This document shows, one piece after another, positions 1-64,000 of a stretch of DNA of 64,000 bases. The notes below the pieces were generated by a model. The model was not told the DNA's origin and ran no database searches. It saw only the letters and a program-made list of their open reading frames with translations. Made by a program: the position numbers and the translations under genes. The DNA is taken from contig CANQWR010000008.1 of NCBI GenBank assembly GCA_947627625.1, positions 1 through 64,000 on the forward strand. Reading direction: 5' to 3'. Positions within the stretch are counted from its first letter, which is position 1. Each line of letters opens with the position of its first letter. This DNA comes from an uncultured Ruminococcus sp. GTDB lineage: Bacteria > Bacillota > Clostridia > Oscillospirales > Ruminococcaceae.

Positions 1-86
1 GGGGGATACTTCCCCCCGACGGGGGTTTGGGGGCAGAGCCCCCAATGGGGGTTCAGGGGGCAACGCCCCCTGCCCCTCATCGTTCT
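1..86 (+). repeat. GC-rich intergenic element, copy 1 (left end cut by window)
   Basis: Stacked short hairpins of the form GGGGGCAGAGCCCCC and GGGGGCAACGCCCCC, ending in CCCCTCATCGTTCT. The 5' end lies outside the window. It sits just downstream of the nth stop codon, reading toward it. 'Plus' orientation is defined here as the strand that ends in CCCCTAATCGTTCTA. Confidence 0.85.
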
Positions 87-103
87 CACAGGAAGCCCCC
101 AGA

Positions 104-751
104 TTAAGCCTTATTTGTCAGGAAGTACCTGCAAAAACCGCTCAGACTGCATTCACTACACTTAGGTTTTCTCGCACGGCAAGTGTCTCTTCCAAACTGG
201 ACAGTCTGGTGACAAAAACGGTTTGAGATTTCGGGGGGGAGAATTTTCAAAAGGTCTTTTTCCACTTTTTCAGGCTCTTTGTTGTCGGTCAGACCTATTC
301 TGCCCGAAATTCTTATACAGTGGGTGTCCGTCACGACAGCGGGTTTGCCGTAGAGGTCTCCGAGAATCAGGTTTGCGGTTTTTCTGCCGACACCAGGCAG
401 AGACAGCAAATCTTCCATATTGTCGGGGACTTTGCCGTTGAATTTATTGATAAGCTGTCCCGCACAGTCCTTTATATTTTTCGCTTTCGTGTGGTGGAAA
501 CCGCACGGTTTCACGCACTCCTCAAGTTCCGCAATATCGGCATCTGCAAAGGACTGCAAATCTGGATATTTTGCGAATAAAACTTTTGTGACTTCATTCA
601 CACGGGCATCGGTACACTGTGCGGAGAGACGTACCGAGAAGAGAAATTCATAAGGCTTTTTGTATTTGAGTGAACACTCTATATCGGGGTACAGCTTTTC
701 GAGTTCCCCGACAGCGAGAACAGCGAGCTTGGCAGGTGTCATTTTTTCCAC
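104..751 (-). CDS. nth: Endonuclease III (DNA glycosylase/AP lyase)
   Basis: Base-excision repair enzyme that removes oxidised pyrimidines and nicks at the abasic site. At 215 aa it matches the family length. The helix-hairpin-helix LPGVGRKTAN (about residues 118-127) carries the catalytic Lys124, and TDTH holds catalytic Asp142. A C-terminal [4Fe-4S] set, C-x6-C-x2-C-x5-C (Cys191, 198, 201, 207), is intact. The start is GTG at 751, six bases after a strong AAGGAGGG. The upstream gene stops 2 nt before it, so the two are probably cotranscribed and translationally coupled. Confidence 0.96.
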   Translation of the reverse strand: MEKMTPAKLAVLAVGELEKLYPDIECSLKYKKPYEFLFSVRLSAQCTDARVNEVTKVLFAKYPDLQSFADADIAELEECVKPCGFHHTKAKNIKDCAGQLINKFNGKVPDNMEDLLSLPGVGRKTANLILGDLYGKPAVVTDTHCIRISGRIGLTDNKEPEKVEKDLLKILPPEISNRFCHQTVQFGRDTCRARKPKCSECSLSGFCRYFLTNKA

Positions 752-753
752 GT

Positions 754-1119
754 TCAGCCCTCCTTTTTTTCGCCCGTCAGAACACGTCTTTTTTCGAGTA
801 TTTCGTCATATACGACGTACATTTTCTGGACGGTGTTTTCAAGAAAATAGTAATGCTTTATGTAGAAACCCAGAAGCACGAGTATTATAGTGACCAGAAT
901 GAGTACAAAGATATTCTGACTGAAAATCAGCACACTCATAAATATGCACAGGACAACTGCAAACATGAACGTCACAAGAAAGTGTACAATTCTCTCATGT
1001 TGCATAAACTCAATCTTGCAAAGGTGTTCTCTGAGAATTTCGTTGAGTTCGTCGGGATTACTGCACTTTTCGAGGGATTCTGTTATTCTTTTCATATAGG
1101 CGGTAAGGTATTCTGTCAA
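754..1119 (-). CDS. Small two-helix membrane protein, unknown function
   Basis: About 121 aa. An N-terminal helical, charged stretch (residues ~8-40) is followed by two hydrophobic segments (about residues 43-62 and 67-85) and a charged C-terminus ending in a Lys/Glu cluster, so both ends are probably cytoplasmic. I do not recognise a family. The open frame extends upstream to 1317, but I chose the TTG at 1119 because AGAGAGGTG lies just before it and the predicted transcription start leaves almost no leader. It is the first gene of a pair with nth. The pairing does not by itself suggest a repair role. Confidence 0.7.
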   Translation of the reverse strand: MTEYLTAYMKRITESLEKCSNPDELNEILREHLCKIEFMQHERIVHFLVTFMFAVVLCIFMSVLIFSQNIFVLILVTIILVLLGFYIKHYYFLENTVQKMYVVYDEILEKRRVLTGEKKEG

Positions 1120-1140
1120 ATTTATCACCTCTCTGAAAAT

Positions 1141-1169
1141 ATTATATAATATTGTCACGAAAAAGTCAA
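1141..1169 (-). promoter_or_regulatory. Sigma-A promoter for membrane protein-nth
   Basis: On the minus strand TTGACT-17-TATAAT. Predicted initiation near 1134 leaves a leader of only about 15 nt before the TTG start. The 322-nt gap between the divergent genes (1120-1442) holds this promoter, the opposite promoter at 1311-1339, and nothing else recognisable. Confidence 0.75.
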
Positions 1170-1310
1170 TATATATGTGAGTTTTATATAATTGTGAAAA
1201 TAAGATGTAAAAAATTTCCGGATAGAGCGATAAACGGCTTGAATACGCAGAATACGGCTCTTTGCCCATTGAGACCTTTTCTGTTTTCATTAAATTTTCA
1301 CAAAATATTG

Positions 1311-1339
1311 TTGACATTCGGAAAAATATATGATATAAT
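1311..1339 (+). promoter_or_regulatory. Consensus sigma-A promoter of the first dockerin gene
   Basis: TTGACA-17-TATAAT, a perfect match to consensus in both hexamers and spacing. The leader of about 95 nt ends in the ribosome site AGAGAGGA (1425-1432). Confidence 0.85.
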
Positions 1340-1442
1340 ATGCCATGTAAGGAACAGTTTTATCATGACAATGTTATAATTATATAACACGCATACACAA
1401 GTTAAGATTAAAATAAATAATTTAAGAGAGGATTGATTTTAC

Positions 1443-3641
1443 ATGAGAAAGAGTAATCTCACAAAAAGACTAAGGGCAACTGCTGTCAGCATGGTAATGG
1501 CAGTATCGGCAGTTCCCGCCTATATGCTGTCTGTCCCGGCAGTAGCGGTTGTTGCACCGACCGTAGAGGTATCACAGCCGAAAACAGCCTCAATTGCCAC
1601 AATGACGGCAAAGGACGTTCAGAGACTTTACACGGCAGACTACGCAAAGACGGGTGACAAGTACATCAACATCACTTTCACCGCCAACTACACAGGCAAC
1701 ATGAGCTACGGCTTCGGAATCGGCACGGCAACAGCCCCCTATTGGTACGAGCTTGACGGCACAAAGGGAGGTTTCATAGACACGAGTGACGGCAAGACCG
1801 AGGCAAGCGGAACGGACGTTGATGTTACAGAGGGCGAGAGCGTCACAATTTCGATTGACGTTTCAAAACTTGACATCAAATTTGACCCGTCAACTTCTCA
1901 GTACCCCGGAGAGTTTGAGTTCAGATGCTACTATGCAGGAGAGGCAGGCGGTTCTATAACTATAGAGAGCATTTCAGGAAGTGCAACACCGCAGGCTACT
2001 ACAACTCCGAGCAAGCCCACAGACCCCGACAAGCCTGTTGACCCCGATGCTCCCGACAAGCCCACAGACCCCGATAGTCCCGATAAACCCGACAAGCCTG
2101 CTGACCCCTCACAGGACAGGACTGACATTGTTCCCAACAACAACAAGCACACAAACGAAAACAACTGGAGTTTCATAGACAACAAGGACGGCACGGCTAC
2201 TATAACTTCCACAGTTGCAAGGCAGATAGACGGTCTTGACATACTTCTCACAAAGGGCTATGACGAGGACTACTATGTTGCACACCCCGATGAAGATGTA
2301 GAGGGCAAGCCCATAAACAGCCACAAATTCCAGTTCAGTGACTTTGGTCTCACAGATACGGCAGGCGTTACCATTGAGTCTCTGACGTGTATTCTTGAAC
2401 CCGACAAGCCTATGGACCAGCTTGTATACGGCGGCGGAATAAGTGTTGAACCGCAGTCCCCCGCTGATACAGAGTATTCAAAGCAGATTGCCGGAATAGA
2501 GGGCAAGGAGGACGCAGGTTATTGGTACAACGACATGGGTCTTGACGGCGATGGTTCTGTAGCTTACTTTGAGGAGCAGGGCGTTGAGTTCGGCATAACT
2601 CCCGGAAACGGCGGAAGAGTTTACGACGCAGGCGACTATATCGAGGCTTATTGGGAAGTTCCCGCAGAGGTACAGCCCTATGTAGGCGGAAACACCACCG
2701 ACGGAATTTCTTTCCAGTACTGGTGGGGCAATGACACCGAAGGTGAAGAAGTAGAAGCCGTAACGATGACGAGTGCAATACTCACATATACAAAGTCCGT
2801 GACAGTTCCCTATGAGGGTTCGTCTGCAAAGGAAATCGGAAAGTCCCTCACTCACACGGGTACGGACGACCAGAAAAATCTTGAAGTATCTTACGCCGAC
2901 ATGGGCATTGATGAGACAATGGACGTATACGCTATACGTTTTGATATATCCGCAAAGTCGGACGTTAAAAAACTTGTCTACAATGTGGGAACAGGCGTTG
3001 AGGAGAGAATAAGCAAGGACTACTGGTATCAGGATGAAGTCAACTACTGTGTACTTGATGCGGGCGACACGGCACAGATTATGTGGATAGCTCCGCAAGC
3101 TGTTGCAGGTAACGGGGACGACATTCCGAACGGTGTCAACACGACTAAAGACGGAACGTTCATCATAGGCTACTACTACGGTGAGGCTGATGCGATAACT
3201 GTTGACAATATAGAAGTGTACTACGATGTGCCTGAGACAACTACTACCACCACGGAAACGACTACAACAACTACTACTACGACTACCACTACAACCACAA
3301 CAACATCTACAACAACTACTTCCACGACTACAGCTACTACAACTCCGACTACTACCGAGTCAACAACGACCACAACAGAGGCTCTCAAAGCTACGTGGGG
3401 AGACTTCAACCTTGACGGCAAGGCTACTATTGCGGACTCTGTAGCTATTCTTCAGTTCATTGCAAACCCTGACGAGTACACTCCGAAAGAGGAGGAGCAG
3501 GCTTCTCTCAACGGTGACGTTGTTGACAAGGGCAACGGTATAAATACCGACGATGCACTTGCTATACAGCTCTTTGATGCGGGACTTGTAAAAGAGGGTT
3601 CATACATGACTGCCGACGAGCTCAGTGCCATAGGAAAGTAA
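1443..3641 (+). CDS. Dockerin protein with three carbohydrate-binding-like modules, no catalytic domain
   Basis: Secreted 732-aa protein. In order: a signal peptide (residues 1 to ~35); module 1 (~50-185); an acidic Pro/Asp/Lys linker of PDKPTDPD type (~186-230); module 2 (~233-448); module 3 (~452-600); a Thr-rich linker of about 45 residues; and a C-terminal type-A dockerin (~648-732, GDFNLDGKATIADSVAILQ). The modules share a pattern: a Gly-rich strand (YGFGIG, YGGGIS, YNVGTG), a YWY motif, an AGD or EGE turn, and a final aromatic strand (FRCYY, QYWWG, GYYYG) followed by an I-x-I/V strand. This suggests beta-sandwich binding modules that target the cellulosome to polysaccharide. No glycosidase motif was found. 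R. flavefaciens CttA is a functional analogue, but I cannot claim homology by eye. Confidence 0.8.
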   Translation: MRKSNLTKRLRATAVSMVMAVSAVPAYMLSVPAVAVVAPTVEVSQPKTASIATMTAKDVQRLYTADYAKTGDKYINITFTANYTGNMSYGFGIGTATAPYWYELDGTKGGFIDTSDGKTEASGTDVDVTEGESVTISIDVSKLDIKFDPSTSQYPGEFEFRCYYAGEAGGSITIESISGSATPQATTTPSKPTDPDKPVDPDAPDKPTDPDSPDKPDKPADPSQDRTDIVPNNNKHTNENNWSFIDNKDGTATITSTVARQIDGLDILLTKGYDEDYYVAHPDEDVEGKPINSHKFQFSDFGLTDTAGVTIESLTCILEPDKPMDQLVYGGGISVEPQSPADTEYSKQIAGIEGKEDAGYWYNDMGLDGDGSVAYFEEQGVEFGITPGNGGRVYDAGDYIEAYWEVPAEVQPYVGGNTTDGISFQYWWGNDTEGEEVEAVTMTSAILTYTKSVTVPYEGSSAKEIGKSLTHTGTDDQKNLEVSYADMGIDETMDVYAIRFDISAKSDVKKLVYNVGTGVEERISKDYWYQDEVNYCVLDAGDTAQIMWIAPQAVAGNGDDIPNGVNTTKDGTFIIGYYYGEADAITVDNIEVYYDVPETTTTTTETTTTTTTTTTTTTTTTSTTTTSTTTATTTPTTTESTTTTTEALKATWGDFNLDGKATIADSVAILQFIANPDEYTPKEEEQASLNGDVVDKGNGINTDDALAIQLFDAGLVKEGSYMTADELSAIGK

Positions 3642-3670
3642 ATCATATTATCTATATTCAAAAATTCGGA

Positions 3671-3704
3671 AAGACTGCTGTGCCACGGCACGGCAGTCTT
3701 TTTT
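3671..3704 (+). terminator. Intrinsic terminator
   Basis: A 14-bp stem (AAGACTGCTGTGCC with GGCACGGCAGTCTT, one mismatch) with a very short loop, followed by TTTT. It lies 30 nt after the first dockerin gene and separates it from the next promoter. Confidence 0.9.
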
Positions 3705-3767
3705 ATTCCCGAAAGATACTTAAAAACACTTAAATTTTTATGATTCTGTAAATTGTTGCAAAAGCTA

Positions 3768-3796
3768 TTGCATTTTTCGGAAATAAGATGTATAAT
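3768..3796 (+). promoter_or_regulatory. Sigma-A promoter of the BIG2-dockerin gene
   Basis: TTGCAT-17-TATAAT, followed by a leader of about 90 nt and the ribosome site AGAGAGG before the ATG at 3891. The two neighbouring dockerin genes are therefore independent transcription units. Confidence 0.75.
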
Positions 3797-3890
3797 AAAA
3801 CTGTATCATTCGGGTATATTGTAAAAATATATTTGTATGATAGAATAAAGATAATATAATACAAATAAATTTGTAAGAGAGGTAGAAAAT

Positions 3891-6518
3891 ATGAATTTGA
3901 AAAAAATGACTTCTTTTCTGCTGTCTGCCGTCGTCGGACTGGGTTTTTCCGAAACGGCAAAATTCGGCTCTGTTGCGGAGTACAGCGTATCTGCACCCGA
4001 ACAGGCGGTTTTTACAAAGGCACAGACAAATCTTCTCGGCGATGTAAACGGCGATACCATGGTTGACGCAGGGGACGCTTCAAGTGTACTCGCAGAGTAT
4101 GCACTTCTCTCAACGGGCGGACAGTCCTCTTTCACTGATGAGCAGAAAAAGAGTGCGGACATAAACGCTGACAACATGATAGACGCTTCCGATGCCTCAT
4201 TTATTTTGAGTTACTACGCATACATATCGACGGGCGGAGAGGCTTCTTTTGAAGATATGCTTGTTGAGTGGGGAGTAGAAAGGGGTTCATCGGGTACTAC
4301 TACGACGGGTACTACAGGCACGGGTACGGGTACAGGCACGGAGACTGCCGTCACGACTACAACAGCGTCAGTAACCACTTCCGCAGTCACAGACCCGACA
4401 GAAGTTTCCGAGATAAAGCTGAGCAAGAGTGAAGTGAGCGTAAGTGTGGGTTACGGAGATATAGTCTATGTGACAATGCTCCCCGAAACCGCCACGGACA
4501 AGGGCGAGGTCTGGACGAGTTCGGACGAGAGTGTTGCGACTGTCAACGAGTTCGGCTTTATAACTGGAGTAAAAGCGGGTACTTGCACTGTAACTGTCGC
4601 AAGCAAGAGCAATCCCGATGTAAAAGCCGATATAAAAGTCACGGTAAAAGACCCGAATCAGGCGGGTGAGATAAAACTCTCAAAGACGGAAATGAATTTG
4701 GGAATAGGTGAGACGGACGTATCATATGCGACGGTTCTCCCCGAAGACGCAACGGACAAGTCTGTGACGTGGACGAGTTCGGACGAGAGCATTGCAAAAG
4801 TTGACCAAGGTTGGATTACGGGACTGAAAGACGGAACTTGCACCGTGACGGTTACAAGCAATGCAGACCCGTCCATAAAAGCGGAAGTAAAAGTGACGGT
4901 TACAGACCCCAACAAGGTGACGGGTATAGAGGTCTCAAAGACGGAGCTTGAAATAGGAGTGGGCTTTGCGGAGCAGATAACAGCACAGGTTTTCCCGACA
5001 GACACGCTTTACAAGTACATAGACTGGGAAACCTCCGACAAGAGTATAGCGGACGTTGACCAGATAGGTTGGATTTACGGAGTAAAGGCGGGAACTTGCA
5101 CGATAACGGCAATGAGTCAGGCAGACCACTCCATAAAAGCGGAAGTAAAAGTGACAGTCACGGACGGAAGCGTGACGGCTACGGAGACTTCTGCTACAGA
5201 GACTACAGAGACGACTACGTCCACCACGGCAACGGAGACAACAGCGACGGCGACGGCGACAGGTTCCGCCACAGAGACTGCAACGGGAACAGGAACGGCG
5301 ACGGTTTCAAGCGAGACGAGCGACACGACTGCTGCTACAACTACAACGACAAATAACGAGACTACCACCACCGACACGGAGACAACGACAACAGATACTG
5401 CTACAACGACTACAACTGCCACCACCACAGAGACAACTACAGCGACTTCCGCAACGGAAATTAAAGTCACGGAGATAAAACTGACAAAGACCGAAATGAG
5501 TATACCTGTCGGAAATATGGATATTTCCTATGTGACGATGCTCCCCGAGAACGCTCCCGACAAGGGCGAGATATGGACGAGTTCGGACGAGAGTATTGCG
5601 ACTGTGGACCAGTGGGGTTGGGTGTACGGCAAAAAAGCGGGTACTTGTATAGTCACGGTCACAAGCACGAGCAACCCCGATGTAAAGGCGGAGATAAAAG
5701 TGACAGTCACGGACAGTTCCGCAGATATAAAAGTCACGGAAATACAGCTGACAAAGACCGAAATGAGTATACCTGTAGGCGGTACGGATATTTCATATGT
5801 GACAATGCTTCCCGAAAACGCTCCCGACAAAGGCGAAATTTGGACGAGTTCGGACGAGAGCGTTGCAACGGTAGACCAGTACGGTTGGGTATACGGAGTA
5901 AAAGCAGGCACTTGCACGGTGACAGTCACAAGCACGAGCAACCCGAGTGTAAAAGCGGAGATAAAAGTCACTGTCGGGGACGGCGGTACGGAAGTAAAAG
6001 TCACAGAAATACAGCTGACAAAGACTGAATTTACGATACCGACGGGCGGTAAAAATATTTCCTATGTGACAATGTTACCCGAGAACGCTCCCGACAAGGG
6101 CGAAATTTGGACGAGTTCGGACGAGAGTGTCGCAACGGTAGACCAATATGGTTGGATATACGGAGTAAAAGCGGGTACTTGCACGGTCACGGTCACAAGC
6201 ACGAGCAACCCGAGTGTTAAAGCCGAGATAAAGGTGACGGTCACGGACAGTTCCGAATATGTGAAAGTCACGGATATACTCCTCTCAAAGACGGAGCTTA
6301 CAATACAGGCGGGTTACGGAAATATCTCCTATGTGACGATGCTCCCGTATGACGCTTCCGACAAGAGCGAGATATGGACGAGTTTGGACGAGAGTATAGC
6401 AACGGTGGACGAATACGGCTGGATATACGGAGTAAAAGCGGGCACTTGCACTGTTACGGTGACGAGCAGGAGCAATCCCGATGTAAAGGCAGAGATAAAA
6501 GTCACTATTATAGATTAA
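3891..6518 (+). CDS. N-terminal dockerin plus seven BIG2 Ig-like repeats
   Basis: 875 aa. A hydrophobic N-terminus (residues ~6-20) is probably a signal peptide. A type-B dockerin follows (~48-118), with two calcium loops GDVNGDTMVDAGD and ADINADNMIDASD, each followed by a YA-x-x-STGG helix end. Then come a Thr/Gly linker, three BIG2 repeats (~172-430), a long Thr/Ser/Glu-rich linker (~432-525) and four more BIG2 repeats to the C-terminus. Each repeat is about 85 aa with the hallmarks W-x-SSDES-x-A-x-V and G-x-K-AGTCTVTV. BIG2 domains occur in bacterial surface adhesins and spacers. No enzyme domain is present, so a structural or adhesive cellulosome component is likely. Repeats 4-6 are nearly identical. 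Confidence 0.88.
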   Translation: MNLKKMTSFLLSAVVGLGFSETAKFGSVAEYSVSAPEQAVFTKAQTNLLGDVNGDTMVDAGDASSVLAEYALLSTGGQSSFTDEQKKSADINADNMIDASDASFILSYYAYISTGGEASFEDMLVEWGVERGSSGTTTTGTTGTGTGTGTETAVTTTTASVTTSAVTDPTEVSEIKLSKSEVSVSVGYGDIVYVTMLPETATDKGEVWTSSDESVATVNEFGFITGVKAGTCTVTVASKSNPDVKADIKVTVKDPNQAGEIKLSKTEMNLGIGETDVSYATVLPEDATDKSVTWTSSDESIAKVDQGWITGLKDGTCTVTVTSNADPSIKAEVKVTVTDPNKVTGIEVSKTELEIGVGFAEQITAQVFPTDTLYKYIDWETSDKSIADVDQIGWIYGVKAGTCTITAMSQADHSIKAEVKVTVTDGSVTATETSATETTETTTSTTATETTATATATGSATETATGTGTATVSSETSDTTAATTTTTNNETTTTDTETTTTDTATTTTTATTTETTTATSATEIKVTEIKLTKTEMSIPVGNMDISYVTMLPENAPDKGEIWTSSDESIATVDQWGWVYGKKAGTCIVTVTSTSNPDVKAEIKVTVTDSSADIKVTEIQLTKTEMSIPVGGTDISYVTMLPENAPDKGEIWTSSDESVATVDQYGWVYGVKAGTCTVTVTSTSNPSVKAEIKVTVGDGGTEVKVTEIQLTKTEFTIPTGGKNISYVTMLPENAPDKGEIWTSSDESVATVDQYGWIYGVKAGTCTVTVTSTSNPSVKAEIKVTVTDSSEYVKVTDILLSKTELTIQAGYGNISYVTMLPYDASDKSEIWTSLDESIATVDEYGWIYGVKAGTCTVTVTSRSNPDVKAEIKVTIID

Positions 6519-6548
6519 AATATAGATTAAAATAAAATAATAAAATAA

Positions 6549-6587
6549 AAAAAGCTGTGCGGAGGAAAACCGTACAGCTTTTTTTAT
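6549..6587. terminator. Bidirectional intrinsic terminator
   Basis: AAAGCTGTGCGG pairs with CCGTACAGCTTT across a short A-rich loop. A T-run on one side and an A-run on the other let it serve both the BIG2-dockerin gene and the convergent regulator gene. Confidence 0.85.
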
Positions 6588-6597
6588 ATTTTTAATC

Positions 6598-7575
6598 TCA
6601 ACTATTTTTCTTTTTGTCTATGGACTGTATTGTCAGGAGGACGGCGGGGAACAGCACTGCTGTCACGGGGAAGATTATCCAACTACTGCCCCAGTCGGAA
6701 GTTATAAAGCTGTAGGCGAGAAAGATGGACGTTACAACAAGCCAGTACACGGCACAGAATACACCATATTTCTTTGACCTGCTCTTTTTCTCCCTGCTGA
6801 AATTGTCCTCCTCAAGGAGTGCGGAAAAACCGCTGTTCAATATGCTTGAACGCACTATCATGAAAACTCCGAGTGCAAGGACTGCCAGACCGATTGAAGT
6901 ACCTATTTCCGATGCGTTTGCAATTCTCTCCCCAAATGAGTCAAAAATTATAACAATCACGGGAAAGAGAATGCAGAGTGCCACTCCGAAAGCTAAATTC
7001 AGGGTGTTTGTGAACTGACAGCGGTTTCTCTTCTCCTTTACCATTCCGTCCACGCCGTATTCGGTGTCGATGAACTCCTCTTTTATGTAGTCAAATTTTT
7101 TCATGAAACTTGACGAGCAGATGAATATTCCGACTGCGACGGCAATCAGAAAAAGCATTATAGCAGTCCCGACTGTGTCCATTGAGACCGCATCAAAGAG
7201 AAACTCAACAGCGGGACCCATTATGCAGAGTACAACACCGAGACCTGTTAAAAGAGCGTTTTTTTCGTTTTTTTGGAGAAATTCCGTCGCCTCTGCCATA
7301 GAGACGTGTTTAAGAGCAGGCTTTGTTTCGTCAAAAGAGTTTACTTTTGAATCTGTTTCGGAATTGTCTGTGAGGTCGAGGTCGTCTTTGAGAAGCACGT
7401 CCGTGCTGACTGAAAACAGCTCCGACATTTTGAGTATTCGGATTAGGTCGGGAGTAGCCTGTGCGGACTCCCACTTTGAGACAGCCTGCCTGCTCACTTC
7501 GAGTTTTTCGGCGAGTTCCTCCTGAGTCCAGCCCGACTTCTTTCTCAGTTCGATGATTTTGTCTGCGAGTATCAT
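6598..7575 (-). CDS. Membrane-anchored XRE-family regulator
   Basis: 325 aa. An N-terminal Cro/C1-type helix-turn-helix (residues ~5-60, with WTQEELAEKLEVSRQAVSKWE) should bind DNA. The rest contains about six hydrophobic segments (from ~residue 108 to 318), so the DNA-binding domain would be tethered to the membrane. This HTH-plus-membrane arrangement is common in Clostridia and often senses envelope or antimicrobial stress, but the signal here is unknown. The ATG at 7575 follows CATGGAGGT. It is a single-gene unit with its own promoter. Confidence 0.85.
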   Translation of the reverse strand: MILADKIIELRKKSGWTQEELAEKLEVSRQAVSKWESAQATPDLIRILKMSELFSVSTDVLLKDDLDLTDNSETDSKVNSFDETKPALKHVSMAEATEFLQKNEKNALLTGLGVVLCIMGPAVEFLFDAVSMDTVGTAIMLFLIAVAVGIFICSSSFMKKFDYIKEEFIDTEYGVDGMVKEKRNRCQFTNTLNLAFGVALCILFPVIVIIFDSFGERIANASEIGTSIGLAVLALGVFMIVRSSILNSGFSALLEEDNFSREKKSRSKKYGVFCAVYWLVVTSIFLAYSFITSDWGSSWIIFPVTAVLFPAVLLTIQSIDKKKNS

Positions 7576-7624
7576 AGTTGTACCTCCATGTAAATTTGTG
7601 TGGATTTGTGTTTATCATGTTCAA

Positions 7625-7653
7625 AGTATAACATATACGGCGGTTGCAGTCAA
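7625..7653 (-). promoter_or_regulatory. Sigma-A promoter of the XRE regulator
   Basis: Minus-strand TTGACT-17-TATACT, about 50 nt ahead of the ATG at 7575. Confidence 0.7.
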
Positions 7654-7691
7654 TAAATCGGACTTTGAAATTTGTCAACGGACGGTTGCTT

Positions 7692-7805
7692 TGTGGGGAA
7701 ATCTGCCCCACTTCCCCTTGACCCAAAAAATGCCACGGAGGTCGGGTTTTGTTTCCTCTGTGGAAATAATTATGGGGGGCTTGGGGGCAACGCCCCCCCA
7801 AAAAG
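7692..7805. repeat. GC-rich intergenic element, degenerate copy 2
   Basis: Contains GTGGGGAAATCTGCCCCAC and GGGGGGCTTGGGGGCAACG followed by a C-run. It lacks the middle hairpins and the CCCCTAATCGTTCT end. It lies between the XRE promoter and the cdaR terminator. Confidence 0.6.
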
Positions 7806-7814
7806 TCCACAAAT

Positions 7815-7848
7815 CTAAAAAAGCAGACAGGTGCGAACCTGTCTGCTC
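7815..7848 (-). terminator. Intrinsic terminator after cdaR
   Basis: AGCAGACAGGT and ACCTGTCTGCT form a perfect 11-bp stem with a 4-nt loop. Read on the minus strand it is followed by a T-run, directly after the cdaR stop. Confidence 0.9.
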
Positions 7849-7855
7849 TGTTGGA

Positions 7856-9193
7856 CTATTCATCTTCATCGGTGTTTTCGGTGACAGTCGTTGTGGTCGG
7901 TTCGGGCTTACGCCGCATCACGGTCACTTTGGAGTCGCTGTATACCCAGACATCATCGTATTTCGGACAGGAGAATGTCACCGAATTTGTGAACTGGTCG
8001 GCGACTATATTTGAATTTAGCAGATTGACATCCGCAATTATGTCCCCTGCGGTTATATCCTGAATAATGTCTTCAGGTCCTATAACCCTGATGGACAGCT
8101 GACTTGTTATCAGTGAGTACTCATAACTGCTGTCGGGGATATTGCTTATTGTGAACCTGTTTTTGTCGAGAATCAGCTCTGTTTCGGCGAGACCCTCCGA
8201 GTCGAGGGAGACGGTGACGGTCTCAAGATTTGACACGTTTATATAGTCAGTTCCCTCAAGAATGTTGCTGAGGGAGAAAGTTGTTGTGTAGTTTATATTG
8301 AGATTTTCAAGGGGGATTTTTCCGATGTCGAGGGTGTCGGGGATTTCGGTCTCACTGTTGTTTGTCGCAAGGACTATCTCTTCACTGGACATATTGAATT
8401 TTATACTGTCCGAATTAAAGTCACTGGGAGTATTCACAAGAGAGACCGTCAATTTAACGGTTTTCTGTGTTCTCACGGGAATATCTATTCCGAAACTTGT
8501 GTTGCTGAACTCAAAGGGGGACTGGTCTATTTCAACGCCGTCCTCTGTGAGAAGCTGTATTCTGTCGTTTTTTACAGTGTAGGACGAATCAAGACTTAAA
8601 GTCTTATCTGACACGGCATAGCAGTACGATATTTCGTCAAGTCTTGCTGAAGGACCTGTTATTTTTATCGTATCGGGGGTGCAGGAGTATTCCTCATCAA
8701 CAGTGTCCTTGCCCTCCACAGCCGTTATGTTCAGGACTTTCGGTTTTATGGGGAACTCCCTTGTCTCATATCTGTCAAACACGACCGATGCGGTGTCGGG
8801 TTCAATACTCTGGATCTCATACGCTATATCGTCCTTGCTCCTGATTTTTATACCGAGGGACTTTTTGCCCGCATTTGAGACATTATCGGCATCTATGTAA
8901 GCTATCAGATTTTCGTTGTTGAGATTTCCCACCTGTGTACGGCTTCCGAGAAGTTCAACAGTCACTTCGGAAACGTCACATGACATCACACTAAGGTCAT
9001 TGCTTGCTGCGGAAGTCCCCGATATATCGGTAGAGAGGGGAATGTGTGCAATAGTCTTTTGTATAGAGGGGTATTGCGTAATTGATATTGTGAACCACGT
9101 CACTATTGCGAGTGCTACAGAGCCGATTGCAAGGGATATATTGTGTTTCATAACCCTGTCTCTTATATACTTGAAATACTTGAAAATTTTCAC
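7856..9193 (-). CDS. cdaR: CdaR, YbbR-domain regulator of diadenylate cyclase
   Basis: 445 aa. A short cytoplasmic N-terminus and one membrane helix (residues ~18-38) are followed by an extracellular part built from tandem YbbR repeats, each a stretch of beta strands of the V-x-V-x-x-P/G type, and a Thr/Asp/Glu-rich tail. CdaR proteins bind the membrane cyclase CdaA and adjust its activity. It starts at GTG 9193, overlapping the cdaA stop as GTGA, so translation is coupled. glmM, the usual third partner, does not follow here. Confidence 0.88.
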   Translation of the reverse strand: MKIFKYFKYIRDRVMKHNISLAIGSVALAIVTWFTISITQYPSIQKTIAHIPLSTDISGTSAASNDLSVMSCDVSEVTVELLGSRTQVGNLNNENLIAYIDADNVSNAGKKSLGIKIRSKDDIAYEIQSIEPDTASVVFDRYETREFPIKPKVLNITAVEGKDTVDEEYSCTPDTIKITGPSARLDEISYCYAVSDKTLSLDSSYTVKNDRIQLLTEDGVEIDQSPFEFSNTSFGIDIPVRTQKTVKLTVSLVNTPSDFNSDSIKFNMSSEEIVLATNNSETEIPDTLDIGKIPLENLNINYTTTFSLSNILEGTDYINVSNLETVTVSLDSEGLAETELILDKNRFTISNIPDSSYEYSLITSQLSIRVIGPEDIIQDITAGDIIADVNLLNSNIVADQFTNSVTFSCPKYDDVWVYSDSKVTVMRRKPEPTTTTVTENTDEDE

Positions 9194-10077
9194 TTTTTCT
9201 TTTTCCTTTCAAATATAGAGGGAAAGACGTTTTTATTTCCTTCGGACTCTCTCCCCGACTGTCTCTCGTCAAAAATTTCCCTGTGCAGTAATTTTCTCAG
9301 CTTGTCTCTTGTGTAGTCTCTTGTGAGGACACCGTTCATTGCGACGGAAATCTGTCCCGTCTCCTCAGAGACCACTATTATAATTGCGTCCGAATTTTCA
9401 CTCATACCTATTGCAGCCCTGTGGCGTGAACCGAGTTTTTTGTTTATTATAGCGTCATTCTGCGGTTTAGGCAGGAAACACGCTGCCGCAAGTATTATTC
9501 CGTCACGCATAATAACCGCACCGTCGTGCAGGGGAGTTTTCGGGTAGAATATATTTCCGAAAACTTCTTTACTGGGGAGAGCGTTCATGACAGTCCCCGT
9601 CTCAATCTGTTCACCAAGCCGCACCTGTCTCTCAACTACTATCAATGCACCCGTACACGTTGCGGACAGTTCCACGCAAGAGTCACATATAGCTTCAATA
9701 GCACCCTCCCATTTCTGTGAGAGTTCGTCGTTATTCTGACCTATTCCGAGAAATCGGACACCGAGTTTTGTGCGACCGAATTTTTCCAAGGCACGCCTTA
9801 GTTCGGGTTGAAAAAGGATAATCATCGAGACAAATCCTATGTCGAGAACTTTTTCAATTATGTACTGCATGACCTTGAGTTTCAAAGCTATGCTCAGAAC
9901 ATAGCCTACAAACAGGAGAGCTATGCCCTTGACAAGCTGACCTGCCCTTGTCTCCCTTATGAATTTGAGAATTATATAAATCAGATATGACAGAACAGCT
10001 ATATCTATGAGGTCTTTGAATTCAAGAGTGCTGAGGACACTGAAAAAAGCGTATTTTATATCATGCAGAGAGGGCAT
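9190..10077 (-). CDS. cdaA: Membrane diadenylate cyclase CdaA
   Basis: Makes c-di-AMP from two ATP, a signal controlling potassium, osmotic and cell-wall homeostasis. 295 aa. Three hydrophobic segments (residues ~10-90) are followed by the DAC (DisA_N) domain, with the catalytic DGA motif at 185-187 (LHDGAVI) and RHR at 218-220 (GSRHRAA). The C-terminus is Lys-rich. The ribosome site GAAAGGA precedes the ATG at 10077. The promoter lies about 320 nt upstream, with a GC-rich repeat inside the leader. Confidence 0.95.
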   Translation of the reverse strand: MPSLHDIKYAFFSVLSTLEFKDLIDIAVLSYLIYIILKFIRETRAGQLVKGIALLFVGYVLSIALKLKVMQYIIEKVLDIGFVSMIILFQPELRRALEKFGRTKLGVRFLGIGQNNDELSQKWEGAIEAICDSCVELSATCTGALIVVERQVRLGEQIETGTVMNALPSKEVFGNIFYPKTPLHDGAVIMRDGIILAAACFLPKPQNDAIINKKLGSRHRAAIGMSENSDAIIIVVSEETGQISVAMNGVLTRDYTRDKLRKLLHREIFDERQSGRESEGNKNVFPSIFERKKKK

Positions 10078-10147
10078 ATATGCACGTCCTTTCGGAGAAA
10101 AATCTGTGTTTTACCGTCTTGTGGATTCGGGATTTTTTGGAGGGACT

Positions 10148-10346
10148 TTGTAGGGGGACTTTGCCCCCACAACCCTTGGAACGATGAGGGGGCAGGGGGC
10201 TCTGCCCCCAAACCCCCGTCGGGGGGAAGAATCCCCCCGACCCCCCCCCATGATAATCTCCTGTTCCTATTTTTGGGGTCTGGGGGAGCAAAGTCTCCCA
10301 ACGTGGTCAAAAGGCAACTGCCCCTTGTCGTTCCAAAAAGTCCATA
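10148..10346 (-). repeat. GC-rich intergenic element, copy 3, in the cdaA leader
   Basis: Minus-oriented near-full copy, plus an extra partial unit (GGGGGACTTTGCCCCC) on the cdaA side. Its left end reads AGGAGATTATCATGG on the minus strand. The 355-nt gap upstream of cdaA holds only this element and the promoter. Confidence 0.85.
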
Positions 10347-10395
10347 AAAATTATAATTTAACAATATTACATCGGGTAAACACAGCCTTATATAT

Positions 10396-10423
10396 ATTGT
10401 ACCACAATTTCAGATAATTTCAA
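10396..10423 (-). promoter_or_regulatory. Sigma-A promoter of cdaA-cdaR
   Basis: Minus-strand TTGAAA-16-TACAAT with TGTGG just before the -10. If used, it gives a leader of about 310 nt containing the GC-rich element. Confidence 0.65.
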
Positions 10424-10433
10424 TAGTTTTTTC

Positions 10434-11576
10434 TCAATTTCTTATTTGTACCGAAAATTTTCTTATGACTTCCGCAAGACGAACGGCGTCTTCCTCACGG
10501 CTGAATACGGAGGGCGAGAACCTCACACAGCCGTTTTTTGTACCAAGCTGAATGTGGGCGAGTGCAGAGCAGTGGAAACCCGCTCTCAGGCAGTAGCCCT
10601 TTTCGGACAGGTAGGAGGAGAGTTTTTCGGGACTAACATTCCGCATATTAAATGCGACTATGGGAACATATTCCGCCTGTGGGTGGCGGTACACAACTAT
10701 TCTGTCATCTTTTTGAATTTCTCTTATAAATCTTTTGCAGATTCTGTCCTCGTGGGAGAATATATTTGAAACTCCCTTTGATTTTACAAACTCAATTCCC
10801 GCCTTTACGGAGACTGCACCGACAGTGTTGAGAGTTCCGCTTTCGAGCGATTCGGGCAGAAGTTCGGGTTGTTTAAGGCTCTCAGACATTGTACCCGTAC
10901 CGCCCTGAATAATTGGCGATATTCTGAATTTTCCGTCAGTAACAAGCAGACCCGTTCCCGTTATTCCGTAAAGCCCCTTGTGACCTGCTGTACACAAAAT
11001 ATTTATACCGTCATTTATAATATTTATATCGAGAACTCCGCAAGCCTGTGCACCGTCTGCAATGAAACAGATATTATTATCCCTGCAAAGCCGTGCAATT
11101 TCACGGTAAGGCATTATCTGTCCCGTGACATTCCCCGCTATAGTGCAGACGACAGCTTTTGTGTCCTTGGTTATAAGTCTCCTGAAACTCTCAACGGTTT
11201 TGGAGCTGTCGGGATATACGTCCGCTATTGAAAGCCTGATTTTCTTTTCCGAAGCGAGTGTCACGGCAGGTCTTGCGGACGAATTGTGTTCTATACCGCT
11301 TATTATCAGGTGACCGCCGTTTTTCATAACTCCCTGTATAGCCATGTTGAGAGCATGGGTGCAGTTGAGAGTAAATATAACGTTCTCGGGTTCTGCACCG
11401 AAAAATTCGGCGACAGTCTCACGGGCGGAGTAGACAGCCGAGGAAGACCTCATAGCAAGCTGATGACCGCCCCGCCCTGCATTTCCCCCGAGAGTTTCCA
11501 CAGCTCTGTAGACTGCTTTTCTCACGGTCAACGGCTTTGGGAACGTCGTTGCAGAATTGTCAAAATTTATAATCAT
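10434..11576 (-). CDS. Cysteine desulfurase-family aminotransferase class V
   Basis: 380 aa, fold-type I PLP enzyme. HNSS (97-100), DGAQ (174-177), the PLP lysine in TAGHKG (Lys200) and a Cys in the position of the desulfurase nucleophile (RAGFHCSALAH, Cys337) are all present, so sulfur or selenium extraction from cysteine or selenocysteine is plausible. It resembles the subfamily typified by Enterococcus EF2568 rather than IscS/NifS. It overlaps the upstream carrier-like gene by 4 nt (ATGA). Substrate is inferred. Confidence 0.87.
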   Translation of the reverse strand: MIINFDNSATTFPKPLTVRKAVYRAVETLGGNAGRGGHQLAMRSSSAVYSARETVAEFFGAEPENVIFTLNCTHALNMAIQGVMKNGGHLIISGIEHNSSARPAVTLASEKKIRLSIADVYPDSSKTVESFRRLITKDTKAVVCTIAGNVTGQIMPYREIARLCRDNNICFIADGAQACGVLDINIINDGINILCTAGHKGLYGITGTGLLVTDGKFRISPIIQGGTGTMSESLKQPELLPESLESGTLNTVGAVSVKAGIEFVKSKGVSNIFSHEDRICKRFIREIQKDDRIVVYRHPQAEYVPIVAFNMRNVSPEKLSSYLSEKGYCLRAGFHCSALAHIQLGTKNGCVRFSPSVFSREEDAVRLAEVIRKFSVQIRN

Positions 11577-11785
11577 GAATCTGTCCCCCTCTCGTAGGGA
11601 ACTGCATTTTTTTCAAGAATGTTGAAAGCCTTCGTTGCATTTAATTCGGAGGTATTTATCAAAAGTGAGTAACCGCAATTTTTTTCACTCCTCACTATTT
11701 TGCAGTCGAAACCTCTCGATTTCAGAAGTTTTTCCCCCTTTACCGCATAGGTGTAAGAGGGCATTTCCGCAATGAATTTTTTCAT
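11573..11785 (-). CDS. Putative Se/S carrier-like protein (DUF3343 family)
   Basis: 70 aa. I chose the ATG at 11785, which follows AGAGGGGGT; the open frame continues upstream only through a GC-rich repeat. The pattern is a short beta-alpha unit with a conserved Cys in NCGYSLLI and another in GFDCKIV, matching small Se/S carrier-like proteins often encoded beside the EF2568-type desulfurase. It probably accepts or presents the sulfur/selenium moved by the downstream enzyme. selD and yedF are not adjacent, so a selenium-specific role is unsupported here. Confidence 0.75.
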   Translation of the reverse strand: MKKFIAEMPSYTYAVKGEKLLKSRGFDCKIVRSEKNCGYSLLINTSELNATKAFNILEKNAVPYERGTDS

Positions 11786-11861
11786 AGAGCAGTACCCCCT
11801 CTGTGCAGACTGTGTTTTCCCTGCGGTACAAATTATTATATGTAAAAAAGCACGTCCGTTG

Positions 11862-12031
11862 TTACGGCATTGGGATTTTGGGGCGTTGCCCCTTTGGAAT
11901 TTGGGGGGCGTTGCCCCCCAAGCCCCCCATAAACGATAGGAGGCAGGGGGCGTTGCCCCCTGAACCCCCATTGGGGGCTCTGCCCCCAAACCCCCGTCGG
12001 GGGGAAGAATCCCCCCGAACCCCCCATGATA
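11862..12031 (-). repeat. GC-rich intergenic element, copy 4
   Basis: Complete minus-oriented copy with a second partial unit (GGGGCGTTGCCCC, GGGGGGCGTTGCCCCCC). Its left end on the minus strand reads AGTAGACTATCATGG. The 400-nt gap between the carrier-like gene and gpsA contains this element and the gpsA promoter. Confidence 0.88.
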
Positions 12032-12118
12032 GTCTACTGTTTTAATTTTGAGCGTCCAAGTGGATAGAGGACAACTGTCCTCTTATTAAAAAAATCCCGA
12101 ATATAAATTATAATTTCC

Positions 12119-12147
12119 TTGACAAGGGGGAAATCTTCTGATATAAT
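12119..12147 (+). promoter_or_regulatory. Sigma-A promoter of gpsA-pfk
   Basis: TTGACA-17-TATAAT, consensus, with TGA directly before the -10 (extended). The leader is about 35 nt. Confidence 0.85.
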
Positions 12148-12187
12148 TAAATAATAATAGATAATAAACTTGCAAGGAGAATTGACT

Positions 12188-13210
12188 ATGAAAATAGGTA
12201 TCCTCGGTGCGGGCACATGGGGCATAGCTCTCGCCCGTATGCTCTGCTCAAGCAATCATCAGACTACCGTGTGGTCTGCACTCCCAGACGAAATAGAAAA
12301 TCTTCAGAAAACCCACGTTCACCCACGTTTTCCCGATATTACTCTCCCGGAGGAACTGTCTTTTACCTGTGATGTACAGGAAATATGTTCCGAAAATGAT
12401 ATGCTGATTTTTGCAGTACCGTCCCCATATATACGCTCCGTGGCACGTTCTGCAATGCCGTTTCTGAGGGAAAATCAGATAATAGTCAGCGTTGCAAAGG
12501 GCATAGAGTCGAGTACTCTCTTCACTATGACCGAAATTATTGCGGACCAGCTCGGCGGTATAGTGGGGGAGAAGTCTATAAAAATAGCTTGTCTGTCAGG
12601 ACCAACCCACGCAGAGGAAGTTATCCGCTATATGCCTACTGCAATACTCTCTTCATGTCCCGACAGGGAGACCGCCGAAATTATACAGACTGTTTTTATG
12701 AATACCTGCATGAGAGTTTACACAAACCCCGATGTAAAAGGCGTGGAACTGTGCGGGGCTTTGAAAAATATTATTGCACTCGCCTCGGGAATGCTCTCGG
12801 GTCTTGGTCTGGGTGACAACATAAAAGCTGCACTGATTACAAGGGGAATGGCTGAAATAAAGCGTCTCGGAATGAAAATGGGTTGTAAAGAGCAGACTTT
12901 TTACGGTCTTGCAGGAATAGGAGACCTGATTGTGACAGCTTTAAGTCAGAACAGCAGAAATTACCGTGCAGGAATACTGATAGGAAAGGGCTGTACACCC
13001 GAAGAGGCTGTAAAAGAAGTCGGAATGGTCGTTGAGGGGATAAACGCCCTTGAACCTGCAATGAAACTCTCCAAAAAATACGACATAGAACTGCCGATAA
13101 TATCATCAGTTTATTCGGTGATATACGAACACGCTCCGCTCTCCGATACGCTATACGGTCTTATGAAACGTGAAAAGCGTTCGGAACTGTCCGAGTTTGA
13201 CATCTGGTAA
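12188..13210 (+). CDS. gpsA: Glycerol-3-phosphate dehydrogenase, NAD(P)+
   Basis: Reduces dihydroxyacetone phosphate to sn-glycerol-3-phosphate for membrane lipid synthesis. 340 aa. N-terminal Rossmann GAGTWG (residues 8-13), SGPTHAEE (~137-144) and the catalytic-lysine segment ALKNIIALASG (Lys193) are present. The frame could open at a TTG 18 nt earlier, but the ribosome site AAGGAGA lies inside that extension, so ATG at 12188 is the start. Fourteen nt separate it from the phosphofructokinase gene. Confidence 0.95.
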   Translation: MKIGILGAGTWGIALARMLCSSNHQTTVWSALPDEIENLQKTHVHPRFPDITLPEELSFTCDVQEICSENDMLIFAVPSPYIRSVARSAMPFLRENQIIVSVAKGIESSTLFTMTEIIADQLGGIVGEKSIKIACLSGPTHAEEVIRYMPTAILSSCPDRETAEIIQTVFMNTCMRVYTNPDVKGVELCGALKNIIALASGMLSGLGLGDNIKAALITRGMAEIKRLGMKMGCKEQTFYGLAGIGDLIVTALSQNSRNYRAGILIGKGCTPEEAVKEVGMVVEGINALEPAMKLSKKYDIELPIISSVYSVIYEHAPLSDTLYGLMKREKRSELSEFDIW

Positions 13211-13224
13211 AGGAGGAATTTTTC

Positions 13225-14442
13225 ATGATGAACATAGCTGTTGCACAGTCGGGAGGTCCGACCTGTGCCATAAACGCCTCTCTTGTGGGAGTTTTCAGGG
13301 AGTCTCTGAAAGTAGCCGAAATAGACGCAATTTTCGGCTCTATAAACGGCATAGAGGGTGTCATACAGAATCACCTTGTAGACCTTAAATCAATAATTCT
13401 AACTAATGACGATATTGAACTTCTCAGACAAACTCCCTCCACAGTCCTCGGCTCGTGCAGGTACAAACTCCCCGACAGCTCCGAAGATGAGGAAGTGTAC
13501 AGAAAAATTGCAGACACCCTTGTGCAGAGAAATATAGGAGCTTTTATATACATAGGCGGTAACGACTCTATGGACACCGTCAACAAGCTGTCCGAATATT
13601 TCAGGTCCGAAAATCTTGATATAAAAGTTATAGGCATTCCGAAAACTATTGACAACGACCTGTGCATTACAGACCACACTCCCGGTTTTGGCTCTGCCGC
13701 AAAGTACGTTGCCGTCACAATGAATGAAATCACCCGTGACAGCATTGTCTACAGCATTCCGTCCGTCACTATAGTTGAGATAATGGGCAGGCACGCAGGC
13801 TGGCTGACCGCTTCAAGTGCCGTCCTCCACGCAATGGGCGAGACTGCTCCGCACCTTGTATATGTACCCGAAGTGAAATTCAGTATAGACAGTTTTCTGA
13901 GTGACGTAAGGCAGGAGATGGCTAAACACAAGGCTGTTATAATTGCGGTCTCGGAGGGAATAGAAGTTCCCGAAGGTGTGCAGTCGGGAGTTGTTGACAA
14001 TTTTGGTCACAAATATCTTTCGGGGATAGGCAAGTATCTTGAAGATATAGTACGCTCCGAAATAGGCTGTAAAGTTCGCTCTATAGAGCTGAACGTCATG
14101 CAGAGGTGTTCGTCACATCTTGGTTCGAGGACCGATATTGACGAAGCTGAAGCTATCGGTTCGGCGGGAGTACGCTGTGCATTGGAGGGACACACGGGAA
14201 AAGTTATGGTGTTCAGACGTGTCGAGAACGTTCCCTACACTGTCAAAATTGAGACGGCAAACGCCTGTGAGATAGCAAACAGGGAGAAGTTCCTCCCGAA
14301 AGACTTTATAAACTCCGCAGGAAACAATATAAACAATTCTGCTCTGGACTATTTTTTACCGCTGATTCAGGGAGAACCGCATCTCATAACCGAAAACGGC
14401 ATACCGAAACACTTTGCGATTCACGAGTATGTTTTGAAATAA
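13225..14442 (+). CDS. 6-phosphofructokinase, probably PPi-dependent, with an unusual active-site Asn
   Basis: 405 aa, PFKA fold. SGGPTCAINA (9-18), GGNDSMDT (111-118), PKTIDND (139-145), MGRHAGW and ISEG-like VSEG motifs are present. ATP enzymes have GGDGS with PGTIDND; classical PPi enzymes have GGDDS with PKTIDND. Here the Lys of PPi enzymes is present (Lys140) while the usual Gly/Asp position is Asn113. PPi use is the better guess, allowing reversible glycolytic flux. The ATG at 13225 follows AAAGGAGG. It is second in an operon with gpsA. Confidence 0.88.
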   Translation: MMNIAVAQSGGPTCAINASLVGVFRESLKVAEIDAIFGSINGIEGVIQNHLVDLKSIILTNDDIELLRQTPSTVLGSCRYKLPDSSEDEEVYRKIADTLVQRNIGAFIYIGGNDSMDTVNKLSEYFRSENLDIKVIGIPKTIDNDLCITDHTPGFGSAAKYVAVTMNEITRDSIVYSIPSVTIVEIMGRHAGWLTASSAVLHAMGETAPHLVYVPEVKFSIDSFLSDVRQEMAKHKAVIIAVSEGIEVPEGVQSGVVDNFGHKYLSGIGKYLEDIVRSEIGCKVRSIELNVMQRCSSHLGSRTDIDEAEAIGSAGVRCALEGHTGKVMVFRRVENVPYTVKIETANACEIANREKFLPKDFINSAGNNINNSALDYFLPLIQGEPHLITENGIPKHFAIHEYVLK

Positions 14443-14463
14443 ATTAAATAATATTAAATTAAA

Positions 14464-14496
14464 AAAACAGTCTCCGAAACGGGACTGTTTTTTTTA
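14464..14496 (+). terminator. Intrinsic terminator of gpsA-pfk
   Basis: ACAGTCTCC pairs with GGGACTGT (one bulged T), followed by an uninterrupted T-run. Confidence 0.88.
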
Positions 14497-14559
14497 TAAA
14501 TAAATTTCATGTGAATAAATCACGAAAAAACTGTCAAATATTTCTGTGAGGTGATAAAA

Positions 14560-15186
14560 ATGATTAAGATTAAAAATTCTAAAAATTCGGCAGTAATGGC
14601 AGTCGGTCTTGTGCTGACTATACTTATCTCAAACTTGGGCAGTTTCTCCGAAAGCGGTAAAACTCTCGACCATCTCCGTGAACGTGTCCTTAGACTGCAC
14701 ATTCTCGCAAATTCCGACAGCGACTATGACCAGAGTATAAAATTGAAAGTCAGGGACGCTGTTTTAGATGCGGATTTTTTTGGCGGGGCAGAAAATCTCC
14801 GTGAGGCAGAGGAGACCGCAAAGGAAAATCTGTCCGAAATAGCCGAAACCGCACAGAAAATTCTGCACGAAAACGGCGTAAATCAGCCTGTGAGCGTAAA
14901 ACTTGACAATATGTACTTTGAAAAGAGGGTGTACGGCGATATTACAATGCCTGCGGGTGATTACGAGACTGTCCGCATAGAGATAGGAAAAGCGGAGGGG
15001 CATAACTGGTGGTGTGTGATGTACCCTCCGCTTTGCGTACCTATGGCGAGTGAAGTCACGGACGACAAGTCCGCCGAGGAGAAATTTTTTTCCGAGGAAG
15101 AGCTTGATATACTGTACAAGCCCGAAAAGTACGAGATAAAATTTGCCATTTGGGACACTATAAAATCTCTTATAGATAAATTTTAA
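14560..15186 (+). CDS. spoIIR: Stage II sporulation protein R
   Basis: Signal protein made in the forespore that triggers SpoIIGA processing of pro-sigma-E across the septum. About 208 aa. An N-terminal signal or anchor helix (residues ~12-30) precedes the family hallmarks LRLHILANSDS-x-x-DQ and LKVRDAV, and the C-terminal GHNWWCVMYPPLC. The GTG at 14551 lies inside the ribosome site TGAGGTGA, so the ATG at 14560 is taken as start. No clear sigma-A promoter precedes it, in keeping with the sigma-F control known for the family. Confidence 0.94.
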   Translation: MIKIKNSKNSAVMAVGLVLTILISNLGSFSESGKTLDHLRERVLRLHILANSDSDYDQSIKLKVRDAVLDADFFGGAENLREAEETAKENLSEIAETAQKILHENGVNQPVSVKLDNMYFEKRVYGDITMPAGDYETVRIEIGKAEGHNWWCVMYPPLCVPMASEVTDDKSAEEKFFSEEELDILYKPEKYEIKFAIWDTIKSLIDKF

Positions 15187-15206
15187 TTTATTTGAGACTT
15201 TTTTAG

Positions 15207-15358
15207 TGGAACGATTAGGGGCAGGGGGCTTTGCCCCCTGAACCCCCATTGGGGGCTCTGCCCCCAAACCCCCGTCGGGGGGAAGAATCCCCCCGAACCC
15301 CCCATGATAATCTTCTATTGTTAATTTCGGAGACCGTAGGGTTGGGGGCAACGCCCTC
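15207..15358 (-). repeat. GC-rich intergenic element, copy 5
   Basis: Complete minus-oriented copy between the convergent spoIIR and SPFH genes. The minus-strand left end reads AGAAGATTATCATGG. A short extra unit (TTGGGGGCAACGCCCTC) lies outside it. Confidence 0.87.
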
Positions 15359-15387
15359 AGTCTAAAAAATTCCCATAAATTAAAAAT

Positions 15388-16347
15388 TTAACTGTCTTTT
15401 CCCACTTCTTTCAGACTTGTTGCAAGTCCTGCTAAACTCTGTATCTCGCTCGGAATTATTATCTTTGTAGCTTTGCCGTCAGCGACTTTTTCAAAAGTTT
15501 CCAGAGATTTGAGCTGTATTACTCTCTCACTCGGATTTGAACTGTTGAGTTTTGTGATACTCTCGGCAAGTGCCTGCTGTACCATTTCTATAGCCTTTGC
15601 TTCACCTGTCGCTTCAAGAATTTTCTGCTCCCTGATAGCGTCTGCACGGAGAATCATAGCTTCCTTTTCGGCTTCCGCTTCGAGGATCTGAGCCTGTTTT
15701 TTGGCTTCTGCACGGAGTATCTGTGACTCCTTTTCGCCCTGTGCAATCAGAACCTGAGAATTTTTGTCACCCTCCGCCTGAAGAATTTTTTCACGTCTTT
15801 CACGTTCCGCTTTCATCTGTTTTTCCATAGCTTCCTGAATTTCACGGGGCGGGAGGATATTTTTGAGTTCGACACGATTGACTTTTATACCCCACCTGTC
15901 CGTAGCTTGGTCGAGTATAGAAGTTATTTTTGTGTTTATGGTGTCACGGGAGGTGAGCGTGGAGTCGAGTTCCATCTCACCTATTATATTTCTGAGAGTA
16001 GTTGCGGAGAGGTTTTCTATTGCGGACAGCGGATTTTCAACTCCGTAAATATACTGTTTTGCGTCCGTGACCTGATAGAAAACTACAGTATCTATCTGCA
16101 TTGTTACGTTGTCCTTGGTTATAACGGGCTGTGGCTTGAAATCGACAACTTTTTCTTTCATTGATACACGTCCGACAACTCTCTCTATAAACGGCAGCAA
16201 AATGTGCGGACCTGTCTGCCACTCGCACTTGAAAGAGCCGAGATGTTCAACTACAAAGACGTGTGCCTGCGGTACTATCACAAAGCATTTTATAAATGCG
16301 AACAGCAGGAATATAACCACAACGGCTACAATTACTATCGGATTCAT
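15388..16347 (-). CDS. SPFH/Band 7 membrane protein (QmcA/stomatin-like)
   Basis: 319 aa. One N-terminal membrane helix (residues ~3-24), the SPFH domain (~25-185, with VDFKPQPVITKDNVTMQIDTVVFY split by strands and VELKNILPP at its end), a long charged coiled coil rich in Ala/Glu/Lys (~185-275) and a C-terminal tail. Such proteins oligomerise into ring- or cage-like membrane microdomains and organise proteases and transporters. It is the last gene of the nfeD cluster and has the ribosome site GGAGGA at the ATG. Confidence 0.92.
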   Translation of the reverse strand: MNPIVIVAVVVIFLLFAFIKCFVIVPQAHVFVVEHLGSFKCEWQTGPHILLPFIERVVGRVSMKEKVVDFKPQPVITKDNVTMQIDTVVFYQVTDAKQYIYGVENPLSAIENLSATTLRNIIGEMELDSTLTSRDTINTKITSILDQATDRWGIKVNRVELKNILPPREIQEAMEKQMKAERERREKILQAEGDKNSQVLIAQGEKESQILRAEAKKQAQILEAEAEKEAMILRADAIREQKILEATGEAKAIEMVQQALAESITKLNSSNPSERVIQLKSLETFEKVADGKATKIIIPSEIQSLAGLATSLKEVGKDS

Positions 16348-16421
16348 ACATTGTCCTCCAAAATTTTTTTATATTTTATATTTTATATTTAATTTTATAT
16401 TTTTACAGTCGGAATTCCACT

Positions 16422-16502
16422 CTATTTTTCCGAATTTGACGTGAAAAGAGCGATAAACGCTATAACAGCGACTGCAATTATAATTATTATAAGAAGATTC
16501 AT
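16422..16502 (-). CDS. 26-aa hydrophobic micropeptide in the SPFH cluster
   Basis: Starts at ATG 16502 behind GGGAGGAAAAG and ends at TAG 16422. The peptide is MNLLI followed by an Ile/Ala/Val/Phe-rich membrane span and a polar end TSNSEK. It lies between two SPFH genes on the same strand. It is too short to be certain; the ribosome site and the clean membrane-helix composition support it. Its start resembles the N-terminal anchor of the neighbouring SPFH protein (MNPIVIV...), so it could also be a remnant of a third copy. Confidence 0.5.
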   Translation of the reverse strand: MNLLIIIIIAVAVIAFIALFTSNSEK

Positions 16503-16527
16503 ACTTTTCCTCCCGAAAACGTACTTT

Positions 16528-17040
16528 TCAGCTCACCTGAACTATGTCTTTCAGCTCAACAAGATTGACCTGCATACCCCACTGTTCAACGGACTGATTA
16601 AGTGCGGAAGTGAGTTTCCTGTTTATATCGTCATGGGCGACAAACACATAACTGCACCTCATATTTGCAATAATGTCGTGCAGGGCGACAGAGGAGAGAC
16701 TTTCAAGAGCCGCAAGAGGTCTTTTTATGTTATATGTATACTTTTTTGCGTCAGTGACCTTGTAAAAAATAACCGTGTCTATTTCAACGGGTATTTCGTC
16801 CTGTGTGACAAAGAGCTGTCTGCTGAAATCGGCAGTTTTCTCCTCCATTGAGACACGTTCCGCAATTTTGTCTATAAACGGTATAAGAATGTGCAGTCCC
16901 TCGTCCCACTCACAGCGGAATTTTCCCATGCGTTCCACAATAAACTTGTGTGCTTTCGGGACTACCACCGTACACCTCACAATGACAAAAACTACCGCCA
17001 GAATTACTGCAATTACAACGATATAAACCACACAAATCAT
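16528..17040 (-). CDS. Short SPFH/Band 7 protein lacking the coiled coil
   Basis: 170 aa. Membrane helix (residues ~3-25) and a full SPFH domain closely similar to the 319-aa neighbour (PKAHKFIVERMGKFRCEW; EIDTVIFYKVTDAKKYTYN; QVNLVELKDI). It stops exactly where the neighbour continues with LPPREIQEAM into its coiled coil. The codons are otherwise undisturbed. Either it is a truncated paralogue or a specialised short subunit. It sits between nfeD and the micropeptide, all read in one direction. Confidence 0.85.
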   Translation of the reverse strand: MICVVYIVVIAVILAVVFVIVRCTVVVPKAHKFIVERMGKFRCEWDEGLHILIPFIDKIAERVSMEEKTADFSRQLFVTQDEIPVEIDTVIFYKVTDAKKYTYNIKRPLAALESLSSVALHDIIANMRCSYVFVAHDDINRKLTSALNQSVEQWGMQVNLVELKDIVQVS

Positions 17041-17079
17041 ATCCCCCTTCTTTTCTTGTCTTTAACATAATGTCACAAA

Positions 17080-17511
17080 TCACGCCTGAATGCGGACTAT
17101 CAGCTTTGCCCCCTGTACCTGTGAGACGGTGACTATACTGTCTTTGGGTATAACTTCACCGCTCTCTGAAACCGCACTCCAGTCCACTCCGCTTAGAGTG
17201 ACTCTGCCCGTACCCGTGTCGGGATTTATCTCCTCAGCGACAACGGCTTTCTTGCCCACATCAAGTTCGGAGTTTGTGGGAATGTAGCCTGAGTTTCTCT
17301 TTCTCATGATTATCGGCATACTTATCGCAAGACACACTGCCGAGACTGTCACAAACACGAGAAGTTCAGCCCAGAACGGTATATCTCCGAAACACGAACA
17401 TATCATCGTGGCAAAAGCTCCCACCGCAAGCCACACCGAAACAAGCTGTACGGTCATCACCTCAACCACTATGAACACGACTGCCATAATTCCCCAGAAA
17501 AGTACGTCCAC
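17080..17511 (-). CDS. NfeD-family membrane protein
   Basis: 143 aa. About three membrane helices (residues ~4-25, 28-42, 47-68) are followed by a cytoplasmic OB-fold-like beta domain (~80-143, GKKAVVAEEINPDTGTGRV... IVTVSQVQGAKLIVR). NfeD proteins pair with SPFH proteins, usually in the same operon, as here. The start is GTG at 17511 behind AAAGGGGGA. It is the first gene of the cluster. Confidence 0.9.
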   Translation of the reverse strand: MDVLFWGIMAVVFIVVEVMTVQLVSVWLAVGAFATMICSCFGDIPFWAELLVFVTVSAVCLAISMPIIMRKRNSGYIPTNSELDVGKKAVVAEEINPDTGTGRVTLSGVDWSAVSESGEVIPKDSIVTVSQVQGAKLIVRIQA

Positions 17512-17643
17512 AGCAAATCCCCCTTTCGTAAATGCAAATATGATTTAATTTAATTTATATAAATTTATTTTATATAAATTTATAAAAATAATAAATAATC
17601 CCCGTCGGGACAGATATTGAAAAATCCTCCCGCTTTGAGAAAT

Positions 17644-17672
17644 ATTCTATCACATTTTCTCCGACTTTTCAA
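17644..17672 (-). promoter_or_regulatory. Sigma-A promoter of the nfeD-SPFH operon
   Basis: Minus-strand TTGAAA-17-TAGAAT with TGTGA before the -10. The leader is about 125 nt and contains a small CCCGACGGG hairpin (near 17600). Confidence 0.68.
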
Positions 17673-17703
17673 TAGTACGGAGAAATTTTAATGATTAAAC
17701 AAA

Positions 17704-18798
17704 TCACTGCTGTTTTTCGAGTGAGTAAACTTTCATATTGCCCATTATGTAATGTCTCGCCCTCTCGCCGAACTCTATATAACTCACGCAGTACGGCAAC
17801 ATAGTTATCTCAGCCGAAATCCCGTCAAGACTGCTCTCGTTGCAGGGTACTTTCACGGCACGGAAATACTCCGCTGTCTCGTCTGTGAACCTGTCCCCCT
17901 CTGAAAAGTCGTTGAACGTGTAGATACCCGCTTTTTCAAGATATTCATTCAGGAGACGGAGAAAATTCACATATTTTTCATCATGTTCGGAACTAAGTCT
18001 GGCGTGGAGGTCGGGCATGAGTCTTGTTATTATGTGCTTTGATATGACTTTGAATATGCCTATTGTCACAATTACGGATATTTCGTCCTTGTCGGAATCT
18101 TCTATATCGTCACGCAGATGGTTCACAGCTTTTCCGAGACTGTCCGTAAACTCCCTGAAAACAGCCCTGTAACTGCTGAAATTTTTGTACTCGGCATTTT
18201 CGTCAAGATAATTTTCTATACTTTCGTACTCGGAGACGGCGTGGAGATACCTATTTGCGGAGTTTATATTTGTACGGACTGGTATTTTGTCACCCTGACG
18301 GAGCATAAACAGTTCCGTGAGAGTCAAGCCCGTTTCGGAGTCTTTGAAATTCTCCTCGGACGTATCTGTTTCAACGTCAATTATCTCGCTGTCGGAATTT
18401 TCTGTCTCACTCTTGACAGGTATCGCCACGGGGTTCAGCCTTTCCGTCTCACTCTTTAATTTGTTTATCATTTCGCCCTGTAATCTCAGAATTTCCCTGA
18501 GATTTGCACTGTCCGCAACAAGTTCATTGTTTACAGCCGTCAGGACCGCTATTTTTTCGGACATCTCATTCAGCTCATTTTCATTTCTCTCGATACGTCC
18601 TATAAGTTTTCTCAAAATTTCCTCTATCAAGGGACTGTCAAGGTGTATTTCCCTCTTTGCGGTCACGGGAGACTGTTCGGGGGGAGTAATCTGCTCGGCG
18701 ACACCCTCTCCGTGATTTTCCCGATTGTCAGCGGTTTGGGGTTTTTCCTCCGCCTTGTTTCCCTGCACAAGAGTATTCAGTCTGTCAAGAAAATTCAT
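17704..18798 (-). CDS. Coiled-coil protein of unknown function, overlapping a dockerin gene
   Basis: 364 aa, no signal peptide or membrane helix, so probably cytoplasmic. An amphipathic start (NFLDRLNTLVQG), a polar low-complexity stretch (~18-50), a strong heptad coiled coil (~55-120), an acidic linker (~125-155), then a helical region and a C-terminal beta-rich end (~290-364). The layout coiled coil, helices, then small beta domain recalls the nucleotide-exchange factor GrpE, but I see no decisive motif. Its start overlaps the stop of the upstream dockerin gene by 4 nt (ATGA), which couples a secreted dockerin protein to a seemingly intracellular partner. Confidence 0.75.
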   Translation of the reverse strand: MNFLDRLNTLVQGNKAEEKPQTADNRENHGEGVAEQITPPEQSPVTAKREIHLDSPLIEEILRKLIGRIERNENELNEMSEKIAVLTAVNNELVADSANLREILRLQGEMINKLKSETERLNPVAIPVKSETENSDSEIIDVETDTSEENFKDSETGLTLTELFMLRQGDKIPVRTNINSANRYLHAVSEYESIENYLDENAEYKNFSSYRAVFREFTDSLGKAVNHLRDDIEDSDKDEISVIVTIGIFKVISKHIITRLMPDLHARLSSEHDEKYVNFLRLLNEYLEKAGIYTFNDFSEGDRFTDETAEYFRAVKVPCNESSLDGISAEITMLPYCVSYIEFGERARHYIMGNMKVYSLEKQQ

Positions 18799-19757
18799 AT
18801 GTTCTCACCTGCCGATTCGTCGGACATATACTCCTCCATAGTCACCGTACCGCCTGTTGATAAGTACGCATAATAGCCGAGAACGGACGAGGCGTCGGAG
18901 GCATCTATCATGTTGTCACTGTTTATGTCCATTGCATATCTCTCCTCATTCAGGAGGACGGGTTCTTTGCCCGTTGAAAATTCGGAGTAAACGGAGAGTA
19001 TATATGAAGCGTCGGAAGCATCCACATAGCCGTCTCCCGTTGAGTCACCGAGGGCATATTTTCCGTCGGTGTCGTCCACCACACGCACATTCAGGGACTC
19101 TCTTTCGGGTATACCCGTGTGCAAATCACCGTCTATAATTCTTGTTATATCCGTCTGTTGGTCGTTCACATCGGGGTTGTACCCGTAAAAAATTTCATAA
19201 GCACCGCCGGGGGTGTCCGCAGAAAAAACAGCGTCAAAGGAAGTGAGCGGGTAGGAGTCGGAAGTTTCGCCGTAAATTTCCATAATATGTGCTCCCGAAG
19301 TGAGTGAAAAATTGCGGCAGTTGAACATCAGCATTCCTATGGCGGGCTTTTCGGTTATGTATATATCATATTTACACTCCGTCAGTTCGCCGCTTTCGTC
19401 CTTTTGAGCATACGCAAACGGCACAAGAGGGTTGTTCGGGTCAACAGGGTTTGTGAGGGTTATAAAGTCCTTGTCGGAGGAGAACATTCTCGCTCTCACG
19501 GCACTACAGGTGTTTGTGTCGTCCTCTATGTAGGACGAAATCCGCAGAGTATAGCCGTCTTCTGTCATCTCACTCTTTTTTATGCAAACCGTGCCGTCGC
19601 TGAGGGTGTAGGAACCGCCCTCGCAGGTGAAGTACATAACGGGAGTGTAGCCGTCGGGATAGGTGCTGTCCGCAGAGAGACAGTCCACGGGAAACACTCC
19701 GCAGACGGTCAGCGACAGTGCGATAAAATTCGACAGTGTTTTTTTCAAAATATTCAT
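18795..19757 (-). CDS. Dockerin protein with an unknown N-terminal beta domain
   Basis: 320 aa. A signal peptide (residues 1 to ~28), a ~170-aa beta-rich region of unknown family (~33-205; a divergent cohesin-like sandwich is possible), then a type-B dockerin (~235-308: LGDSTGDGYVDASDASYIL and AMDINSDNMIDASDASSVL, each followed by STG) and an acidic end. It resembles the dockerin of the BIG2 protein far more than those of the GH enzymes. The ATG has no close ribosome site; AAGGAG lies about 40 nt upstream at the start of a 13-codon frame that ends in TGA overlapping this ATG. Confidence 0.8.
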   Translation of the reverse strand: MNILKKTLSNFIALSLTVCGVFPVDCLSADSTYPDGYTPVMYFTCEGGSYTLSDGTVCIKKSEMTEDGYTLRISSYIEDDTNTCSAVRARMFSSDKDFITLTNPVDPNNPLVPFAYAQKDESGELTECKYDIYITEKPAIGMLMFNCRNFSLTSGAHIMEIYGETSDSYPLTSFDAVFSADTPGGAYEIFYGYNPDVNDQQTDITRIIDGDLHTGIPERESLNVRVVDDTDGKYALGDSTGDGYVDASDASYILSVYSEFSTGKEPVLLNEERYAMDINSDNMIDASDASSVLGYYAYLSTGGTVTMEEYMSDESAGENI

Positions 19758-19859
19758 ATATTTTTTGTATGATTCGGAATTTCAGAACCACACATACTCC
19801 TTTCCTGAGAAATACTCCGTATTTCTTTTTTACACCGCAAAAACTTGCCGTGTAATTCA

Positions 19860-19888
19860 ATTATATCATATTGCGGAGAATTTATCAA
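19860..19888 (-). promoter_or_regulatory. Sigma-A promoter of the dockerin/coiled-coil pair
   Basis: Minus-strand TTGATA-17-TATAAT with TGA before the -10. The 376-nt divergent gap (19758-20133) also holds the opposite promoter at 20019-20047; nothing else was seen. Confidence 0.75.
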
Positions 19889-20018
19889 TATATATTTAGA
19901 AATACCGACAGATTTCTTGAAATATGATTTTGTAAAAATTTTTCGGACAGGCTTTCACAAAAGCTCGCCCGTTTAGTATCATTTTTTATTATATTCTGCA
20001 TAATTTTAATTTTTCCTC

Positions 20019-20047
20019 TTGTTTTTTTCTGAGTGTTGTGGTAGAAT
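20019..20047 (+). promoter_or_regulatory. Probable promoter of the L,D-transpeptidase gene
   Basis: TTGTTT-17-TAGAAT with TGTGG in front of the -10; the -35 is weak. Leader about 80 nt. Confidence 0.5.
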
Positions 20048-20133
20048 TATATATGAGGGCTTATGCAGTTCTTAATAAAATATATTAAAAAATCAGAAAT
20101 CTAAAATCAAAATTCAAAAGAGAGGCGTGTACA

Positions 20134-21942
20134 ATGGAAAACGAAAACACCAACCCTTCAGGAGAGAGCAGAGAGGAAAAATTCAGGAGAATAAAGGCTT
20201 CTCTGGCATCACAGCATTCGGCTGTTGAGAACAGTTCCGAATCGGGAGGAAATGTTGCTGTGATGACAAAGACGGCTGAACAGACAGATAAAACTCCTGC
20301 TCCGACCGAGGAAAAAGTTCCCCCAAAAGAGAAAGTTCGCAAAAAAACCGAAATGGTCAAATCGGAAACAGTCAAACCAAAAAAAGCTAAACCCGAAACG
20401 GTCAAATCGGAAGCTGTCAAACCGAAAACGGCTAAAAAACCCGAAATTGTAAAACCCGAAAAGGTCAAAGAGCAGCCGAAGTCCCAAGCAAAGGCAGATA
20501 CTGCAAACAGTTCGGGGGACATAGTTCTCACGACCGCTGTTGTGGTTCTGACCATAATGGTAGTGTGTATGGGAATATATCTCACGGGTTTTGCCTCCTA
20601 CAGGGGAAAATTTCTCCCGAACACTTTTGTGAACGGCGTTGACATAGCGGGAATGACACTCAACGAGGCAGAGGACGCTATTCTTGCGGATGCTCCCGAA
20701 GACAAAATAACTTTTATAAAAAATGACGGTGAGGAAGTGGTATTTACTGCCGACAAATTTGGTGGAGAGTCGTATCTCCCTGCAAACGCCTTTTTTGATG
20801 CAGAGTCCGAAAGCCCCGTGCTGTGGTTTTCAAAATTATTCCGTCCGACTGAATACGAGACCGAAATTCTGCACAAGTATTCCGATGAAACTCTCAGACA
20901 GTCTATAGCGGACTACGAGTGGGGTACAACTCCCCCCACAGATGCAAAGATAGTCTCAAACGGTGACGGAACGTTCTCCATAACTCCCGACACACAGGGC
21001 GATATGGTCAACACCGGAGTGCTTGCCGACTACGCTGTCAGCAAAATAAACAGCGGTGAAAATGTTATGAATATGTCTGAAGCGGACTGCTACAACAAAC
21101 CCAACGTGACTTCTGCCGACCTTGAGGAGACTTTGAAACTTTACAACAAACTCTCAACTATCTCCATAACTTTCGATATGACAAACCGTGAGGAAATTTT
21201 TGACAACGTGGGAAGTGTCTCCGCTGACTACAAGACTTTTGCGGACTGGGTAATTCTCGCAGACGACAACACTATGGCTGTGGACTGGTCAAAGGCTTAC
21301 ACTTGGGTTGAGGAGAATATTGCAAAGCCCTATGATACGGACCTCTTCGGTCAGACGAGAAAATTTCAGTCCACTCTTGACGGAGAGATAGACCTACCTG
21401 TCGGTGACACGAGTATCTACGGCTGGCACACGGACGTTGACGCTACCACTACAAAACTCATAGACATGATCAAAAAGGGAGAGTCGGGAACTGTCGAACC
21501 TGTCTACTCTCAGGAGGGTTTCCGTATGCACAGCGATTCGGAGGGTTATAACTACACCAAAAAGACTTACATAGAAGTAAGCCTTACCCACCAACACCTC
21601 TGGTACTACCTTGACGGGGAGCTGATAATCGAGAGTGACGTTGTGACAGGTATGAAAAACGATCCGTCAAGATGTACCCACCCCGGAACTTTCTATATCT
21701 GGAGCAAAGAGTCCCCCGCTGTACTCGGTACTGTTGAAGTGGAGGGCTACTCACAGCCTGTTTCGTTCTGGATGCCCATTGACCACATAGGAATAGGTCT
21801 GCACGACCTCGGACGTTACGCCTATGGTGGAAATATCTACGAGTATGACGGCTCCCACGGTTGTGTAAATCTCCCGTGGCAGGTTGCGTCCGATATATAT
21901 GACAGGTGCGTTGTCGGTACTCCCGTTGTGATTACTCCATGA
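20134..21942 (+). CDS. Membrane-anchored L,D-transpeptidase (YkuD) with peptidoglycan-binding-type region
   Basis: 602 aa. A cytoplasmic charged N-terminus (residues 1-128) includes Lys/Pro/Glu/Val repeats such as KPETVKSEAV (~73-115); one membrane helix (~131-153); an extracellular region (~160-460) of the kind placed before YkuD in clostridial enzymes; then the YkuD domain (~478-602). The active-site signature SHGCVNLP holds catalytic Cys577, and the upstream His is in IGLHDLG. It forms or edits 3-3 cross-links in peptidoglycan. The gene converges on the GH105 gene with only 4 nt between stop codons and no terminator. Confidence 0.92.
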   Translation: MENENTNPSGESREEKFRRIKASLASQHSAVENSSESGGNVAVMTKTAEQTDKTPAPTEEKVPPKEKVRKKTEMVKSETVKPKKAKPETVKSEAVKPKTAKKPEIVKPEKVKEQPKSQAKADTANSSGDIVLTTAVVVLTIMVVCMGIYLTGFASYRGKFLPNTFVNGVDIAGMTLNEAEDAILADAPEDKITFIKNDGEEVVFTADKFGGESYLPANAFFDAESESPVLWFSKLFRPTEYETEILHKYSDETLRQSIADYEWGTTPPTDAKIVSNGDGTFSITPDTQGDMVNTGVLADYAVSKINSGENVMNMSEADCYNKPNVTSADLEETLKLYNKLSTISITFDMTNREEIFDNVGSVSADYKTFADWVILADDNTMAVDWSKAYTWVEENIAKPYDTDLFGQTRKFQSTLDGEIDLPVGDTSIYGWHTDVDATTTKLIDMIKKGESGTVEPVYSQEGFRMHSDSEGYNYTKKTYIEVSLTHQHLWYYLDGELIIESDVVTGMKNDPSRCTHPGTFYIWSKESPAVLGTVEVEGYSQPVSFWMPIDHIGIGLHDLGRYAYGGNIYEYDGSHGCVNLPWQVASDIYDRCVVGTPVVITP

Positions 21943-21946
21943 GTGA

Positions 21947-23080
21947 TTATCGGAATTTTCTTTTAAGTTCGGAATAAGCCATAAGAAACGGTGCTATACC
22001 CTTAGCATCGTTTTCTGTTATGGTCTCACTTAAATAGTATTCGGCAGTACCGTCACGCCCCATGCCGAGACCGCCCATCAGACAGATATTTTTCAGGACA
22101 GGTGTCCCATCGGGCAGGCAGTCCATATAGTTTTCAGTGACAGACAGCAGAGCATTTTTTCCGTCCTGAAAAAATTCATCTTTGGTTATGCCCAGACGGT
22201 TTGATTTCATTGCAGAGTATGCAAAGAGGAGTGTACCGCTTGTTTCGGGGTAATTTTTTTGAAGTTCGCCCCTTGTCGGAAGTTGCAACAGCATATTTTC
22301 GGGGGTGAGAAAATTTCTCAGTGAGGACAAAAGCTCTTTTAACATTTTTTGACTTATTTCGAGTTTCGGCACTATTTCACACAAGTCCGCAAGTCCCGCA
22401 CACAGCCACCCTATTGACCTCAGCCAGAACTCTTTTGAGAGACCTGTTTTTTTGTCGCTCCAATCCGTCAGACGTGATTCGTCATAGCCGTGGTAGTAGA
22501 GACCTGTTTTTTCGTCTCTCATAATTCTTTGAATATTTTTCAGTTGACTGTCAATATCGTCTAAAATCCCGTCATTTCCCGACAAAAGGGAGTACTCTGC
22601 CATAAACGGAAAAGCCATGTAAACGCCGTCCAGCCAGACCTGATTCGGATAGATAGCCTTGTGGGAGAAGTTACCGCATTTCAGTCTCGGTTGTCTCAGA
22701 AGCTGATAATTAAATAAGTTTTCATATGCGGTTTTATATTTTAATTGACCCGTCTCTCTGAAAAGCCAAATAAGGTTTCTACAGCCGTTTATGTTGTCGA
22801 GATTGAAGTCCGAATATTTTACAGTGGGTATCTCGCCATTTTGGTCAACATATGCGTCCGTGAATTTTTTCGCAAAATCGACAAGTCTCCCATCACTGTC
22901 AAGTTCATACAGCATTATCAAAGCCCTTATTATGCAGGAGTCTGCATAGTTCCACTTGGGAATTTTTTTGAACAAAAAGTTTTCCCTGTTCCAGAGAGGA
23001 GAGAGAGGTTCTGATTTCAGAATAAATTTATTTATATAATCATTTGCGTATTTTTCGACATTTTCGTATAATTTGTCCAT
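21947..23080 (-). CDS. GH105 unsaturated rhamnogalacturonyl (glucuronyl) hydrolase
   Basis: 377 aa, no signal peptide, so cytoplasmic. Family hallmarks: YPNQVWLDGVYMAFPF (catalytic Asp region, ~149-164), EFWLRSIGWLCAGLAD (~222-237), YPETSGTLLFAYS and a closing KGIAPFLMAYSEL. GH105 enzymes remove the 4,5-unsaturated uronic acid from pectin-lyase products after import. The ATG shares one base with the TGA of the upstream permease gene (TGATG). It is the last gene of a binding protein-permease-permease-hydrolase locus, the same logic as the Bacillus yte/ytc cluster. Confidence 0.87.
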   Translation of the reverse strand: MDKLYENVEKYANDYINKFILKSEPLSPLWNRENFLFKKIPKWNYADSCIIRALIMLYELDSDGRLVDFAKKFTDAYVDQNGEIPTVKYSDFNLDNINGCRNLIWLFRETGQLKYKTAYENLFNYQLLRQPRLKCGNFSHKAIYPNQVWLDGVYMAFPFMAEYSLLSGNDGILDDIDSQLKNIQRIMRDEKTGLYYHGYDESRLTDWSDKKTGLSKEFWLRSIGWLCAGLADLCEIVPKLEISQKMLKELLSSLRNFLTPENMLLQLPTRGELQKNYPETSGTLLFAYSAMKSNRLGITKDEFFQDGKNALLSVTENYMDCLPDGTPVLKNICLMGGLGMGRDGTAEYYLSETITENDAKGIAPFLMAYSELKRKFR

Positions 23081-23922
23081 CAGTTTATTCCTCCGAATGT
23101 TATACTGTCCATAATTTTTCTCTGTGCGAACGCAAAGACCGCCAGAGACGGTATCAGTCCTATTGCGGACATTGCAAGCACTGTGTTTTGTTCATAGCCG
23201 TTTCCGGTGGCATCGGACGACAGTCTCAGTATCAGTGAGAGAGGGTATTTTTCCACGGAACTTATCATCATAAGGGGTGTCATGAAGTCGTTGACAGTCC
23301 AAAGAAAAGTGAACACCGCCACCGATATTAAAACGGGCTTTATGCACGGGACTATTATAAATACAAGTGTCCGAATTGCTCCACAGCCGTCTATTTTTGA
23401 AGCCTCGTCAAGCTGTTTCGGTACACCCTTTATAAATTCATATATCATGAATACAAATGAACCCTCAACGGCAAAGAGTGACGGAACTGTCAGCGGTATG
23501 TAAGTGTCGGTCAGACCGACTTTGCTCCACATCAGATAAGACGGTATTATGACGACTATTGACGGTATAAACATAACTCCCATGAGAAGTGCAAAGAAAA
23601 ATTTTTTCATTGGGAAGTCAAACCTTGCAAAGCCGTAAGCCGTCAGTGTGGACGAGACAAGTGTGAAAATTATTTTTGGTACGACTATAAAAAAAGTGTT
23701 TAGAAAATAGTGTCCCATGCTGTAAGGGGTGACAGTCTGCCACGCCCTGAAATACGCCGAAAAATCGGGTTTTTCGGGTATGAACCCAACAGAGCCGAAT
23801 ATTTCACTGTCGGGTTTGAGTGACGAGCCGACAAGCCACAGGAGCGGGTATATCATAATAATCCCCACTAAACTCAGCAAGATATATATAATTATTTTAC
23901 TAAAAATTTTTCTGAGTTTCAA
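23080..23922 (-). CDS. Carbohydrate ABC transporter permease (MalG-type)
   Basis: 280 aa, six predicted membrane helices. The cytoplasmic EAA-type loop reads KQLDEASKIDGCGAIRTLVFIIVP split around the conserved EA---DG-A-----I--P. It is one half of an importer channel; the ATPase is not encoded here and is probably shared (MsmK-type), as is common for these importers. It begins at TTG 23922, overlapping the previous stop as TTGA. Confidence 0.9.
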   Translation of the reverse strand: MKLRKIFSKIIIYILLSLVGIIMIYPLLWLVGSSLKPDSEIFGSVGFIPEKPDFSAYFRAWQTVTPYSMGHYFLNTFFIVVPKIIFTLVSSTLTAYGFARFDFPMKKFFFALLMGVMFIPSIVVIIPSYLMWSKVGLTDTYIPLTVPSLFAVEGSFVFMIYEFIKGVPKQLDEASKIDGCGAIRTLVFIIVPCIKPVLISVAVFTFLWTVNDFMTPLMMISSVEKYPLSLILRLSSDATGNGYEQNTVLAMSAIGLIPSLAVFAFAQRKIMDSITFGGIN

Positions 23923-24776
23923 AATTCCTCACTCCCCCTTCTGCCGATTTTCCATATCAAAATAATTGCAATAGTTATGACTGCAAACAATATCCATGAG
24001 ACCGCATTTGCATAGCCCGTCTCGCCGTACCTGAACATCTCGTCATATATGAGCATTCCGACAGTCCTTGTGCTTTTCATAGGACCTCCGCCTGTGAGTA
24101 AATACGGGGCGTTGAACTCCTGAAAAGCCGATATTGTCTGCAAAATCAAATTCAGAAATATCGAATCACGGAGCAGGGGCAGAGTTATCAGAAAAAAAGC
24201 TCTCACCTTTCCACAGCCGTCTGTCTTTGCACAGTCGTAATATTCGGAGGGGATATTTTTCAGTGCGTTCAGAAATATAATCATTGAAGAGCCGAACTCC
24301 CAGAGCCTTAGCAGTATTATAATTGAGAGAGCGTGCCGTGAGTCGCTGTACCACCCGACACTCTCAATGTTTATCAGATTAAGGAATTTATTTACGGGAC
24401 CGTCCGAAGTGAAAAGGAACTGCCACATTATGACGACTGACAGATTTGAGCCGAGTACGGAGGGTATGTAAAAAATTGTCCTGTAGACACCCATAAATCT
24501 GAGAGAGATACTCAAAATAAGTGCCACGGCAAGCGAGACGACAAGTTTCAACGGCACAAGTATCAGCACATATTTCAGTGTGACCGCCATAGATTTGTAA
24601 AAATCACTGCTTTGGAGGACTTCAGTATATGTACCGCTTTCAGAGACACTTCCCGCAAAGGACATTCCGAGGGGGATAGCCGTGAACAGAACAAGACCTG
24701 CCACAAACGGCATTATCAGCAACAGCCCCGTATATTTTCCCGTCCCGACAGAATTTTTGTAAAATTTTTTACCCAT
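23919..24776 (-). CDS. Carbohydrate ABC transporter permease (MalF/UgpA-type)
   Basis: 285 aa, six membrane helices. EAA loop: SEYYDCAKTDGCGKVRAFF, with ITLP after it. It is partner of the downstream permease. The ATG at 24776 follows AAGGAGGTCACAG. A fragment of the GC-rich element lies between this gene and the binding-protein gene upstream. Confidence 0.91.
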   Translation of the reverse strand: MGKKFYKNSVGTGKYTGLLLIMPFVAGLVLFTAIPLGMSFAGSVSESGTYTEVLQSSDFYKSMAVTLKYVLILVPLKLVVSLAVALILSISLRFMGVYRTIFYIPSVLGSNLSVVIMWQFLFTSDGPVNKFLNLINIESVGWYSDSRHALSIIILLRLWEFGSSMIIFLNALKNIPSEYYDCAKTDGCGKVRAFFLITLPLLRDSIFLNLILQTISAFQEFNAPYLLTGGGPMKSTRTVGMLIYDEMFRYGETGYANAVSWILFAVITIAIILIWKIGRRGSEEF

Positions 24777-24796
24777 TCTGTGACCTCCTTTACTGC

Positions 24797-24858
24797 CTTA
24801 CGGCTTTGGATTTTTGGGGGTTCAGGGGGAAAAGCCCCTGCCCCTTATTGTTCTAATT
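24797..24858 (+). repeat. GC-rich intergenic element, short copy 6 inside the ABC operon
   Basis: Begins with the ACGGCTTTGGATTTTTGGGG left flank seen in other copies and ends CCCCTTATTGTTCTA. The end of the element supplies the TAG stop codon of the solute-binding protein gene (minus strand TAGAAC). It therefore lies between two genes of one operon. Confidence 0.75.
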
Positions 24859-26193
24859 TTTAACTTTGATTTTGTCCAGATAGCTGTTTATTGAGTTATA
24901 AAGCTCTTCTGCGACAGCGGAGGTGTCCGCCTGATCATACGAAATTTTCTCTATTGCACTGTTGTAAAATTCTTTCATGCGGGGGAGTTCCATATAGGGG
25001 CTTATCGTGACAGTGTCCAGTTTTTCTATCATCTCGTCATTTTTCTGTGCAAGACCTGTGAGAAGTCCCCTGTCCTCAAGAGCCTTTTCAGCGTGAGCGG
25101 AGGCGGGTATGCCCCTTGTTGTGCCGAACGCCACCGACGCTTCGTCATTATTCAGCAAGAAGTCCATAAATAAAGCTGTTTCGTCGGGATATTCTGTGTT
25201 TGCGGATATCGCATAGAGCATTGACGGCTTGACCATCCAACCCCCTGTGTTTCCGTTTTCGTCACTCAAAAAATTTCCCGCTTCGAGAACTCCTTCAGGC
25301 AGAACCATTTCATATTTGCCGACGGAACTCCCCCACTCAAGTACCCCTGCGACACTTCCCTCTATAAATTCGGGAGACTGATACAGTGCGACATTGCCGT
25401 CTTCGTCCGTTCTTGTCTCAACACTCCTTATAACTCCGCCGTCTTCGAGAGTTTTATAAAAATCGAGTGCAGTTTTTATATCATTTTCCGTGAAACCGAG
25501 TTTGCCGTCCATAGATATGAACTCCCTGCCCGTTTTCTGTTGGACGTACACAACGGCTAAATACCAGGCTGTCCCACCCGACTGTATATCAAGGTCAAGC
25601 GGATATATATTCTCATCGCTGAACTTCTCACCGAGTGAAATCAAGTCCTCCCAAGTGTCGGGGTACTCCGCACCCATTTTCCTGTACACTTCCGAATTGT
25701 AAAAAAATCCTCTGCCCGTCACGGAGACTGTTACGGCGTTTAGAATTCCTCCCGACTTGCCAAAAGACAGAATTTCGTCCGTAAAGCCCGAAAAATCAAG
25801 GTAGTCCGTCAGCTTGCTGAGGTCATAAAAACCCTTGCCGTCGGGTGAGAACGACACGAGCCAGTCGTAATTTATCTGCATTATATCGGGTTCTGTGTGG
25901 GAATTTATCTGTGCGGAGACTTTTTCCGACCAGCCGTCCCAACCGCCGTACTCGGGTATGATTTCTATTTCGGGGTGAAGTTCATTCCAAACGTCTATAG
26001 CTTTCAGGGTGGCATTGTGCCTGTCGTCGCCACCCCACCACGAAAACCTCAGTTTGCAAGAATCAATCTGTCCATCGGGTTCTTTTACACCTGTTTCGGA
26101 CGCTTTTTTCGGAACTTCCCCCATGTCTCCGCAGGAAATAAATGCAGGCAGGAGTGCGGAACATATAAGCAGGACTGCAAAATTTTTTTTCAT
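24853..26193 (-). CDS. ABC sugar-binding lipoprotein (family 1 solute-binding protein)
   Basis: 446 aa. A lipoprotein signal with acceptor Cys21 (AFISC), a polar linker, then a family 1 extracellular binding fold: LRFSWWGGDDRHNATLKAIDVW at its start split over two strands, PDIMQINYDWL, and the FMDFLLNNDEA/GIPAS features typical of sugar-binding proteins. It captures oligosaccharide at the outer face of the membrane and hands it to the two permeases. The adjacent GH105 suggests unsaturated pectic di- or oligosaccharides as ligand. The ribosome site AGAAGGTG precedes the ATG. Confidence 0.92.
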   Translation of the reverse strand: MKKNFAVLLICSALLPAFISCGDMGEVPKKASETGVKEPDGQIDSCKLRFSWWGGDDRHNATLKAIDVWNELHPEIEIIPEYGGWDGWSEKVSAQINSHTEPDIMQINYDWLVSFSPDGKGFYDLSKLTDYLDFSGFTDEILSFGKSGGILNAVTVSVTGRGFFYNSEVYRKMGAEYPDTWEDLISLGEKFSDENIYPLDLDIQSGGTAWYLAVVYVQQKTGREFISMDGKLGFTENDIKTALDFYKTLEDGGVIRSVETRTDEDGNVALYQSPEFIEGSVAGVLEWGSSVGKYEMVLPEGVLEAGNFLSDENGNTGGWMVKPSMLYAISANTEYPDETALFMDFLLNNDEASVAFGTTRGIPASAHAEKALEDRGLLTGLAQKNDEMIEKLDTVTISPYMELPRMKEFYNSAIEKISYDQADTSAVAEELYNSINSYLDKIKVKN

Positions 26194-26221
26194 AAATCAC
26201 CTTCTTTCGGACTATCAGAAT

Positions 26222-26345
26222 TAAAACAGTAGAAAATTATCATGGGGGGTCTGGGGGGATGCTTCCCCCCAGCGGGGGTCTGGGGGCAGAGCCCCCAGTG
26301 GGGGTTCTGGGGGCAAAGCCCCCTGCCCCTAATCGTTCTTATTAA
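26222..26345 (+). repeat. GC-rich intergenic element, copy 7 (complete)
   Basis: Left end AGTAGAAAATTATCATGG, then four stacked hairpins, and right end CCCCTAATCGTTCTTA. It lies directly upstream of the solute-binding protein gene, in the opposite direction. Confidence 0.9.
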
Positions 26346-26354
26346 AATTAAATC

Positions 26355-26555
26355 TCTAAAAAAATATAATTTTAAGAAAATTATTTTTTGGGCAAAGCCC
26401 CCTGCCCCTAATCGTTCTAACTAAAATTTGCACAATCTCCAATAGTCCACAAGTCAAAGAAAATTTTCTAAAAAATATAATTTTAAGAAAATTATTTTTT
26501 GGGGTTTGGGGACAAAGCCCTTTGCCCCTAATCGTTCTAACTAAAATTTACACAA
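26355..26555 (+). repeat. Tandem duplication of the element's right end with an AT-rich palindrome
   Basis: Two copies, about 110 nt apart, of ATAATTTTAAGAAAATTAT (an 8-bp inverted repeat with a 3-nt loop) followed by a TTTTTTGGG run, a GGGCAAAGCCC-type hairpin and CCCCTAATCGTTCTAACTA. Together with copy 7 these fill most of the 520-nt gap 26194-26714; the rest is the PBP promoter. Confidence 0.8.
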
Positions 26556-26644
26556 AGTCCCCACTAAAAAGCTTATATAAATTATACAATATTTTCGTGA
26601 AATATTCAAGTGCCGTTTTATATGATTTTATGTCTGTCAAATTG

Positions 26645-26673
26645 TTGACTTTTCTGAATTTGTGAGTTATAAT
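26645..26673 (+). promoter_or_regulatory. Sigma-A promoter of the PBP gene
   Basis: TTGACT-17-TATAAT with a leader of about 35 nt; AAAGAGG precedes the ATG at 26715. Confidence 0.82.
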
Positions 26674-26714
26674 ATATACAAGATTATATTTTTAATGCGA
26701 AAAGAGGTCGTTAA

Positions 26715-28184
26715 ATGAAATTTAAGCACGTTAAAATGACAGCTCTCGCTGTCCTCCTGATACTCTCCTCGTGCAGTAAGTCGCAGGAGCAGACTGAGAC
26801 GTATATGATTCCCGTGACACACTCACAACAAATGCCCTATGAGGACACTCAAAAGCTCCTCAATCCGCACATAAATGACGTTCCCGATATAATAAAGGGC
26901 AATCTCTACGGCTGTGACGGCTCTCTGCTCGTCTACAGCAAGGCGGACGGTGACGGCGGTTACAGGAGATATTTCCCGAATGACTACGCTGTCTCCCACG
27001 CAAATGTTCTGAGTGAAATGTCCGACGGAATTGACGCTCATTTCAATGATGTCCTGACAGAAAAAAATCCCACTCCCGTAAACGGAAATGAAAATGTCGG
27101 ACAGTCTGTTGTGCTGACGATTGACCCCGCTATGCAGAATGATATATATAACTTCATGGCTTGCAACAATATGGAGGGTTCTGTTGTTGTGATGCGTACG
27201 GACGGCTCTATAGCCTCGGAAGTGTCATATCCCTCTTACGACCCCGAATACTACACAGACAATCTTCACAGCGAGGACCTTGTAAACGGCGATTACGGCA
27301 ACAAGGCTATGACTGCCACTTCCCCAGGCTCATGTTTCAAGATAATGTCGGAGGTAGTCGCCGATATGTACGGAATTTACTCCCTCTATGACGAGGGTAC
27401 GTGGACAGATGACGGTGCAACTATCGTGAACTGGGACCACGATACAAACCCTAATTACCCTATTCAGGAGAGAACTCTTTTTCAGGCTTTTCTGAACTCA
27501 AGCAATATATTCTTTGCAAAGGCTTTTAATTCAATCGGCTATGACGGTGTTCTGAACACTCTAAACAATGTATTTCACTTCGGTCTCGGAAATGATATAG
27601 AGTGCGATTTCGGCACACTCTCGAATAATATAGAGTTTTACTGCCTTGACGATTTGAGACGTTCAGCGTTCGGACAGTCCTATGTGCGGACTACACCTGT
27701 TTTTCTCGCTTCCCTTGCAAGAGAAGCCGTCCTCGGGGACATGGTTCGTCCGTTCGTGATGAAAGAGGCTGTTGACACAAACAACCCTCAGATTGTGACG
27801 CAATACGGCTCACAGCGTTATGACTATATAGCGTCCATTCCGTATAACTACAGGCAAAATTTACTCGACGGAATGCTTGCCGTTGCAAATGACCTTGGTC
27901 TTTACGCATGGGGTGACTACACTGTGTATGCAAAGACGGGTACAGCCGAAATCTATGACGGCAACGACTGGCTCGGCGATATAACCTACATAACGGGCTT
28001 TATATGCAATTATTATGACAGTTCCGCCACAGAACCGTTTTATGATACATATGACGGCTACAGCTATAACGGCTCTTACTCACTCGTTTTGCAGCTCACG
28101 AATCCCGAATATTTTGACTTTGACTTTGCGAGTGAATCGTCGTATTTATATCAGGGACTTATTGACATAGTCCTCAGTCACTGA
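26715..28184 (+). CDS. Lipoprotein penicillin-binding protein (class B transpeptidase-like)
   Basis: 489 aa. A lipobox LSSC (Cys20) replaces the usual membrane anchor. After a reduced N-terminal part (~50-120, with traces of the PbpA-type G-L-Y-x-x-x-G-S-L-L segment) lies the transpeptidase domain: SxxK as SCFK (Ser206-Lys209), SxN as SSN (262-264) and KTG (407-409), all intact and normally spaced. It should cross-link peptidoglycan or act in spore or division wall synthesis. It is shorter than typical class B PBPs (550-700 aa) and lacks a clear dimerisation module. A weak AATGCC/GGCATT hairpin follows the gene. Confidence 0.9.
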   Translation: MKFKHVKMTALAVLLILSSCSKSQEQTETYMIPVTHSQQMPYEDTQKLLNPHINDVPDIIKGNLYGCDGSLLVYSKADGDGGYRRYFPNDYAVSHANVLSEMSDGIDAHFNDVLTEKNPTPVNGNENVGQSVVLTIDPAMQNDIYNFMACNNMEGSVVVMRTDGSIASEVSYPSYDPEYYTDNLHSEDLVNGDYGNKAMTATSPGSCFKIMSEVVADMYGIYSLYDEGTWTDDGATIVNWDHDTNPNYPIQERTLFQAFLNSSNIFFAKAFNSIGYDGVLNTLNNVFHFGLGNDIECDFGTLSNNIEFYCLDDLRRSAFGQSYVRTTPVFLASLAREAVLGDMVRPFVMKEAVDTNNPQIVTQYGSQRYDYIASIPYNYRQNLLDGMLAVANDLGLYAWGDYTVYAKTGTAEIYDGNDWLGDITYITGFICNYYDSSATEPFYDTYDGYSYNGSYSLVLQLTNPEYFDFDFASESSYLYQGLIDIVLSH

Positions 28185-28195
28185 TTTTTTGGGAA

Positions 28196-28386
28196 CTGAA
28201 ATAATTTATAATGCCTTATACGGCATTGGATTTTGGGGGGCGGAAGTCCCCCTTTTCCTTAGTCGTTCCCTCTGTGAGAATAATTATGGGGGGTCTGGGG
28301 GGATACTTCCCTCCAGCGGGGGTTTGGGGGCAGAGCCCCCAATGGGGGTTCAGGGGGCAAAGCCCCCTGCCCCTAATCGTTCTAAA
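28196..28386 (+). repeat. GC-rich intergenic element, copy 8 with a leading partial unit
   Basis: A left partial unit (ACGGCATTGGATTTTGGGG to CCTTAGTCGTTCC) is followed by a complete plus-oriented copy starting AATAATTATGG and ending CCCCTAATCGTTCTA. The 388-nt gap between the PBP and rpmG genes holds this and the rpmG promoter. Confidence 0.88.
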
Positions 28387-28435
28387 ATATTAAATTTCCA
28401 ACTAAAAAATCTCCCAAAAAAATTCAAAAAAAGAC

Positions 28436-28464
28436 TTGACAAGCCGTTTTTGATGTGATATAAT
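28436..28464 (+). promoter_or_regulatory. Sigma-A promoter of rpmG-secE-nusG
   Basis: TTGACA-17-TATAAT, consensus, with TGTGA before the -10. The leader is about 100 nt to the rpmG start. Confidence 0.85.
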
Positions 28465-28573
28465 TATAGTACCTCATTTTGTGAGGGATATTTTTATGCC
28501 CTCGCCGAGGGAGGCAAACAACCTTTATTCTCCCGTATATTGCGGAGAAAGTCTTTTTTCAGGAGGTGCCGAT

Positions 28574-28723
28574 ATGAGAGTTAAAATAACTTTGGCTTGT
28601 ACCGAGTGCAAGCAGAGAAACTATGTTTCCAAGAAGAACAAGAAAAATGACCCCGACAGACTTGAAATGATGAAACATTGCAGATTTTGCCGCAAGCACA
28701 CTCTGCACAAGGAAACCAAGTAA
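28574..28723 (+). CDS. rpmG: 50S ribosomal protein L33, zinc-binding form
   Basis: 49 aa. Two CxxC pairs (CTEC and CRFC) define the zinc-ribbon (C+) form. The ATG at 28574 follows AGGAGGTGCC; the longer open frame upstream is leader sequence. First gene of the rpmG-secE-nusG unit, the usual order in Firmicutes. Confidence 0.95.
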
Positions 28724-28741
28724 ATCGGAGGAGGTTTTTCT

Positions 28742-29116
28742 ATGGCAAAGGATAAAGAGGAAGTAACTTCCGAAAAGGAATCCGTAAAGAAGTCCAAAAA
28801 GGACGCAAAGAGTGAGGAGACTGCCGACAAAAAGAAGTCCGAAAAGAAAAAGGAGAAGTCCGAAAAGGACAGTTCCGCCAAGAAGGACTCAAAAGACGGC
28901 AAAAAGTCCAAAAAGACAAAAGACGAGAAAAAACAGGGCAAAGTCGGAAAGTGGTTCAAGGATTTGAAGATAGAGTTCAAAAAAGTCGTGTGGCCGAGCA
29001 AGGAGACTGTCATCACAAACACGTCCGTAGTCCTTGCGGTGGTCATTGCATCGGCTGTCCTGATGGGTGCACTTGACGAGGGTTTCCTGTTTTTAATGCG
29101 TCTCATCTACCGCTGA
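28742..29116 (+). CDS. secE: Preprotein translocase subunit SecE with a long Lys-rich extension
   Basis: 124 aa, about twice the length of a minimal Gram-positive SecE. Residues 1-65 are almost purely Lys/Ser/Glu/Asp. The conserved core follows: amphipathic W-F-x-D-L-K-x-E-F-K-K-V-V-W-P-S (~71-86) and one membrane helix (~93-115). It stabilises SecY in the translocon. The extension would be cytoplasmic. 18 nt after rpmG. Confidence 0.93.
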   Translation: MAKDKEEVTSEKESVKKSKKDAKSEETADKKKSEKKKEKSEKDSSAKKDSKDGKKSKKTKDEKKQGKVGKWFKDLKIEFKKVVWPSKETVITNTSVVLAVVIASAVLMGALDEGFLFLMRLIYR

Positions 29117-29161
29117 TGACAGCTGACAATAACATTCTGAAATTCTGAGGAGGAATTATTT

Positions 29162-29689
29162 ATGTCGGAAACAGCAAAGTGGTACGTCATACACACATAT
29201 TCCGGTTACGAAAACAAGGTCAAGCAGAATATCGAAAAGGTTGTCGAAAACCGCAGACTTCACGACCTCATTCAGGAAGTCAGAGTGCCAATGGAGAAGG
29301 TGACCGAATTTTCGGAGGGAAAGAGCAGGGAGATTGAGCGTAAGACTTACCCCGGCTATGTCCTCGTGAAAATGATAGTTACAGACGACTCCTGGTATGT
29401 CGTCAGGAACACAAGGGGCTGTACGGGCTTTGTCGGTCCCGCATCGGAACCCACTCCGCTGTCAGATGAAGAAGTCGAAAAAATGTTCGGCATCGAGGTT
29501 CGCTCTCTCGAAGTCGATTTCGGCATAGGCGACAGAGTTCAGGTCTCGGGTACTTCTATGGACGGCTCTGTCGGCGTGGTTCAGAATATCAATCTCGACG
29601 AACGAACTGTTGACCTGGCTATCTCAATGTTCGGACGTGAGACACAAGTCACTCTCCCGATAGGCAATGTGGTGAGAGCTGACCTGTAA
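29162..29689 (+). CDS. nusG: Transcription antitermination/termination factor NusG
   Basis: 175 aa. NGN domain (residues ~6-110: KWYVIHTYSGYE, PGYVLVKM, VRNTRGCTGFVG) and C-terminal KOW domain (~123-175: GDRVQVSGTSMDGSVGVV). It binds RNA polymerase and modulates pausing and termination. 45 nt after secE. Confidence 0.97.
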   Translation: MSETAKWYVIHTYSGYENKVKQNIEKVVENRRLHDLIQEVRVPMEKVTEFSEGKSREIERKTYPGYVLVKMIVTDDSWYVVRNTRGCTGFVGPASEPTPLSDEEVEKMFGIEVRSLEVDFGIGDRVQVSGTSMDGSVGVVQNINLDERTVDLAISMFGRETQVTLPIGNVVRADL

Positions 29690-29869
29690 TCGGCAAAGCA
29701 GATTTTACAATTTTTACAAATTTCTGCAAAATTTTACAATATGCGGGAGGAACATATCGGGTCTCGGTTGTATATCTATATCTATATGTTCATATATATT
29801 TTATATGATTTGTGATTTCGGAGACTTTGTAACTGTTCCGCTTGTACCGCTTCTATGGAGGAATCTAAT

Positions 29870-30295
29870 ATGGCACAGAAAGTAGTTGGCTATATAAAGC
29901 TTCAGATTGCGGCAGGAAAGGCTACTCCTGCACCGCCTGTAGGACCTGCTCTCGGTCAGCACGGCGTGAACATCATGGCTTTTACAAAGGAATTTAACGA
30001 GAGAACCAAGAACGACATCGGTATGATTATCCCTGTTGTGATAACTGTCTATGCAGACCGTTCGTTCACTTTTATAACTAAAACTCCGCCCGCAGCAGTC
30101 CTCATCAAAAAGGCTTGCAACATAAACAGCGGTTCGGGAGTCCCCAACAAGACCAAAGTCGCAAACATAACAAAGGAACAGGTTCAGAAGATCGCCGAGC
30201 AGAAAATGCCCGACCTCAATGCAGGTTCTCTTGAAGCTGCAATGAGCATGATTGCAGGCACAGCACGCTCTATGGGCGTTGTTGTCGTAGACTGA
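29870..30295 (+). CDS. rplK: 50S ribosomal protein L11
   Basis: 141 aa. Characteristic [21 protein letters not shown] run at its N-terminus (17 of these residues are invariant in the family) and the C-terminal GTARSMG motif. The ATG at 29870 lies after TGGAGGAATC; a start 15 nt earlier would sit in the ribosome site. The 180-nt gap after nusG is AT-rich with no recognisable signal. Confidence 0.97.
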
Positions 30296-30316
30296 ATTTA
30301 ATTCACAGGTCTTGAC

Positions 30317-30345
30317 AGTGGGAGGAAAATTCCGCTATCACCACT
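30317..30345 (+). promoter_or_regulatory. Putative L1-binding autoregulatory site between rplK and rplA
   Basis: AGTGGGAGG ... CTATCACCACT folds as a lower helix AGTGG/CCACT, an internal loop GAG opposite a run ending TATCA, and an upper GGAA/TTCC helix. This mirrors the L1-stalk element of 23S rRNA (GGTGGGAGG ... AATACCACC). L1 is known to repress its own mRNA through such mimics. It lies 20 nt before the rplA start, close enough to block its ribosome site. Confidence 0.55.
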
Positions 30346-30363
30346 TATTTAGGAGGAAATACA

Positions 30364-31059
30364 ATGAAACACGGCAAAAGATATACCGACGTCGCAAAGA
30401 CTGTCGACCACAACAAGCTCTATGAATCTTCCGAGGCTTTGGAGCTTGTCTGCAAAAATGCAAAGGCTAAATTTGATGAGACCGTTGAAGCTCATATCCG
30501 TCTGGGCGTTGACTCAAGACACGCCGACCAGCAGGTCAGAGGAGCAGTAATTCTCCCCAACGGAACGGGTAAAAAAGTCAGAGTTCTCGTATTCTGCAAA
30601 GAGGACAAGTACGAAGCTGCACAGAGTGCGGGTGCGGAGTACGTCGGCGGTATGGACATGGTTGAGAAAATCCAGAAAGAGAACTGGATGGACTTTGATG
30701 TTGTAATCGCATCGCCCGATATGATGGGAGTTGTCGGCCGTCTCGGTAAAATTCTCGGACCTCGTGGACTCATGCCGAACCCGAAAGCGGGTACTGTAAC
30801 GCCCGACGTTGCAAAGGCTGTCACAGAGGCAAAGGCAGGTAAAATCGAGTACCGTCTCGACAAGACGAATATCATTCACTGTCCGATTGGAAAGGCATCT
30901 TTTGGAGCTGAGAAACTTGAGGAGAATTTCAACACCCTCATGGAGGCAATTGTCAAGGCAAAGCCTGCCGCTGCAAAGGGTACCTATCTCAGAAGCTGCA
31001 CCGTAACTTCTACAATGGGACCGGGAGTTCCCGTTGCCACAAACAAATTTGGTGCGTGA
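30364..31059 (+). CDS. rplA: 50S ribosomal protein L1
   Basis: 231 aa. Contains the family signatures [27 protein letters not shown] and the closing [10 protein letters not shown]. It binds the L1 stalk and acts in tRNA exit; it also represses its own operon. The usual next genes rplJ-rplL do not follow; a terminator does. Confidence 0.98.
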
Positions 31060-31087
31060 GTGAAGTAAATAGTAAATAATATAATAA

Positions 31088-31124
31088 AAAAGTACCGTAT
31101 CTGTTTTTGATACGGTACTTTTTT
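31088..31124 (+). terminator. Intrinsic terminator after rplA
   Basis: AAGTACCGTATC and GATACGGTACTT form a perfect 12-bp stem with a T-rich loop, followed by TTTT. Confidence 0.93.
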
Positions 31125-31159
31125 GCGGACTGTCCGTGAAAATATCAAGTCAAGAAAAT

Positions 31160-31194
31160 AAAAAAACAACTGTCGGATTTTACTCCGACAGTCG
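31160..31194 (-). terminator. Intrinsic terminator of the large GH9 gene
   Basis: On the minus strand ACTGTCGGA/TCCGACAGT with a 6-nt loop, followed by a T-run interrupted once. It lies 35 nt after the stop codon. Confidence 0.85.
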
Positions 31195-31228
31195 TCTTTA
31201 TTTCAGAAATTAAGTATCTGTGAACAGA

Positions 31229-34200
31229 TTACTTTGCATTGAGTTCGTCAACTGTGAGATAAGAGCCTTTCTCAATCAGACCTGCATCGTATTTCTGGAG
31301 AGCAAAAGCGTCATCTGTTGTGATACCGTTGCCCTTGTCAATGATGTCGGCGTTTGCAGTAGCCTTAGCAAAGTCGGAAGGTGTGTACTCGTCGGTATTT
31401 GCAAGGTACTGGAGAATAGCAACGGAGTCAGCGATTGTTGCATCGCCGTCGAGGTTGAAGTCGCCCCATGTTGAATCAGCGGATACTTCGCCGCCTGTTG
31501 TGCCTTCGCTGCCGCCTGTTGTGTCCTGACTACCGTCTGTAGTATCTTCACTGCCACCGGTCGTAGCCTGACCGCCTGTTGTGGTTTGGCTTCCGCCGCC
31601 CTCACCAACATTGGGAGCAACGTCGTCCATGAATGAAGTCATCCAAACGAGAGGAGCGTTCCAGTTGATTGTGATTTCGTTTACAGACCAAGCCTCAGCG
31701 TTGTCAACATAGCACTTCTGAGGAGCGAGTGTTCCTCTCTTGAATCCGAGACCGCCGATATACGGGTCTTGCATACCTGAGCCGGGACCACCCGAAAGAA
31801 CGCCTGCCGGAGCCATCGGGAATGCAGGGTCTACACCGTGAGCCCAGAGTCTGTGGTGAGGATATGTGAGAGTTCTGTCGCCATAGCCCGAAACGTAAGA
31901 GAAGTCATTTCCGTTACGTCCATAGATGTAGTCGAGAGCCTCGGAAGCACCGTCGATGTACTTCTTATCGCCTGTTGCATCATAAGCGTAAGCCATAACG
32001 ATAGCGTTGTTGATTACGAACGAGTTTGAACCCCACTCATAACCGTCAACAATTTCGTTGGGGTCGATGTTTGTAGCGTCTGTGAATGTTGTGCCGTGGT
32101 AAGGAATACCCATGCCGTGTTCTGCCTCTTCCTTGAGGTAGTTGTCACCTGCAGCGGCAATAGAGTCATTGATGAGCTGAGCCTTGTCAGCGGAGAGTTT
32201 ATCCTGATTGAGGTAGAGCGACAGTGTACCAAGACCTGAAGTGCAGCCCCAGTTGAACGAGCTTACAGAGCCCTTGTTCTCACCACCGCCGAGGTACTGA
32301 GTAAGACTGTAAGCCTTGTCTGTGCCGGAGACATCGTTCTGGTTCTTGTAAGAATCCATCATTTCCTGATACTTTGTATCGCCTGTTGTTATGAACAGCT
32401 CACAAGCTGCCCAGTACATATCGTCCTCAACGTATGTATCACCGTAAGGTCCGCCGCCTTTAGCCTGGTCGAGAGGAGCGAAGTAAGGATCTGTCTCCCA
32501 GTTGCCCTCTTTGACCTTCCAGCCGTCGCCCGAATTGAGAACTGCCTGATAACCCTGTTCAGCGTATTCAAGGCACTTCTTAGCATAGTCGGGATCAAAT
32601 TCCTGCCACAGACGTGAAGCCTGAGCAGCACAAGCGACCATGTTGAGAGTAGCTGCATACGTCGGAGGTTTGATTATACGAGCGTCATTCTTGATGATTT
32701 CCTCAAATCCCTCGTAGTCCCAAGCGTGGATAGCAAGACCTGTCCACTTGTAGTCGTGGAGTTTGTGGTAAACCATACCTGCATCCTTGCCGTAGTACGG
32801 GTCATCGGACTTGACAATCATGTCAAAGAACCAGTCAAGCTCAACCTTAGCCTCCTGGAGTGCATCCGGAATCTTGTCGTTGCCCTCAGGGATAACAACA
32901 GAGCCGTCTGTCCACTTAGCGTCTGTGCCGAGTTTCTTTGTCATTTCGTAGATATTCTGGAGTGTCCATACAGAGACACCGCCGTTTACAACGTATTTAC
33001 CGTGGTCGCCCGCATCGTACCAGCCGTATGTAGCGGTAACGGAGTACTTCTTGTCAACGTCTGAAGCATCAGGCTGATACTGATCCTGCCATTTTGGCTG
33101 AACATAAGCCTTGTCGGGGTTGTGACCGTATTCGGAGTGAGCAAGAGTAGCCTTGTCGCCCGAAGTGATGTAAGCCTCTTCAATCGGGATACCGGAACGG
33201 TTCTGATAGTAGTAGTTGAATGAATCTCTGAGAACGCCGTCATAGATTGAGTTGTCAATGCGGAACTCGTGTGACTCGTTCATAACGTAGTCAACGCCCG
33301 TCTTCCAGTTAGTCCACATAACCTTGTCGCCGTCGATCTTTGTATCGTAAGCACCCTCAACGATACCGGACTGTGTACCCGATACACCTACTTTGTCGTG
33401 AACAACGATTTTGTAAGTGCCTGCTGTGGTGAGTTCGGAGAAGTCGCAGATGTGAACATTAGCACCCGAATCCTTGTATCTTGTACGTGTAGCGATAACA
33501 GAGCCGTCAACGCCGTTGATTGTAACGTCTGTATTCTGAGGTGTGCCTGAATCGGGATCTGCACCGAATACAGTGGTCTTGCCCGAGTAAACGACTTCAT
33601 TTGTCGTTGAGTCAACAACATCAAAGTCAAGAGGTGTGTCGGCATCTGTCACATAGGAAGCCTTCTTGTTGAGGTTCTGGTAGTAACCGACCTGGTTGAG
33701 ACGAACGTTTGTCTGAGGTCTTACAACACCGTACTCGTTTGTAGGATCTGCATCGTTCTCGTCACTTGTAGTATCGATAAGTGAGAGATTGTCAAAAGTC
33801 AGAGTAGAGCCGTTGGGCATACCTGTGTCGTTGTTGCCGTACTGACCGTTGTTGTTAGCGTAGTGGAAAGCCCACTCTGCCGAGTCAAGTGTCTGATTTG
33901 CTGTGAAAGTATCTTCAAACTTGAGTGTCTCACCTGCACCGATCTGTGCGGGCTGATAATCCTGACCGGCGATTCTGTTCCAAACTTCTATAGTACCGGC
34001 ATAGTTACCTACTTTTGCGTAAACGTAACCGGCAGCGGAAGCAGTAACTTCACCGCTGATTTTGTAGGTGTGACCTGCAACTATTTTCAGGTTTCTGTGG
34101 CGGAGCTGGAGGTCCCAACGTCCTGCACCACCGTCTTTGTTGTCGATTGTGACGATATATTTACCGTCCTCGATGTCAAAATGCTGTTTTGCAGGTGCTG

Positions 34201-34366
34201 TTTCGCAAGTATGCCACGGAAGACCTGTGCCGTCCTCGAAGTCTGTCTGACCGAGCTGCTGACCTGCGTTTGCACTCATCGGAGCTATAACAGCTGTGAG
34301 AGAAGTTGCAAGCATTGCAGCGGACATGAGACTTCCGGCAATTGCCTTGGAAAATTTCTTGTGCAT
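31229..34366 (-). CDS. GH9 cellulase with N-terminal CBM4-like module, Ig domain and dockerin
   Basis: 1045 aa. A signal peptide (1 to ~34), a CBM4/16-like beta-sandwich (~38-205), an Ig-like domain typical of this GH9 theme (~225-350), the GH9 (alpha/alpha)6 barrel (~355-920), a Thr/Gly linker (~925-964) and a type-A dockerin (965-1045). Catalytic motifs: WYDAGDHGKY (the DAGDH pair of Asp), PHHRLW, and NAEAW---NE--INW with the proton-donor Glu near 895. It should be an endo- or processive glucanase of the cellulosome. I chose the ATG at 34366 because GGGAGGGT precedes it; the frame opens 63 nt earlier. Confidence 0.95.
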   Translation of the reverse strand: MHKKFSKAIAGSLMSAAMLATSLTAVIAPMSANAGQQLGQTDFEDGTGLPWHTCETAPAKQHFDIEDGKYIVTIDNKDGGAGRWDLQLRHRNLKIVAGHTYKISGEVTASAAGYVYAKVGNYAGTIEVWNRIAGQDYQPAQIGAGETLKFEDTFTANQTLDSAEWAFHYANNNGQYGNNDTGMPNGSTLTFDNLSLIDTTSDENDADPTNEYGVVRPQTNVRLNQVGYYQNLNKKASYVTDADTPLDFDVVDSTTNEVVYSGKTTVFGADPDSGTPQNTDVTINGVDGSVIATRTRYKDSGANVHICDFSELTTAGTYKIVVHDKVGVSGTQSGIVEGAYDTKIDGDKVMWTNWKTGVDYVMNESHEFRIDNSIYDGVLRDSFNYYYQNRSGIPIEEAYITSGDKATLAHSEYGHNPDKAYVQPKWQDQYQPDASDVDKKYSVTATYGWYDAGDHGKYVVNGGVSVWTLQNIYEMTKKLGTDAKWTDGSVVIPEGNDKIPDALQEAKVELDWFFDMIVKSDDPYYGKDAGMVYHKLHDYKWTGLAIHAWDYEGFEEIIKNDARIIKPPTYAATLNMVACAAQASRLWQEFDPDYAKKCLEYAEQGYQAVLNSGDGWKVKEGNWETDPYFAPLDQAKGGGPYGDTYVEDDMYWAACELFITTGDTKYQEMMDSYKNQNDVSGTDKAYSLTQYLGGGENKGSVSSFNWGCTSGLGTLSLYLNQDKLSADKAQLINDSIAAAGDNYLKEEAEHGMGIPYHGTTFTDATNIDPNEIVDGYEWGSNSFVINNAIVMAYAYDATGDKKYIDGASEALDYIYGRNGNDFSYVSGYGDRTLTYPHHRLWAHGVDPAFPMAPAGVLSGGPGSGMQDPYIGGLGFKRGTLAPQKCYVDNAEAWSVNEITINWNAPLVWMTSFMDDVAPNVGEGGGSQTTTGGQATTGGSEDTTDGSQDTTGGSEGTTGGEVSADSTWGDFNLDGDATIADSVAILQYLANTDEYTPSDFAKATANADIIDKGNGITTDDAFALQKYDAGLIEKGSYLTVDELNAK

Positions 34367-34536
34367 TTTTATACCCTCCCAAAAGATATAAGATATTTTA
34401 TAATGCAGTACCAGTGCAGAATACCGCAATTATATTTTTGAACGTACCGATAAGTCTAACTCCGTAAATTTTGTGGATATATGAAATATATGAAGTGTCT
34501 CACGGAGTCTGCACCAACCTTACACTTACCAATCAT

Positions 34537-34565
34537 ATTATATTATATCTGAACAAAAAAGTAAA
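34537..34565 (-). promoter_or_regulatory. Sigma-A promoter of the large GH9 gene
   Basis: Minus-strand TTTACT-17-TATAAT (a second overlapping TATAAT follows 5 nt upstream). The leader is about 165 nt. The 420-nt gap 34367-34788 holds this promoter and the next gene's terminator; the rest is AT-rich without visible signals. Confidence 0.6.
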
Positions 34566-34733
34566 TAGCTTTTCGGAATTTTGTAAGTTTTTCTAATATT
34601 ATGCAATTCATTTTATGCACTTTGCACAAAGAAAAACGTTAAAAAAAGATACTTCAAAAACGAATGTAAATTTTTTGTGAATTGAATTTAATATATAATT
34701 TAATATAAATAATATCGGAACTACCGTCGTCCG

Positions 34734-34766
34734 ACAAAAAAGGGGGAACGCCGAGACGTTCCCCCC
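34734..34766 (-). terminator. Intrinsic terminator of the GH9-CBM3 gene
   Basis: GGGGGAACG/CGTTCCCCC stem with a 6-nt loop; minus-strand T-run follows. Confidence 0.88.
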
Positions 34767-34788
34767 CTTAATTTATTTAATTTATTTT

Positions 34789-37170
34789 TCAGCCCATAAG
34801 TGAGACATCATAAGGGAGAGTTGATATTGCCTTTGCATCGTAGTACTGAATAGCGAGAGCATCGTCCGTGCTGACACCCTTTTTCGTGTCCACATCGGCA
34901 TTTATAAAAGCCTGTCCCGTGAGTGCGTATTCGTCACCGTTTGCGAGATACTGGAGGACTGCGACACAATCGGCGATAGTTGTCTTGCCGTCAAGATTAG
35001 CGTCACCGTAGAGGGGCTGACCGGGTTCTACAGTCTGGTCGGGAGGAGCAAGTTCACCGTCTTCCGAACTTCCCGAACCCGTGGTTGTCTCACCGCCTGT
35101 TGTCTGTTCTGTTGACGGCTGTGTAGTATCGGGTTTTGTGGCAGGCTGTGTGAGGTCGGCAGTCGTGCCGTCGGGTTCCGTACCCCATATCAGCGTATCG
35201 CCGTCATACATTGTTATATAGGGGGTGTCAATCATAGCGTCCTCACCGCCCTGAGCGAGGTCTTTGAAAGAGTAGTCATTTGTAGCGTCCCAGACGATTT
35301 TGTTGCCGTCAGCGTCTTTGAGAGCGTCGTTTATGCTTATTCTGAACTGGCACTCCGAACGCCATTCGGACTGTCCTGTAGGCATTACGACACTGCCGTC
35401 ATTGAAAGAAATTTCAACATAGTAGACATTTCCGTCATACTGAACCGGCTGGCTTATTTCGAGTTTGCCCTCATCGCCCGAATGCTGATCATAGCCTATT
35501 TTGACTTCTACATCGTTTATAGATGCACCTTTTTCCACTATTTCAGAAATATCAAAATAATAGCGGTATTTCAGGTCTTTTATGGTCCTTGTAGGCCATG
35601 CGGAGTGGTTCATTGCATAGGCTTTTATTTCGGTGTAACTCTCATTGCTCTGATTTATAGAAGCACGCATGAAAAATTCTGCCCACTTCGGAGTTTCAAC
35701 AGGCGGGAAGTCTTTAAGAGGTTCTCCGCCGTAGTCGTCGATCATAGCACAGAGTGCAGCAGTATAGCCTGCGTTATAGTCTATGGCGACTTCCGTGTTC
35801 TGGTAAGAACCTACTTCATCCGTGAAAGTGCCGTCCTGATTCGGACCGCCCTCCAATGCACCATACAGGGTGTGAGCGTACTCTGTCTGCCACTTTGTAT
35901 TTTCGTCAGCCTCTTTGCCGAGGTCTGTCCACATATCCGTTGCGACACCCGAGGCGGTTCTGTGGTGTACGCTCTTTGCGTTCTTTTCGCCCATTCCTAT
36001 TACATAGGACATTCCCAGATCGTTGTCACCGAAAGCGTAGTCCATCTGTGACTTTGCCCAGTCGTTATATTTTTTACTCAAAGACGTATCGTCTGCAAAA
36101 ATTTTGTCAGCGGAGAGCATAGCAAGCCAAGCGGTGTTCTCAGCGTGACGGAGTGAACCCCACTGCATGAGCCAAGAGAGACCGTCGGGAGTTTTCTGCA
36201 ATTCGTCAACCCAGTAGTCAAGATGTTTCTTGATCTGAGTTTTCCACTCCTCCTTGCCCGTGTTCATGTAGTAGAGGAGTGCCGCACCCTGGTGTACATC
36301 GTCCCAGCAGAATCCCCATGTGTATTTTCTCTCATCCGACTGCTGCATTTTCTCAAACTGCGAAATGTAGTCGCTCTCACAAAGGTCAAGATATTTCTGT
36401 TCACCCGTTGCCATGTACATGAAGTTTGCGGCATAGAACAGGTCATCATAGAAACTTGAACACTTGTAATAATTTCCTCCGCCCTGAACGCCCTGGTCTT
36501 CATTACTTCTCGTTTTGTCGGAGAGTTCAAAGAGACTCTTTGCGTGTTCAAGATAGGTCTCCGCAAGGTCGGGTTTGTAGTCCTTGAAAACTATATATCC
36601 CGCCGCAAGTGCAGCAGCCATCTGTGCGGTCGTTGAGGTACAGGTTATTTCGTCATGCGGACGGGGATCTGAACCGCCTTTCAGCACGAATTTTTTCATG
36701 TAGACTTCCGCACTTCCCCACCAGACGTGGTCAAAAGCGTCGTCAGCGATAGCACCGACTACCTTGTCACCGAGGTCACAGCCCACAACGTAATCAAGTC
36801 CCCATTGCAGATTATTCATGTAGAGTTCATAGAGACCTGCATCTTTTACAGCGTCCTCATACTCCATAATGCCCCAAGCAAGGACTCCCGAAGTGTAAGC
36901 GTTTGTGAGAGCGAATTTTATGTGGTCTCCCGCATCGAACCAGCCACCGGGTACGAAATCGTTCTCCATCGAATCGCCCCTCCACGACACTTCATTCCAG
37001 TCGGGGAGTTCTCCCGCCTGCTGCACCTCATAGAAGAACATGGACTTCTGCAAAGCTTCCGCATAGTTTACGTCCACGGCAGCATCGGCTTTTTGTGTCG
37101 GGACAGCCGTGAACATTCCCGCTGTCAGTGCGAGTGCGGAGACAGCGGAAGTTATCTTTTTGAAATTCAT
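34789..37170 (-). CDS. GH9 endoglucanase with CBM3c-like module and dockerin
   Basis: 793 aa. Signal peptide (1 to ~30), GH9 barrel starting directly at the mature end (~33-480), a CBM3c-type module (~490-640, EFFMRASINQ... YRYYFDISE... SGDEGKLEISQPV), a Thr/Gln/Pro linker and a type-A dockerin (~720-793). GWFDAGDH holds Asp79 and Asp82; HHRTASG and a late E-x-AIDYNAGY give the other catalytic residues. GH9-CBM3c pairs are usually processive endoglucanases in which the CBM3c feeds the chain to the cleft. The ribosome site AAAAAGGAG precedes the ATG. Confidence 0.95.
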   Translation of the reverse strand: MNFKKITSAVSALALTAGMFTAVPTQKADAAVDVNYAEALQKSMFFYEVQQAGELPDWNEVSWRGDSMENDFVPGGWFDAGDHIKFALTNAYTSGVLAWGIMEYEDAVKDAGLYELYMNNLQWGLDYVVGCDLGDKVVGAIADDAFDHVWWGSAEVYMKKFVLKGGSDPRPHDEITCTSTTAQMAAALAAGYIVFKDYKPDLAETYLEHAKSLFELSDKTRSNEDQGVQGGGNYYKCSSFYDDLFYAANFMYMATGEQKYLDLCESDYISQFEKMQQSDERKYTWGFCWDDVHQGAALLYYMNTGKEEWKTQIKKHLDYWVDELQKTPDGLSWLMQWGSLRHAENTAWLAMLSADKIFADDTSLSKKYNDWAKSQMDYAFGDNDLGMSYVIGMGEKNAKSVHHRTASGVATDMWTDLGKEADENTKWQTEYAHTLYGALEGGPNQDGTFTDEVGSYQNTEVAIDYNAGYTAALCAMIDDYGGEPLKDFPPVETPKWAEFFMRASINQSNESYTEIKAYAMNHSAWPTRTIKDLKYRYYFDISEIVEKGASINDVEVKIGYDQHSGDEGKLEISQPVQYDGNVYYVEISFNDGSVVMPTGQSEWRSECQFRISINDALKDADGNKIVWDATNDYSFKDLAQGGEDAMIDTPYITMYDGDTLIWGTEPDGTTADLTQPATKPDTTQPSTEQTTGGETTTGSGSSEDGELAPPDQTVEPGQPLYGDANLDGKTTIADCVAVLQYLANGDEYALTGQAFINADVDTKKGVSTDDALAIQYYDAKAISTLPYDVSLMG

Positions 37171-37217
37171 TTCAGGTCACTCCTTTTTATTTGATTAAAT
37201 TAAAATATTCTGACATC

Positions 37218-37322
37218 TCACTTATTTTTCCCGCCGAAAAACAGGTCAAAAACAAAACCATAAAACAAGTACAGCACATAGGCGAGCAGAGCGATTTTCA
37301 GTATCCCCCCCAAAATGACCAT
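37218..37322 (-). CDS. 34-aa membrane micropeptide ahead of the GH9-CBM3 gene
   Basis: ATG at 37322 behind AAAGGGGGAG, TGA ending at 37218. The product starts MVILGGILKIALLAYVLYLF and ends with a Phe-rich stretch and FFGGKNK: one membrane helix with a positive tail. It lies between a good promoter and the GH9 start, so it is probably translated from the same mRNA. Unknown family; short length keeps confidence moderate. Confidence 0.5.
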   Translation of the reverse strand: MVILGGILKIALLAYVLYLFYGFVFDLFFGGKNK

Positions 37323-37360
37323 GCAAGACTCCCCCTTTCCAAAAATCCCTTACCATATTT

Positions 37361-37389
37361 ATGATAACACAAAAGCTCCGAAAAGTCAA
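37361..37389 (-). promoter_or_regulatory. Sigma-A promoter of the micropeptide/GH9-CBM3 unit
   Basis: Minus-strand TTGACT-17-TATCAT with TGTGT before the -10; about 30 nt ahead of the micropeptide start and 185 nt ahead of the GH9 start. Confidence 0.72.
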
Positions 37390-37424
37390 GGGTTTGTTAA
37401 ATTATGTGTGTGGGGGAATTTTTT

Positions 37425-37560
37425 TAGGGTGAACGATAAGGGGCAGGGGGCGTTGCCCCCTGAACCCCCATTGGGGGCTCTGCCCCCAAACCCCCGTCGG
37501 GGGGAAGAGAATCCCCCCGACCCCCCCATGATAGTCTCCTGTTTCAATTTTGGAAGTCCT
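37425..37560 (-). repeat. GC-rich intergenic element, copy 9 (complete)
   Basis: Minus-oriented. Minus-strand left end AGGAGACTATCATGG; right end GCCCCTTATCGTTC. It lies between the VanZ gene end and the GH9-CBM3 promoter. Confidence 0.9.
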
Positions 37561-37590
37561 GGGGAGTAATCTCCCAAAAGCAACACTAAA

Positions 37591-37989
37591 TCAATCGCTT
37601 TTTTCAAACAGAAATCTGTACAGCATAAAGCCGATGAGACCGCCGAAAGTGTTGTTGAACAGGTCGTCAAACTCCATGAGACCCCTCCCCGTTGTGTACT
37701 GTGCGACTTCAATAAACAGCGAAAACAGAAAAGAAACCGAAACCGTGAGAAGCCCCGATTTGCACCTGTCGGAGACTATCGGGAGCATAAAGCCGAACGG
37801 CATAAGCATTATTATATTGCCGCATATCTGTCCGAGCCAGTAGTAATAATTACGACTCTCAAGCATGGAACGGTACTCCCAGAAAGGCGTGAGGAGAAAT
37901 CTGCTCACACCCTCACTTCTGTTCAGGAGCGTCACATACAGAACGAGATATATGTAAAACGGCATTACGATGCGAAAGAGTGTTTTCAT
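37591..37989 (-). CDS. VanZ-family membrane protein
   Basis: 132 aa, about four membrane helices. VanZ pattern: GNIIMLMPFGFMLP (~57-70), a central S-x-x-x-E-x-x-Q, and the DDLFNNTFGGLIG closing motif. VanZ itself lowers teicoplanin binding; most homologues have no assigned role. It overlaps the upstream HD-domain gene by 4 nt (ATGA). Confidence 0.88.
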   Translation of the reverse strand: MKTLFRIVMPFYIYLVLYVTLLNRSEGVSRFLLTPFWEYRSMLESRNYYYWLGQICGNIIMLMPFGFMLPIVSDRCKSGLLTVSVSFLFSLFIEVAQYTTGRGLMEFDDLFNNTFGGLIGFMLYRFLFEKSD

Positions 37990-38489
37990 TTTACGGTGTT
38001 CTTTGTCCCTGTGAGTCTGGGGAGTAAAAATTCAAGTACGGCACAGTATTTGTCAACAAGTGTTATGATGTAGGTTTCGGCATATCTCGGCATATGGTGC
38101 GTGAGGGGCCACATATGATTTTCAATCATGTCACGTTCAAGGTCGGTTATATGTGTCAGGGAACTTGCGTTTCTGAGAGCAAGCTGAGAGTGCATTGCAC
38201 TGTGGGAGGGCTGATTTTTGTCTTTGCCCGAGTTGTACTCTTTTCTGTCGTAGTAGAACAGGTCGTGCATAAGACCTGCTCTTGCGGCGGAACGTGCGTT
38301 CAGGTGGAGCTTACGGCATATCAGATAGCTGTGGTAGGAGACATTCACACAGTGCTGAAAGCGGGTAGTGCAGATGTGGTGAGTGATATTTTTCAGCTTG
38401 CCGAGCTGAGGGCAGAATATTATGTCGTACACACAATCATAATAACGGCTTCCCGTGAGTTCCTTTGATGAGCAGATAGCTTTTAGCAT
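37986..38489 (-). CDS. HD-domain phosphohydrolase
   Basis: About 167 aa. Metal-binding pattern of the HD superfamily: an early His in RFQHCVNVSYHSY, the HD pair in LMHDLFYYD and a later conserved MIENHMWPLTHHMP, typical of the small clostridial HD proteins beside VanZ genes. Likely hydrolyses a phosphate ester or nucleotide, substrate unknown. ATG at 38489 lies 7 nt after AAAGGAAA; an ATG 18 nt earlier has no ribosome site. Confidence 0.82.
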   Translation of the reverse strand: MLKAICSSKELTGSRYYDCVYDIIFCPQLGKLKNITHHICTTRFQHCVNVSYHSYLICRKLHLNARSAARAGLMHDLFYYDRKEYNSGKDKNQPSHSAMHSQLALRNASSLTHITDLERDMIENHMWPLTHHMPRYAETYIITLVDKYCAVLEFLLPRLTGTKNTVK

Positions 38490-38520
38490 GAACAAGTTTC
38501 CTTTCATAGTTATTTATTAT

Positions 38521-38549
38521 ATTATACAACAGTCTTTTAGAAAAATCAA
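38521..38549 (-). promoter_or_regulatory. Sigma-A promoter of the HD-VanZ pair
   Basis: Minus-strand TTGATT-17-TATAAT, 25-30 nt ahead of the HD start. Confidence 0.78.
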
Positions 38550-38572
38550 TGGAAAAATAAAAAAATTGTTTT

Positions 38573-38700
38573 AGAACGATTAGGGGAAGTTGTTCTGAAC
38601 CCTGTCGGGAGTTGCACCCCCGCTATGAGTATGAGGGGCAGGGGGCAACACCCCCTGCCCCTTATCGTTTTAATAAAAGTTCGGGGAAAAAAACCCCTGT
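38573..38700. repeat. GC-rich intergenic element, degenerate copy 10
   Basis: A mixed copy: an inverted right end (GAACGATTAGGGG) at one side, diverged centre with a CCCTGTCGGGAGTTGCACCCCC stretch broken into short hairpins, and a second right end (CCCCTTATCGTTTTA). Looks like two facing remnants. Confidence 0.65.
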
Positions 38701-38731
38701 CTTTAATAGTCCCCCTAAAAAATTTATACAA

Positions 38732-38761
38732 GGAATAGTCGGGAGTATTTTTTCATAGATA
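38732..38761 (+). promoter_or_regulatory. Possible forespore-type promoter of cwlD
   Basis: GGAATA-16-CATAGATA resembles the sigma-F/sigma-G pattern (GNATA, CATAnTA). No sigma-A promoter was seen in front of cwlD. Sequence alone is weak support; the function of the gene makes it plausible. Confidence 0.35.
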
Positions 38762-38783
38762 TATAAAAAAGGGGGAGTTTGTC

Positions 38784-39515
38784 ATGAAAAAAATACCGAG
38801 AAAAATAGCGGGGGGAATCATTCTGTTCACCTGTGCGGTCTTTGCAGTCGGAGCAGTTTCGTACATAGGAAAAAAAGCCGAAAACGGTGCAGTCCCGACA
38901 TCGCTTGCATCATTTGAGAGTGAACCGCCGCTTATAATACTTGATGCGGGTCACGGGGGAATTGACGGCGGTTGTACTTCAGCGGAGGGAGTACCCGAAA
39001 AGGGAATAAATCTCAGCATATTGCTAAGGCTCAGAGACTTGCTTGAAATATCGGGCTACAGGGTGCAGGTCACGAGAGATACGGACAAATCTATACACGA
39101 CGAGGGAGTTGAGGGGATAGCTAACCAGAAGAGTTCCGACATGGACAACAGGCTTGAGATTTTCAACAGCAGTGACGACGCAATATGTGTGTCCATACAT
39201 CAGAACCAGTTCACAGACCCAGTCTATCATGGAGCACAGATGTTCTATTCGGCTACAAACAAGCAGAACGAAAAACTTGCACAGTGCGTACAGAGTAAAT
39301 TTGTGGAACTCCTACAGCCCGACAACACAAGAGAGATAAAGCAGTGCGGAAAGGAATTATTTCTTTGCTACTACAGCGAGAACCCCACAATAATGGCAGA
39401 GTGCGGATTTATGTCAAACCCCGAGGAGGCACAGCTCCTGAACACGGAGGAGTATCAGGAAAAAATAGCCCTGACGATTTTTTCGGGCATAAATGACTTC
39501 ATAAACAGCAAGTGA
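38784..39515 (+). CDS. cwlD: Germination-specific N-acetylmuramoyl-L-alanine amidase CwlD
   Basis: 243 aa. N-terminal membrane helix or signal (residues ~9-28), then an Amidase_3 domain: zinc ligands in LDAGHGGIDGG (His) and the following EKGINL (Glu), SIHQNQF (His) and the catalytic Glu in MAECGFMSN. The SIHQN form points to CwlD rather than vegetative amidases. CwlD with PdaA makes muramic-delta-lactam in spore cortex. GGGGGAG precedes the ATG. Single-gene unit. Confidence 0.87.
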   Translation: MKKIPRKIAGGIILFTCAVFAVGAVSYIGKKAENGAVPTSLASFESEPPLIILDAGHGGIDGGCTSAEGVPEKGINLSILLRLRDLLEISGYRVQVTRDTDKSIHDEGVEGIANQKSSDMDNRLEIFNSSDDAICVSIHQNQFTDPVYHGAQMFYSATNKQNEKLAQCVQSKFVELLQPDNTREIKQCGKELFLCYYSENPTIMAECGFMSNPEEAQLLNTEEYQEKIALTIFSGINDFINSK

Positions 39516-39518
39516 AAA

Positions 39519-39553
39519 AAACAGCGGAGCGTATTTCAGCCCCGCTGTTTTAT
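39519..39553 (+). terminator. Intrinsic terminator after cwlD
   Basis: ACAGCGG/CCGCTGT stem with a 14-nt loop, then TTTTATTTT. It may also work for the convergent GH26 gene. Confidence 0.75.
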
Positions 39554-39602
39554 TTTAATTATTTTTGATTATTTTATTTAATCTTGTTGTAACACTTTTT
39601 TG

Positions 39603-41930
39603 CTAACAGAATTCGAACTCACCCAGTTCATCGTCTATAATATCGTCTATGTCCTCTGTGGGTTCTTCAATGGGTGTCATGGGAAGCTCAACAGAGGAGT
39701 TTTCATTCAGAACGACAGGAAGACTGTCTATCTGACCCGCATCGAGTTTCTGTATAGCGAGAGCATCGTCCGTGTTCACACCGTTTCCGACAGACTCAAC
39801 GTCTGCATTTACAAGAGCCTGTTCGTCAAGAGCGTACTCGTCGGAGTTTGCGAGGAACTGGAGAATTGCAACGCAGTCCGCAATGGTGACATTTCCGTCA
39901 AGGTTTGCGTCACCGAGCGTATCAGAACCGCCATCGCCTGTATCCTCCTCTGAACCTCCTACATGACTTTCCGTTATTTCTACAGGCTGGTCTGCTTTGT
40001 TGAGATTTGACCACCATATCTGTATTTCAGTAGAAGTCACATCGTCGTTTGCACTTTCAAGGGGTACTTTGACAGTAGCAAAACCGTCTTTGTCTATAGT
40101 GGTCTGCCATTCGACATTAACCCAGTCATCGGGGGTAGGACCGTTTGCAAAGCCCACTCCGCCGCCTACAGAAGCACCGGGAGTACCTTTTACGGTGAAA
40201 TACAAGAATTTATCCGACTTGTCGCCCTTTTCAACCTCAACAGGTTCTTTTACTATTTCAAACGTGAAATCTTCCGCAGTTGTTGTAGTTGTGGCAGTCT
40301 CCGAACCCGTGCCGTCGGGGGCTTTTGTGGTAGTCGCTGTAGTTGTCGGGGGCGTGGGCTTGTCTGAACCCGCTATAATATTGGTGTAGAGGTCTTTCGG
40401 GAGTTCGTCAAGGGTAATGCAGTAGTCGCTCTGATACATAGCAATAGTATCTTCCTCCGTGTTGAAACGAGGGTCTGTGAGGAAGTTTATATCGGGGCTT
40501 CCGCCGTCGTACCACGTCATGAAGTACAGCCAGCCCGCTTTTTCGGTCGTGATATTGTCAACCGTTGAGAAACTGTCGTTTTCAGCCATAGAGACCATTT
40601 TCTTGCTGTCGTACTTCTCCATAATGTTGTAGAAAGTACTTGAATAAGGAGCGTCATCGTGTATAACTTTAGGCTGCCAGCCGTTTTCCTCAAGATACTT
40701 TGTACAACTGTATTTGTCATAGCCGATTATATCGACATATTCGTCACCGGGATACCAGTCGGCGGAAGTTGCGAAGTCATAGCTGTTCCACTCCCATATT
40801 AGATTGTGCAGACCGAATTTTTCCGTGAGTGTCTTGTAGGTGTAGATCCAGAGGTCTTTGTAAGCCTTTGAACCCTCTCTGCCCCACCAGAACCAGGAGC
40901 CTGTCTCACCGCCGCCGCCTTCAGCCTCGTGGAGAGGTCTCCAGATAACGGGGATACCCTCGTCCTGAAGTTTTCCGAACTGTTCGGCAAGAGTAGTGAG
41001 AGCCTGCATATAGTACTGATTTTCCTTTGTACCCTCTTCTATAGCCTTAGACGGGGAGAAATCGGTCTTTTCGCTGTATGTAGTCTGTGCGAAATCGATT
41101 CTGCTTCCTATTTCGTAACTGCTCATATCAACGGGCACATTGAGGTGGAATGTGGACTCAGCGATTCCGTTTTTGTTCTTAACCCAGTCTATAACACGTT
41201 CCGTAGAACCGTCGTCACTTCCGAAAGCGGGACAGCAGAAGTTGCCGTAGTCAAAGCCCCTGAGTGCAGGATAGTGACCCGTAAGGTCATTGAGGTACTC
41301 GAACTCATACTCGAAATCGTGCGGACCGTAGTTGTAAATTTCCTGCTGACCCGAAATTATGTGACTTCCGTAGACACTTGCAAGGTAGGACATAAGAGCC
41401 TGAGCCTCTTTAGTGGCATCGGGGTCGCAGGGAGTAGTCTGCGAAGCGGTTATTTCCGCAAGTTCGGCAGTCTCGATAGTGAGATAGTCGAAGTTTGACC
41501 AGCCCCACGATTTTTCGATAACGATGGTGTTTTCACCCTCTTTGAGTTTGACAGTGGGAATGACGACCTTTTCAAAGCCGTCACTTTCGGGAACAGCAAG
41601 TGTTCCTACAGATGTGCCGTTTACGGAGAGGTTCTGCTGTTTTGCACCGCCTATTCCTCCCGTATATATGACGATATTGTACATTCCCTCTGCATCGGCT
41701 TTTACCGTGAGAGTTATTGTACCGCTGTCCGTCATTTTCAGACAGGAACCACCGCTTGCGGAGTCGTTTTTCTCAACAGTAACATCGCCTGTTATCTGAG
41801 CGTCCTCAAACTCATACCTGACACCCGTGTCCTCAGCAATTGCGGGAGTGTTGTTGAAAGGGGCAGTTCCGAGGAGCATAGCTGCTGCAAGAACCGCACA
41901 GTTGGCTTTTTGCCAGAATTTTGAATACAT
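39603..41930 (-). CDS. GH26 mannanase with CBM35, a second binding-like module and dockerin
   Basis: 775 aa. Signal peptide (1 to ~32), CBM35-like module (~37-155), GH26 barrel (~168-515), Thr linker, a ~110-aa module (~560-672) with GGGVGF and IQIWWSN motifs like those in the 732-aa dockerin protein, a type-A dockerin (~685-741) and a 34-residue acidic tail ending FEFC. Catalytic acid/base Glu335 lies in WRPLHE, nucleophile Glu450 in SMAEND. Endo-beta-mannanase is the likely activity. AAGGTGACAAGG precedes the ATG at 41930. Confidence 0.93.
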   Translation of the reverse strand: MYSKFWQKANCAVLAAAMLLGTAPFNNTPAIAEDTGVRYEFEDAQITGDVTVEKNDSASGGSCLKMTDSGTITLTVKADAEGMYNIVIYTGGIGGAKQQNLSVNGTSVGTLAVPESDGFEKVVIPTVKLKEGENTIVIEKSWGWSNFDYLTIETAELAEITASQTTPCDPDATKEAQALMSYLASVYGSHIISGQQEIYNYGPHDFEYEFEYLNDLTGHYPALRGFDYGNFCCPAFGSDDGSTERVIDWVKNKNGIAESTFHLNVPVDMSSYEIGSRIDFAQTTYSEKTDFSPSKAIEEGTKENQYYMQALTTLAEQFGKLQDEGIPVIWRPLHEAEGGGGETGSWFWWGREGSKAYKDLWIYTYKTLTEKFGLHNLIWEWNSYDFATSADWYPGDEYVDIIGYDKYSCTKYLEENGWQPKVIHDDAPYSSTFYNIMEKYDSKKMVSMAENDSFSTVDNITTEKAGWLYFMTWYDGGSPDINFLTDPRFNTEEDTIAMYQSDYCITLDELPKDLYTNIIAGSDKPTPPTTTATTTKAPDGTGSETATTTTTAEDFTFEIVKEPVEVEKGDKSDKFLYFTVKGTPGASVGGGVGFANGPTPDDWVNVEWQTTIDKDGFATVKVPLESANDDVTSTEIQIWWSNLNKADQPVEITESHVGGSEEDTGDGGSDTLGDANLDGNVTIADCVAILQFLANSDEYALDEQALVNADVESVGNGVNTDDALAIQKLDAGQIDSLPVVLNENSSVELPMTPIEEPTEDIDDIIDDELGEFEFC

Positions 41931-41965
41931 ACCTTGTCACCTTCCTGATGAATATTGTTATAACC

Positions 41966-41994
41966 ATTATAGCACAGCCGACAGAGAAAATCAA
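41966..41994 (-). promoter_or_regulatory. Sigma-A promoter of the GH26 gene
   Basis: Minus-strand TTGATT-17-TATAAT, about 30 nt ahead of the start. Confidence 0.75.
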
Positions 41995-42082
41995 CACTTT
42001 TCACACATTTTTCATATATATTACATAAATGTGATACCGAAATTTTGTCTGTGTGAGAGAGCAAAAAAATCTCCATATCCCC

Positions 42083-43437
<1,355 letters not shown>

Positions 43438-43470
43438 TTTTTTGATGATTCGGAAAGATTTCCCGAAAAA

Positions 43471-43519
43471 GGACTTTCGGGGGCTTTTGGGGAGAGATAC
43501 TCCCGCCCCCGGAAGTTCC
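43471..43519. terminator. Long nested hairpin after purA, without a T-run
   Basis: GGACTTTCGGGGGC pairs with GCCCCCGGAAGTTCC, and GGGAG/CTCCC pair again inside the loop. It is not followed by Ts on either strand, so it may act in mRNA 3'-end protection or factor-assisted termination. Confidence 0.6.
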
Positions 43520-43586
43520 GGAAATAAATTAAATAAACTAAAATAAATTAAATAAAAAATAAACTATAATATTGAGGTGAACAGTG

Positions 43587-44720
43587 ATGAGCGAACAGGA
43601 CGGATTTTCAGCATCTGCACCCGAAGAGTTTGACTACACCCCATCGGGAGAGAGAAGAGGAGACCCCACGGGAGTAGCACCTCCCGTACTTGATGACATA
43701 TCTTTTGTGGACGACGGACAGAGAAGAGGTGCACCGACAGGCGTCACGGCACCCGTTCTTGACGATATGGCGGACGACTTCAGCTACACGGCGAGGAGGG
43801 GTGCACCGACGGGAGTTGTCGCACCCATTCTTGACGACATGGAGAGTTACGACTACACCACACCAAAGGCAAAAGAACCCGAACCGCAGAAATTTATACT
43901 ATCCGACCAAGATATTATTGATGCACTCTCCCCCGAACTTAGAAATATATTTGACAATCTTTCGGACGAACAACAGCAGAAGATTATAACAATGCGTAGG
44001 GAACAGCTTGGTGCGGAAGCTCCCGAACCCGAGCTTGTAGCCCCCGTACTTGACGAACCCGACGACTATGTTCCCCCGACAGAACCCGTACACCACGAAG
44101 TTGATGCGGATCTGACCGCACCTGTCCTTGACGAACAGCCCGAGACTCCCGAATACGTCTCCAAATACGTGAACAGGGATTTGGAGAAGATAAAGGCGGA
44201 GGCAAAGAAAAAAGCTGTTGCGGACCAGTTCACCCCCCACGAAAAGGACAAAAAAGAGAGTCTCCGCATGATGATGGAGCTGAAAGAGGAGAAAAGGCAA
44301 AAGATGGCGGACAAGGGTTTCAAAATATCGATAGTTCTTGCCTTTTTGGGAGTTATTGCGGCAGTCGCCTTTTATCTTCTCTATGCGGGAAAACTCGGTC
44401 TTGCATACAAAGACGGTCTGACGGGAATATCGAATATAATAAGTGAGTCTGCAATGTACATAGCAGGAGCAATGGGACTGAGTTCAGTGCTGCTTATAAC
44501 GGGAATGGGATTTCTAAAATCTCTTGCATCGTTTATATATGTTGTAGTCTCGATAGTCCAGGTATTCCCGGGATTCATGATGATTCCGCAGCATGAGGGC
44601 AGTATGGGACTAATTATAGCCCTTTACGCCGTCGCAATAGGCTGTTCGATAGGAGTTGTCGTCACACTTTCGGCGAGCGAGTGTATAAGTGCATTTTTCA
44701 ACAGAAACAAGAGTTATTAG
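43587..44720 (+). CDS. Membrane protein with five repeated AP-V-LDD motifs, unknown function
   Basis: 377 aa. The first 150 residues are acidic, Pro-rich and disordered-looking. They carry five copies of a short motif: APPVLDD, APVLDD, APILDD, APVLDE, APVLDE, the first three each preceded by RRG-x-PTG and a spacer. A short amphipathic or Lys-rich stretch (~195-240) leads into four membrane helices (~245-375). The layout suggests a cytoplasmic docking tail for a repeated partner. No family recognised. ATG at 43587 lies 7 nt after GAGGTGA; a TATAAT at 43565 is the only promoter hint. Confidence 0.75.
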   Translation: MSEQDGFSASAPEEFDYTPSGERRGDPTGVAPPVLDDISFVDDGQRRGAPTGVTAPVLDDMADDFSYTARRGAPTGVVAPILDDMESYDYTTPKAKEPEPQKFILSDQDIIDALSPELRNIFDNLSDEQQQKIITMRREQLGAEAPEPELVAPVLDEPDDYVPPTEPVHHEVDADLTAPVLDEQPETPEYVSKYVNRDLEKIKAEAKKKAVADQFTPHEKDKKESLRMMMELKEEKRQKMADKGFKISIVLAFLGVIAAVAFYLLYAGKLGLAYKDGLTGISNIISESAMYIAGAMGLSSVLLITGMGFLKSLASFIYVVVSIVQVFPGFMMIPQHEGSMGLIIALYAVAIGCSIGVVVTLSASECISAFFNRNKSY

Positions 44721-44777
44721 AGAAATTATTCGGGGGGACAGTCCTTGCGTGAATTTTAGTACAGTAAAATTGCCGAC

Positions 44778-44806
44778 TTGAAATATCTCCGCATTTGTGG
44801 TACAAT
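44778..44806 (+). promoter_or_regulatory. Sigma-A promoter of the lipoprotein gene
   Basis: TTGAAA-17-TACAAT with TGTGG before the -10; about 30 nt ahead of the start. Confidence 0.8.
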
Positions 44807-44840
44807 TATATTATAATATCATACGGAGGAAATAAATAAT

Positions 44841-45557
44841 ATGAAAAAATTAACTGCAATCCTGCTGAGTGTTTTACTGCTTGCTTCCTGTTCGGACAGT
44901 TCCCCGCAGTCCTCTTTGGAGACATCCGAAAATTCGGGTCACGCATCGAGAATAAGTTCCGCACCTCTCAATGAGGAACTGATTGGTTCGTGGTTCGGTG
45001 AAGCCACGGGATACCGCTTTCAGGAGGACAGAAAAGTCTCCCTGATAATGGACTTCTCCTCTATACTCCACTTCACCGAGGACGGCAGTCTTGTTTCGGA
45101 CGAAAACAAAATCCCCGCTGAGGATATAGAAATTCGGGACGGCAATATAACTGCCGAGTACACCGACGAGACAACGGGGGAGTCTGCTGTAATTGTCGAG
45201 ATGGAGCTTATAGAGTCCTCCGAAAACAGCGACAGACCTCTTGACGGAATTTATAAATTATCGGGTGGTTCGTGCAAGAGTATGATTGCACAGTCTCTCT
45301 CAATGGAGGAGCAGTATATAGAAATTGAAGCTGAAATAGACGGTGAAAAGTTCAACGTGACTGTCTCCGACTATTGCGACTATGAGACGAACGGCGATGT
45401 CCTTGAGCTTTTCAGTCCGCATATGAACTATGTAGACCCGAATGCAACTTCCGTGAAATATAATTTCAAAATTGAAGATGACGTTCTGACTCTCACATAT
45501 GAGGGCGGCGAGACGGAGGTACTTGAGCGTCTGGAGACGGGGGCTGCGGACGAGTAA
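44841..45557 (+). CDS. Lipoprotein of unknown function
   Basis: 238 aa. Clear lipobox LLASC (Cys17), a Ser-rich tether, then a beta-rich domain beginning LIGSWFGEATGYRF and ending LTYEGGETEVLERL, a lipocalin-like pattern of small Gram-positive surface lipoproteins. CGGAGG precedes the ATG. Single-gene unit with its own promoter and terminator. Confidence 0.82.
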   Translation: MKKLTAILLSVLLLASCSDSSPQSSLETSENSGHASRISSAPLNEELIGSWFGEATGYRFQEDRKVSLIMDFSSILHFTEDGSLVSDENKIPAEDIEIRDGNITAEYTDETTGESAVIVEMELIESSENSDRPLDGIYKLSGGSCKSMIAQSLSMEEQYIEIEAEIDGEKFNVTVSDYCDYETNGDVLELFSPHMNYVDPNATSVKYNFKIEDDVLTLTYEGGETEVLERLETGAADE

Positions 45558-45577
45558 ATTCGGACAGATTATAAAAC

Positions 45578-45636
45578 AAATTCAAATTGCAATATACGGT
45601 CTCAATGTCGAGACGATACTGCAATTTGAATTTTTT
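45578..45636 (+). terminator. Very long inverted repeat acting as terminator
   Basis: AAATTCAAATTGCA pairs with TGCAATTTGAATTT, continued inward by GGTCTC/GAGAC around a 6-nt loop; a T-run follows. The arms are about 24 nt, unusually long for a terminator. Confidence 0.85.
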
Positions 45637-45697
45637 AATTTTATATATTAGATATTTAATTGGACGGACTTCCCCCAAGTTTCCAAAAAATCAGAAT

Positions 45698-45842
45698 AGA
45701 AGATTATCATGGGTCGGAAGTGTTTCCCCTGTGGGAATAATCATGGGGGGTTCGGGGGGATTCTTCCCCCCGACGGGGGTCTGGGGGCAAAGCCCCCTGC
45801 CCCTAATCGTTCTAATAAAAATTTGGGGACGGAGTCCCCAAT
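45698..45842 (+). repeat. GC-rich intergenic element, copy 11
   Basis: A false start (AGAAGATTATCATGG then GTCGG) is followed 25 nt later by AATAATCATGG and a copy lacking the AGAGCCCCCAATGGGGG segment. Right end CCCCTAATCGTTCTA, plus a GGGGACGGAGTCCCC hairpin. With the terminator it fills the gap 45558-45870. Confidence 0.85.
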
Positions 45843-45870
45843 GATATATTTTAGTTAGAAGGTGATTTTT

Positions 45871-46800
45871 TTGACTTCAATAGTTCTGAACCAGACGATA
45901 GTAATGCTAATACTTATGATAGCGGGAGTTATATGCCGAAAAACAGGCATAATAAGTGAAAATTCAAACAGGGAGCTGTCCTCTTTTGTACTGAAATTTG
46001 TAAATCCCGTTATGGTGTTCATGTCCTACCAGACCGAATACGACAGCAGACTTGTAAAAAATCTTCTGATATGTTTTGCAATTTCGGCTATACTGTTTTT
46101 AGTGTCAATAGTGCTGTCCTATGTGCTTATAAGGGACAAAAAAGGGCGTGAGACAGAGATAGAGAGATTTTCGGCGATATACTCAAACTGCGGATTTATG
46201 GGTATACCGCTTGTTAAAGCGATGTTCGGAATGGAGGGCGTTTTTTATCTGACTGCTTTTATAACGGTTTTCAACCTCGTTGTCTGGACGCACGGAATAA
46301 TTTTAATATCGGGTGAAAAGAATTTCAAGCAGGTCGTGAAAGTTTTCTACTCGCCGGTTATAATCTCGATAGCACTCGGACTTGTCTTTTTCTTTTGCAG
46401 GATAACTCTGCCCGAAATAATAAGCAGGTCGCTTGAATACATATCGGAACTGAATACACCGCTTGCAATGATAGTGTCGGGAATAACAATGGCGGGGACG
46501 AACCTGAAAGACCTTGTAAAAAATTTCAACATATACAGAGTGTGTCTGATAAAACTGATAATAATACCCGTTATTGCCGTTCTGGCACTCTCTCCCTTTG
46601 ACATGGACGAAAAAGTCAGGCTCACGGCGATAGTGGCACTGTCAGCACCCCCGGCGGCGATGTGTACGCTACAGTGCATAAGATACGGCAAAAATTCGCT
46701 GTATGCCTCTGAAATTTTCACCGCAGGAACTATACTCTCGGTAATTACTCTGCCAATTATCACAAGACTGACGGAATATTTAACAAAAACATCGGTATAA
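45871..46800 (+). CDS. AEC (auxin efflux carrier) family transporter
   Basis: 309 aa, about ten membrane helices in two inverted halves with the family's SNCGFMGIPL (~108-117) and a late ALSAPPAAMCT (~262-272) motif. AEC members export or exchange organic acids or amino acids; the substrate is unknown. Starts at TTG 45871, 8-9 nt after AGAAGGTG; a GTG at 45862 is part of that ribosome site. Confidence 0.87.
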   Translation: MTSIVLNQTIVMLILMIAGVICRKTGIISENSNRELSSFVLKFVNPVMVFMSYQTEYDSRLVKNLLICFAISAILFLVSIVLSYVLIRDKKGRETEIERFSAIYSNCGFMGIPLVKAMFGMEGVFYLTAFITVFNLVVWTHGIILISGEKNFKQVVKVFYSPVIISIALGLVFFFCRITLPEIISRSLEYISELNTPLAMIVSGITMAGTNLKDLVKNFNIYRVCLIKLIIIPVIAVLALSPFDMDEKVRLTAIVALSAPPAAMCTLQCIRYGKNSLYASEIFTAGTILSVITLPIITRLTEYLTKTSV

Positions 46801-46863
46801 CTTTGTGTATATTGCTGATTTTTGTAAAATTTCTTGAAAACTGTTTTATTTTTAATGGAAGTA

Positions 46864-46872
46864 TGTTATAAT
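46864..46872 (+). promoter_or_regulatory. Extended -10 promoter of the ROK regulator
   Basis: TGTTATAAT, without a good -35 at 17 nt (TTTATT at best). Predicted initiation near 46879. Confidence 0.6.
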
Positions 46873-46890
46873 AAATGTATATAAAAGACA

Positions 46891-46904
46891 ATTAGTTTAC
46901 TAAT
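46891..46904. promoter_or_regulatory. Probable ROK operator
   Basis: ATTAGT-TT-ACTAAT, a perfect palindrome centred about 19 nt after the predicted start of transcription. Its TTAGTTT/AACTAA flavour matches known XylR-type operators. The position suggests autorepression. Confidence 0.5.
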
Positions 46905-47165
46905 GTCTTGTTATAATTTATCATAGCTGAACTTCGTGCGGACGGAACAGACGTGACTATATTGCGTGAATTTCCGTGCAGTGTGCAGATAATGGGGTAT
47001 ACGCTGTGTAAATACAAAGCCCTTAATAACAGTGCAGTTGCCTCGTTATAACAGATAGTATTACAGTAATATATTTTATATTTTATCTGGATCTGATTTC
47101 GTAAGCCGAAGCTCATGTGTCTTTATTATCTTATTAAAATTTATCAAAGAATGGAGTTTTGACCA

Positions 47166-48386
47166 ATGGAAAAAAGAGGAATAAGCAAACTTGACCTGAA
47201 AAGACGCAACAGAATGCAGATACTCAGAGTCATCAGGGAATCGGGACCGATTTCAAGAGTGGACGTAGCAAGTGCCCTTGAGATAACAAGAGCAGCAGTA
47301 ACTATCATAACCAATGAGATGATCGAGGAAGGCGTGCTTGTCGAGATAGGCGAGGCACCCGTAAACGCAGAGAAACTCCAGAAGGGCAGGAGAAAAATTC
47401 TCATTGACATCAATGTCAACAGCCGTTTTGCACTTGGTGCAACCGTTGACGAAAAAGAGGTAAGTGTCGGACTTACAAATCTCAACTCGGATATTCTCGA
47501 CAAGGACAGCATGGTAATCGACGAGAGGACAACAAGCAGGGACATAATAAATTACATAATCAAAACGGGAAAGACAATGATAGAGAACAGTGCACTCACA
47601 CCCGACAAAATTTTAGGTCTTGGTGTGGGAATAGTGCCGTCAATGTGGGGAAAGCTGAAGATATTCTACAAAGACGGGATACTTGACTTCTCAAACTTTA
47701 TAGAGAAACTCCACGCAGGTCTTGACATAGACATCCACTGCGGAAACGCTGTCGCACTGATGGCTCTTGCAAGCAACGATTTCCGTGTACAGAATGGCTA
47801 TCAGACAAACACCGCATTCCTCCACAACGGCAATCAGGTGAACCTTGCGATAGTGAACAAGAACGAACTCTCAAGCGACTATATTTCCTATACATCTCTT
47901 ATAGAGAAGTATATAGTGGCACCGGGCGGAAAGAGTTACGAGGGCTATCCCAGAGGTTCTGTAAAGGCGGAGCTGTCGAGACCTGCTGTCCTCCACGCAT
48001 TCTATGATATATACTCAAAGGAGAACACACCCATTCTCTATGAGGTCACGGAGGGCGACAAGAACAGGATAAACGTTGACACTGTTTTCACAGCCGTTGC
48101 GAGAAATGAAGAGCCTGTAAAGAGCCTTGTTGACGACATTATCGCAAAGTACACGGTTCTTGTGAACAACATAGCGGTCAGCCACTTTGCAAAGAAGATA
48201 GTACTGCACAACTATCATCTTAATGAAAAGCAGTTCGACTATGTAAAGCGTGAGATGATACGCCTTGTGAGTGAGGACATAGCGGACAGAGTGGTACTCA
48301 GCAAGCTTGAGGGTGTCAGCAACTTCCTTGGTGGTTGTGCACTCATAATTCAGGATAACTTCTACATAAGGGGCGGTATGCACTGA
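47166..48386 (+). CDS. ROK-family (XylR/NagC-type) transcriptional regulator
   Basis: 406 aa. N-terminal winged helix (residues ~10-75: RRNRMQILRVIRESGPISRVDVASALEITRAAVTIITNEM split by turns) and a ROK-type domain. The sugar-kinase phosphate motif DxGxT is replaced (ATVDEKEVSVG), and the usual zinc set CxCGxxGC is absent, so it is a regulator with a modified effector pocket. It probably responds to a sugar. Preceded by ATGGAG; single-gene unit, target genes not evident nearby. Confidence 0.85.
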   Translation: MEKRGISKLDLKRRNRMQILRVIRESGPISRVDVASALEITRAAVTIITNEMIEEGVLVEIGEAPVNAEKLQKGRRKILIDINVNSRFALGATVDEKEVSVGLTNLNSDILDKDSMVIDERTTSRDIINYIIKTGKTMIENSALTPDKILGLGVGIVPSMWGKLKIFYKDGILDFSNFIEKLHAGLDIDIHCGNAVALMALASNDFRVQNGYQTNTAFLHNGNQVNLAIVNKNELSSDYISYTSLIEKYIVAPGGKSYEGYPRGSVKAELSRPAVLHAFYDIYSKENTPILYEVTEGDKNRINVDTVFTAVARNEEPVKSLVDDIIAKYTVLVNNIAVSHFAKKIVLHNYHLNEKQFDYVKREMIRLVSEDIADRVVLSKLEGVSNFLGGCALIIQDNFYIRGGMH

Positions 48387-48449
48387 ATTTTAGGTGTTAT
48401 ATTATAGTAGAATATAAAATATTCGGGGTATAATTGGAACAAATAACAA

Positions 48450-48479
48450 AAGGGCGGTGAAAACCGCCCGTTGTTTTTA
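48450..48479. terminator. Bidirectional terminator between the ROK gene and galE
   Basis: GGGCGGT/ACCGCCC with a GAAA tetraloop; T-rich on both outgoing sides. Only 5 nt from the galE stop. Confidence 0.88.
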
Positions 48480-48484
48480 TTTGG

Positions 48485-49516
48485 TTATTTGTTGTAACCT
48501 TGAGGGTTTTTGCTCTGCCAGTTCCACGAATCACGGCACATATCTTCAAGAGATTTTTTTGCGGTCCAGCTGAGAACTTCATTTGCCCGTGAGGGTTCTG
48601 CAAAACATTCGGGCAAGTCACCCGCACGTCTCTCACCGTAGGAGTAATTTAATTTAATATTGTTCACCCTCTCAAACGTCTGCACTATTTCGGTGACACT
48701 GTAGGGGACACCCGTTCCCAGATTGAATATTTCAAAAATTTTCCCGTCAGAGTTTTTACCGAGCATATAGTCGAGAGCCTTGACGTGACCGTCTGCAAGG
48801 TCGGAGACGTGTATATAGTCACGTCTGCAAGTGCCGTCGGGAGTATCGTAATCTCTGCCGAAAATCGTGAGTTTTTCTCTTCTTCCGACAGCCGTCTGAC
48901 AGATACACGGCATAAGATTATTGGGTATTCCGAGAGGGTCTTCACCTATCATGCCCGATTCGTCCGCACCGACAGGGTTGAAGTATCTGAGGAGTATTGC
49001 GGAGATATTTTTTTCGGCTTTGACAGTGTCCTCAATAATCTGTTCGGACATAAATTTGGTCCAGCCGTAAGGATTTGTACAGGCAGAGCGGCTCATATCT
49101 TCCCTGTAGGGGGAGGGATTTTCGCCACCGTAGACAGTCGCACTTGACGAGAAAATTATATTTTTTACGGAATATTTTCTCATCATTTCGAGGAGTGAGA
49201 GAGTTGCATCGAGATTGCACCTGTAGTATTCAAGAGGTTTTTCAACGGATTCCCCCACAGCTTTCAGACCTGCAAAGTGTATGACCGCATCGATTTCGTT
49301 TTCACTGAAAATTTCAGCTATTGCGGAGGTATCGGTCATATCGGCTTCATAAGTTTTGAAAGTTTTCCCCGACAGTTCCATAACCCTGTTGAGAGCTTCG
49401 GGAGAGCTGTTTGAATAGTTGTCGGCAGTCACTATTTCATACCCCGAACGCAAGAGACTGAGGGCAGTGTGAGAGCCTATATAGCCTGCACCGCCTGCGA
49501 GAAATATTTTACCCAT
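48485..49516 (-). CDS. galE: UDP-glucose 4-epimerase
   Basis: Interconverts UDP-glucose and UDP-galactose for galactose use and glycan synthesis. 343 aa. NAD site GGAGYIGSH (8-16), SSSATVYG with catalytic Ser, and YGWTK with catalytic Tyr-Lys (~149-153). C-terminal FNLGTG and RRAGDLPECFA are typical. AAAAGGAG precedes the ATG. Confidence 0.96.
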   Translation of the reverse strand: MGKIFLAGGAGYIGSHTALSLLRSGYEIVTADNYSNSSPEALNRVMELSGKTFKTYEADMTDTSAIAEIFSENEIDAVIHFAGLKAVGESVEKPLEYYRCNLDATLSLLEMMRKYSVKNIIFSSSATVYGGENPSPYREDMSRSACTNPYGWTKFMSEQIIEDTVKAEKNISAILLRYFNPVGADESGMIGEDPLGIPNNLMPCICQTAVGRREKLTIFGRDYDTPDGTCRRDYIHVSDLADGHVKALDYMLGKNSDGKIFEIFNLGTGVPYSVTEIVQTFERVNNIKLNYSYGERRAGDLPECFAEPSRANEVLSWTAKKSLEDMCRDSWNWQSKNPQGYNK

Positions 49517-49578
49517 AATATTATTAACTCCTTTTATTTATATTTTTAATTTATATTTTTATATTTTATAATTTGCGG

Positions 49579-49983
49579 TCACTCTCCGATGGCATAGGAG
49601 ATCTTTTCCCTCTCGAGAGCCTTTGTCAGTTCGTCAATTGTATTCTGGACAGCACCATCGTCCACGATTTTCACAACGGTGTCGGTGCCGTTTGACTTTG
49701 CATAGCTGACAGCTTCCTGAAGAGAGACTTCCCCGTCCGCACAGAAGACAGTCCCGCCTGTTATTCTGATCTCGGTGTAAGCGGGAGGAGAGCTTGTGGC
49801 GGTCTGTATTTCGGTGAATGAAACGTCATCGCCGCCGATTTGGAGAGAATCCAGACCACGCATTTTCAGAAAGAAAGACATACCGAGCAGAATTAAAACT
49901 ATCATCATAAGACAGAAAGTGTCGAGAAATATTCTCTTATATTTTCTGCGTTTTTTTGCGGATTTTCTCTTTTTTGCGGACAC
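49579..49983 (-). CDS. Single-span membrane protein with an ExbD-like extracytoplasmic domain
   Basis: 134 aa. A very basic N-terminus (12 Lys/Arg in the first 17), one membrane helix (~19-40), a Ser/Thr linker and a compact domain (~73-134: GTVFCADGEVSLQEAVSYAK... DTVVKIVDDGA---TIDELTKAL). This order of strand-helix-strand-helix recalls ExbD/TolR, but no ExbB partner is next to it, so the similarity is tentative. GTG start at 49983, 7 nt after GAGGGGGA. Confidence 0.7.
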   Translation of the reverse strand: MSAKKRKSAKKRRKYKRIFLDTFCLMMIVLILLGMSFFLKMRGLDSLQIGGDDVSFTEIQTATSSPPAYTEIRITGGTVFCADGEVSLQEAVSYAKSNGTDTVVKIVDDGAVQNTIDELTKALEREKISYAIGE

Positions 49984-50017
49984 ATTGAACTCCCCCTCTC
50001 GTTTGCATTACAGTAAT

Positions 50018-50046
50018 ATAATATCACATTTTTCACAAAAAGTCAA
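50018..50046 (-). promoter_or_regulatory. Sigma-A promoter of the ExbD-like gene
   Basis: Minus-strand TTGACT-17-TATTAT with TGTGA before the -10. Confidence 0.78.
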
Positions 50047-50057
50047 GTATATTATTA

Positions 50058-50142
50058 GAACAATAGGGGGCAGGGGCTTCCGCCCTGACGGGGGACTCCG
50101 TCCTCGGACCTCTGCAAGGGGGTTAAAAACCCCCTTGACCCC
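50058..50142 (-). repeat. GC-rich intergenic element, divergent copy 12a
   Basis: Minus-oriented right end (GAACAATAGGGGGCAGGGGC) followed by a diverged centre with GACGGGGGACTCCGTC and AAGGGGGTTAAAAACCCCCTT hairpins. Confidence 0.65.
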
Positions 50143-50177
50143 CATAATAGAAACAACAGCCAATTCCGCTAATTTTT

Positions 50178-50356
50178 TCCTCTGTGGGAATAATCATGGG
50201 GGGTCTGGGGGGATTCTTCCCCCCAGTGGGGGTTTGGGGGCAAAGCCCCCAAGGGGGTTCAGGGGGCAACGCCCCCTGCCCCTAATCGTTAATGGGGGTT
50301 TGGGGGCGTAGCCCCCAACAAGCAACTCCTCCAATAGGAGTGGGGGAGAAGTCCCC
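50178..50356 (+). repeat. GC-rich intergenic element, copies 12b/12c
   Basis: A complete plus-oriented copy (AATAATCATGG to CCCCTAATCGTTAAT) runs into a partial second unit (GGGGGCGTAGCCCCC, GGGGAGAAGTCCCC). With 12a and two divergent promoters this fills the 447-nt gap 49984-50431. Confidence 0.88.
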
Positions 50357-50369
50357 AATTAAACAAGTC

Positions 50370-50398
50370 TTGACTTTTAGTTTTCTATATGCTATACT
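50370..50398 (+). promoter_or_regulatory. Sigma-A promoter of the dTMP kinase gene
   Basis: TTGACT-17-TATACT, starting 14 nt after the end of the GC-rich element. Confidence 0.75.
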
Positions 50399-50431
50399 TT
50401 TCGGGAGAGATAAAGAAGGGAGTTTTTGGAA

Positions 50432-51100
50432 ATGAGAGGAAAGATAATTGTCTTTGAGGGTGTGGACGGAAGCGGAAAAAATACACAGTCCGAAATGCTC
50501 GGGGAGTACCTTGAAAAAATCGGAAAGAGAGTAAAAAAAGTCTCTTTTCCCGACTATGAAAGTGAGTCATCATCACTTGTCAGAATGTACCTGAAAGGCA
50601 GATTCGGCGAAAATCCCGACTCTGTGAACCCTTACGCCTGTTCGAGTTTCTATGCCGTGGACAGGTATGCGGTTTTCAAGAGCGGACTTGAAAATTTTTA
50701 CGGTGAGGGGGGAATAGTCGTTGCGGACAGGTACACCACTTCAAACGCCGTCCACCAGTGTGCAAAACTGCCTGAGAGGGAGAGGGACAGTTTTCTTGAA
50801 TGGCTGTTTGAATACGAGTACAGTCTTTTGGGGATACCCGAGCCTGACGCTGTTATATATCTGAGAGTGCCGTATGAAGTGGGTGCGGAACTTGTCATGA
50901 AGAGGTACAGCGGTGACGACAAAAAGAGAGACATTCACGAAAAAAATCTTGACTATTTAAGGCGTTCATGTGAATCGGCGGACTACTGTGCGGAGAAGTA
51001 CGGCTGGAGGACAGTTGAGTGCATGGGGGAGAGTTGCATGAAAAGCCCCGAGGAAATAGCTTTGGAAGTCAGAAATATTGTGCAGAATATACAAATCTGA
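50432..51100 (+). CDS. Thymidylate kinase-family protein
   Basis: 222 aa. P-loop FEGVDGSGKNTQ (~8-19), DRY-type motif ADRYTTSNAVHQ (~97-108) and a LID-like KRYSGDDKKRDIHE (~154-167). It phosphorylates dTMP to dTDP or a related nucleotide. In the P-loop the usual GKST/GKTT is GKNT. It is a second-type Tmk found in many Clostridia. ATG at 50432 is 9 nt after GGGAG; a TTG 6 nt earlier is too close. Confidence 0.85.
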   Translation: MRGKIIVFEGVDGSGKNTQSEMLGEYLEKIGKRVKKVSFPDYESESSSLVRMYLKGRFGENPDSVNPYACSSFYAVDRYAVFKSGLENFYGEGGIVVADRYTTSNAVHQCAKLPERERDSFLEWLFEYEYSLLGIPEPDAVIYLRVPYEVGAELVMKRYSGDDKKRDIHEKNLDYLRRSCESADYCAEKYGWRTVECMGESCMKSPEEIALEVRNIVQNIQI

Positions 51101-51151
51101 AGTCCTTAAAACGGCAAAAATTGTTATTTTATACGAAAAATTTTCAGGCTA

Positions 51152-51180
51152 TTGACTTTTCTGAAAAAACAGTATATAAT
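51152..51180 (+). promoter_or_regulatory. Sigma-A promoter of infC-rpmI-rplT
   Basis: TTGACT-17-TATAAT. Initiation near 51187 gives a leader of about 220 nt. Confidence 0.82.
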
Positions 51181-51186
51181 TTTCAG

Positions 51187-51406
51187 AGTGAACAAAGCAG
51201 AACTATCCGTTCTCACCGTGAGGCTCAGCTTAAACGGTAAATATACGGCATTGCGGTGCGGTTTTTTCGGAGGGAATTTTTTTCCTTTGGGGGGACTGTT
51301 GCCGTGCAGGTTGTATGGGTGCGGAAGTTTCCGTGCCCGTTTTGTTTTGCCCTGTGTACAGGGTTATCGGACAATAACTATTCATAAAAATTTGGAGGTG
51401 CTTAAC
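51187..51406 (+). promoter_or_regulatory. infC leader with an attenuator-like hairpin
   Basis: Contains GGGTGCGG/CCGTGCCC (51317-51338, 8 bp including wobble pairs, 6-nt loop) followed by GTTTTGTTTT, a terminator-like element about 60 nt before the infC start. In Bacillus this leader is controlled by ribosomal protein L20 through transcription attenuation; here the same logic is inferred. With the gene-free 51101-51186 it makes up the gap between the kinase gene and infC. Confidence 0.6.
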
Positions 51407-51928
51407 ATCAGCAAGCAGGAACTGCAAATAAACGAGGAGATAAGGGATAAAGAGGTTCTGGTGATAGATGCCGCAGGAAAGAAACTCGGTGTTATGTCGG
51501 CGAAAGATGCCCAGAAGACCGCCTTTGAACAGGAGCTTGACCTTGTAAAGATAGCTCCACAGGCGACTCCTCCCGTGTGCCGTATAATGGACTACGGCAA
51601 GTATTGCTTTGAACAGGCAAAACGTGAAAAAGAGGCGAAAAAGAATCAGAAGGTCGTTTCGGTGAAAGAGATAAGGATGTTCTCCACTATCGACACTCAC
51701 GATTTTGAGACAAAAGTCGGTCAGGCTCTGAAATTTCTTCAGGGCGGCGACAAGCTGAAAGTCTCCGTCAGATTCCGCAGGAGAGCGATTGCCCATCCTG
51801 AACTCGGAAGTGAACTTATCGAGCGTTTCAGGCAGGCAGTTTCCTCGGCAGGCACGGCGGATAAACCTGCAAAGATGGAAGGCAGAAGCATAGTTATATT
51901 CATAAACCCGAAGCCGAACAGCAAGTGA
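51407..51928 (+). CDS. infC: Translation initiation factor IF-3, ATC start
   Basis: 173 aa. N-terminal INEEIRDKEVLVID domain, a helical linker (~75-90) and a C-terminal domain with KEIRMFSTIDTHDFETK and VSVRFRRRAIAHPELG. It keeps ribosomal subunits apart and proofreads start codons. No ATG/GTG/TTG suits the frame; ATC at 51407 lies 8 nt after GGAGG, in keeping with the rare AUU/AUC start by which infC controls itself in other bacteria. Confidence 0.95.
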   Translation: MSKQELQINEEIRDKEVLVIDAAGKKLGVMSAKDAQKTAFEQELDLVKIAPQATPPVCRIMDYGKYCFEQAKREKEAKKNQKVVSVKEIRMFSTIDTHDFETKVGQALKFLQGGDKLKVSVRFRRRAIAHPELGSELIERFRQAVSSAGTADKPAKMEGRSIVIFINPKPNSK

Positions 51929-51966
51929 TGTAAAATCAAAGATAATCAGTCAAGGAGGTAAGAGAG

Positions 51967-52170
51967 ATGGCAAAGGTCAAGGTAAAGAGCCACTCAGGTG
52001 CTAAGAAGCGTTTCAAGGTAACAGGAAGCGGAAAGGTAAAGTATCAGCACACAAACAAGAGACACAGACTCACTCAGAAAGATACAAAACGCAAGAGAAT
52101 TGCGAGAAATGCGGGAGTTGCAGGAAGTGCAAACGCTCCGACAATAAAGGAACTTATTCCGTATCTTTGA
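51967..52170 (+). CDS. rpmI: 50S ribosomal protein L35
   Basis: 67 aa, very basic. Family start KVKSHSGAKKRFKVTGSGK and end APTIKELIPYL. AAGGAGG precedes the ATG. Confidence 0.97.
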   Translation: MAKVKVKSHSGAKKRFKVTGSGKVKYQHTNKRHRLTQKDTKRKRIARNAGVAGSANAPTIKELIPYL

Positions 52171-52380
52171 GTTTTGAGCGTGTGAATTTTAAGGTTTAAT
52201 GCGGATAGTGTCGGTGTGGGAGCGGGCGGACCGGTGTTCCCATGCGGTTTGATTTGAATTAGTTTAAGATTTAACTTGACGTGATGTGATGTGCGGAACT
52301 CTCCGCACACCGCACTCCCGACAGTTTACCGGTTGCGAATGAATAAATGAATGAAAATGAAACAGTGGAGGTAGAATAAT
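52171..52380 (+). promoter_or_regulatory. Structured 210-nt spacer between rpmI and rplT
   Basis: Long for this operon. Holds a perfect GTGCGGA/TCCGCAC hairpin (52291-52308), a GGGAG...TTCCC fold (~52221-52244) and complementary GTCGG/CCGAC segments that could pair over 100 nt. It could be a second L20 control site, as known for E. coli rpmI-rplT, but this is inference. Confidence 0.4.
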
Positions 52381-52734
52381 ATGGCTCGTATCAAGGGAGC
52401 AATGATGACCCGCAAGAGGAGAAACAAGGTTCTGAAGCTTGCAAAGGGCTACTGGGGTGCAAAGAGCAAGCACTTCAAGATGGCGAAACAGGCTGTGATG
52501 AAGTCAGGCAATTACGCATATATCGGCAGAAAACAGAGAAAGAGACAGTTCAGACAGCTCTGGATAACGAGAATCTCGGCAGCCGCAAAACTCAACGGAA
52601 TGAACTATTCCACTTTTATGAACGGCTGTAAAAAAGCAGGAATCAGCCTTAACAGAAAAATGTTGTCAGAAATAGCTATAAACGACGCAGAGGGCTTTAC
52701 GGCGATAGCTGAAAAGGCTAAATCTGCTCTTTGA
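52381..52734 (+). CDS. rplT: 50S ribosomal protein L20
   Basis: 117 aa. [35 protein letters not shown] split by a turn, and [14 protein letters not shown] are family signatures. It binds 23S rRNA early in assembly and represses its own operon. GGAGGT precedes the ATG. Confidence 0.98.
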
Positions 52735-52748
52735 TTCGGCACTAAAAG

Positions 52749-52781
52749 ACGCTCCCGACCAAAAACGAGAGCGTATTTTTA
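52749..52781 (+). terminator. Intrinsic terminator of infC-rpmI-rplT
   Basis: ACGCTCCCG pairs with CGAGAGCGT (one mismatch), then TATTTTTA. Confidence 0.8.
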
Positions 52782-52816
52782 TTAGGGGTGTGTTTTTTTT
52801 GGGAGAGATAATTTAT

Positions 52817-53599
52817 TTGACTTCAAAAGAGAACAATATAATTAAAATTTTTCGGAAACTCTCTGTCAGCAAGAGGGAGAGGGCTGAGAGCGGAAAATTT
52901 GTCACGGAGGGTGCAAGAATAACGGCGGACGCTATAAGACACGGTTTTGCGGAGACTGTCCTTGTGACACGGCAGGCTCTTGACAGATATGCGGACGATT
53001 TTCCGAAAAAATTCCGTGAGAGTTGCAGAGTTTACGGAATTTCCGATGAACTTGCAGAAAAAATCTCTCTGACGGAGAGTGCACAGGGAGTTTTTGCGGT
53101 CTGCCGTGTACCCGAAAAAACGGACACTCCTCTGAAAGCTGACGGGAAGTATGTGGTACTTTTCGGACTCCAAGACCCCGGGAACGTGGGAATGATAATA
53201 AGGACTGCCGATGCGATGGGCGTGGACGGAGTTCTGATGTGCGGGAGCTGTGAACTTTACGCTCCGAAGACGGTCAGGGCGACTATGGGCAGTATTTTCC
53301 GCACGGACGTGAGAGTATTTTCGGACGAGGAGGAGCTTTTCGGAAGTCTCAAAAAGAGCGGTGTCGTCACGTCAGCGTCGGTTCTGAGCGAAGATTCACG
53401 GGACATCTGCAATTGCAGTTTTTCGGGCGGTCAGGCGGTTTTTCTGGGCAATGAGGGAAGCGGTCTGCCGAATAGCGTGTCGGAACGGTGTGACAGGAGG
53501 ATAAAAATTCCCATGCACGGAAGCGTGAACTCACTGAATGTCGCTATGGCAGGCGGTATCTTTATGTGGGAGATGACGAGGGAAATTAAAAATGGATGA
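52817..53599 (+). CDS. SpoU/TrmH-family RNA 2'-O-methyltransferase
   Basis: 260 aa. N-terminal substrate-binding domain (~1-95, FVTEGARI) and a SPOUT knot: LQDPGNVGMIIRTADAMG (motif 1), FLGNEGSGLP (motif 2) and IPMHGSVNSLNVAMAGGI (motif 3). It methylates ribose in rRNA or tRNA using SAM; the site is unknown. TTG start at 52817, as TSKENNIIK matches the usual family start and GGGAGAG precedes it. Overlaps dprA by 8 nt. Confidence 0.92.
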   Translation: MTSKENNIIKIFRKLSVSKRERAESGKFVTEGARITADAIRHGFAETVLVTRQALDRYADDFPKKFRESCRVYGISDELAEKISLTESAQGVFAVCRVPEKTDTPLKADGKYVVLFGLQDPGNVGMIIRTADAMGVDGVLMCGSCELYAPKTVRATMGSIFRTDVRVFSDEEELFGSLKKSGVVTSASVLSEDSRDICNCSFSGGQAVFLGNEGSGLPNSVSERCDRRIKIPMHGSVNSLNVAMAGGIFMWEMTREIKNG

Positions 53600-54941
53600 C
53601 GAGAAAAAATTCTGGATATGGCTGAGTACGGTCTTCGGAAGATGCAATATGCGAATGAAGGAGATAATGTGCCTTTTCGGGAGTGCAAGGGAGGCGTACA
53701 CGGCGGTCAGGTCCGGGAAACCCCCTTTCAGTCTGTCCGAAAAGGAGAAGAAAAATATTGAGAATGTGGACATATCTTTTACGGACAGTGTTCTTGAAAA
53801 GTGCCGAAAACAGAAAATAGAGATAATAAGCTATGGTTCGGAAAATTATCCCTATCGCCTTAAAAGTCTTTTTTCACCTCCCGCCGTGCTGTACTGTCTG
53901 GGCAACGTGGACTGTCTGAAAAGCAAGGAGATAGTGACGGCAGTCGGTACGAGGAGAGCCTCTGCATACAGTCTGAGAGTTTCGGAGAGAATATGTTCGG
54001 AACTTGCGGGGGAGGGAGTTGTCATAGCGAGCGGTTTTGCGGTCGGGCTTGACATATGTTCCCAGATGGCGGGAGTAAAAAGAGGGTGTCCGACGATTGC
54101 GGTCACGGCGTGCGGTGTAGACGTGGACTATCCGAGGGAGAATTACAAGTACAGAGAACTTGTCCTGAAAAGCGGTGGACTTATAATATCGGATTCAGTT
54201 CCCGGAGAACCTGCACGGAGTGAAAATTTTCAGAGAAGAAATGCGATAATGTCGGGGATTTCGGATGCGGTAATAATATTTCAAGCCCCTGTGAACAGCG
54301 GTTCACTGGTGACGGCGAATATAGCGGTAAATCAGGGGAAACTCCTGTTTTGTCTTCCTCCTGCGGACTTGTATTCGGGGGAGTATGCGGGGAATGTGTC
54401 TCTTTTGTCGGACGGTGCGATACCCCTCTATTCGTCCGCCGATGTGGTAGCCGAACTCAGAAACAACAAGTTTCTGCCGCTTTCGGAGTGCAATATCAGG
54501 AGGGGAGTCGGCGAGAACAGGAGCAAAGAGGACAGACCTGAAAAGGCGGAGATGTCGGTCTACGAGATTATCAGGAGTATGATAGGTGGAAAGGACGAGG
54601 ACAGCAAGGCGGTAAAGAGAAAGAAGACCGAGAAGTCCGAAAAATCCGAAAAGTCGGTAAAATCCAAAAAATCCGAAAACAGTAATAATGCGGACAGTTC
54701 GGACAGTATAAAATTATGGGAGTCAATAAGCAACAACACGGTCACGGACGACAACGGCAGTGCGGACTCCCTGAACGAGACACAGCAGAGAATAGTAAAC
54801 TTGCTGAGAGGGGGAAAACTGCACATAGACGAAATTGCAGTCAGGCTCTCACTTGGACAGCAGGAACTCATTTCGGAGCTTATGGAACTTGAGATATTGG
54901 GCAGAGTAAAGTCAATGCCGGGCAAGATTTACTCCCTCTGA
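53592..54941 (+). CDS. dprA: DNA-processing protein DprA/Smf
   Basis: 449 aa. SAM-like N-terminal helices (~1-80), a Rossmann-type core (~85-300: VGTRRASAYS, SGFAVGLD, FQRRNAIMSG, SGSLVTA), a Lys/Ser/Glu-rich insertion (~335-365, repeated EKSEKS/VKSKKS) and a C-terminal winged helix (~395-449). It loads RecA on incoming single-stranded DNA. SGFAVGLD replaces the commoner SGLARGID. The gene order dprA-topA-trmFO is standard in Firmicutes. Confidence 0.93.
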   Translation: MDDEKKFWIWLSTVFGRCNMRMKEIMCLFGSAREAYTAVRSGKPPFSLSEKEKKNIENVDISFTDSVLEKCRKQKIEIISYGSENYPYRLKSLFSPPAVLYCLGNVDCLKSKEIVTAVGTRRASAYSLRVSERICSELAGEGVVIASGFAVGLDICSQMAGVKRGCPTIAVTACGVDVDYPRENYKYRELVLKSGGLIISDSVPGEPARSENFQRRNAIMSGISDAVIIFQAPVNSGSLVTANIAVNQGKLLFCLPPADLYSGEYAGNVSLLSDGAIPLYSSADVVAELRNNKFLPLSECNIRRGVGENRSKEDRPEKAEMSVYEIIRSMIGGKDEDSKAVKRKKTEKSEKSEKSVKSKKSENSNNADSSDSIKLWESISNNTVTDDNGSADSLNETQQRIVNLLRGGKLHIDEIAVRLSLGQQELISELMELEILGRVKSMPGKIYSL

Positions 54942-55007
54942 AAAGTGTGTCCGTGCAATTGATTTATAACAGCAGATGAAAAATCGGAAAGGAGTCGGCG
55001 GGGGATT

Positions 55008-57080
55008 ATGTCTGATTTGGTTATAGTTGAGTCGCCTGCAAAGGCTAAAACAATACAGAAGTATCTTGGCGAGGGCTATGAAGTAGTGGCTTCTATGGGA
55101 CACGTTCGTGATTTGCCGAAATCAAAGATAGGTGTTGACACTGAGAACGACTTCAAACCTCAGTACACCGATATGAAGGGCAAGGAGGACGTTATAAAGG
55201 ACCTCAAAAAGAGGGCAAAGAGGTGTAAAAAGGTCTATCTTGCGACGGACCCTGACCGTGAGGGAGAAGCTATATCTTGGCACATAGCACAGATATTGAA
55301 TCTTGACCTCAATGACAACAACCGTGTGGCGTTCAACGAGATAACGAAAACGGGAGTACAGAGCGGTATGAGCAATCCGCACAGGATAGACATTGACCTT
55401 GTGAACGCACAGCAGGCGAGGAGGATACTCGACAGGCTTGTCGGCTATAAACTCAGTCCGTTTCTGTGGAAAAAAGTGAGAAAGGGATTGTCGGCGGGAC
55501 GTGTACAGACGGTAGCTGTGAGCCTTATAGTTGACAGGGAGGAGGAAATAAGGAAATTTGTCCCGAAAGAGTACTGGTCTGTTGACGCAAAGTTCAAGAC
55601 TTCCTCTTCCGATAAAATATTTGGAGCATCTCTTGTGCTTGTGGACGGCAAGAAGATTGAAATTCCCGACAGGGAACACGCTGACGAGATACTGAAAAGA
55701 CTTGACGGAGCGGTCTGCACGGTCAAGGCGGTCAGAAAGAGAGTGACAAAGAGACAGCCGTCACCGCCATTTATAACTTCAACACTACAGCAGGACGCTT
55801 CAAAAAGGCTTGGTTTCAACGCAAAGAGGACAATGAAAATCGCTCAGGAGCTTTACGAGGGCGTGGACGTTGAGGGCGTGGGAGCAGTCGGACTTATAAC
55901 CTACATGAGGACGGACAGTCTCAGAATTTCTGACGAAGCAAAGGCGGCAGCGGAGAAGTATATAAGGACAGTGTGGGGACAGAACTATTTGCCCGACAAG
56001 CCGAGAGTGTATAAATCAAAGAAGAACGCACAGGACGCTCACGAAGCTATAAGACCGTCAATGCCCGAATTTTCACCGCAGAGAGTGAAAAGCAGTCTGA
56101 CGGCAGACCAGTACAAATTATATAATTTGATATGGAACAGATTCATGGCAAGTCAGATGGCGAATGCGGTACTTGACACGGTTTCCGTTGACATAGAGGC
56201 GAACGGTTGTATATTCAGAGCATCGGGACACTCTGTGAAATTTGACGGCTTTATGATTTTGTACAATGACTCCGACGACGATAACGAAAAGATGTTGCCC
56301 GAACTTGCGGAGGGTGATATTCTGGAACTTGTCTCCCTTGACGGCAATCAGCACTTCACACAGCCACCCCCAAGGTTCACAGAAGCTTCACTTATAAAAA
56401 CTCTTGAAGAGAACGGCATAGGCAGACCGAGTACCTATGCACCGACTATTACAACGATAATTTCAAGACAGTATGTAGAGCGTGAGGGCAGACAGCTCAA
56501 ACCGACAAGTCTGGGCGAGACCGTCACGAAAGTCATGAAAGACTATTTTACGAAAATAGTGGACGCAAAGTTTACCGCCGACATGGAGAACAGCCTTGAC
56601 GAAGTTGAACACGGTCAAAAGGACTGGATAAGTACTCTGCACGAATTTTATGACGATTTTTCAGCGATCCTTGAAAAAGCTGAGAGAGAGACAGAGGGAA
56701 AGAAGATAAAAATTCCCGATGAACAGACGGATATAGTCTGTGAACTTTGTGGTAGAAACATGGTCATAAAGTTCGGAAAGTACGGAAAATTCATAGCCTG
56801 CCCCGGCTATCCCGAGTGTTCAAACACAAAAAAGATAGTGACGGAGACGGACGGAAATTGTCCGAGGTGCGGAAAGAGAATGCTTTTGAAGAAATCCAAA
56901 AAGGGCAGGAGTTTTTACGGTTGCGAGGGCTATCCCGACTGCAATTTTATGACGTGGAATTTGCCGTCGGCGGAGAGATGTCCGCAGTGCGACAGAACTC
57001 TGTTCATAAAGGGCGGAAAGAGTGGAAAACTCGTCTGTGAGGGCGAGAACTGCAATTATGAAAGAGAGCTGAAAAAATGA
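55008..57080 (+). CDS. topA: DNA topoisomerase I
   Basis: Relaxes negative supercoils by single-strand passage. 690 aa. Toprim domain (VIVESPAKAKTI at the start, DPDREGEAI), catalytic Tyr in GLITYMRTDS (near residue 305), and three C-terminal zinc ribbons (CELC...CPGYPEC, CPRC...CEGYPDC, CPQC...CEGENC). Overlaps trmFO by 4 nt. Confidence 0.98.
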   Translation: MSDLVIVESPAKAKTIQKYLGEGYEVVASMGHVRDLPKSKIGVDTENDFKPQYTDMKGKEDVIKDLKKRAKRCKKVYLATDPDREGEAISWHIAQILNLDLNDNNRVAFNEITKTGVQSGMSNPHRIDIDLVNAQQARRILDRLVGYKLSPFLWKKVRKGLSAGRVQTVAVSLIVDREEEIRKFVPKEYWSVDAKFKTSSSDKIFGASLVLVDGKKIEIPDREHADEILKRLDGAVCTVKAVRKRVTKRQPSPPFITSTLQQDASKRLGFNAKRTMKIAQELYEGVDVEGVGAVGLITYMRTDSLRISDEAKAAAEKYIRTVWGQNYLPDKPRVYKSKKNAQDAHEAIRPSMPEFSPQRVKSSLTADQYKLYNLIWNRFMASQMANAVLDTVSVDIEANGCIFRASGHSVKFDGFMILYNDSDDDNEKMLPELAEGDILELVSLDGNQHFTQPPPRFTEASLIKTLEENGIGRPSTYAPTITTIISRQYVEREGRQLKPTSLGETVTKVMKDYFTKIVDAKFTADMENSLDEVEHGQKDWISTLHEFYDDFSAILEKAERETEGKKIKIPDEQTDIVCELCGRNMVIKFGKYGKFIACPGYPECSNTKKIVTETDGNCPRCGKRMLLKKSKKGRSFYGCEGYPDCNFMTWNLPSAERCPQCDRTLFIKGGKSGKLVCEGENCNYERELKK

Positions 57081-58405
57081 GTATAAACGTCATAGGGGCA
57101 GGGCTTGCGGGGTGTGAGACAGCGTGGGTTATTGCGAATTACGGCTTAAAAGTGAGACTTTTTGAGATGAAACCCGAAAAGCACAGTCCTGCACACAGCT
57201 ACAGCGGATTTGCGGAACTTGTGTGTTCAAATTCGCTGAAAGCGTCCGCAACGGATACGGCATCGGGACTTCTCAAAACCGAAATGGAAATGCTCGGCTC
57301 TGTCACCGTCTCCACGGCAAAGGAGAATGCAGTCGGGGCAGGCGGAGCTTTGGCAGTAGACAGGGAAAAATTTTCGGACAGCGTTACCGATAAAATAAAA
57401 AGTCACAAAAATATAGAAGTCATAACAGGAGAGGTTAAAAAAATTCCCGATGGTGAAATTTCCGTGATAGCGACAGGACCTCTCACAGATGGCTACATGG
57501 CTGAGGAAATAGAGAGACTTTGCGGGGGTGGACTTAGTTTTTACGATGCAGTCGCACCTGTTGTGACTTACGAGAGCATTGACAGGAGCAGGACTTTTTT
57601 TGCCTCCAGATATGACAAGGGTGAAGCGGACTATCTGAACTGTCCAATGAATAAAGAGCAGTATATAAAATTCCGTGAAGAGCTTGTGAGAGCGGAGAGA
57701 GTGGAGTTAAAGGACTTTGAAAAGCACCCTTTCAAGGTCTATGAGGGTTGTATGCCCATAGAGGTACTTGCGGCAAGGGGAGAGGACGCAATGCGTTACG
57801 GACCTCTGAAACCCGTGGGTATCACCGACAAGAACACGGGAGAACGTCCCTATGCGGTTGTACAGCTTAGACGTGAGAACAGAGAGGGCAGTCTTTTTAA
57901 TCTTGTGGGATTTCAGACGAATCTGAAATTCGGGGAGCAGAAGAGAGTCTTTTCAATGATAACAGGACTTGAAAACGCAGAATTTACCAGATACGGAGTA
58001 ATGCACAGGAACAGTTTTATAAACAGCCCGGCACTCCTGAGCAGAGATTTTTCAATGCGTGAGAATCCCGATATATATTTTGCGGGACAGATTACGGGAG
58101 TTGAGGGCTATATGGAGTCCGCATCGAGTGGAATAATTGCAGGTCACGCCGTTGCAAGGAGAGTTTTGGGACTTGAGCCTTTGAGACTTCCCGACTTTAC
58201 AATGACGGGCAGTCTGTCGAGATATATAAGCGACGAGTTCAACGACGGGAAATTTCAGCCCATGGGTGCAAATATGGGTATATTGCCGGGACTTGATGTG
58301 AAGATAAGGGGAAAGAGGGAGAAATACAGAGCGTATTCGGAGAGAGCAATTGAATCGCTTAAAAAAGAACTGGAGAGAATCGGGTATGTCAAAAATAATA
58401 GTTGA
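57077..58405 (+). CDS. trmFO: Methylenetetrahydrofolate-tRNA (uracil-54) methyltransferase
   Basis: 442 aa FAD enzyme making m5U54 in tRNA from methylenetetrahydrofolate. GAGLAGCETAW dinucleotide motif at residues 7-17, ELVCSNSLK with a catalytic-region Cys, SYSGFAE, and GQITGVEGYMESASSG near the end. ATG overlaps the topA stop (ATGA). Confidence 0.96.
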   Translation: MSINVIGAGLAGCETAWVIANYGLKVRLFEMKPEKHSPAHSYSGFAELVCSNSLKASATDTASGLLKTEMEMLGSVTVSTAKENAVGAGGALAVDREKFSDSVTDKIKSHKNIEVITGEVKKIPDGEISVIATGPLTDGYMAEEIERLCGGGLSFYDAVAPVVTYESIDRSRTFFASRYDKGEADYLNCPMNKEQYIKFREELVRAERVELKDFEKHPFKVYEGCMPIEVLAARGEDAMRYGPLKPVGITDKNTGERPYAVVQLRRENREGSLFNLVGFQTNLKFGEQKRVFSMITGLENAEFTRYGVMHRNSFINSPALLSRDFSMRENPDIYFAGQITGVEGYMESASSGIIAGHAVARRVLGLEPLRLPDFTMTGSLSRYISDEFNDGKFQPMGANMGILPGLDVKIRGKREKYRAYSERAIESLKKELERIGYVKNNS

Positions 58406-59381
58406 CGCTTTTGGTGGAGACCATGCACCTCTTGAAGTGCTGAAAGGTTGCGAGAGGGCGGTCAAAGAGATAGGTGCGGAGATAGTCTTGACGGGAGACT
58501 CCGCAAAGATAAAGGAGTGTGCGGAGAAAAACGATGTCAGTCTTGACAGGATAAATATAGAGCACACTGTCGGGGTTTTCGACATTCACCAGCCCCCGAA
58601 CGAGATAATGAAGTCGGGGAAAGACACTTCAATGGCTTTGGGACTGAAAATGCTGTCCGACGGCAGGGGAGACGCTTTTGTTTCGGCGGGGAGTACGGGT
58701 GCACTTGTAATGGGTTCTACTTTTATTGTGAAGAGGATAAAGGGCATAAAGAGGGTTGCACCGTCACCGCTTTTGCCGACGGACAGGGGGAATTTTCTGC
58801 TTGTGGACGCAGGTGCGAACACGGAGTGCAGACCTGATATGTTGTTGCAGTTTGCGATAATGGGAAGTGCCTACATGGAAAAAGTGATAGGAGTAAAAAA
58901 GCCGAAAGTGGGACTTCTGAACATAGGTGCGGAGTCCACAAAGGGCAGGGAACTTGAACTTGAAACTTACAAACTGCTTGAAAGTTCGGATTTGAATTTC
59001 ACAGGAAACATAGAGGCGAGAGAGTTACCGCAGGGAAAGTGTGACGTAGTTGTCACGGACGGTTTCACGGGGAATATAGCCCTTAAATTATATGAGGGAA
59101 TGGGTTCGTTTTTTTCGGGGAAACTCAAATGGATATTTTCGGGGAAGGGAAAACTTGGCGGGCTGTTCTGTCTGGACAAGATAAAAATGTTAAAAAAGCA
59201 GATGGACTACAGAGAGACAGGCGGTTCGGCACTTCTCGGAGTGAGGAAACCCGTTATAAAAGCCCACGGAAGTTCCGATGCAAAGGCTTTTTTCAATGCG
59301 GTCAGACAGGCGAAAAAGTGTGCCGATGAGGACATAATCGGAGCAATAGAGAAATGTGTTGCCGGAAACGGCTTAAAATGA
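58386..59381 (+). CDS. plsX: Phosphate acyltransferase PlsX
   Basis: 331 aa. Makes acyl-phosphate from acyl-ACP, the first step of phospholipid synthesis in Firmicutes. IIVDAFGGDHAP, SAGSTGALV and DGFTGNIALK are family signatures. Starts inside the 3' end of trmFO (20-nt overlap) behind GGAGAG. acpP and fab genes, often next to plsX, are absent here. Confidence 0.96.
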   Translation: MSKIIVDAFGGDHAPLEVLKGCERAVKEIGAEIVLTGDSAKIKECAEKNDVSLDRINIEHTVGVFDIHQPPNEIMKSGKDTSMALGLKMLSDGRGDAFVSAGSTGALVMGSTFIVKRIKGIKRVAPSPLLPTDRGNFLLVDAGANTECRPDMLLQFAIMGSAYMEKVIGVKKPKVGLLNIGAESTKGRELELETYKLLESSDLNFTGNIEARELPQGKCDVVVTDGFTGNIALKLYEGMGSFFSGKLKWIFSGKGKLGGLFCLDKIKMLKKQMDYRETGGSALLGVRKPVIKAHGSSDAKAFFNAVRQAKKCADEDIIGAIEKCVAGNGLK

Positions 59382-59396
59382 TGGGAGTTTTGAAAA

Positions 59397-60098
59397 ATGG
59401 CAAATATTGAAAATGTTGAAGAACTTGAAAAAGAGATGGGATATAAATTCAAGGACAGGGAACTTCTCCGCCACGCCCTCTCCCACTCGTCATACGCAAA
59501 CGAAAAGAGGTCATCCACGGGAAGCAACGAGAGACTTGAATTTCTGGGGGACAGTGTTCTGTCGCTTGTCGTATCGGAACACCTGTTTACTCATCTGAAA
59601 GACGTTGCAGAGGGAGAACTCACAAAGATGAGAGCGTCACTTGTGTGTGAGAAATCGCTCTTCAAATTCGCACAGAGAATACATCTGGGGGAGTATATAC
59701 TTCTCGGAAAGGGCGAGGACAACACGGGCGGACGTACGAGACCGTCTATAGTGTCGGACGCATTTGAGGCGGTCATAGCGGCAGTTTACCTTGACGGCGG
59801 AATGGAAGCTGTCAGGAACTATATAATAAGTTTCCTGCCGCCTGAACTCAGCAGGGGCAAGAAGATAATATTCAGTGATTTCAAGACGGCTTTGCAGGAA
59901 GTTGTGCAGAAAAACCCCGAGGAGAAAGTCTGCTATGTGCTGATAAGCGAAGATGGACCCGACCACGACAAGGTATTTGTTGTGGAAGTAAGACTAAATT
60001 CGCAGGTCATAGGCAGAGGAAAAGGTCACAGCAAAAAGGAGGCAGAACAGCTTGCCGCAAAAGAGGCACTTGCTCTGATGGGATATGAGACACTCTAA
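59397..60098 (+). CDS. rnc: Ribonuclease III
   Basis: 233 aa. Catalytic signature NERLEFLGDSVL (~41-52) and a second acidic pair in SDAFEAVIAAVYLDGG; C-terminal dsRNA-binding domain (~160-228, with GKGHSKKEAEQLAAKEAL). It processes rRNA precursors and other duplex RNA. The multi-hairpin intergenic element is a possible substrate. 15 nt after plsX. Confidence 0.97.
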   Translation: MANIENVEELEKEMGYKFKDRELLRHALSHSSYANEKRSSTGSNERLEFLGDSVLSLVVSEHLFTHLKDVAEGELTKMRASLVCEKSLFKFAQRIHLGEYILLGKGEDNTGGRTRPSIVSDAFEAVIAAVYLDGGMEAVRNYIISFLPPELSRGKKIIFSDFKTALQEVVQKNPEEKVCYVLISEDGPDHDKVFVVEVRLNSQVIGRGKGHSKKEAEQLAAKEALALMGYETL

Positions 60099-61080
60099 GG
60101 CGAATATTTCAATATTCATACCGCACATAGGGTGTCCGCATATGTGCAGTTTCTGTGACCAGAGGACAATAAGCGGTGAGGAGAAAGCTCCCCGACCGCA
60201 GGAAGTCCGTGAGATTTGTTCAAAGGCACTTGCAGAAGTCGGAAGTCCCGAAGATACGGAGATAGCCTTTTTCGGGGGGAGTTTCACAGCAATTCCCGAA
60301 AAGCTGATGATAGATTATCTGAAGTGCGTGCAGGACTTTTTGGGTGAGGGCAAATTTTTTGGTATAAGAATTTCGACAAGACCGGACTATATAAATAATC
60401 ACATACTTGATATATTGAGAGATTACGGAGTGACTTCAATAGAACTTGGTGCACAGTCCATGAATGATGGGGTACTCCTTGCGAACGGCAGAGGTCACAC
60501 GGCACAGGACGTTTACAGGGCAAGTGATTTAATCAAGTCATACGGCTTTGAACTCGGTTTGCAGATGATGGTGGGACTGTATAGGAGTACCGAAGAAATA
60601 GAGCGTGAGACAGTCGACAGGATATGTGAAATACACCCCGACACGGTGAGGATATATCCCGTTGTCATACTGAAAAACACCGAACTTGACGTTTTGTATA
60701 AATCGGGGGAGTACAGACTTCTCAGCTTTGAGACGGTCACGGAGATAGTCGCAGATGCAATGGAGAGATTCATGCGAGAAAATATAAGAGTTATAAAATG
60801 CGGACTCCATGCGAGTGAACTTGTCGAGAGAGATATGACGGGAGGTTTTTACCACCCTGCTCTCAGGGAGATTTGCGAAAGTCTTATCTACAGGAGAAAA
60901 ATTGAAAGTCTCATTGGAGGAAGTTTCGGGAGATTCAATATTTTTGTGAACCCCTCTTGTATAAGCAAGGCAATCGGACAGAAAAGGTCAAATGTGGAGT
61001 ATTTCGGGCAGAGGGGAATTGAAATCAGGGTTAAGGGGGACGGTAGAGTAGCCCCGTATGAATGTGTTATCGGAGAGTGA
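60085..61080 (+). CDS. Radical SAM protein, Elp3-like
   Basis: 331 aa. Cluster motif CPHMCSFC (C-x3-C-x2-C, ~17-24), FFGGSFTAI, SIELGAQSM and the TVRIYPVVILKNTEL stretch typical of Elp3-like radical SAM enzymes. It lacks the acetyltransferase domain of true Elp3. It sits between rnc and smc, a conserved position in Clostridia, and overlaps rnc by 14 nt. Substrate unknown; RNA modification is a guess. Confidence 0.9.
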   Translation: MRHSKANISIFIPHIGCPHMCSFCDQRTISGEEKAPRPQEVREICSKALAEVGSPEDTEIAFFGGSFTAIPEKLMIDYLKCVQDFLGEGKFFGIRISTRPDYINNHILDILRDYGVTSIELGAQSMNDGVLLANGRGHTAQDVYRASDLIKSYGFELGLQMMVGLYRSTEEIERETVDRICEIHPDTVRIYPVVILKNTELDVLYKSGEYRLLSFETVTEIVADAMERFMRENIRVIKCGLHASELVERDMTGGFYHPALREICESLIYRRKIESLIGGSFGRFNIFVNPSCISKAIGQKRSNVEYFGQRGIEIRVKGDGRVAPYECVIGE

Positions 61081-61089
61081 GTTGAAGTT

Positions 61090-64000
61090 ATGTATCTGAA
61101 ATCGCTGGAAATACAGGGATTCAAGTCTTTTCCCGACAGAATAAGTCTTAAATTTGACAAGGGTCTTACGGCAGTAGTCGGTCCGAACGGAAGCGGAAAG
61201 AGTAACATCGGGGATTCGGTTCGGTGGGTACTCGGGGAGCAGTCTATAAAAGCTCTCAGGGGGAACAAGATGGAAGATGTTATTTTTTCCGGTACCGTTT
61301 CGAGAAAGCCCGTCGGATTTGCGAGTGTGACGCTGAACATAGACAACAGTGACGGAACTGTCGCCGATATAGGGGACGAAGTTTCGGTGACAAGAAAGCT
61401 GTTCAGGAGTGGCGAGAGCGAGTATTCCGTGAACGGAAAGCCGTGCAGGTTAAAAGATATAACAGAACTTTTTATGGACACCGGTCTCGGCAGAGACGGT
61501 TATGCGATTATCGGACAGGGCAGGATTGCGGAAATAATAAGTGCAAAGAGCAGTGACAGGAGAGATATTTTTGAGGAAGCATCGGGGATTTCGGGATTCA
61601 GATACAAAAAATCGGAGGCGGAGAGGAAACTAAGCTCCGCACAGGATAATATATTGAGACTTGCGGACATAATTTCCGAACTGAAAAGCAGGGTCGGACC
61701 GCTGAAAGTACAGGCGGAGCAGGCGGAGAAGTTCATAGAATTTGCACAGCAGAGAAAGAGAATAGAAGTTTCACTGTGGGTGAAAAAACTCGGAGAGATA
61801 AAGCTGTCGGTGACTGAACTCGATTCGGAGAAAGTCAGGGCTGAGAAGAACTATTCGGACAATCAGAGTGAGATAGAAGTGCAGGAGAAGAGACTGCAAA
61901 AGAGCGTGCGGGAAATGCAGGAATGTACAGTCCGTTCGGACATGATACGCAAGAAGATGATAGAGAGGGAGAGGGAATTTTCCGAAAAGAAGTCGCTGAT
62001 AGCGGTTTACGGGAACGACATAGAGCATTGCAGGATTGCGGTTGAAAATTCCGAAAAGGGAATTGAGGAGAACAGGAGAACTCTTGAAGAGATTTCGGCA
62101 CAGAGGGACAGTATAAAAAATAAGCTCACAGAACTTGCAGAAAGGCGTGACGGAATAGAGACGGAGACAGAGAATGTCCGGGAGGAGCTTGGCGGTGCGG
62201 ACTTGGAAAACATGAGTGCCGGACAGCTTGCGGACGGTGAGAGAGAAAATATAAATAAATTGAACATGAAAAAGAGCAGTCTTGAAGCGGTTTTGGAGTC
62301 GGCTGAGAGGACGGTCAGGGACGAAAAAGAGCGTCTAAAGGCACTCAGAGAGAGCGACAGCGACAACAGAAAAGCCGTTGAGGTCTACAGAAGTAAAATA
62401 GAGGAAAACAGGGCGTTTTGCGAAAAAAATGCCGTGGAGACCGCCGAAATTTCCGAAAAGCTGTCCGACAGAGAGAGAGCCTGTGCGGAGGCAGGGGAGA
62501 GGTTTGAGAGTTCAAAATCTGAACTTGAAAACGCTATCTACACTCTGAGAGACAGGGAGCAGAGACGTAAAATACTCTCCGACCTTGAAAACAATATGGA
62601 GGGCTTTTCGGGGAGTGTCAAGCAGATTATGAAAGCCTCCGCAAAGGGAATTATCGGGGGAGTGTGCGGAACTGTCGCACAGAATATAAGTGTCGGTGCG
62701 GAACTCGCCCTTGCAATTGAGACAGCACTCGGCGGTGCAATGCAGAATATCATAACACAGGACGAAAATTCCGCAAAGGAGTGTATAAGATTTCTGAAAG
62801 ACAGGAGAGCAGGCAGAGCCACTTTTCTGCCGATCACTTCTGTCAGGGGGAACGTCCTGAACGAGACGGGCATTGAAAACTGTCGGGGATTTGTTGATTT
62901 TGCGGACAGGGCTGTCGATACACAGCAGGCTTACAGGGGGATAATTTCACACCTCCTGAGCAGGACCGTTATTGCGGAAAATATAGATTTTGCGTCCGAA
63001 ATAGCAAAGAAGTACAGATACAGATTTCGCATAGTTACGCTTGACGGTCAGGTCGTAAATGCGGGAGGTTCCTACACGGGCGGTTCGGCACAGAGAACAG
63101 GCGGTGCAATAACACGCCGTGGGGACATGGTGAGACTTGACGGTGAAATAGAAAAACTGAGACAGGATTGCAGGAGACTGGAGAGCGAGACAGACGCTTT
63201 GAGGGTGAATTACAGCGGACTGAGGGCTGAGACAGAGAGACTTAAATCGGAGCTGACACGTCTTGAAGCGGAGAGAGTGAGGAATGATGCGGAATATAAA
63301 AGTCTCATGTCGCTTGTGAAGCAGGCGGAACAGCAGACGGATAACTCCGAAAAAATGATGAACTCATCGGACGAGAGAATACAAAAGGCACAGAGAGACA
63401 TAGTTTCAAGCAAGGAGGAACTTGTCAGGACTGAAAAACTCCTTGCCGAAATCGAAAAGAGACTCTCAGAGATACAGCAGGAGCGTGAGAGACTGAGACT
63501 GAAAAGGGGAGAACTGTCGGAAAAGCTGTCGGGACTTAGAGTGAAGTACACGGAGTTGCAGAAAGACACGGAGACACAAAATGCCGAACTTGTGCGAATT
63601 GATGAGAGAGAAAAGCAGATATTGAGCGGAACGGAACGTCTTAAAGCCGAGATAGCGGAAAAAAAGTCCGAATCGGAGCGAAAGAGAGTTGAGACGGAGA
63701 GACTGCAAAAGGAACTCGAATCAGCTGACACGGAGACAGAAAAAAGTCTCTCCGAGATAAGACGTTTGCAGGATATGCACACACAGCAGAACAGGCTTGT
63801 GAACGAAATACAGAGCGGACTGAAGGCACTGAACTACGCAGGGGAGAAGTTTTCGGCGGAAATTGTGAGAATTGACGAGAAAAAGGAGAAATTTTGCAGG
63901 GAGAGCGACAGTATAATTGACCAGCTGTTTGAAGTTTACAATCTCACACGTTCGGAGGCGTTTGAGGTCTCTGAAAAAATAGAGGACGAACTGAGTGCGA
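61090..64000 (+). CDS. smc: Chromosome segregation protein SMC (3' end outside window)
   Basis: 970 residues visible of about 1190. Walker A GPNGSGKSN (32-40), Q-loop region IGQGRIAEII, an N-terminal coiled coil (~165-500), the hinge (~505-675, ending GGSYTGGS---TRRGD), and most of the returning coiled coil. The ABC signature and Walker B lie beyond the window. It condenses and segregates chromosomes with ScpA/ScpB. 9 nt after the radical SAM gene, so probably in the same operon. Confidence 0.97.
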   Translation, partial: MYLKSLEIQGFKSFPDRISLKFDKGLTAVVGPNGSGKSNIGDSVRWVLGEQSIKALRGNKMEDVIFSGTVSRKPVGFASVTLNIDNSDGTVADIGDEVSVTRKLFRSGESEYSVNGKPCRLKDITELFMDTGLGRDGYAIIGQGRIAEIISAKSSDRRDIFEEASGISGFRYKKSEAERKLSSAQDNILRLADIISELKSRVGPLKVQAEQAEKFIEFAQQRKRIEVSLWVKKLGEIKLSVTELDSEKVRAEKNYSDNQSEIEVQEKRLQKSVREMQECTVRSDMIRKKMIEREREFSEKKSLIAVYGNDIEHCRIAVENSEKGIEENRRTLEEISAQRDSIKNKLTELAERRDGIETETENVREELGGADLENMSAGQLADGERENINKLNMKKSSLEAVLESAERTVRDEKERLKALRESDSDNRKAVEVYRSKIEENRAFCEKNAVETAEISEKLSDRERACAEAGERFESSKSELENAIYTLRDREQRRKILSDLENNMEGFSGSVKQIMKASAKGIIGGVCGTVAQNISVGAELALAIETALGGAMQNIITQDENSAKECIRFLKDRRAGRATFLPITSVRGNVLNETGIENCRGFVDFADRAVDTQQAYRGIISHLLSRTVIAENIDFASEIAKKYRYRFRIVTLDGQVVNAGGSYTGGSAQRTGGAITRRGDMVRLDGEIEKLRQDCRRLESETDALRVNYSGLRAETERLKSELTRLEAERVRNDAEYKSLMSLVKQAEQQTDNSEKMMNSSDERIQKAQRDIVSSKEELVRTEKLLAEIEKRLSEIQQERERLRLKRGELSEKLSGLRVKYTELQKDTETQNAELVRIDEREKQILSGTERLKAEIAEKKSESERKRVETERLQKELESADTETEKSLSEIRRLQDMHTQQNRLVNEIQSGLKALNYAGEKFSAEIVRIDEKKEKFCRESDSIIDQLFEVYNLTRSEAFEVSEKIEDELSA

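Follow-up and report, generated by a model that had tools for sequence, protein, structure and literature searches.

The window analysed here, the 64,000-nucleotide stretch at positions 1 to 64,000 of contig CANQWR010000008.1 (C8) in a Ruminococcus draft genome of 2.04 Mb, carries 10 copies of a repeat with a GC-rich hairpin core of about 101 nt, together with isolated pieces of it. Copies were scored with R1, a covariance model built from 55 copies of the same species, at a window threshold of E ≤ 1e-6, and overlapping matches on opposite strands were counted once.

1..86, + strand: core copy truncated at its 5′ side by the contig start (R1 97.4 bits, model 16-101)
7749..7799, + strand: remnant with left module 'b' and a single G5/C5 hairpin (repeats D14, D5)
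10178..10254, - strand: core copy minus one hairpin unit (R1 68.6 bits)
11930..12030, - strand: complete 101-nt core (R1 123.3 bits)
15208..15308, - strand: complete 101-nt core (R1 127.2 bits), with left module 'a' reaching ~15358
24815..24847, + strand: lone third hairpin and start of the right end (repeat D12)
26239..26339, + strand: complete core (R1 122.2 bits), followed by the next two entries
26385..26440, + strand: lone right-end module (repeat D7)
26499..26560, + strand: lone right-end module (repeats D7, D12)
28283..28383, + strand: complete core (R1 122.8 bits), with left module 'b' and a ATGCCTTATACGGCAT hairpin upstream, at ~28211
37430..37532, - strand: complete core of 103 nt (R1 117.5 bits)
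38632..38693, + strand: lone third hairpin and right end (repeats D7, D12)
45740..45813, + strand: core minus one 27-nt hairpin unit (R1 79.9 bits, and alignment)
50057..50148, - strand: degenerate array, head to head with the next copy (R1 54.8 bits)
50193..50292, + strand: complete core, partner of the preceding array (R1 115.6 bits)

The copy at 10178..10254 is embedded in a longer mosaic (~10148-10346) that has another right end, facing the opposite way, at 10321-10334, an extra G6/C6 hairpin (~11903-11919) adjoins the core at 11930..12030, and a tandem pair of left modules (~45693-45746) immediately precedes the core at 45740..45813. The last two copies form a 234-bp unit with a right end on each side. 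The original prediction, made from the sequence alone, had named nine places in the window, and a copy is present at all nine; degenerate pieces or lone modules also lie at ~7749-7799, 24815-24847, 26385-26440, 26499-26560 and 38632-38693. Its shared left end, AGTAGAAGATTATCATGG, proved to be one of several: what the copies have in common is ATCATGG or a near-variant, and four or more distinct left modules can stand in front of it on one core. For most copies the prediction gave the right end, CCCC-NN-ATCGTTCT, correctly.

The family extends far beyond the window. A core pattern allowing up to two mismatches gave 113 + 104 matches in the genome and none when read backwards, and a second core pattern gave 114 + 113 (227) with a control of 0, so that chance is excluded for the core matches and the expectation of further copies elsewhere is borne out. 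The right-end pattern occurs 192 + 167 times in this genome and in none of 395 other genomes of the taxonomic family. Sixty-three cores with both ends recognised in a 464-kb sample were 101 nt (43), 100 nt (9) or 99 nt (2) long, with single cores of 98, 102, 126 and 161 nt; the remaining five, at 73-77 nt, have lost one hairpin unit of ~27 nt. Copies therefore do vary by loss or gain of whole hairpin units, as had been proposed.

The fold of the core comprises three hairpins and an outer stem, and compensatory changes are seen in it. In an alignment of own copies (A1; 55 of the 57 distinct cores among the 63, leaving out those of 126 and 161 nt), 99.2% of 1540 cells are paired and 51 cells carry double changes, against 11.9 in shuffles. 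A longer, five-hairpin form of ~175 nt was aligned from 18 species (A2; 18 of 30 loci, picked for showing this form, with L159 omitted as a near-duplicate of L149), with 98.7% of 877 cells paired and double changes at 25 of 49 pairs in 77 cells, compared with 10.0 pairs and 15.5 cells in shuffles; since these loci were first found with R1, hairpins 1-3 lean toward the design of that model, whereas hairpins 4-5 do not. Compensatory stem changes, both in own copies and across the 18 species, thus agree with the predicted conserved fold. Such covariation could be caused by palindrome-templated mutation, in which strand switching within hairpins keeps the two arms identical, rather than by selection on structure. 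This cause, which would be compatible with mobility, is a possibility we take seriously without favouring it: a two-pair stem swap in 12 of the 55 own copies, with one intermediate, and the inversion of the fifth hairpin in one species (L166) are what it would produce, whereas the conservation of the loops and of an unpaired stretch around AAGCGCTCCGCAAGGGGTGAAT across 18 species asks for more.

A strong covarying fold would also be expected if the hairpins were kept for the host, as transcription terminators, mRNA stabilisers or regulatory RNA, and had multiplied because they are useful; among the genus hairpins, five in number, there is one (A-run, CAGTCC-NNN-GGACTG, T-run) whose sequence resembles a two-way intrinsic terminator. 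With genes called by a simple caller of our own, none of 121 copies in the 464-kb sample runs into a gene over more than 10 bp (coding density 82%; 400 kb were chosen around known matches, which biases its copy density upward), in keeping with the claim that copies are always intergenic. Both orientations are used, as predicted (48 + versus 53 - among 101 full copies), and orientation relative to co-directional neighbours is even (30 same, 37 opposite). As to the suggestion that transcribed copies would be strongly structured RNA, neither position nor orientation shows a terminator-like or sense-strand bias. Gene ends are not clearly preferred, since the split of 111 classifiable copies (67 between co-directional genes, 19 convergent, 25 divergent) is near the share of sequence that each class contributes to gaps of 120 bp or longer (63%, 12% and 25%, with the copies themselves counted in). 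Counted by gap, divergent (20/38) and convergent (16/44) ones are filled more often than co-directional ones (58/280). A terminator role was rejected because there is no clear positional bias, and as presence also differs between close species (see below), retention for a host function appears highly improbable.

The exact own sequence, searched with the second core pattern, is found in none of 99 other genomes of the genus, and the fold is widespread there. R1 matches 63 of 125 genus genomes (best 32 candidates scored per genome) and a second model, R2, matches 87 (best 22 candidates; its 18 source genomes match by construction), giving a union of 88, the own genome being included each time. 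Copy numbers from these RNA-model searches are lower bounds because only the best 32, 22 or 112 candidates per genome were scored. Neither model matched a single 50-kb E. coli stretch used as a control. Own core patterns are absent from 979 kb of named relatives, in 5 of whose 67 loci R1 still gives 9 matches (E ≤ 0.01). Besides the fold there is kinship in sequence: the genus-type first hairpin CGGGTTTCCAAAGGGG..CCCCTTTGG has 19 copies in the own 464 kb, 16 in 120 kb of the related genome G505, 0 in 55 kb of G063, 2 in 163 kb of G048 and 2 in the 979 kb of named relatives. Rfam gave no match in the window at gathering scores and, for nine loci of relatives at E ≤ 0.1, an unrelated T-box only; among the best matches in the open-licence literature, no title or abstract opening describes the family.

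Around the window's own copies neither inverted repeats, target duplications nor the anticipated defined ends were found on the outer sides, and no empty site was found in the species, represented by one genome. Among the flanks of the 101 full copies there is a single inverted match that is exact over 13 nt and of mixed composition, and the own 464 kb contain one match to the terminal inverted repeat (TIR) of G505 and nine to that of G048, which is AT-rich, so that the nine may be background. Two candidate ends were dropped as general explanations: the AT-rich AAATTATAATTTA (left 16/101, right 44/101, both sides 5/101), whose right-hand occurrences belong mostly to an AT hairpin module, and the right end as an inverted pair, of which an upstream inverted partner exists in only 6 of 101 copies. 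Around pfk, the window and named relatives share too little synteny for empty sites to be read at base level. Carriage by phages or plasmids was likewise set aside, with no exact match to two patterns in viral contigs and no match of a 137-nt query among plasmids or phages.

Hairpins do lie inside short elements with TIRs in two species pairs, and the TIRs are of two unrelated kinds. In the first pair (G048 and G046), all 11 stretches of G048, selected because they contain copies, place the copy inside an element of 296-400 bp ending AAATCATAATTTA/TAAATTATGATTT with at most one mismatch. Flanks of 2 bp are equal in 8 of the 11 and unequal in 3, as they are for the sole complete G046 copy; AT/AT flanks could belong to the inverted repeat, leaving only AC/AC and GT/GT to argue for true duplication. 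One G048 copy is common to G046. In the second pair, G505 and G063 (whose stretches in G505 were likewise selected for containing copies), the TIR CACTRTCNACAANTTAAG has 83 and 113 matches (control 0) and bounds elements of 169-283 bp, two of which, paired elements of 254 and 264 bp, contain all five hairpins. This TIR is absent from G015 and G504, both R2-positive. Elements of either kind encode no protein and are too short for a transposase.

Comparison of 60 kb of G505 with 55 kb of G063 revealed that copies differ between close species. Four of the five full G505 copies lie in segments without a G063 counterpart and the fifth has a partial one, so in this one close pair the fixed orthologous positions that would speak against mobility were not what was found; a sixth, partial copy has a remnant in G063, indicating a shared older insertion. 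Two related hairpin elements of G505 with the CACTRTCNACAANTTAAG TIR, both weak R2 matches (26.5 and 27.6 bits), are flanked by duplications of 9 bp (ATATGCAAA) or 10 bp (GAAAAATAAT), and G063 retains a single copy of the 9-bp or 10-bp target at these sites, i.e. an empty site. The five-hairpin copies have no clean duplications at their G505-only sites, and among the G063 counterparts of the four such sites one keeps inverted-repeat remnants and another contains 104 bp of different sequence, which leaves room for deletion or replacement at these places. The proposal of a non-autonomous mobile family is thus supported by TIR-bounded copies and by presence-absence between close species, mainly from relatives.

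A REP-like system had also been suggested, in which a dedicated RAYT (Y1) transposase acting on folded single strands would spread the hairpins. The repeats are high-copy, extragenic, palindromic and folded with compensatory stem changes, as are REPINs in PMC3116915, head-to-head doublets account for 6 of 101 own copies, and 32 of the 87 R2-positive genus genomes have a Y1 domain. Against such a system, there is no Y1 match in the own genome (87% complete) or in the other 55, which include the copy-rich, 99%-complete G008, G048, G494 and G502. Y1 is associated neither with R1 (21/63 vs 20/62, p=1.0) nor with R2 matches (32/87 vs 9/38, p=0.21), and the TIRs and 9-10-bp duplications of G505 would fit a DDE enzyme rather than Y1. 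We therefore consider a RAYT-driven system very unlikely. DDE_Tnp_1 has 0 matches in the own genome, G048 and G046, and five DDE_Tnp_1 loci in G505, G063 and G502 lack such TIR ends in the flanks covered, a part of them truncated at the edge of a contig; 24 loci yielded no autonomous element with the G048 TIR. An IS4/IS231-like parent was not upheld, there being a likeness of end pattern only and, among the DDE_Tnp_1 loci, none with these ends in the flanks covered. When 19 long ORFs from transposase loci were searched against the own 464 kb by tblastn, one query matched, at many places, and behaves like a short repeated domain, presumably dockerin.

Among known systems, the GC clusters of yeast mitochondrial DNA are short groups of GC-rich hairpins dispersed through AT-rich spacers. 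This is only an analogy with an organelle system, which is not known to share sequence with the Ruminococcus repeat. BOX elements of streptococci are built as boxA-boxB(n)-boxC, and in S. suis one and the same internal boxB is found flanked by different end pairs, according to PMC3049150; the two resemble each other in plan only, as folded composites in which end modules flank internal modules of varying number, and in a body (here of hairpins) that occurs in different backbones. Unlike BOX, the internal units here are GC hairpins with mostly 3-nt loops, and the ends in relatives consist of inverted repeats, in some cases with target duplications. MITEs and mobile insertion cassettes, in PMC2266710 on IS4-family IS231 ends, are short, gene-free, TIR-bounded and accompanied by duplications, as are elements of the relatives. 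The IS231 end pattern given there is CAT-------AA--TAA---, with duplications of 10-12 bp; the CACTRTCNACAANTTAAG TIR of G505 and G063 fits it at positions 1-2, 11-12 and 15-17, and the G505 duplications of 9-10 bp are close in length, although position 3 usually has C in place of T. PMC3049150 describes MITEs as rich in AT, whereas the body here, carried by two unrelated TIR backbones, is a chain of GC hairpins. According to PMC3116915 and PMC3733652, REP, BIME and REPIN sequences share the high copy number, extragenic palindromes, hairpin mosaics and compensatory changes; the latter source gives REP palindromes a tetranucleotide tag (GTAG or CGTC) at one end. They differ in that the own genome has no RAYT match, the multi-hairpin unit is larger, and relatives have TIRs and duplications.

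The repeats are dispersed and intergenic, their stems are compensated, their hairpins keep the same order through the genus, and they occur in TIR-bounded elements in two species pairs. We propose that they are probably a modular, non-autonomous, MITE/BOX-like family of mobile DNA with GC hairpins strung together as its body. A transposase provided in trans would move the elements via their inverted repeats, with the hairpin body riding along and passing into different inverted-repeat backbones. Modules could be gained, lost and rearranged by slippage and recombination, both among hairpin units that are almost identical and at shared junctions such as ATCATGGGG. In the species of the window, a G5/C5-rich version may have expanded to about 227 cores that now form mosaics, which would be why outer ends are not plain there, and insertions inside genes were presumably removed by selection, leaving the intergenic pattern. 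We think it rather unlikely that replication or selection acts on the multi-hairpin body as such; if so, the body would be an ancient folded DNA or RNA present across the genus, which has passed among unrelated inverted-repeat backbones, is carried by any transposase available, and is a structured passenger outliving its vehicles.

Within the preferred reading, that of a mobile DNA family, a common rumen and gut genus harbours a repeat family without an Rfam match, which probably contributes to assembly breaks. The species pairs with presence-absence sites open its transposition to direct study. Fold and hairpin order persist through the genus while sequence and vehicle change, and such persistence lets selection on structure be separated from palindrome-copying mutation.

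The window, bases 1-64000 of contig C8, comes from a 2.04 Mb draft genome of 38 contigs that is 87% complete, and the relatives of its phosphofructokinase (at most 86% identity over the full length) lie in loci of named genomes that are mostly labelled Ruminococcus, many of them R. flavefaciens. A covariance model built from 55 copies of this species (R1) identified ten repeat places in the window, with overlapping opposite-strand matches counted as one, as well as several lone pieces, and the repeat is present at all nine places named in the original prediction. The standard core of 101 nt runs from ATCATGG through a G-run, hairpin 1 with a six-nt loop, a G-run linker, hairpin 2 (loop AGA in most copies), a second G-run linker and hairpin 3 (loop AAA or AAC in most) to CCCC, two variable bases and ATCGTTCT. 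Length variants correspond to entire hairpin units, in agreement with the gain and loss by unit proposed previously. However, at least four alternative modules precede ATCATGG, so the left end originally described as common to the copies is just one of several versions. Additional modules also follow many copies on the right, including extra third hairpins, each with its tail, and an AT hairpin.

Side features of the window, judged from sequence:
4392-6554: 300-bp repeats, four at 267 bp spacing, within reading frame 3891-6518, which is predicted to encode a protein with long internal repeats
3396-3593, 31244-31468, 34807-35013 and 39714-39926: repeated domain of ~70 aa that shares 47-49% identity with an ORF in L174 (a Y1 locus of a relative); we presume it to be dockerin-like, which would suit a cellulosome-bearing Ruminococcus

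The repeat is dispersed and intergenic. Genome-wide, the core pattern gave 113+104 matches (reversed pattern, 0) and a second pattern 114+113 (control, 0). A profile search found 121 copies in a 464-kb sample made up of the window and 400 kb picked around known matches, so that copy density there is not representative. None of the 121 shares more than 10 bp with a called gene in this 82% coding sample, and the 101 full copies are divided between the strands (48 on +, 53 on -), bearing out the claims of intergenic location and both orientations. Sampled copies lie in co-directional (67), convergent (19) and divergent (25) gaps or at stretch edges (10), in shares approximating the intergenic bases available, and their senses relative to co-directional neighbours are nearly even (30 same, 37 opposite). 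This pattern speaks for insertions that are tolerated and against a function as terminators. Per gap, divergent (20/38) and convergent (16/44) gaps are filled more often than co-directional ones (58/280). A number of copies sit at contig ends (window position 1; the genomes G046, G505 and G503), as expected if assemblies break at the repeat, in which case copy numbers are underestimated.

The copies share a fold with compensatory change. Across the alignment of 55 copies, 99.2% of 1540 cells are paired as the four-stem structure requires, and double changes occupy 51 cells where shuffles give 11.9; these fall in just 5 pairs (3.9 in shuffles), so the signal reflects a few frequent swaps. DNA folding z-scores were -4.0 to -5.0 for both strands of two copies, whose lowest-energy DNA folds differ.

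Kinship of the repeat extends across the genus. The exact sequence was not found in 99 other genus genomes, 395 other genomes of the family, or the viral contigs, plasmids and phages searched, whereas R1 matched 63 of 125 genus genomes, this one included (E<=1e-3). Many of these loci carry a longer form of ~175 nt with five hairpins: hairpin 1 (CCAAAGGG..CCCTTTGG), CGGAGT, hairpin 2 (CCAGAGGCAGMGCCTCTGG), TGGGGT, hairpin 3 (GTGGGGCAAAGCCCCAC), a conserved stretch (AAGCGCTCCGCAAGGGGTGAAT), hairpin 4 (around CAGTCC-NNN-GGACTG) and hairpin 5. Aligned at one copy per genome from 18 genomes, it is paired in 98.7% of 877 cells, with two-sided changes at 25 of 49 pairs (77 cells), compared with 10.0 pairs and 15.5 cells in shuffles and no more than 7 pairs or 12 cells in slid alignments. 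The model of this form (R2) matched 87 of 125 genus genomes (E<=1e-6), its copy numbers being "at least" values in many of them, and also recovered window copies (best E 2e-13); neither model matched a single 50-kb E. coli control. The genus-type first hairpin occurs at 19 places in the 464-kb sample, which shows kinship by sequence too. Patterns for hairpin 4, hairpin 5 and the conserved stretch had no match there. Rfam gave no match in the window, and on nine loci of relatives its sole match was an unrelated T-box leader (L141, 1705-1963), which has a copy of the hairpin element ~100 bp away. Literature searches, several of which covered best matches only, turned up no publication about a repeat of this type in Ruminococcus. 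Unlike the 17 other species in the alignment, L166 has an inverted fifth hairpin (~1424-1460), a hint that single hairpins can flip. In two species, a left module, GAAAGCAGACTNNGCC..GAGCGAGC..CGTAGTT, precedes other hairpin arrays that are probably another branch of the family:
L102, ~13820-13905: shared left module
L102, ~16090-16170: shared left module
L146, ~1430-1505: shared left module

Inverted-repeat ends and presence-absence differences are seen in relatives. In G048, all 11 copies examined (L210-L220) lie inside 296-400 bp elements ending in 13-bp inverted repeats AAATCATAATTTA with at most one mismatch; the outer 2-bp flanks are equal in 8 of 11 (AT in six, AC in one, GT in one), and one copy has its flank in common with a copy of G046, the species being 91-94.5% identical there. 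G505 and G063 instead have ends CACTRTCNACAANTTAAG (83 and 113 matches; five in G502, none in G015 or G504), paired at 169-283 bp except for one alternative pairing, and five-hairpin copies lie within two such elements of 254 and 264 bp. Because these ends differ from those of G048, the hairpin body occurs in two unrelated inverted-repeat backbones; elsewhere, for instance in G015 and G504, its setting is different again.

Synteny between 60 kb of G505 and 55 kb of G063 (aligned blocks 81-98% identical, mostly 89-96%) revealed many insertions. Two CACTRTCNACAANTTAAG-ended hairpin elements of G505, both weak R2 matches, are flanked by target duplications (ATATGCAAA and GAAAAATAAT) that are single in G063. 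Full five-hairpin copies number five in the G505 stretch and none in that of G063; four lie in segments without a G063 counterpart and the fifth has a partial one. Clean duplications were not found at those four, and G063 has inverted-repeat remnants at one site and 104 bp of other sequence at another. Other small inverted-repeat families are also polymorphic between G505 (L206/L261/L262) and G063 (L259/L260/L263), with these ends:
GGCAACACCGCACAGAG
GGCAACCTCTAAAAACC
CTCCTCGGGAAC
GAGCCTGTTTAGTATC, similar to the ends seen at L294, a DDE_Tnp_1 locus in G502

The RAYT-like protein suggested originally is not supported: Y1 transposase had no match in this genome at 87% completeness or in 55 of the 87 R2-positive genus genomes, and showed no association with the repeat (p=1.0 for R1, 0.21 for R2). 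DDE_Tnp_1 was likewise not matched here or in G048 and G046; G505, G063 and G502 together have five matches, in whose available flanks the repeat element ends were not found. The end pattern of IS231-group IS4 elements, as printed in PMC2266710, resembles the G505 ends, as does the duplication length, a likeness that may serve as a lead only.

The mobility originally proposed is thus supported in relatives by inverted-repeat ends and presence-absence differences, and we infer that the copies of this genome have spread through events of the same type. A DDE transposase would act in trans, and modules may be shuffled by recombination between hairpins. In plan and modularity, the Ruminococcus repeat is closest to streptococcal BOX as described in PMC3049150.
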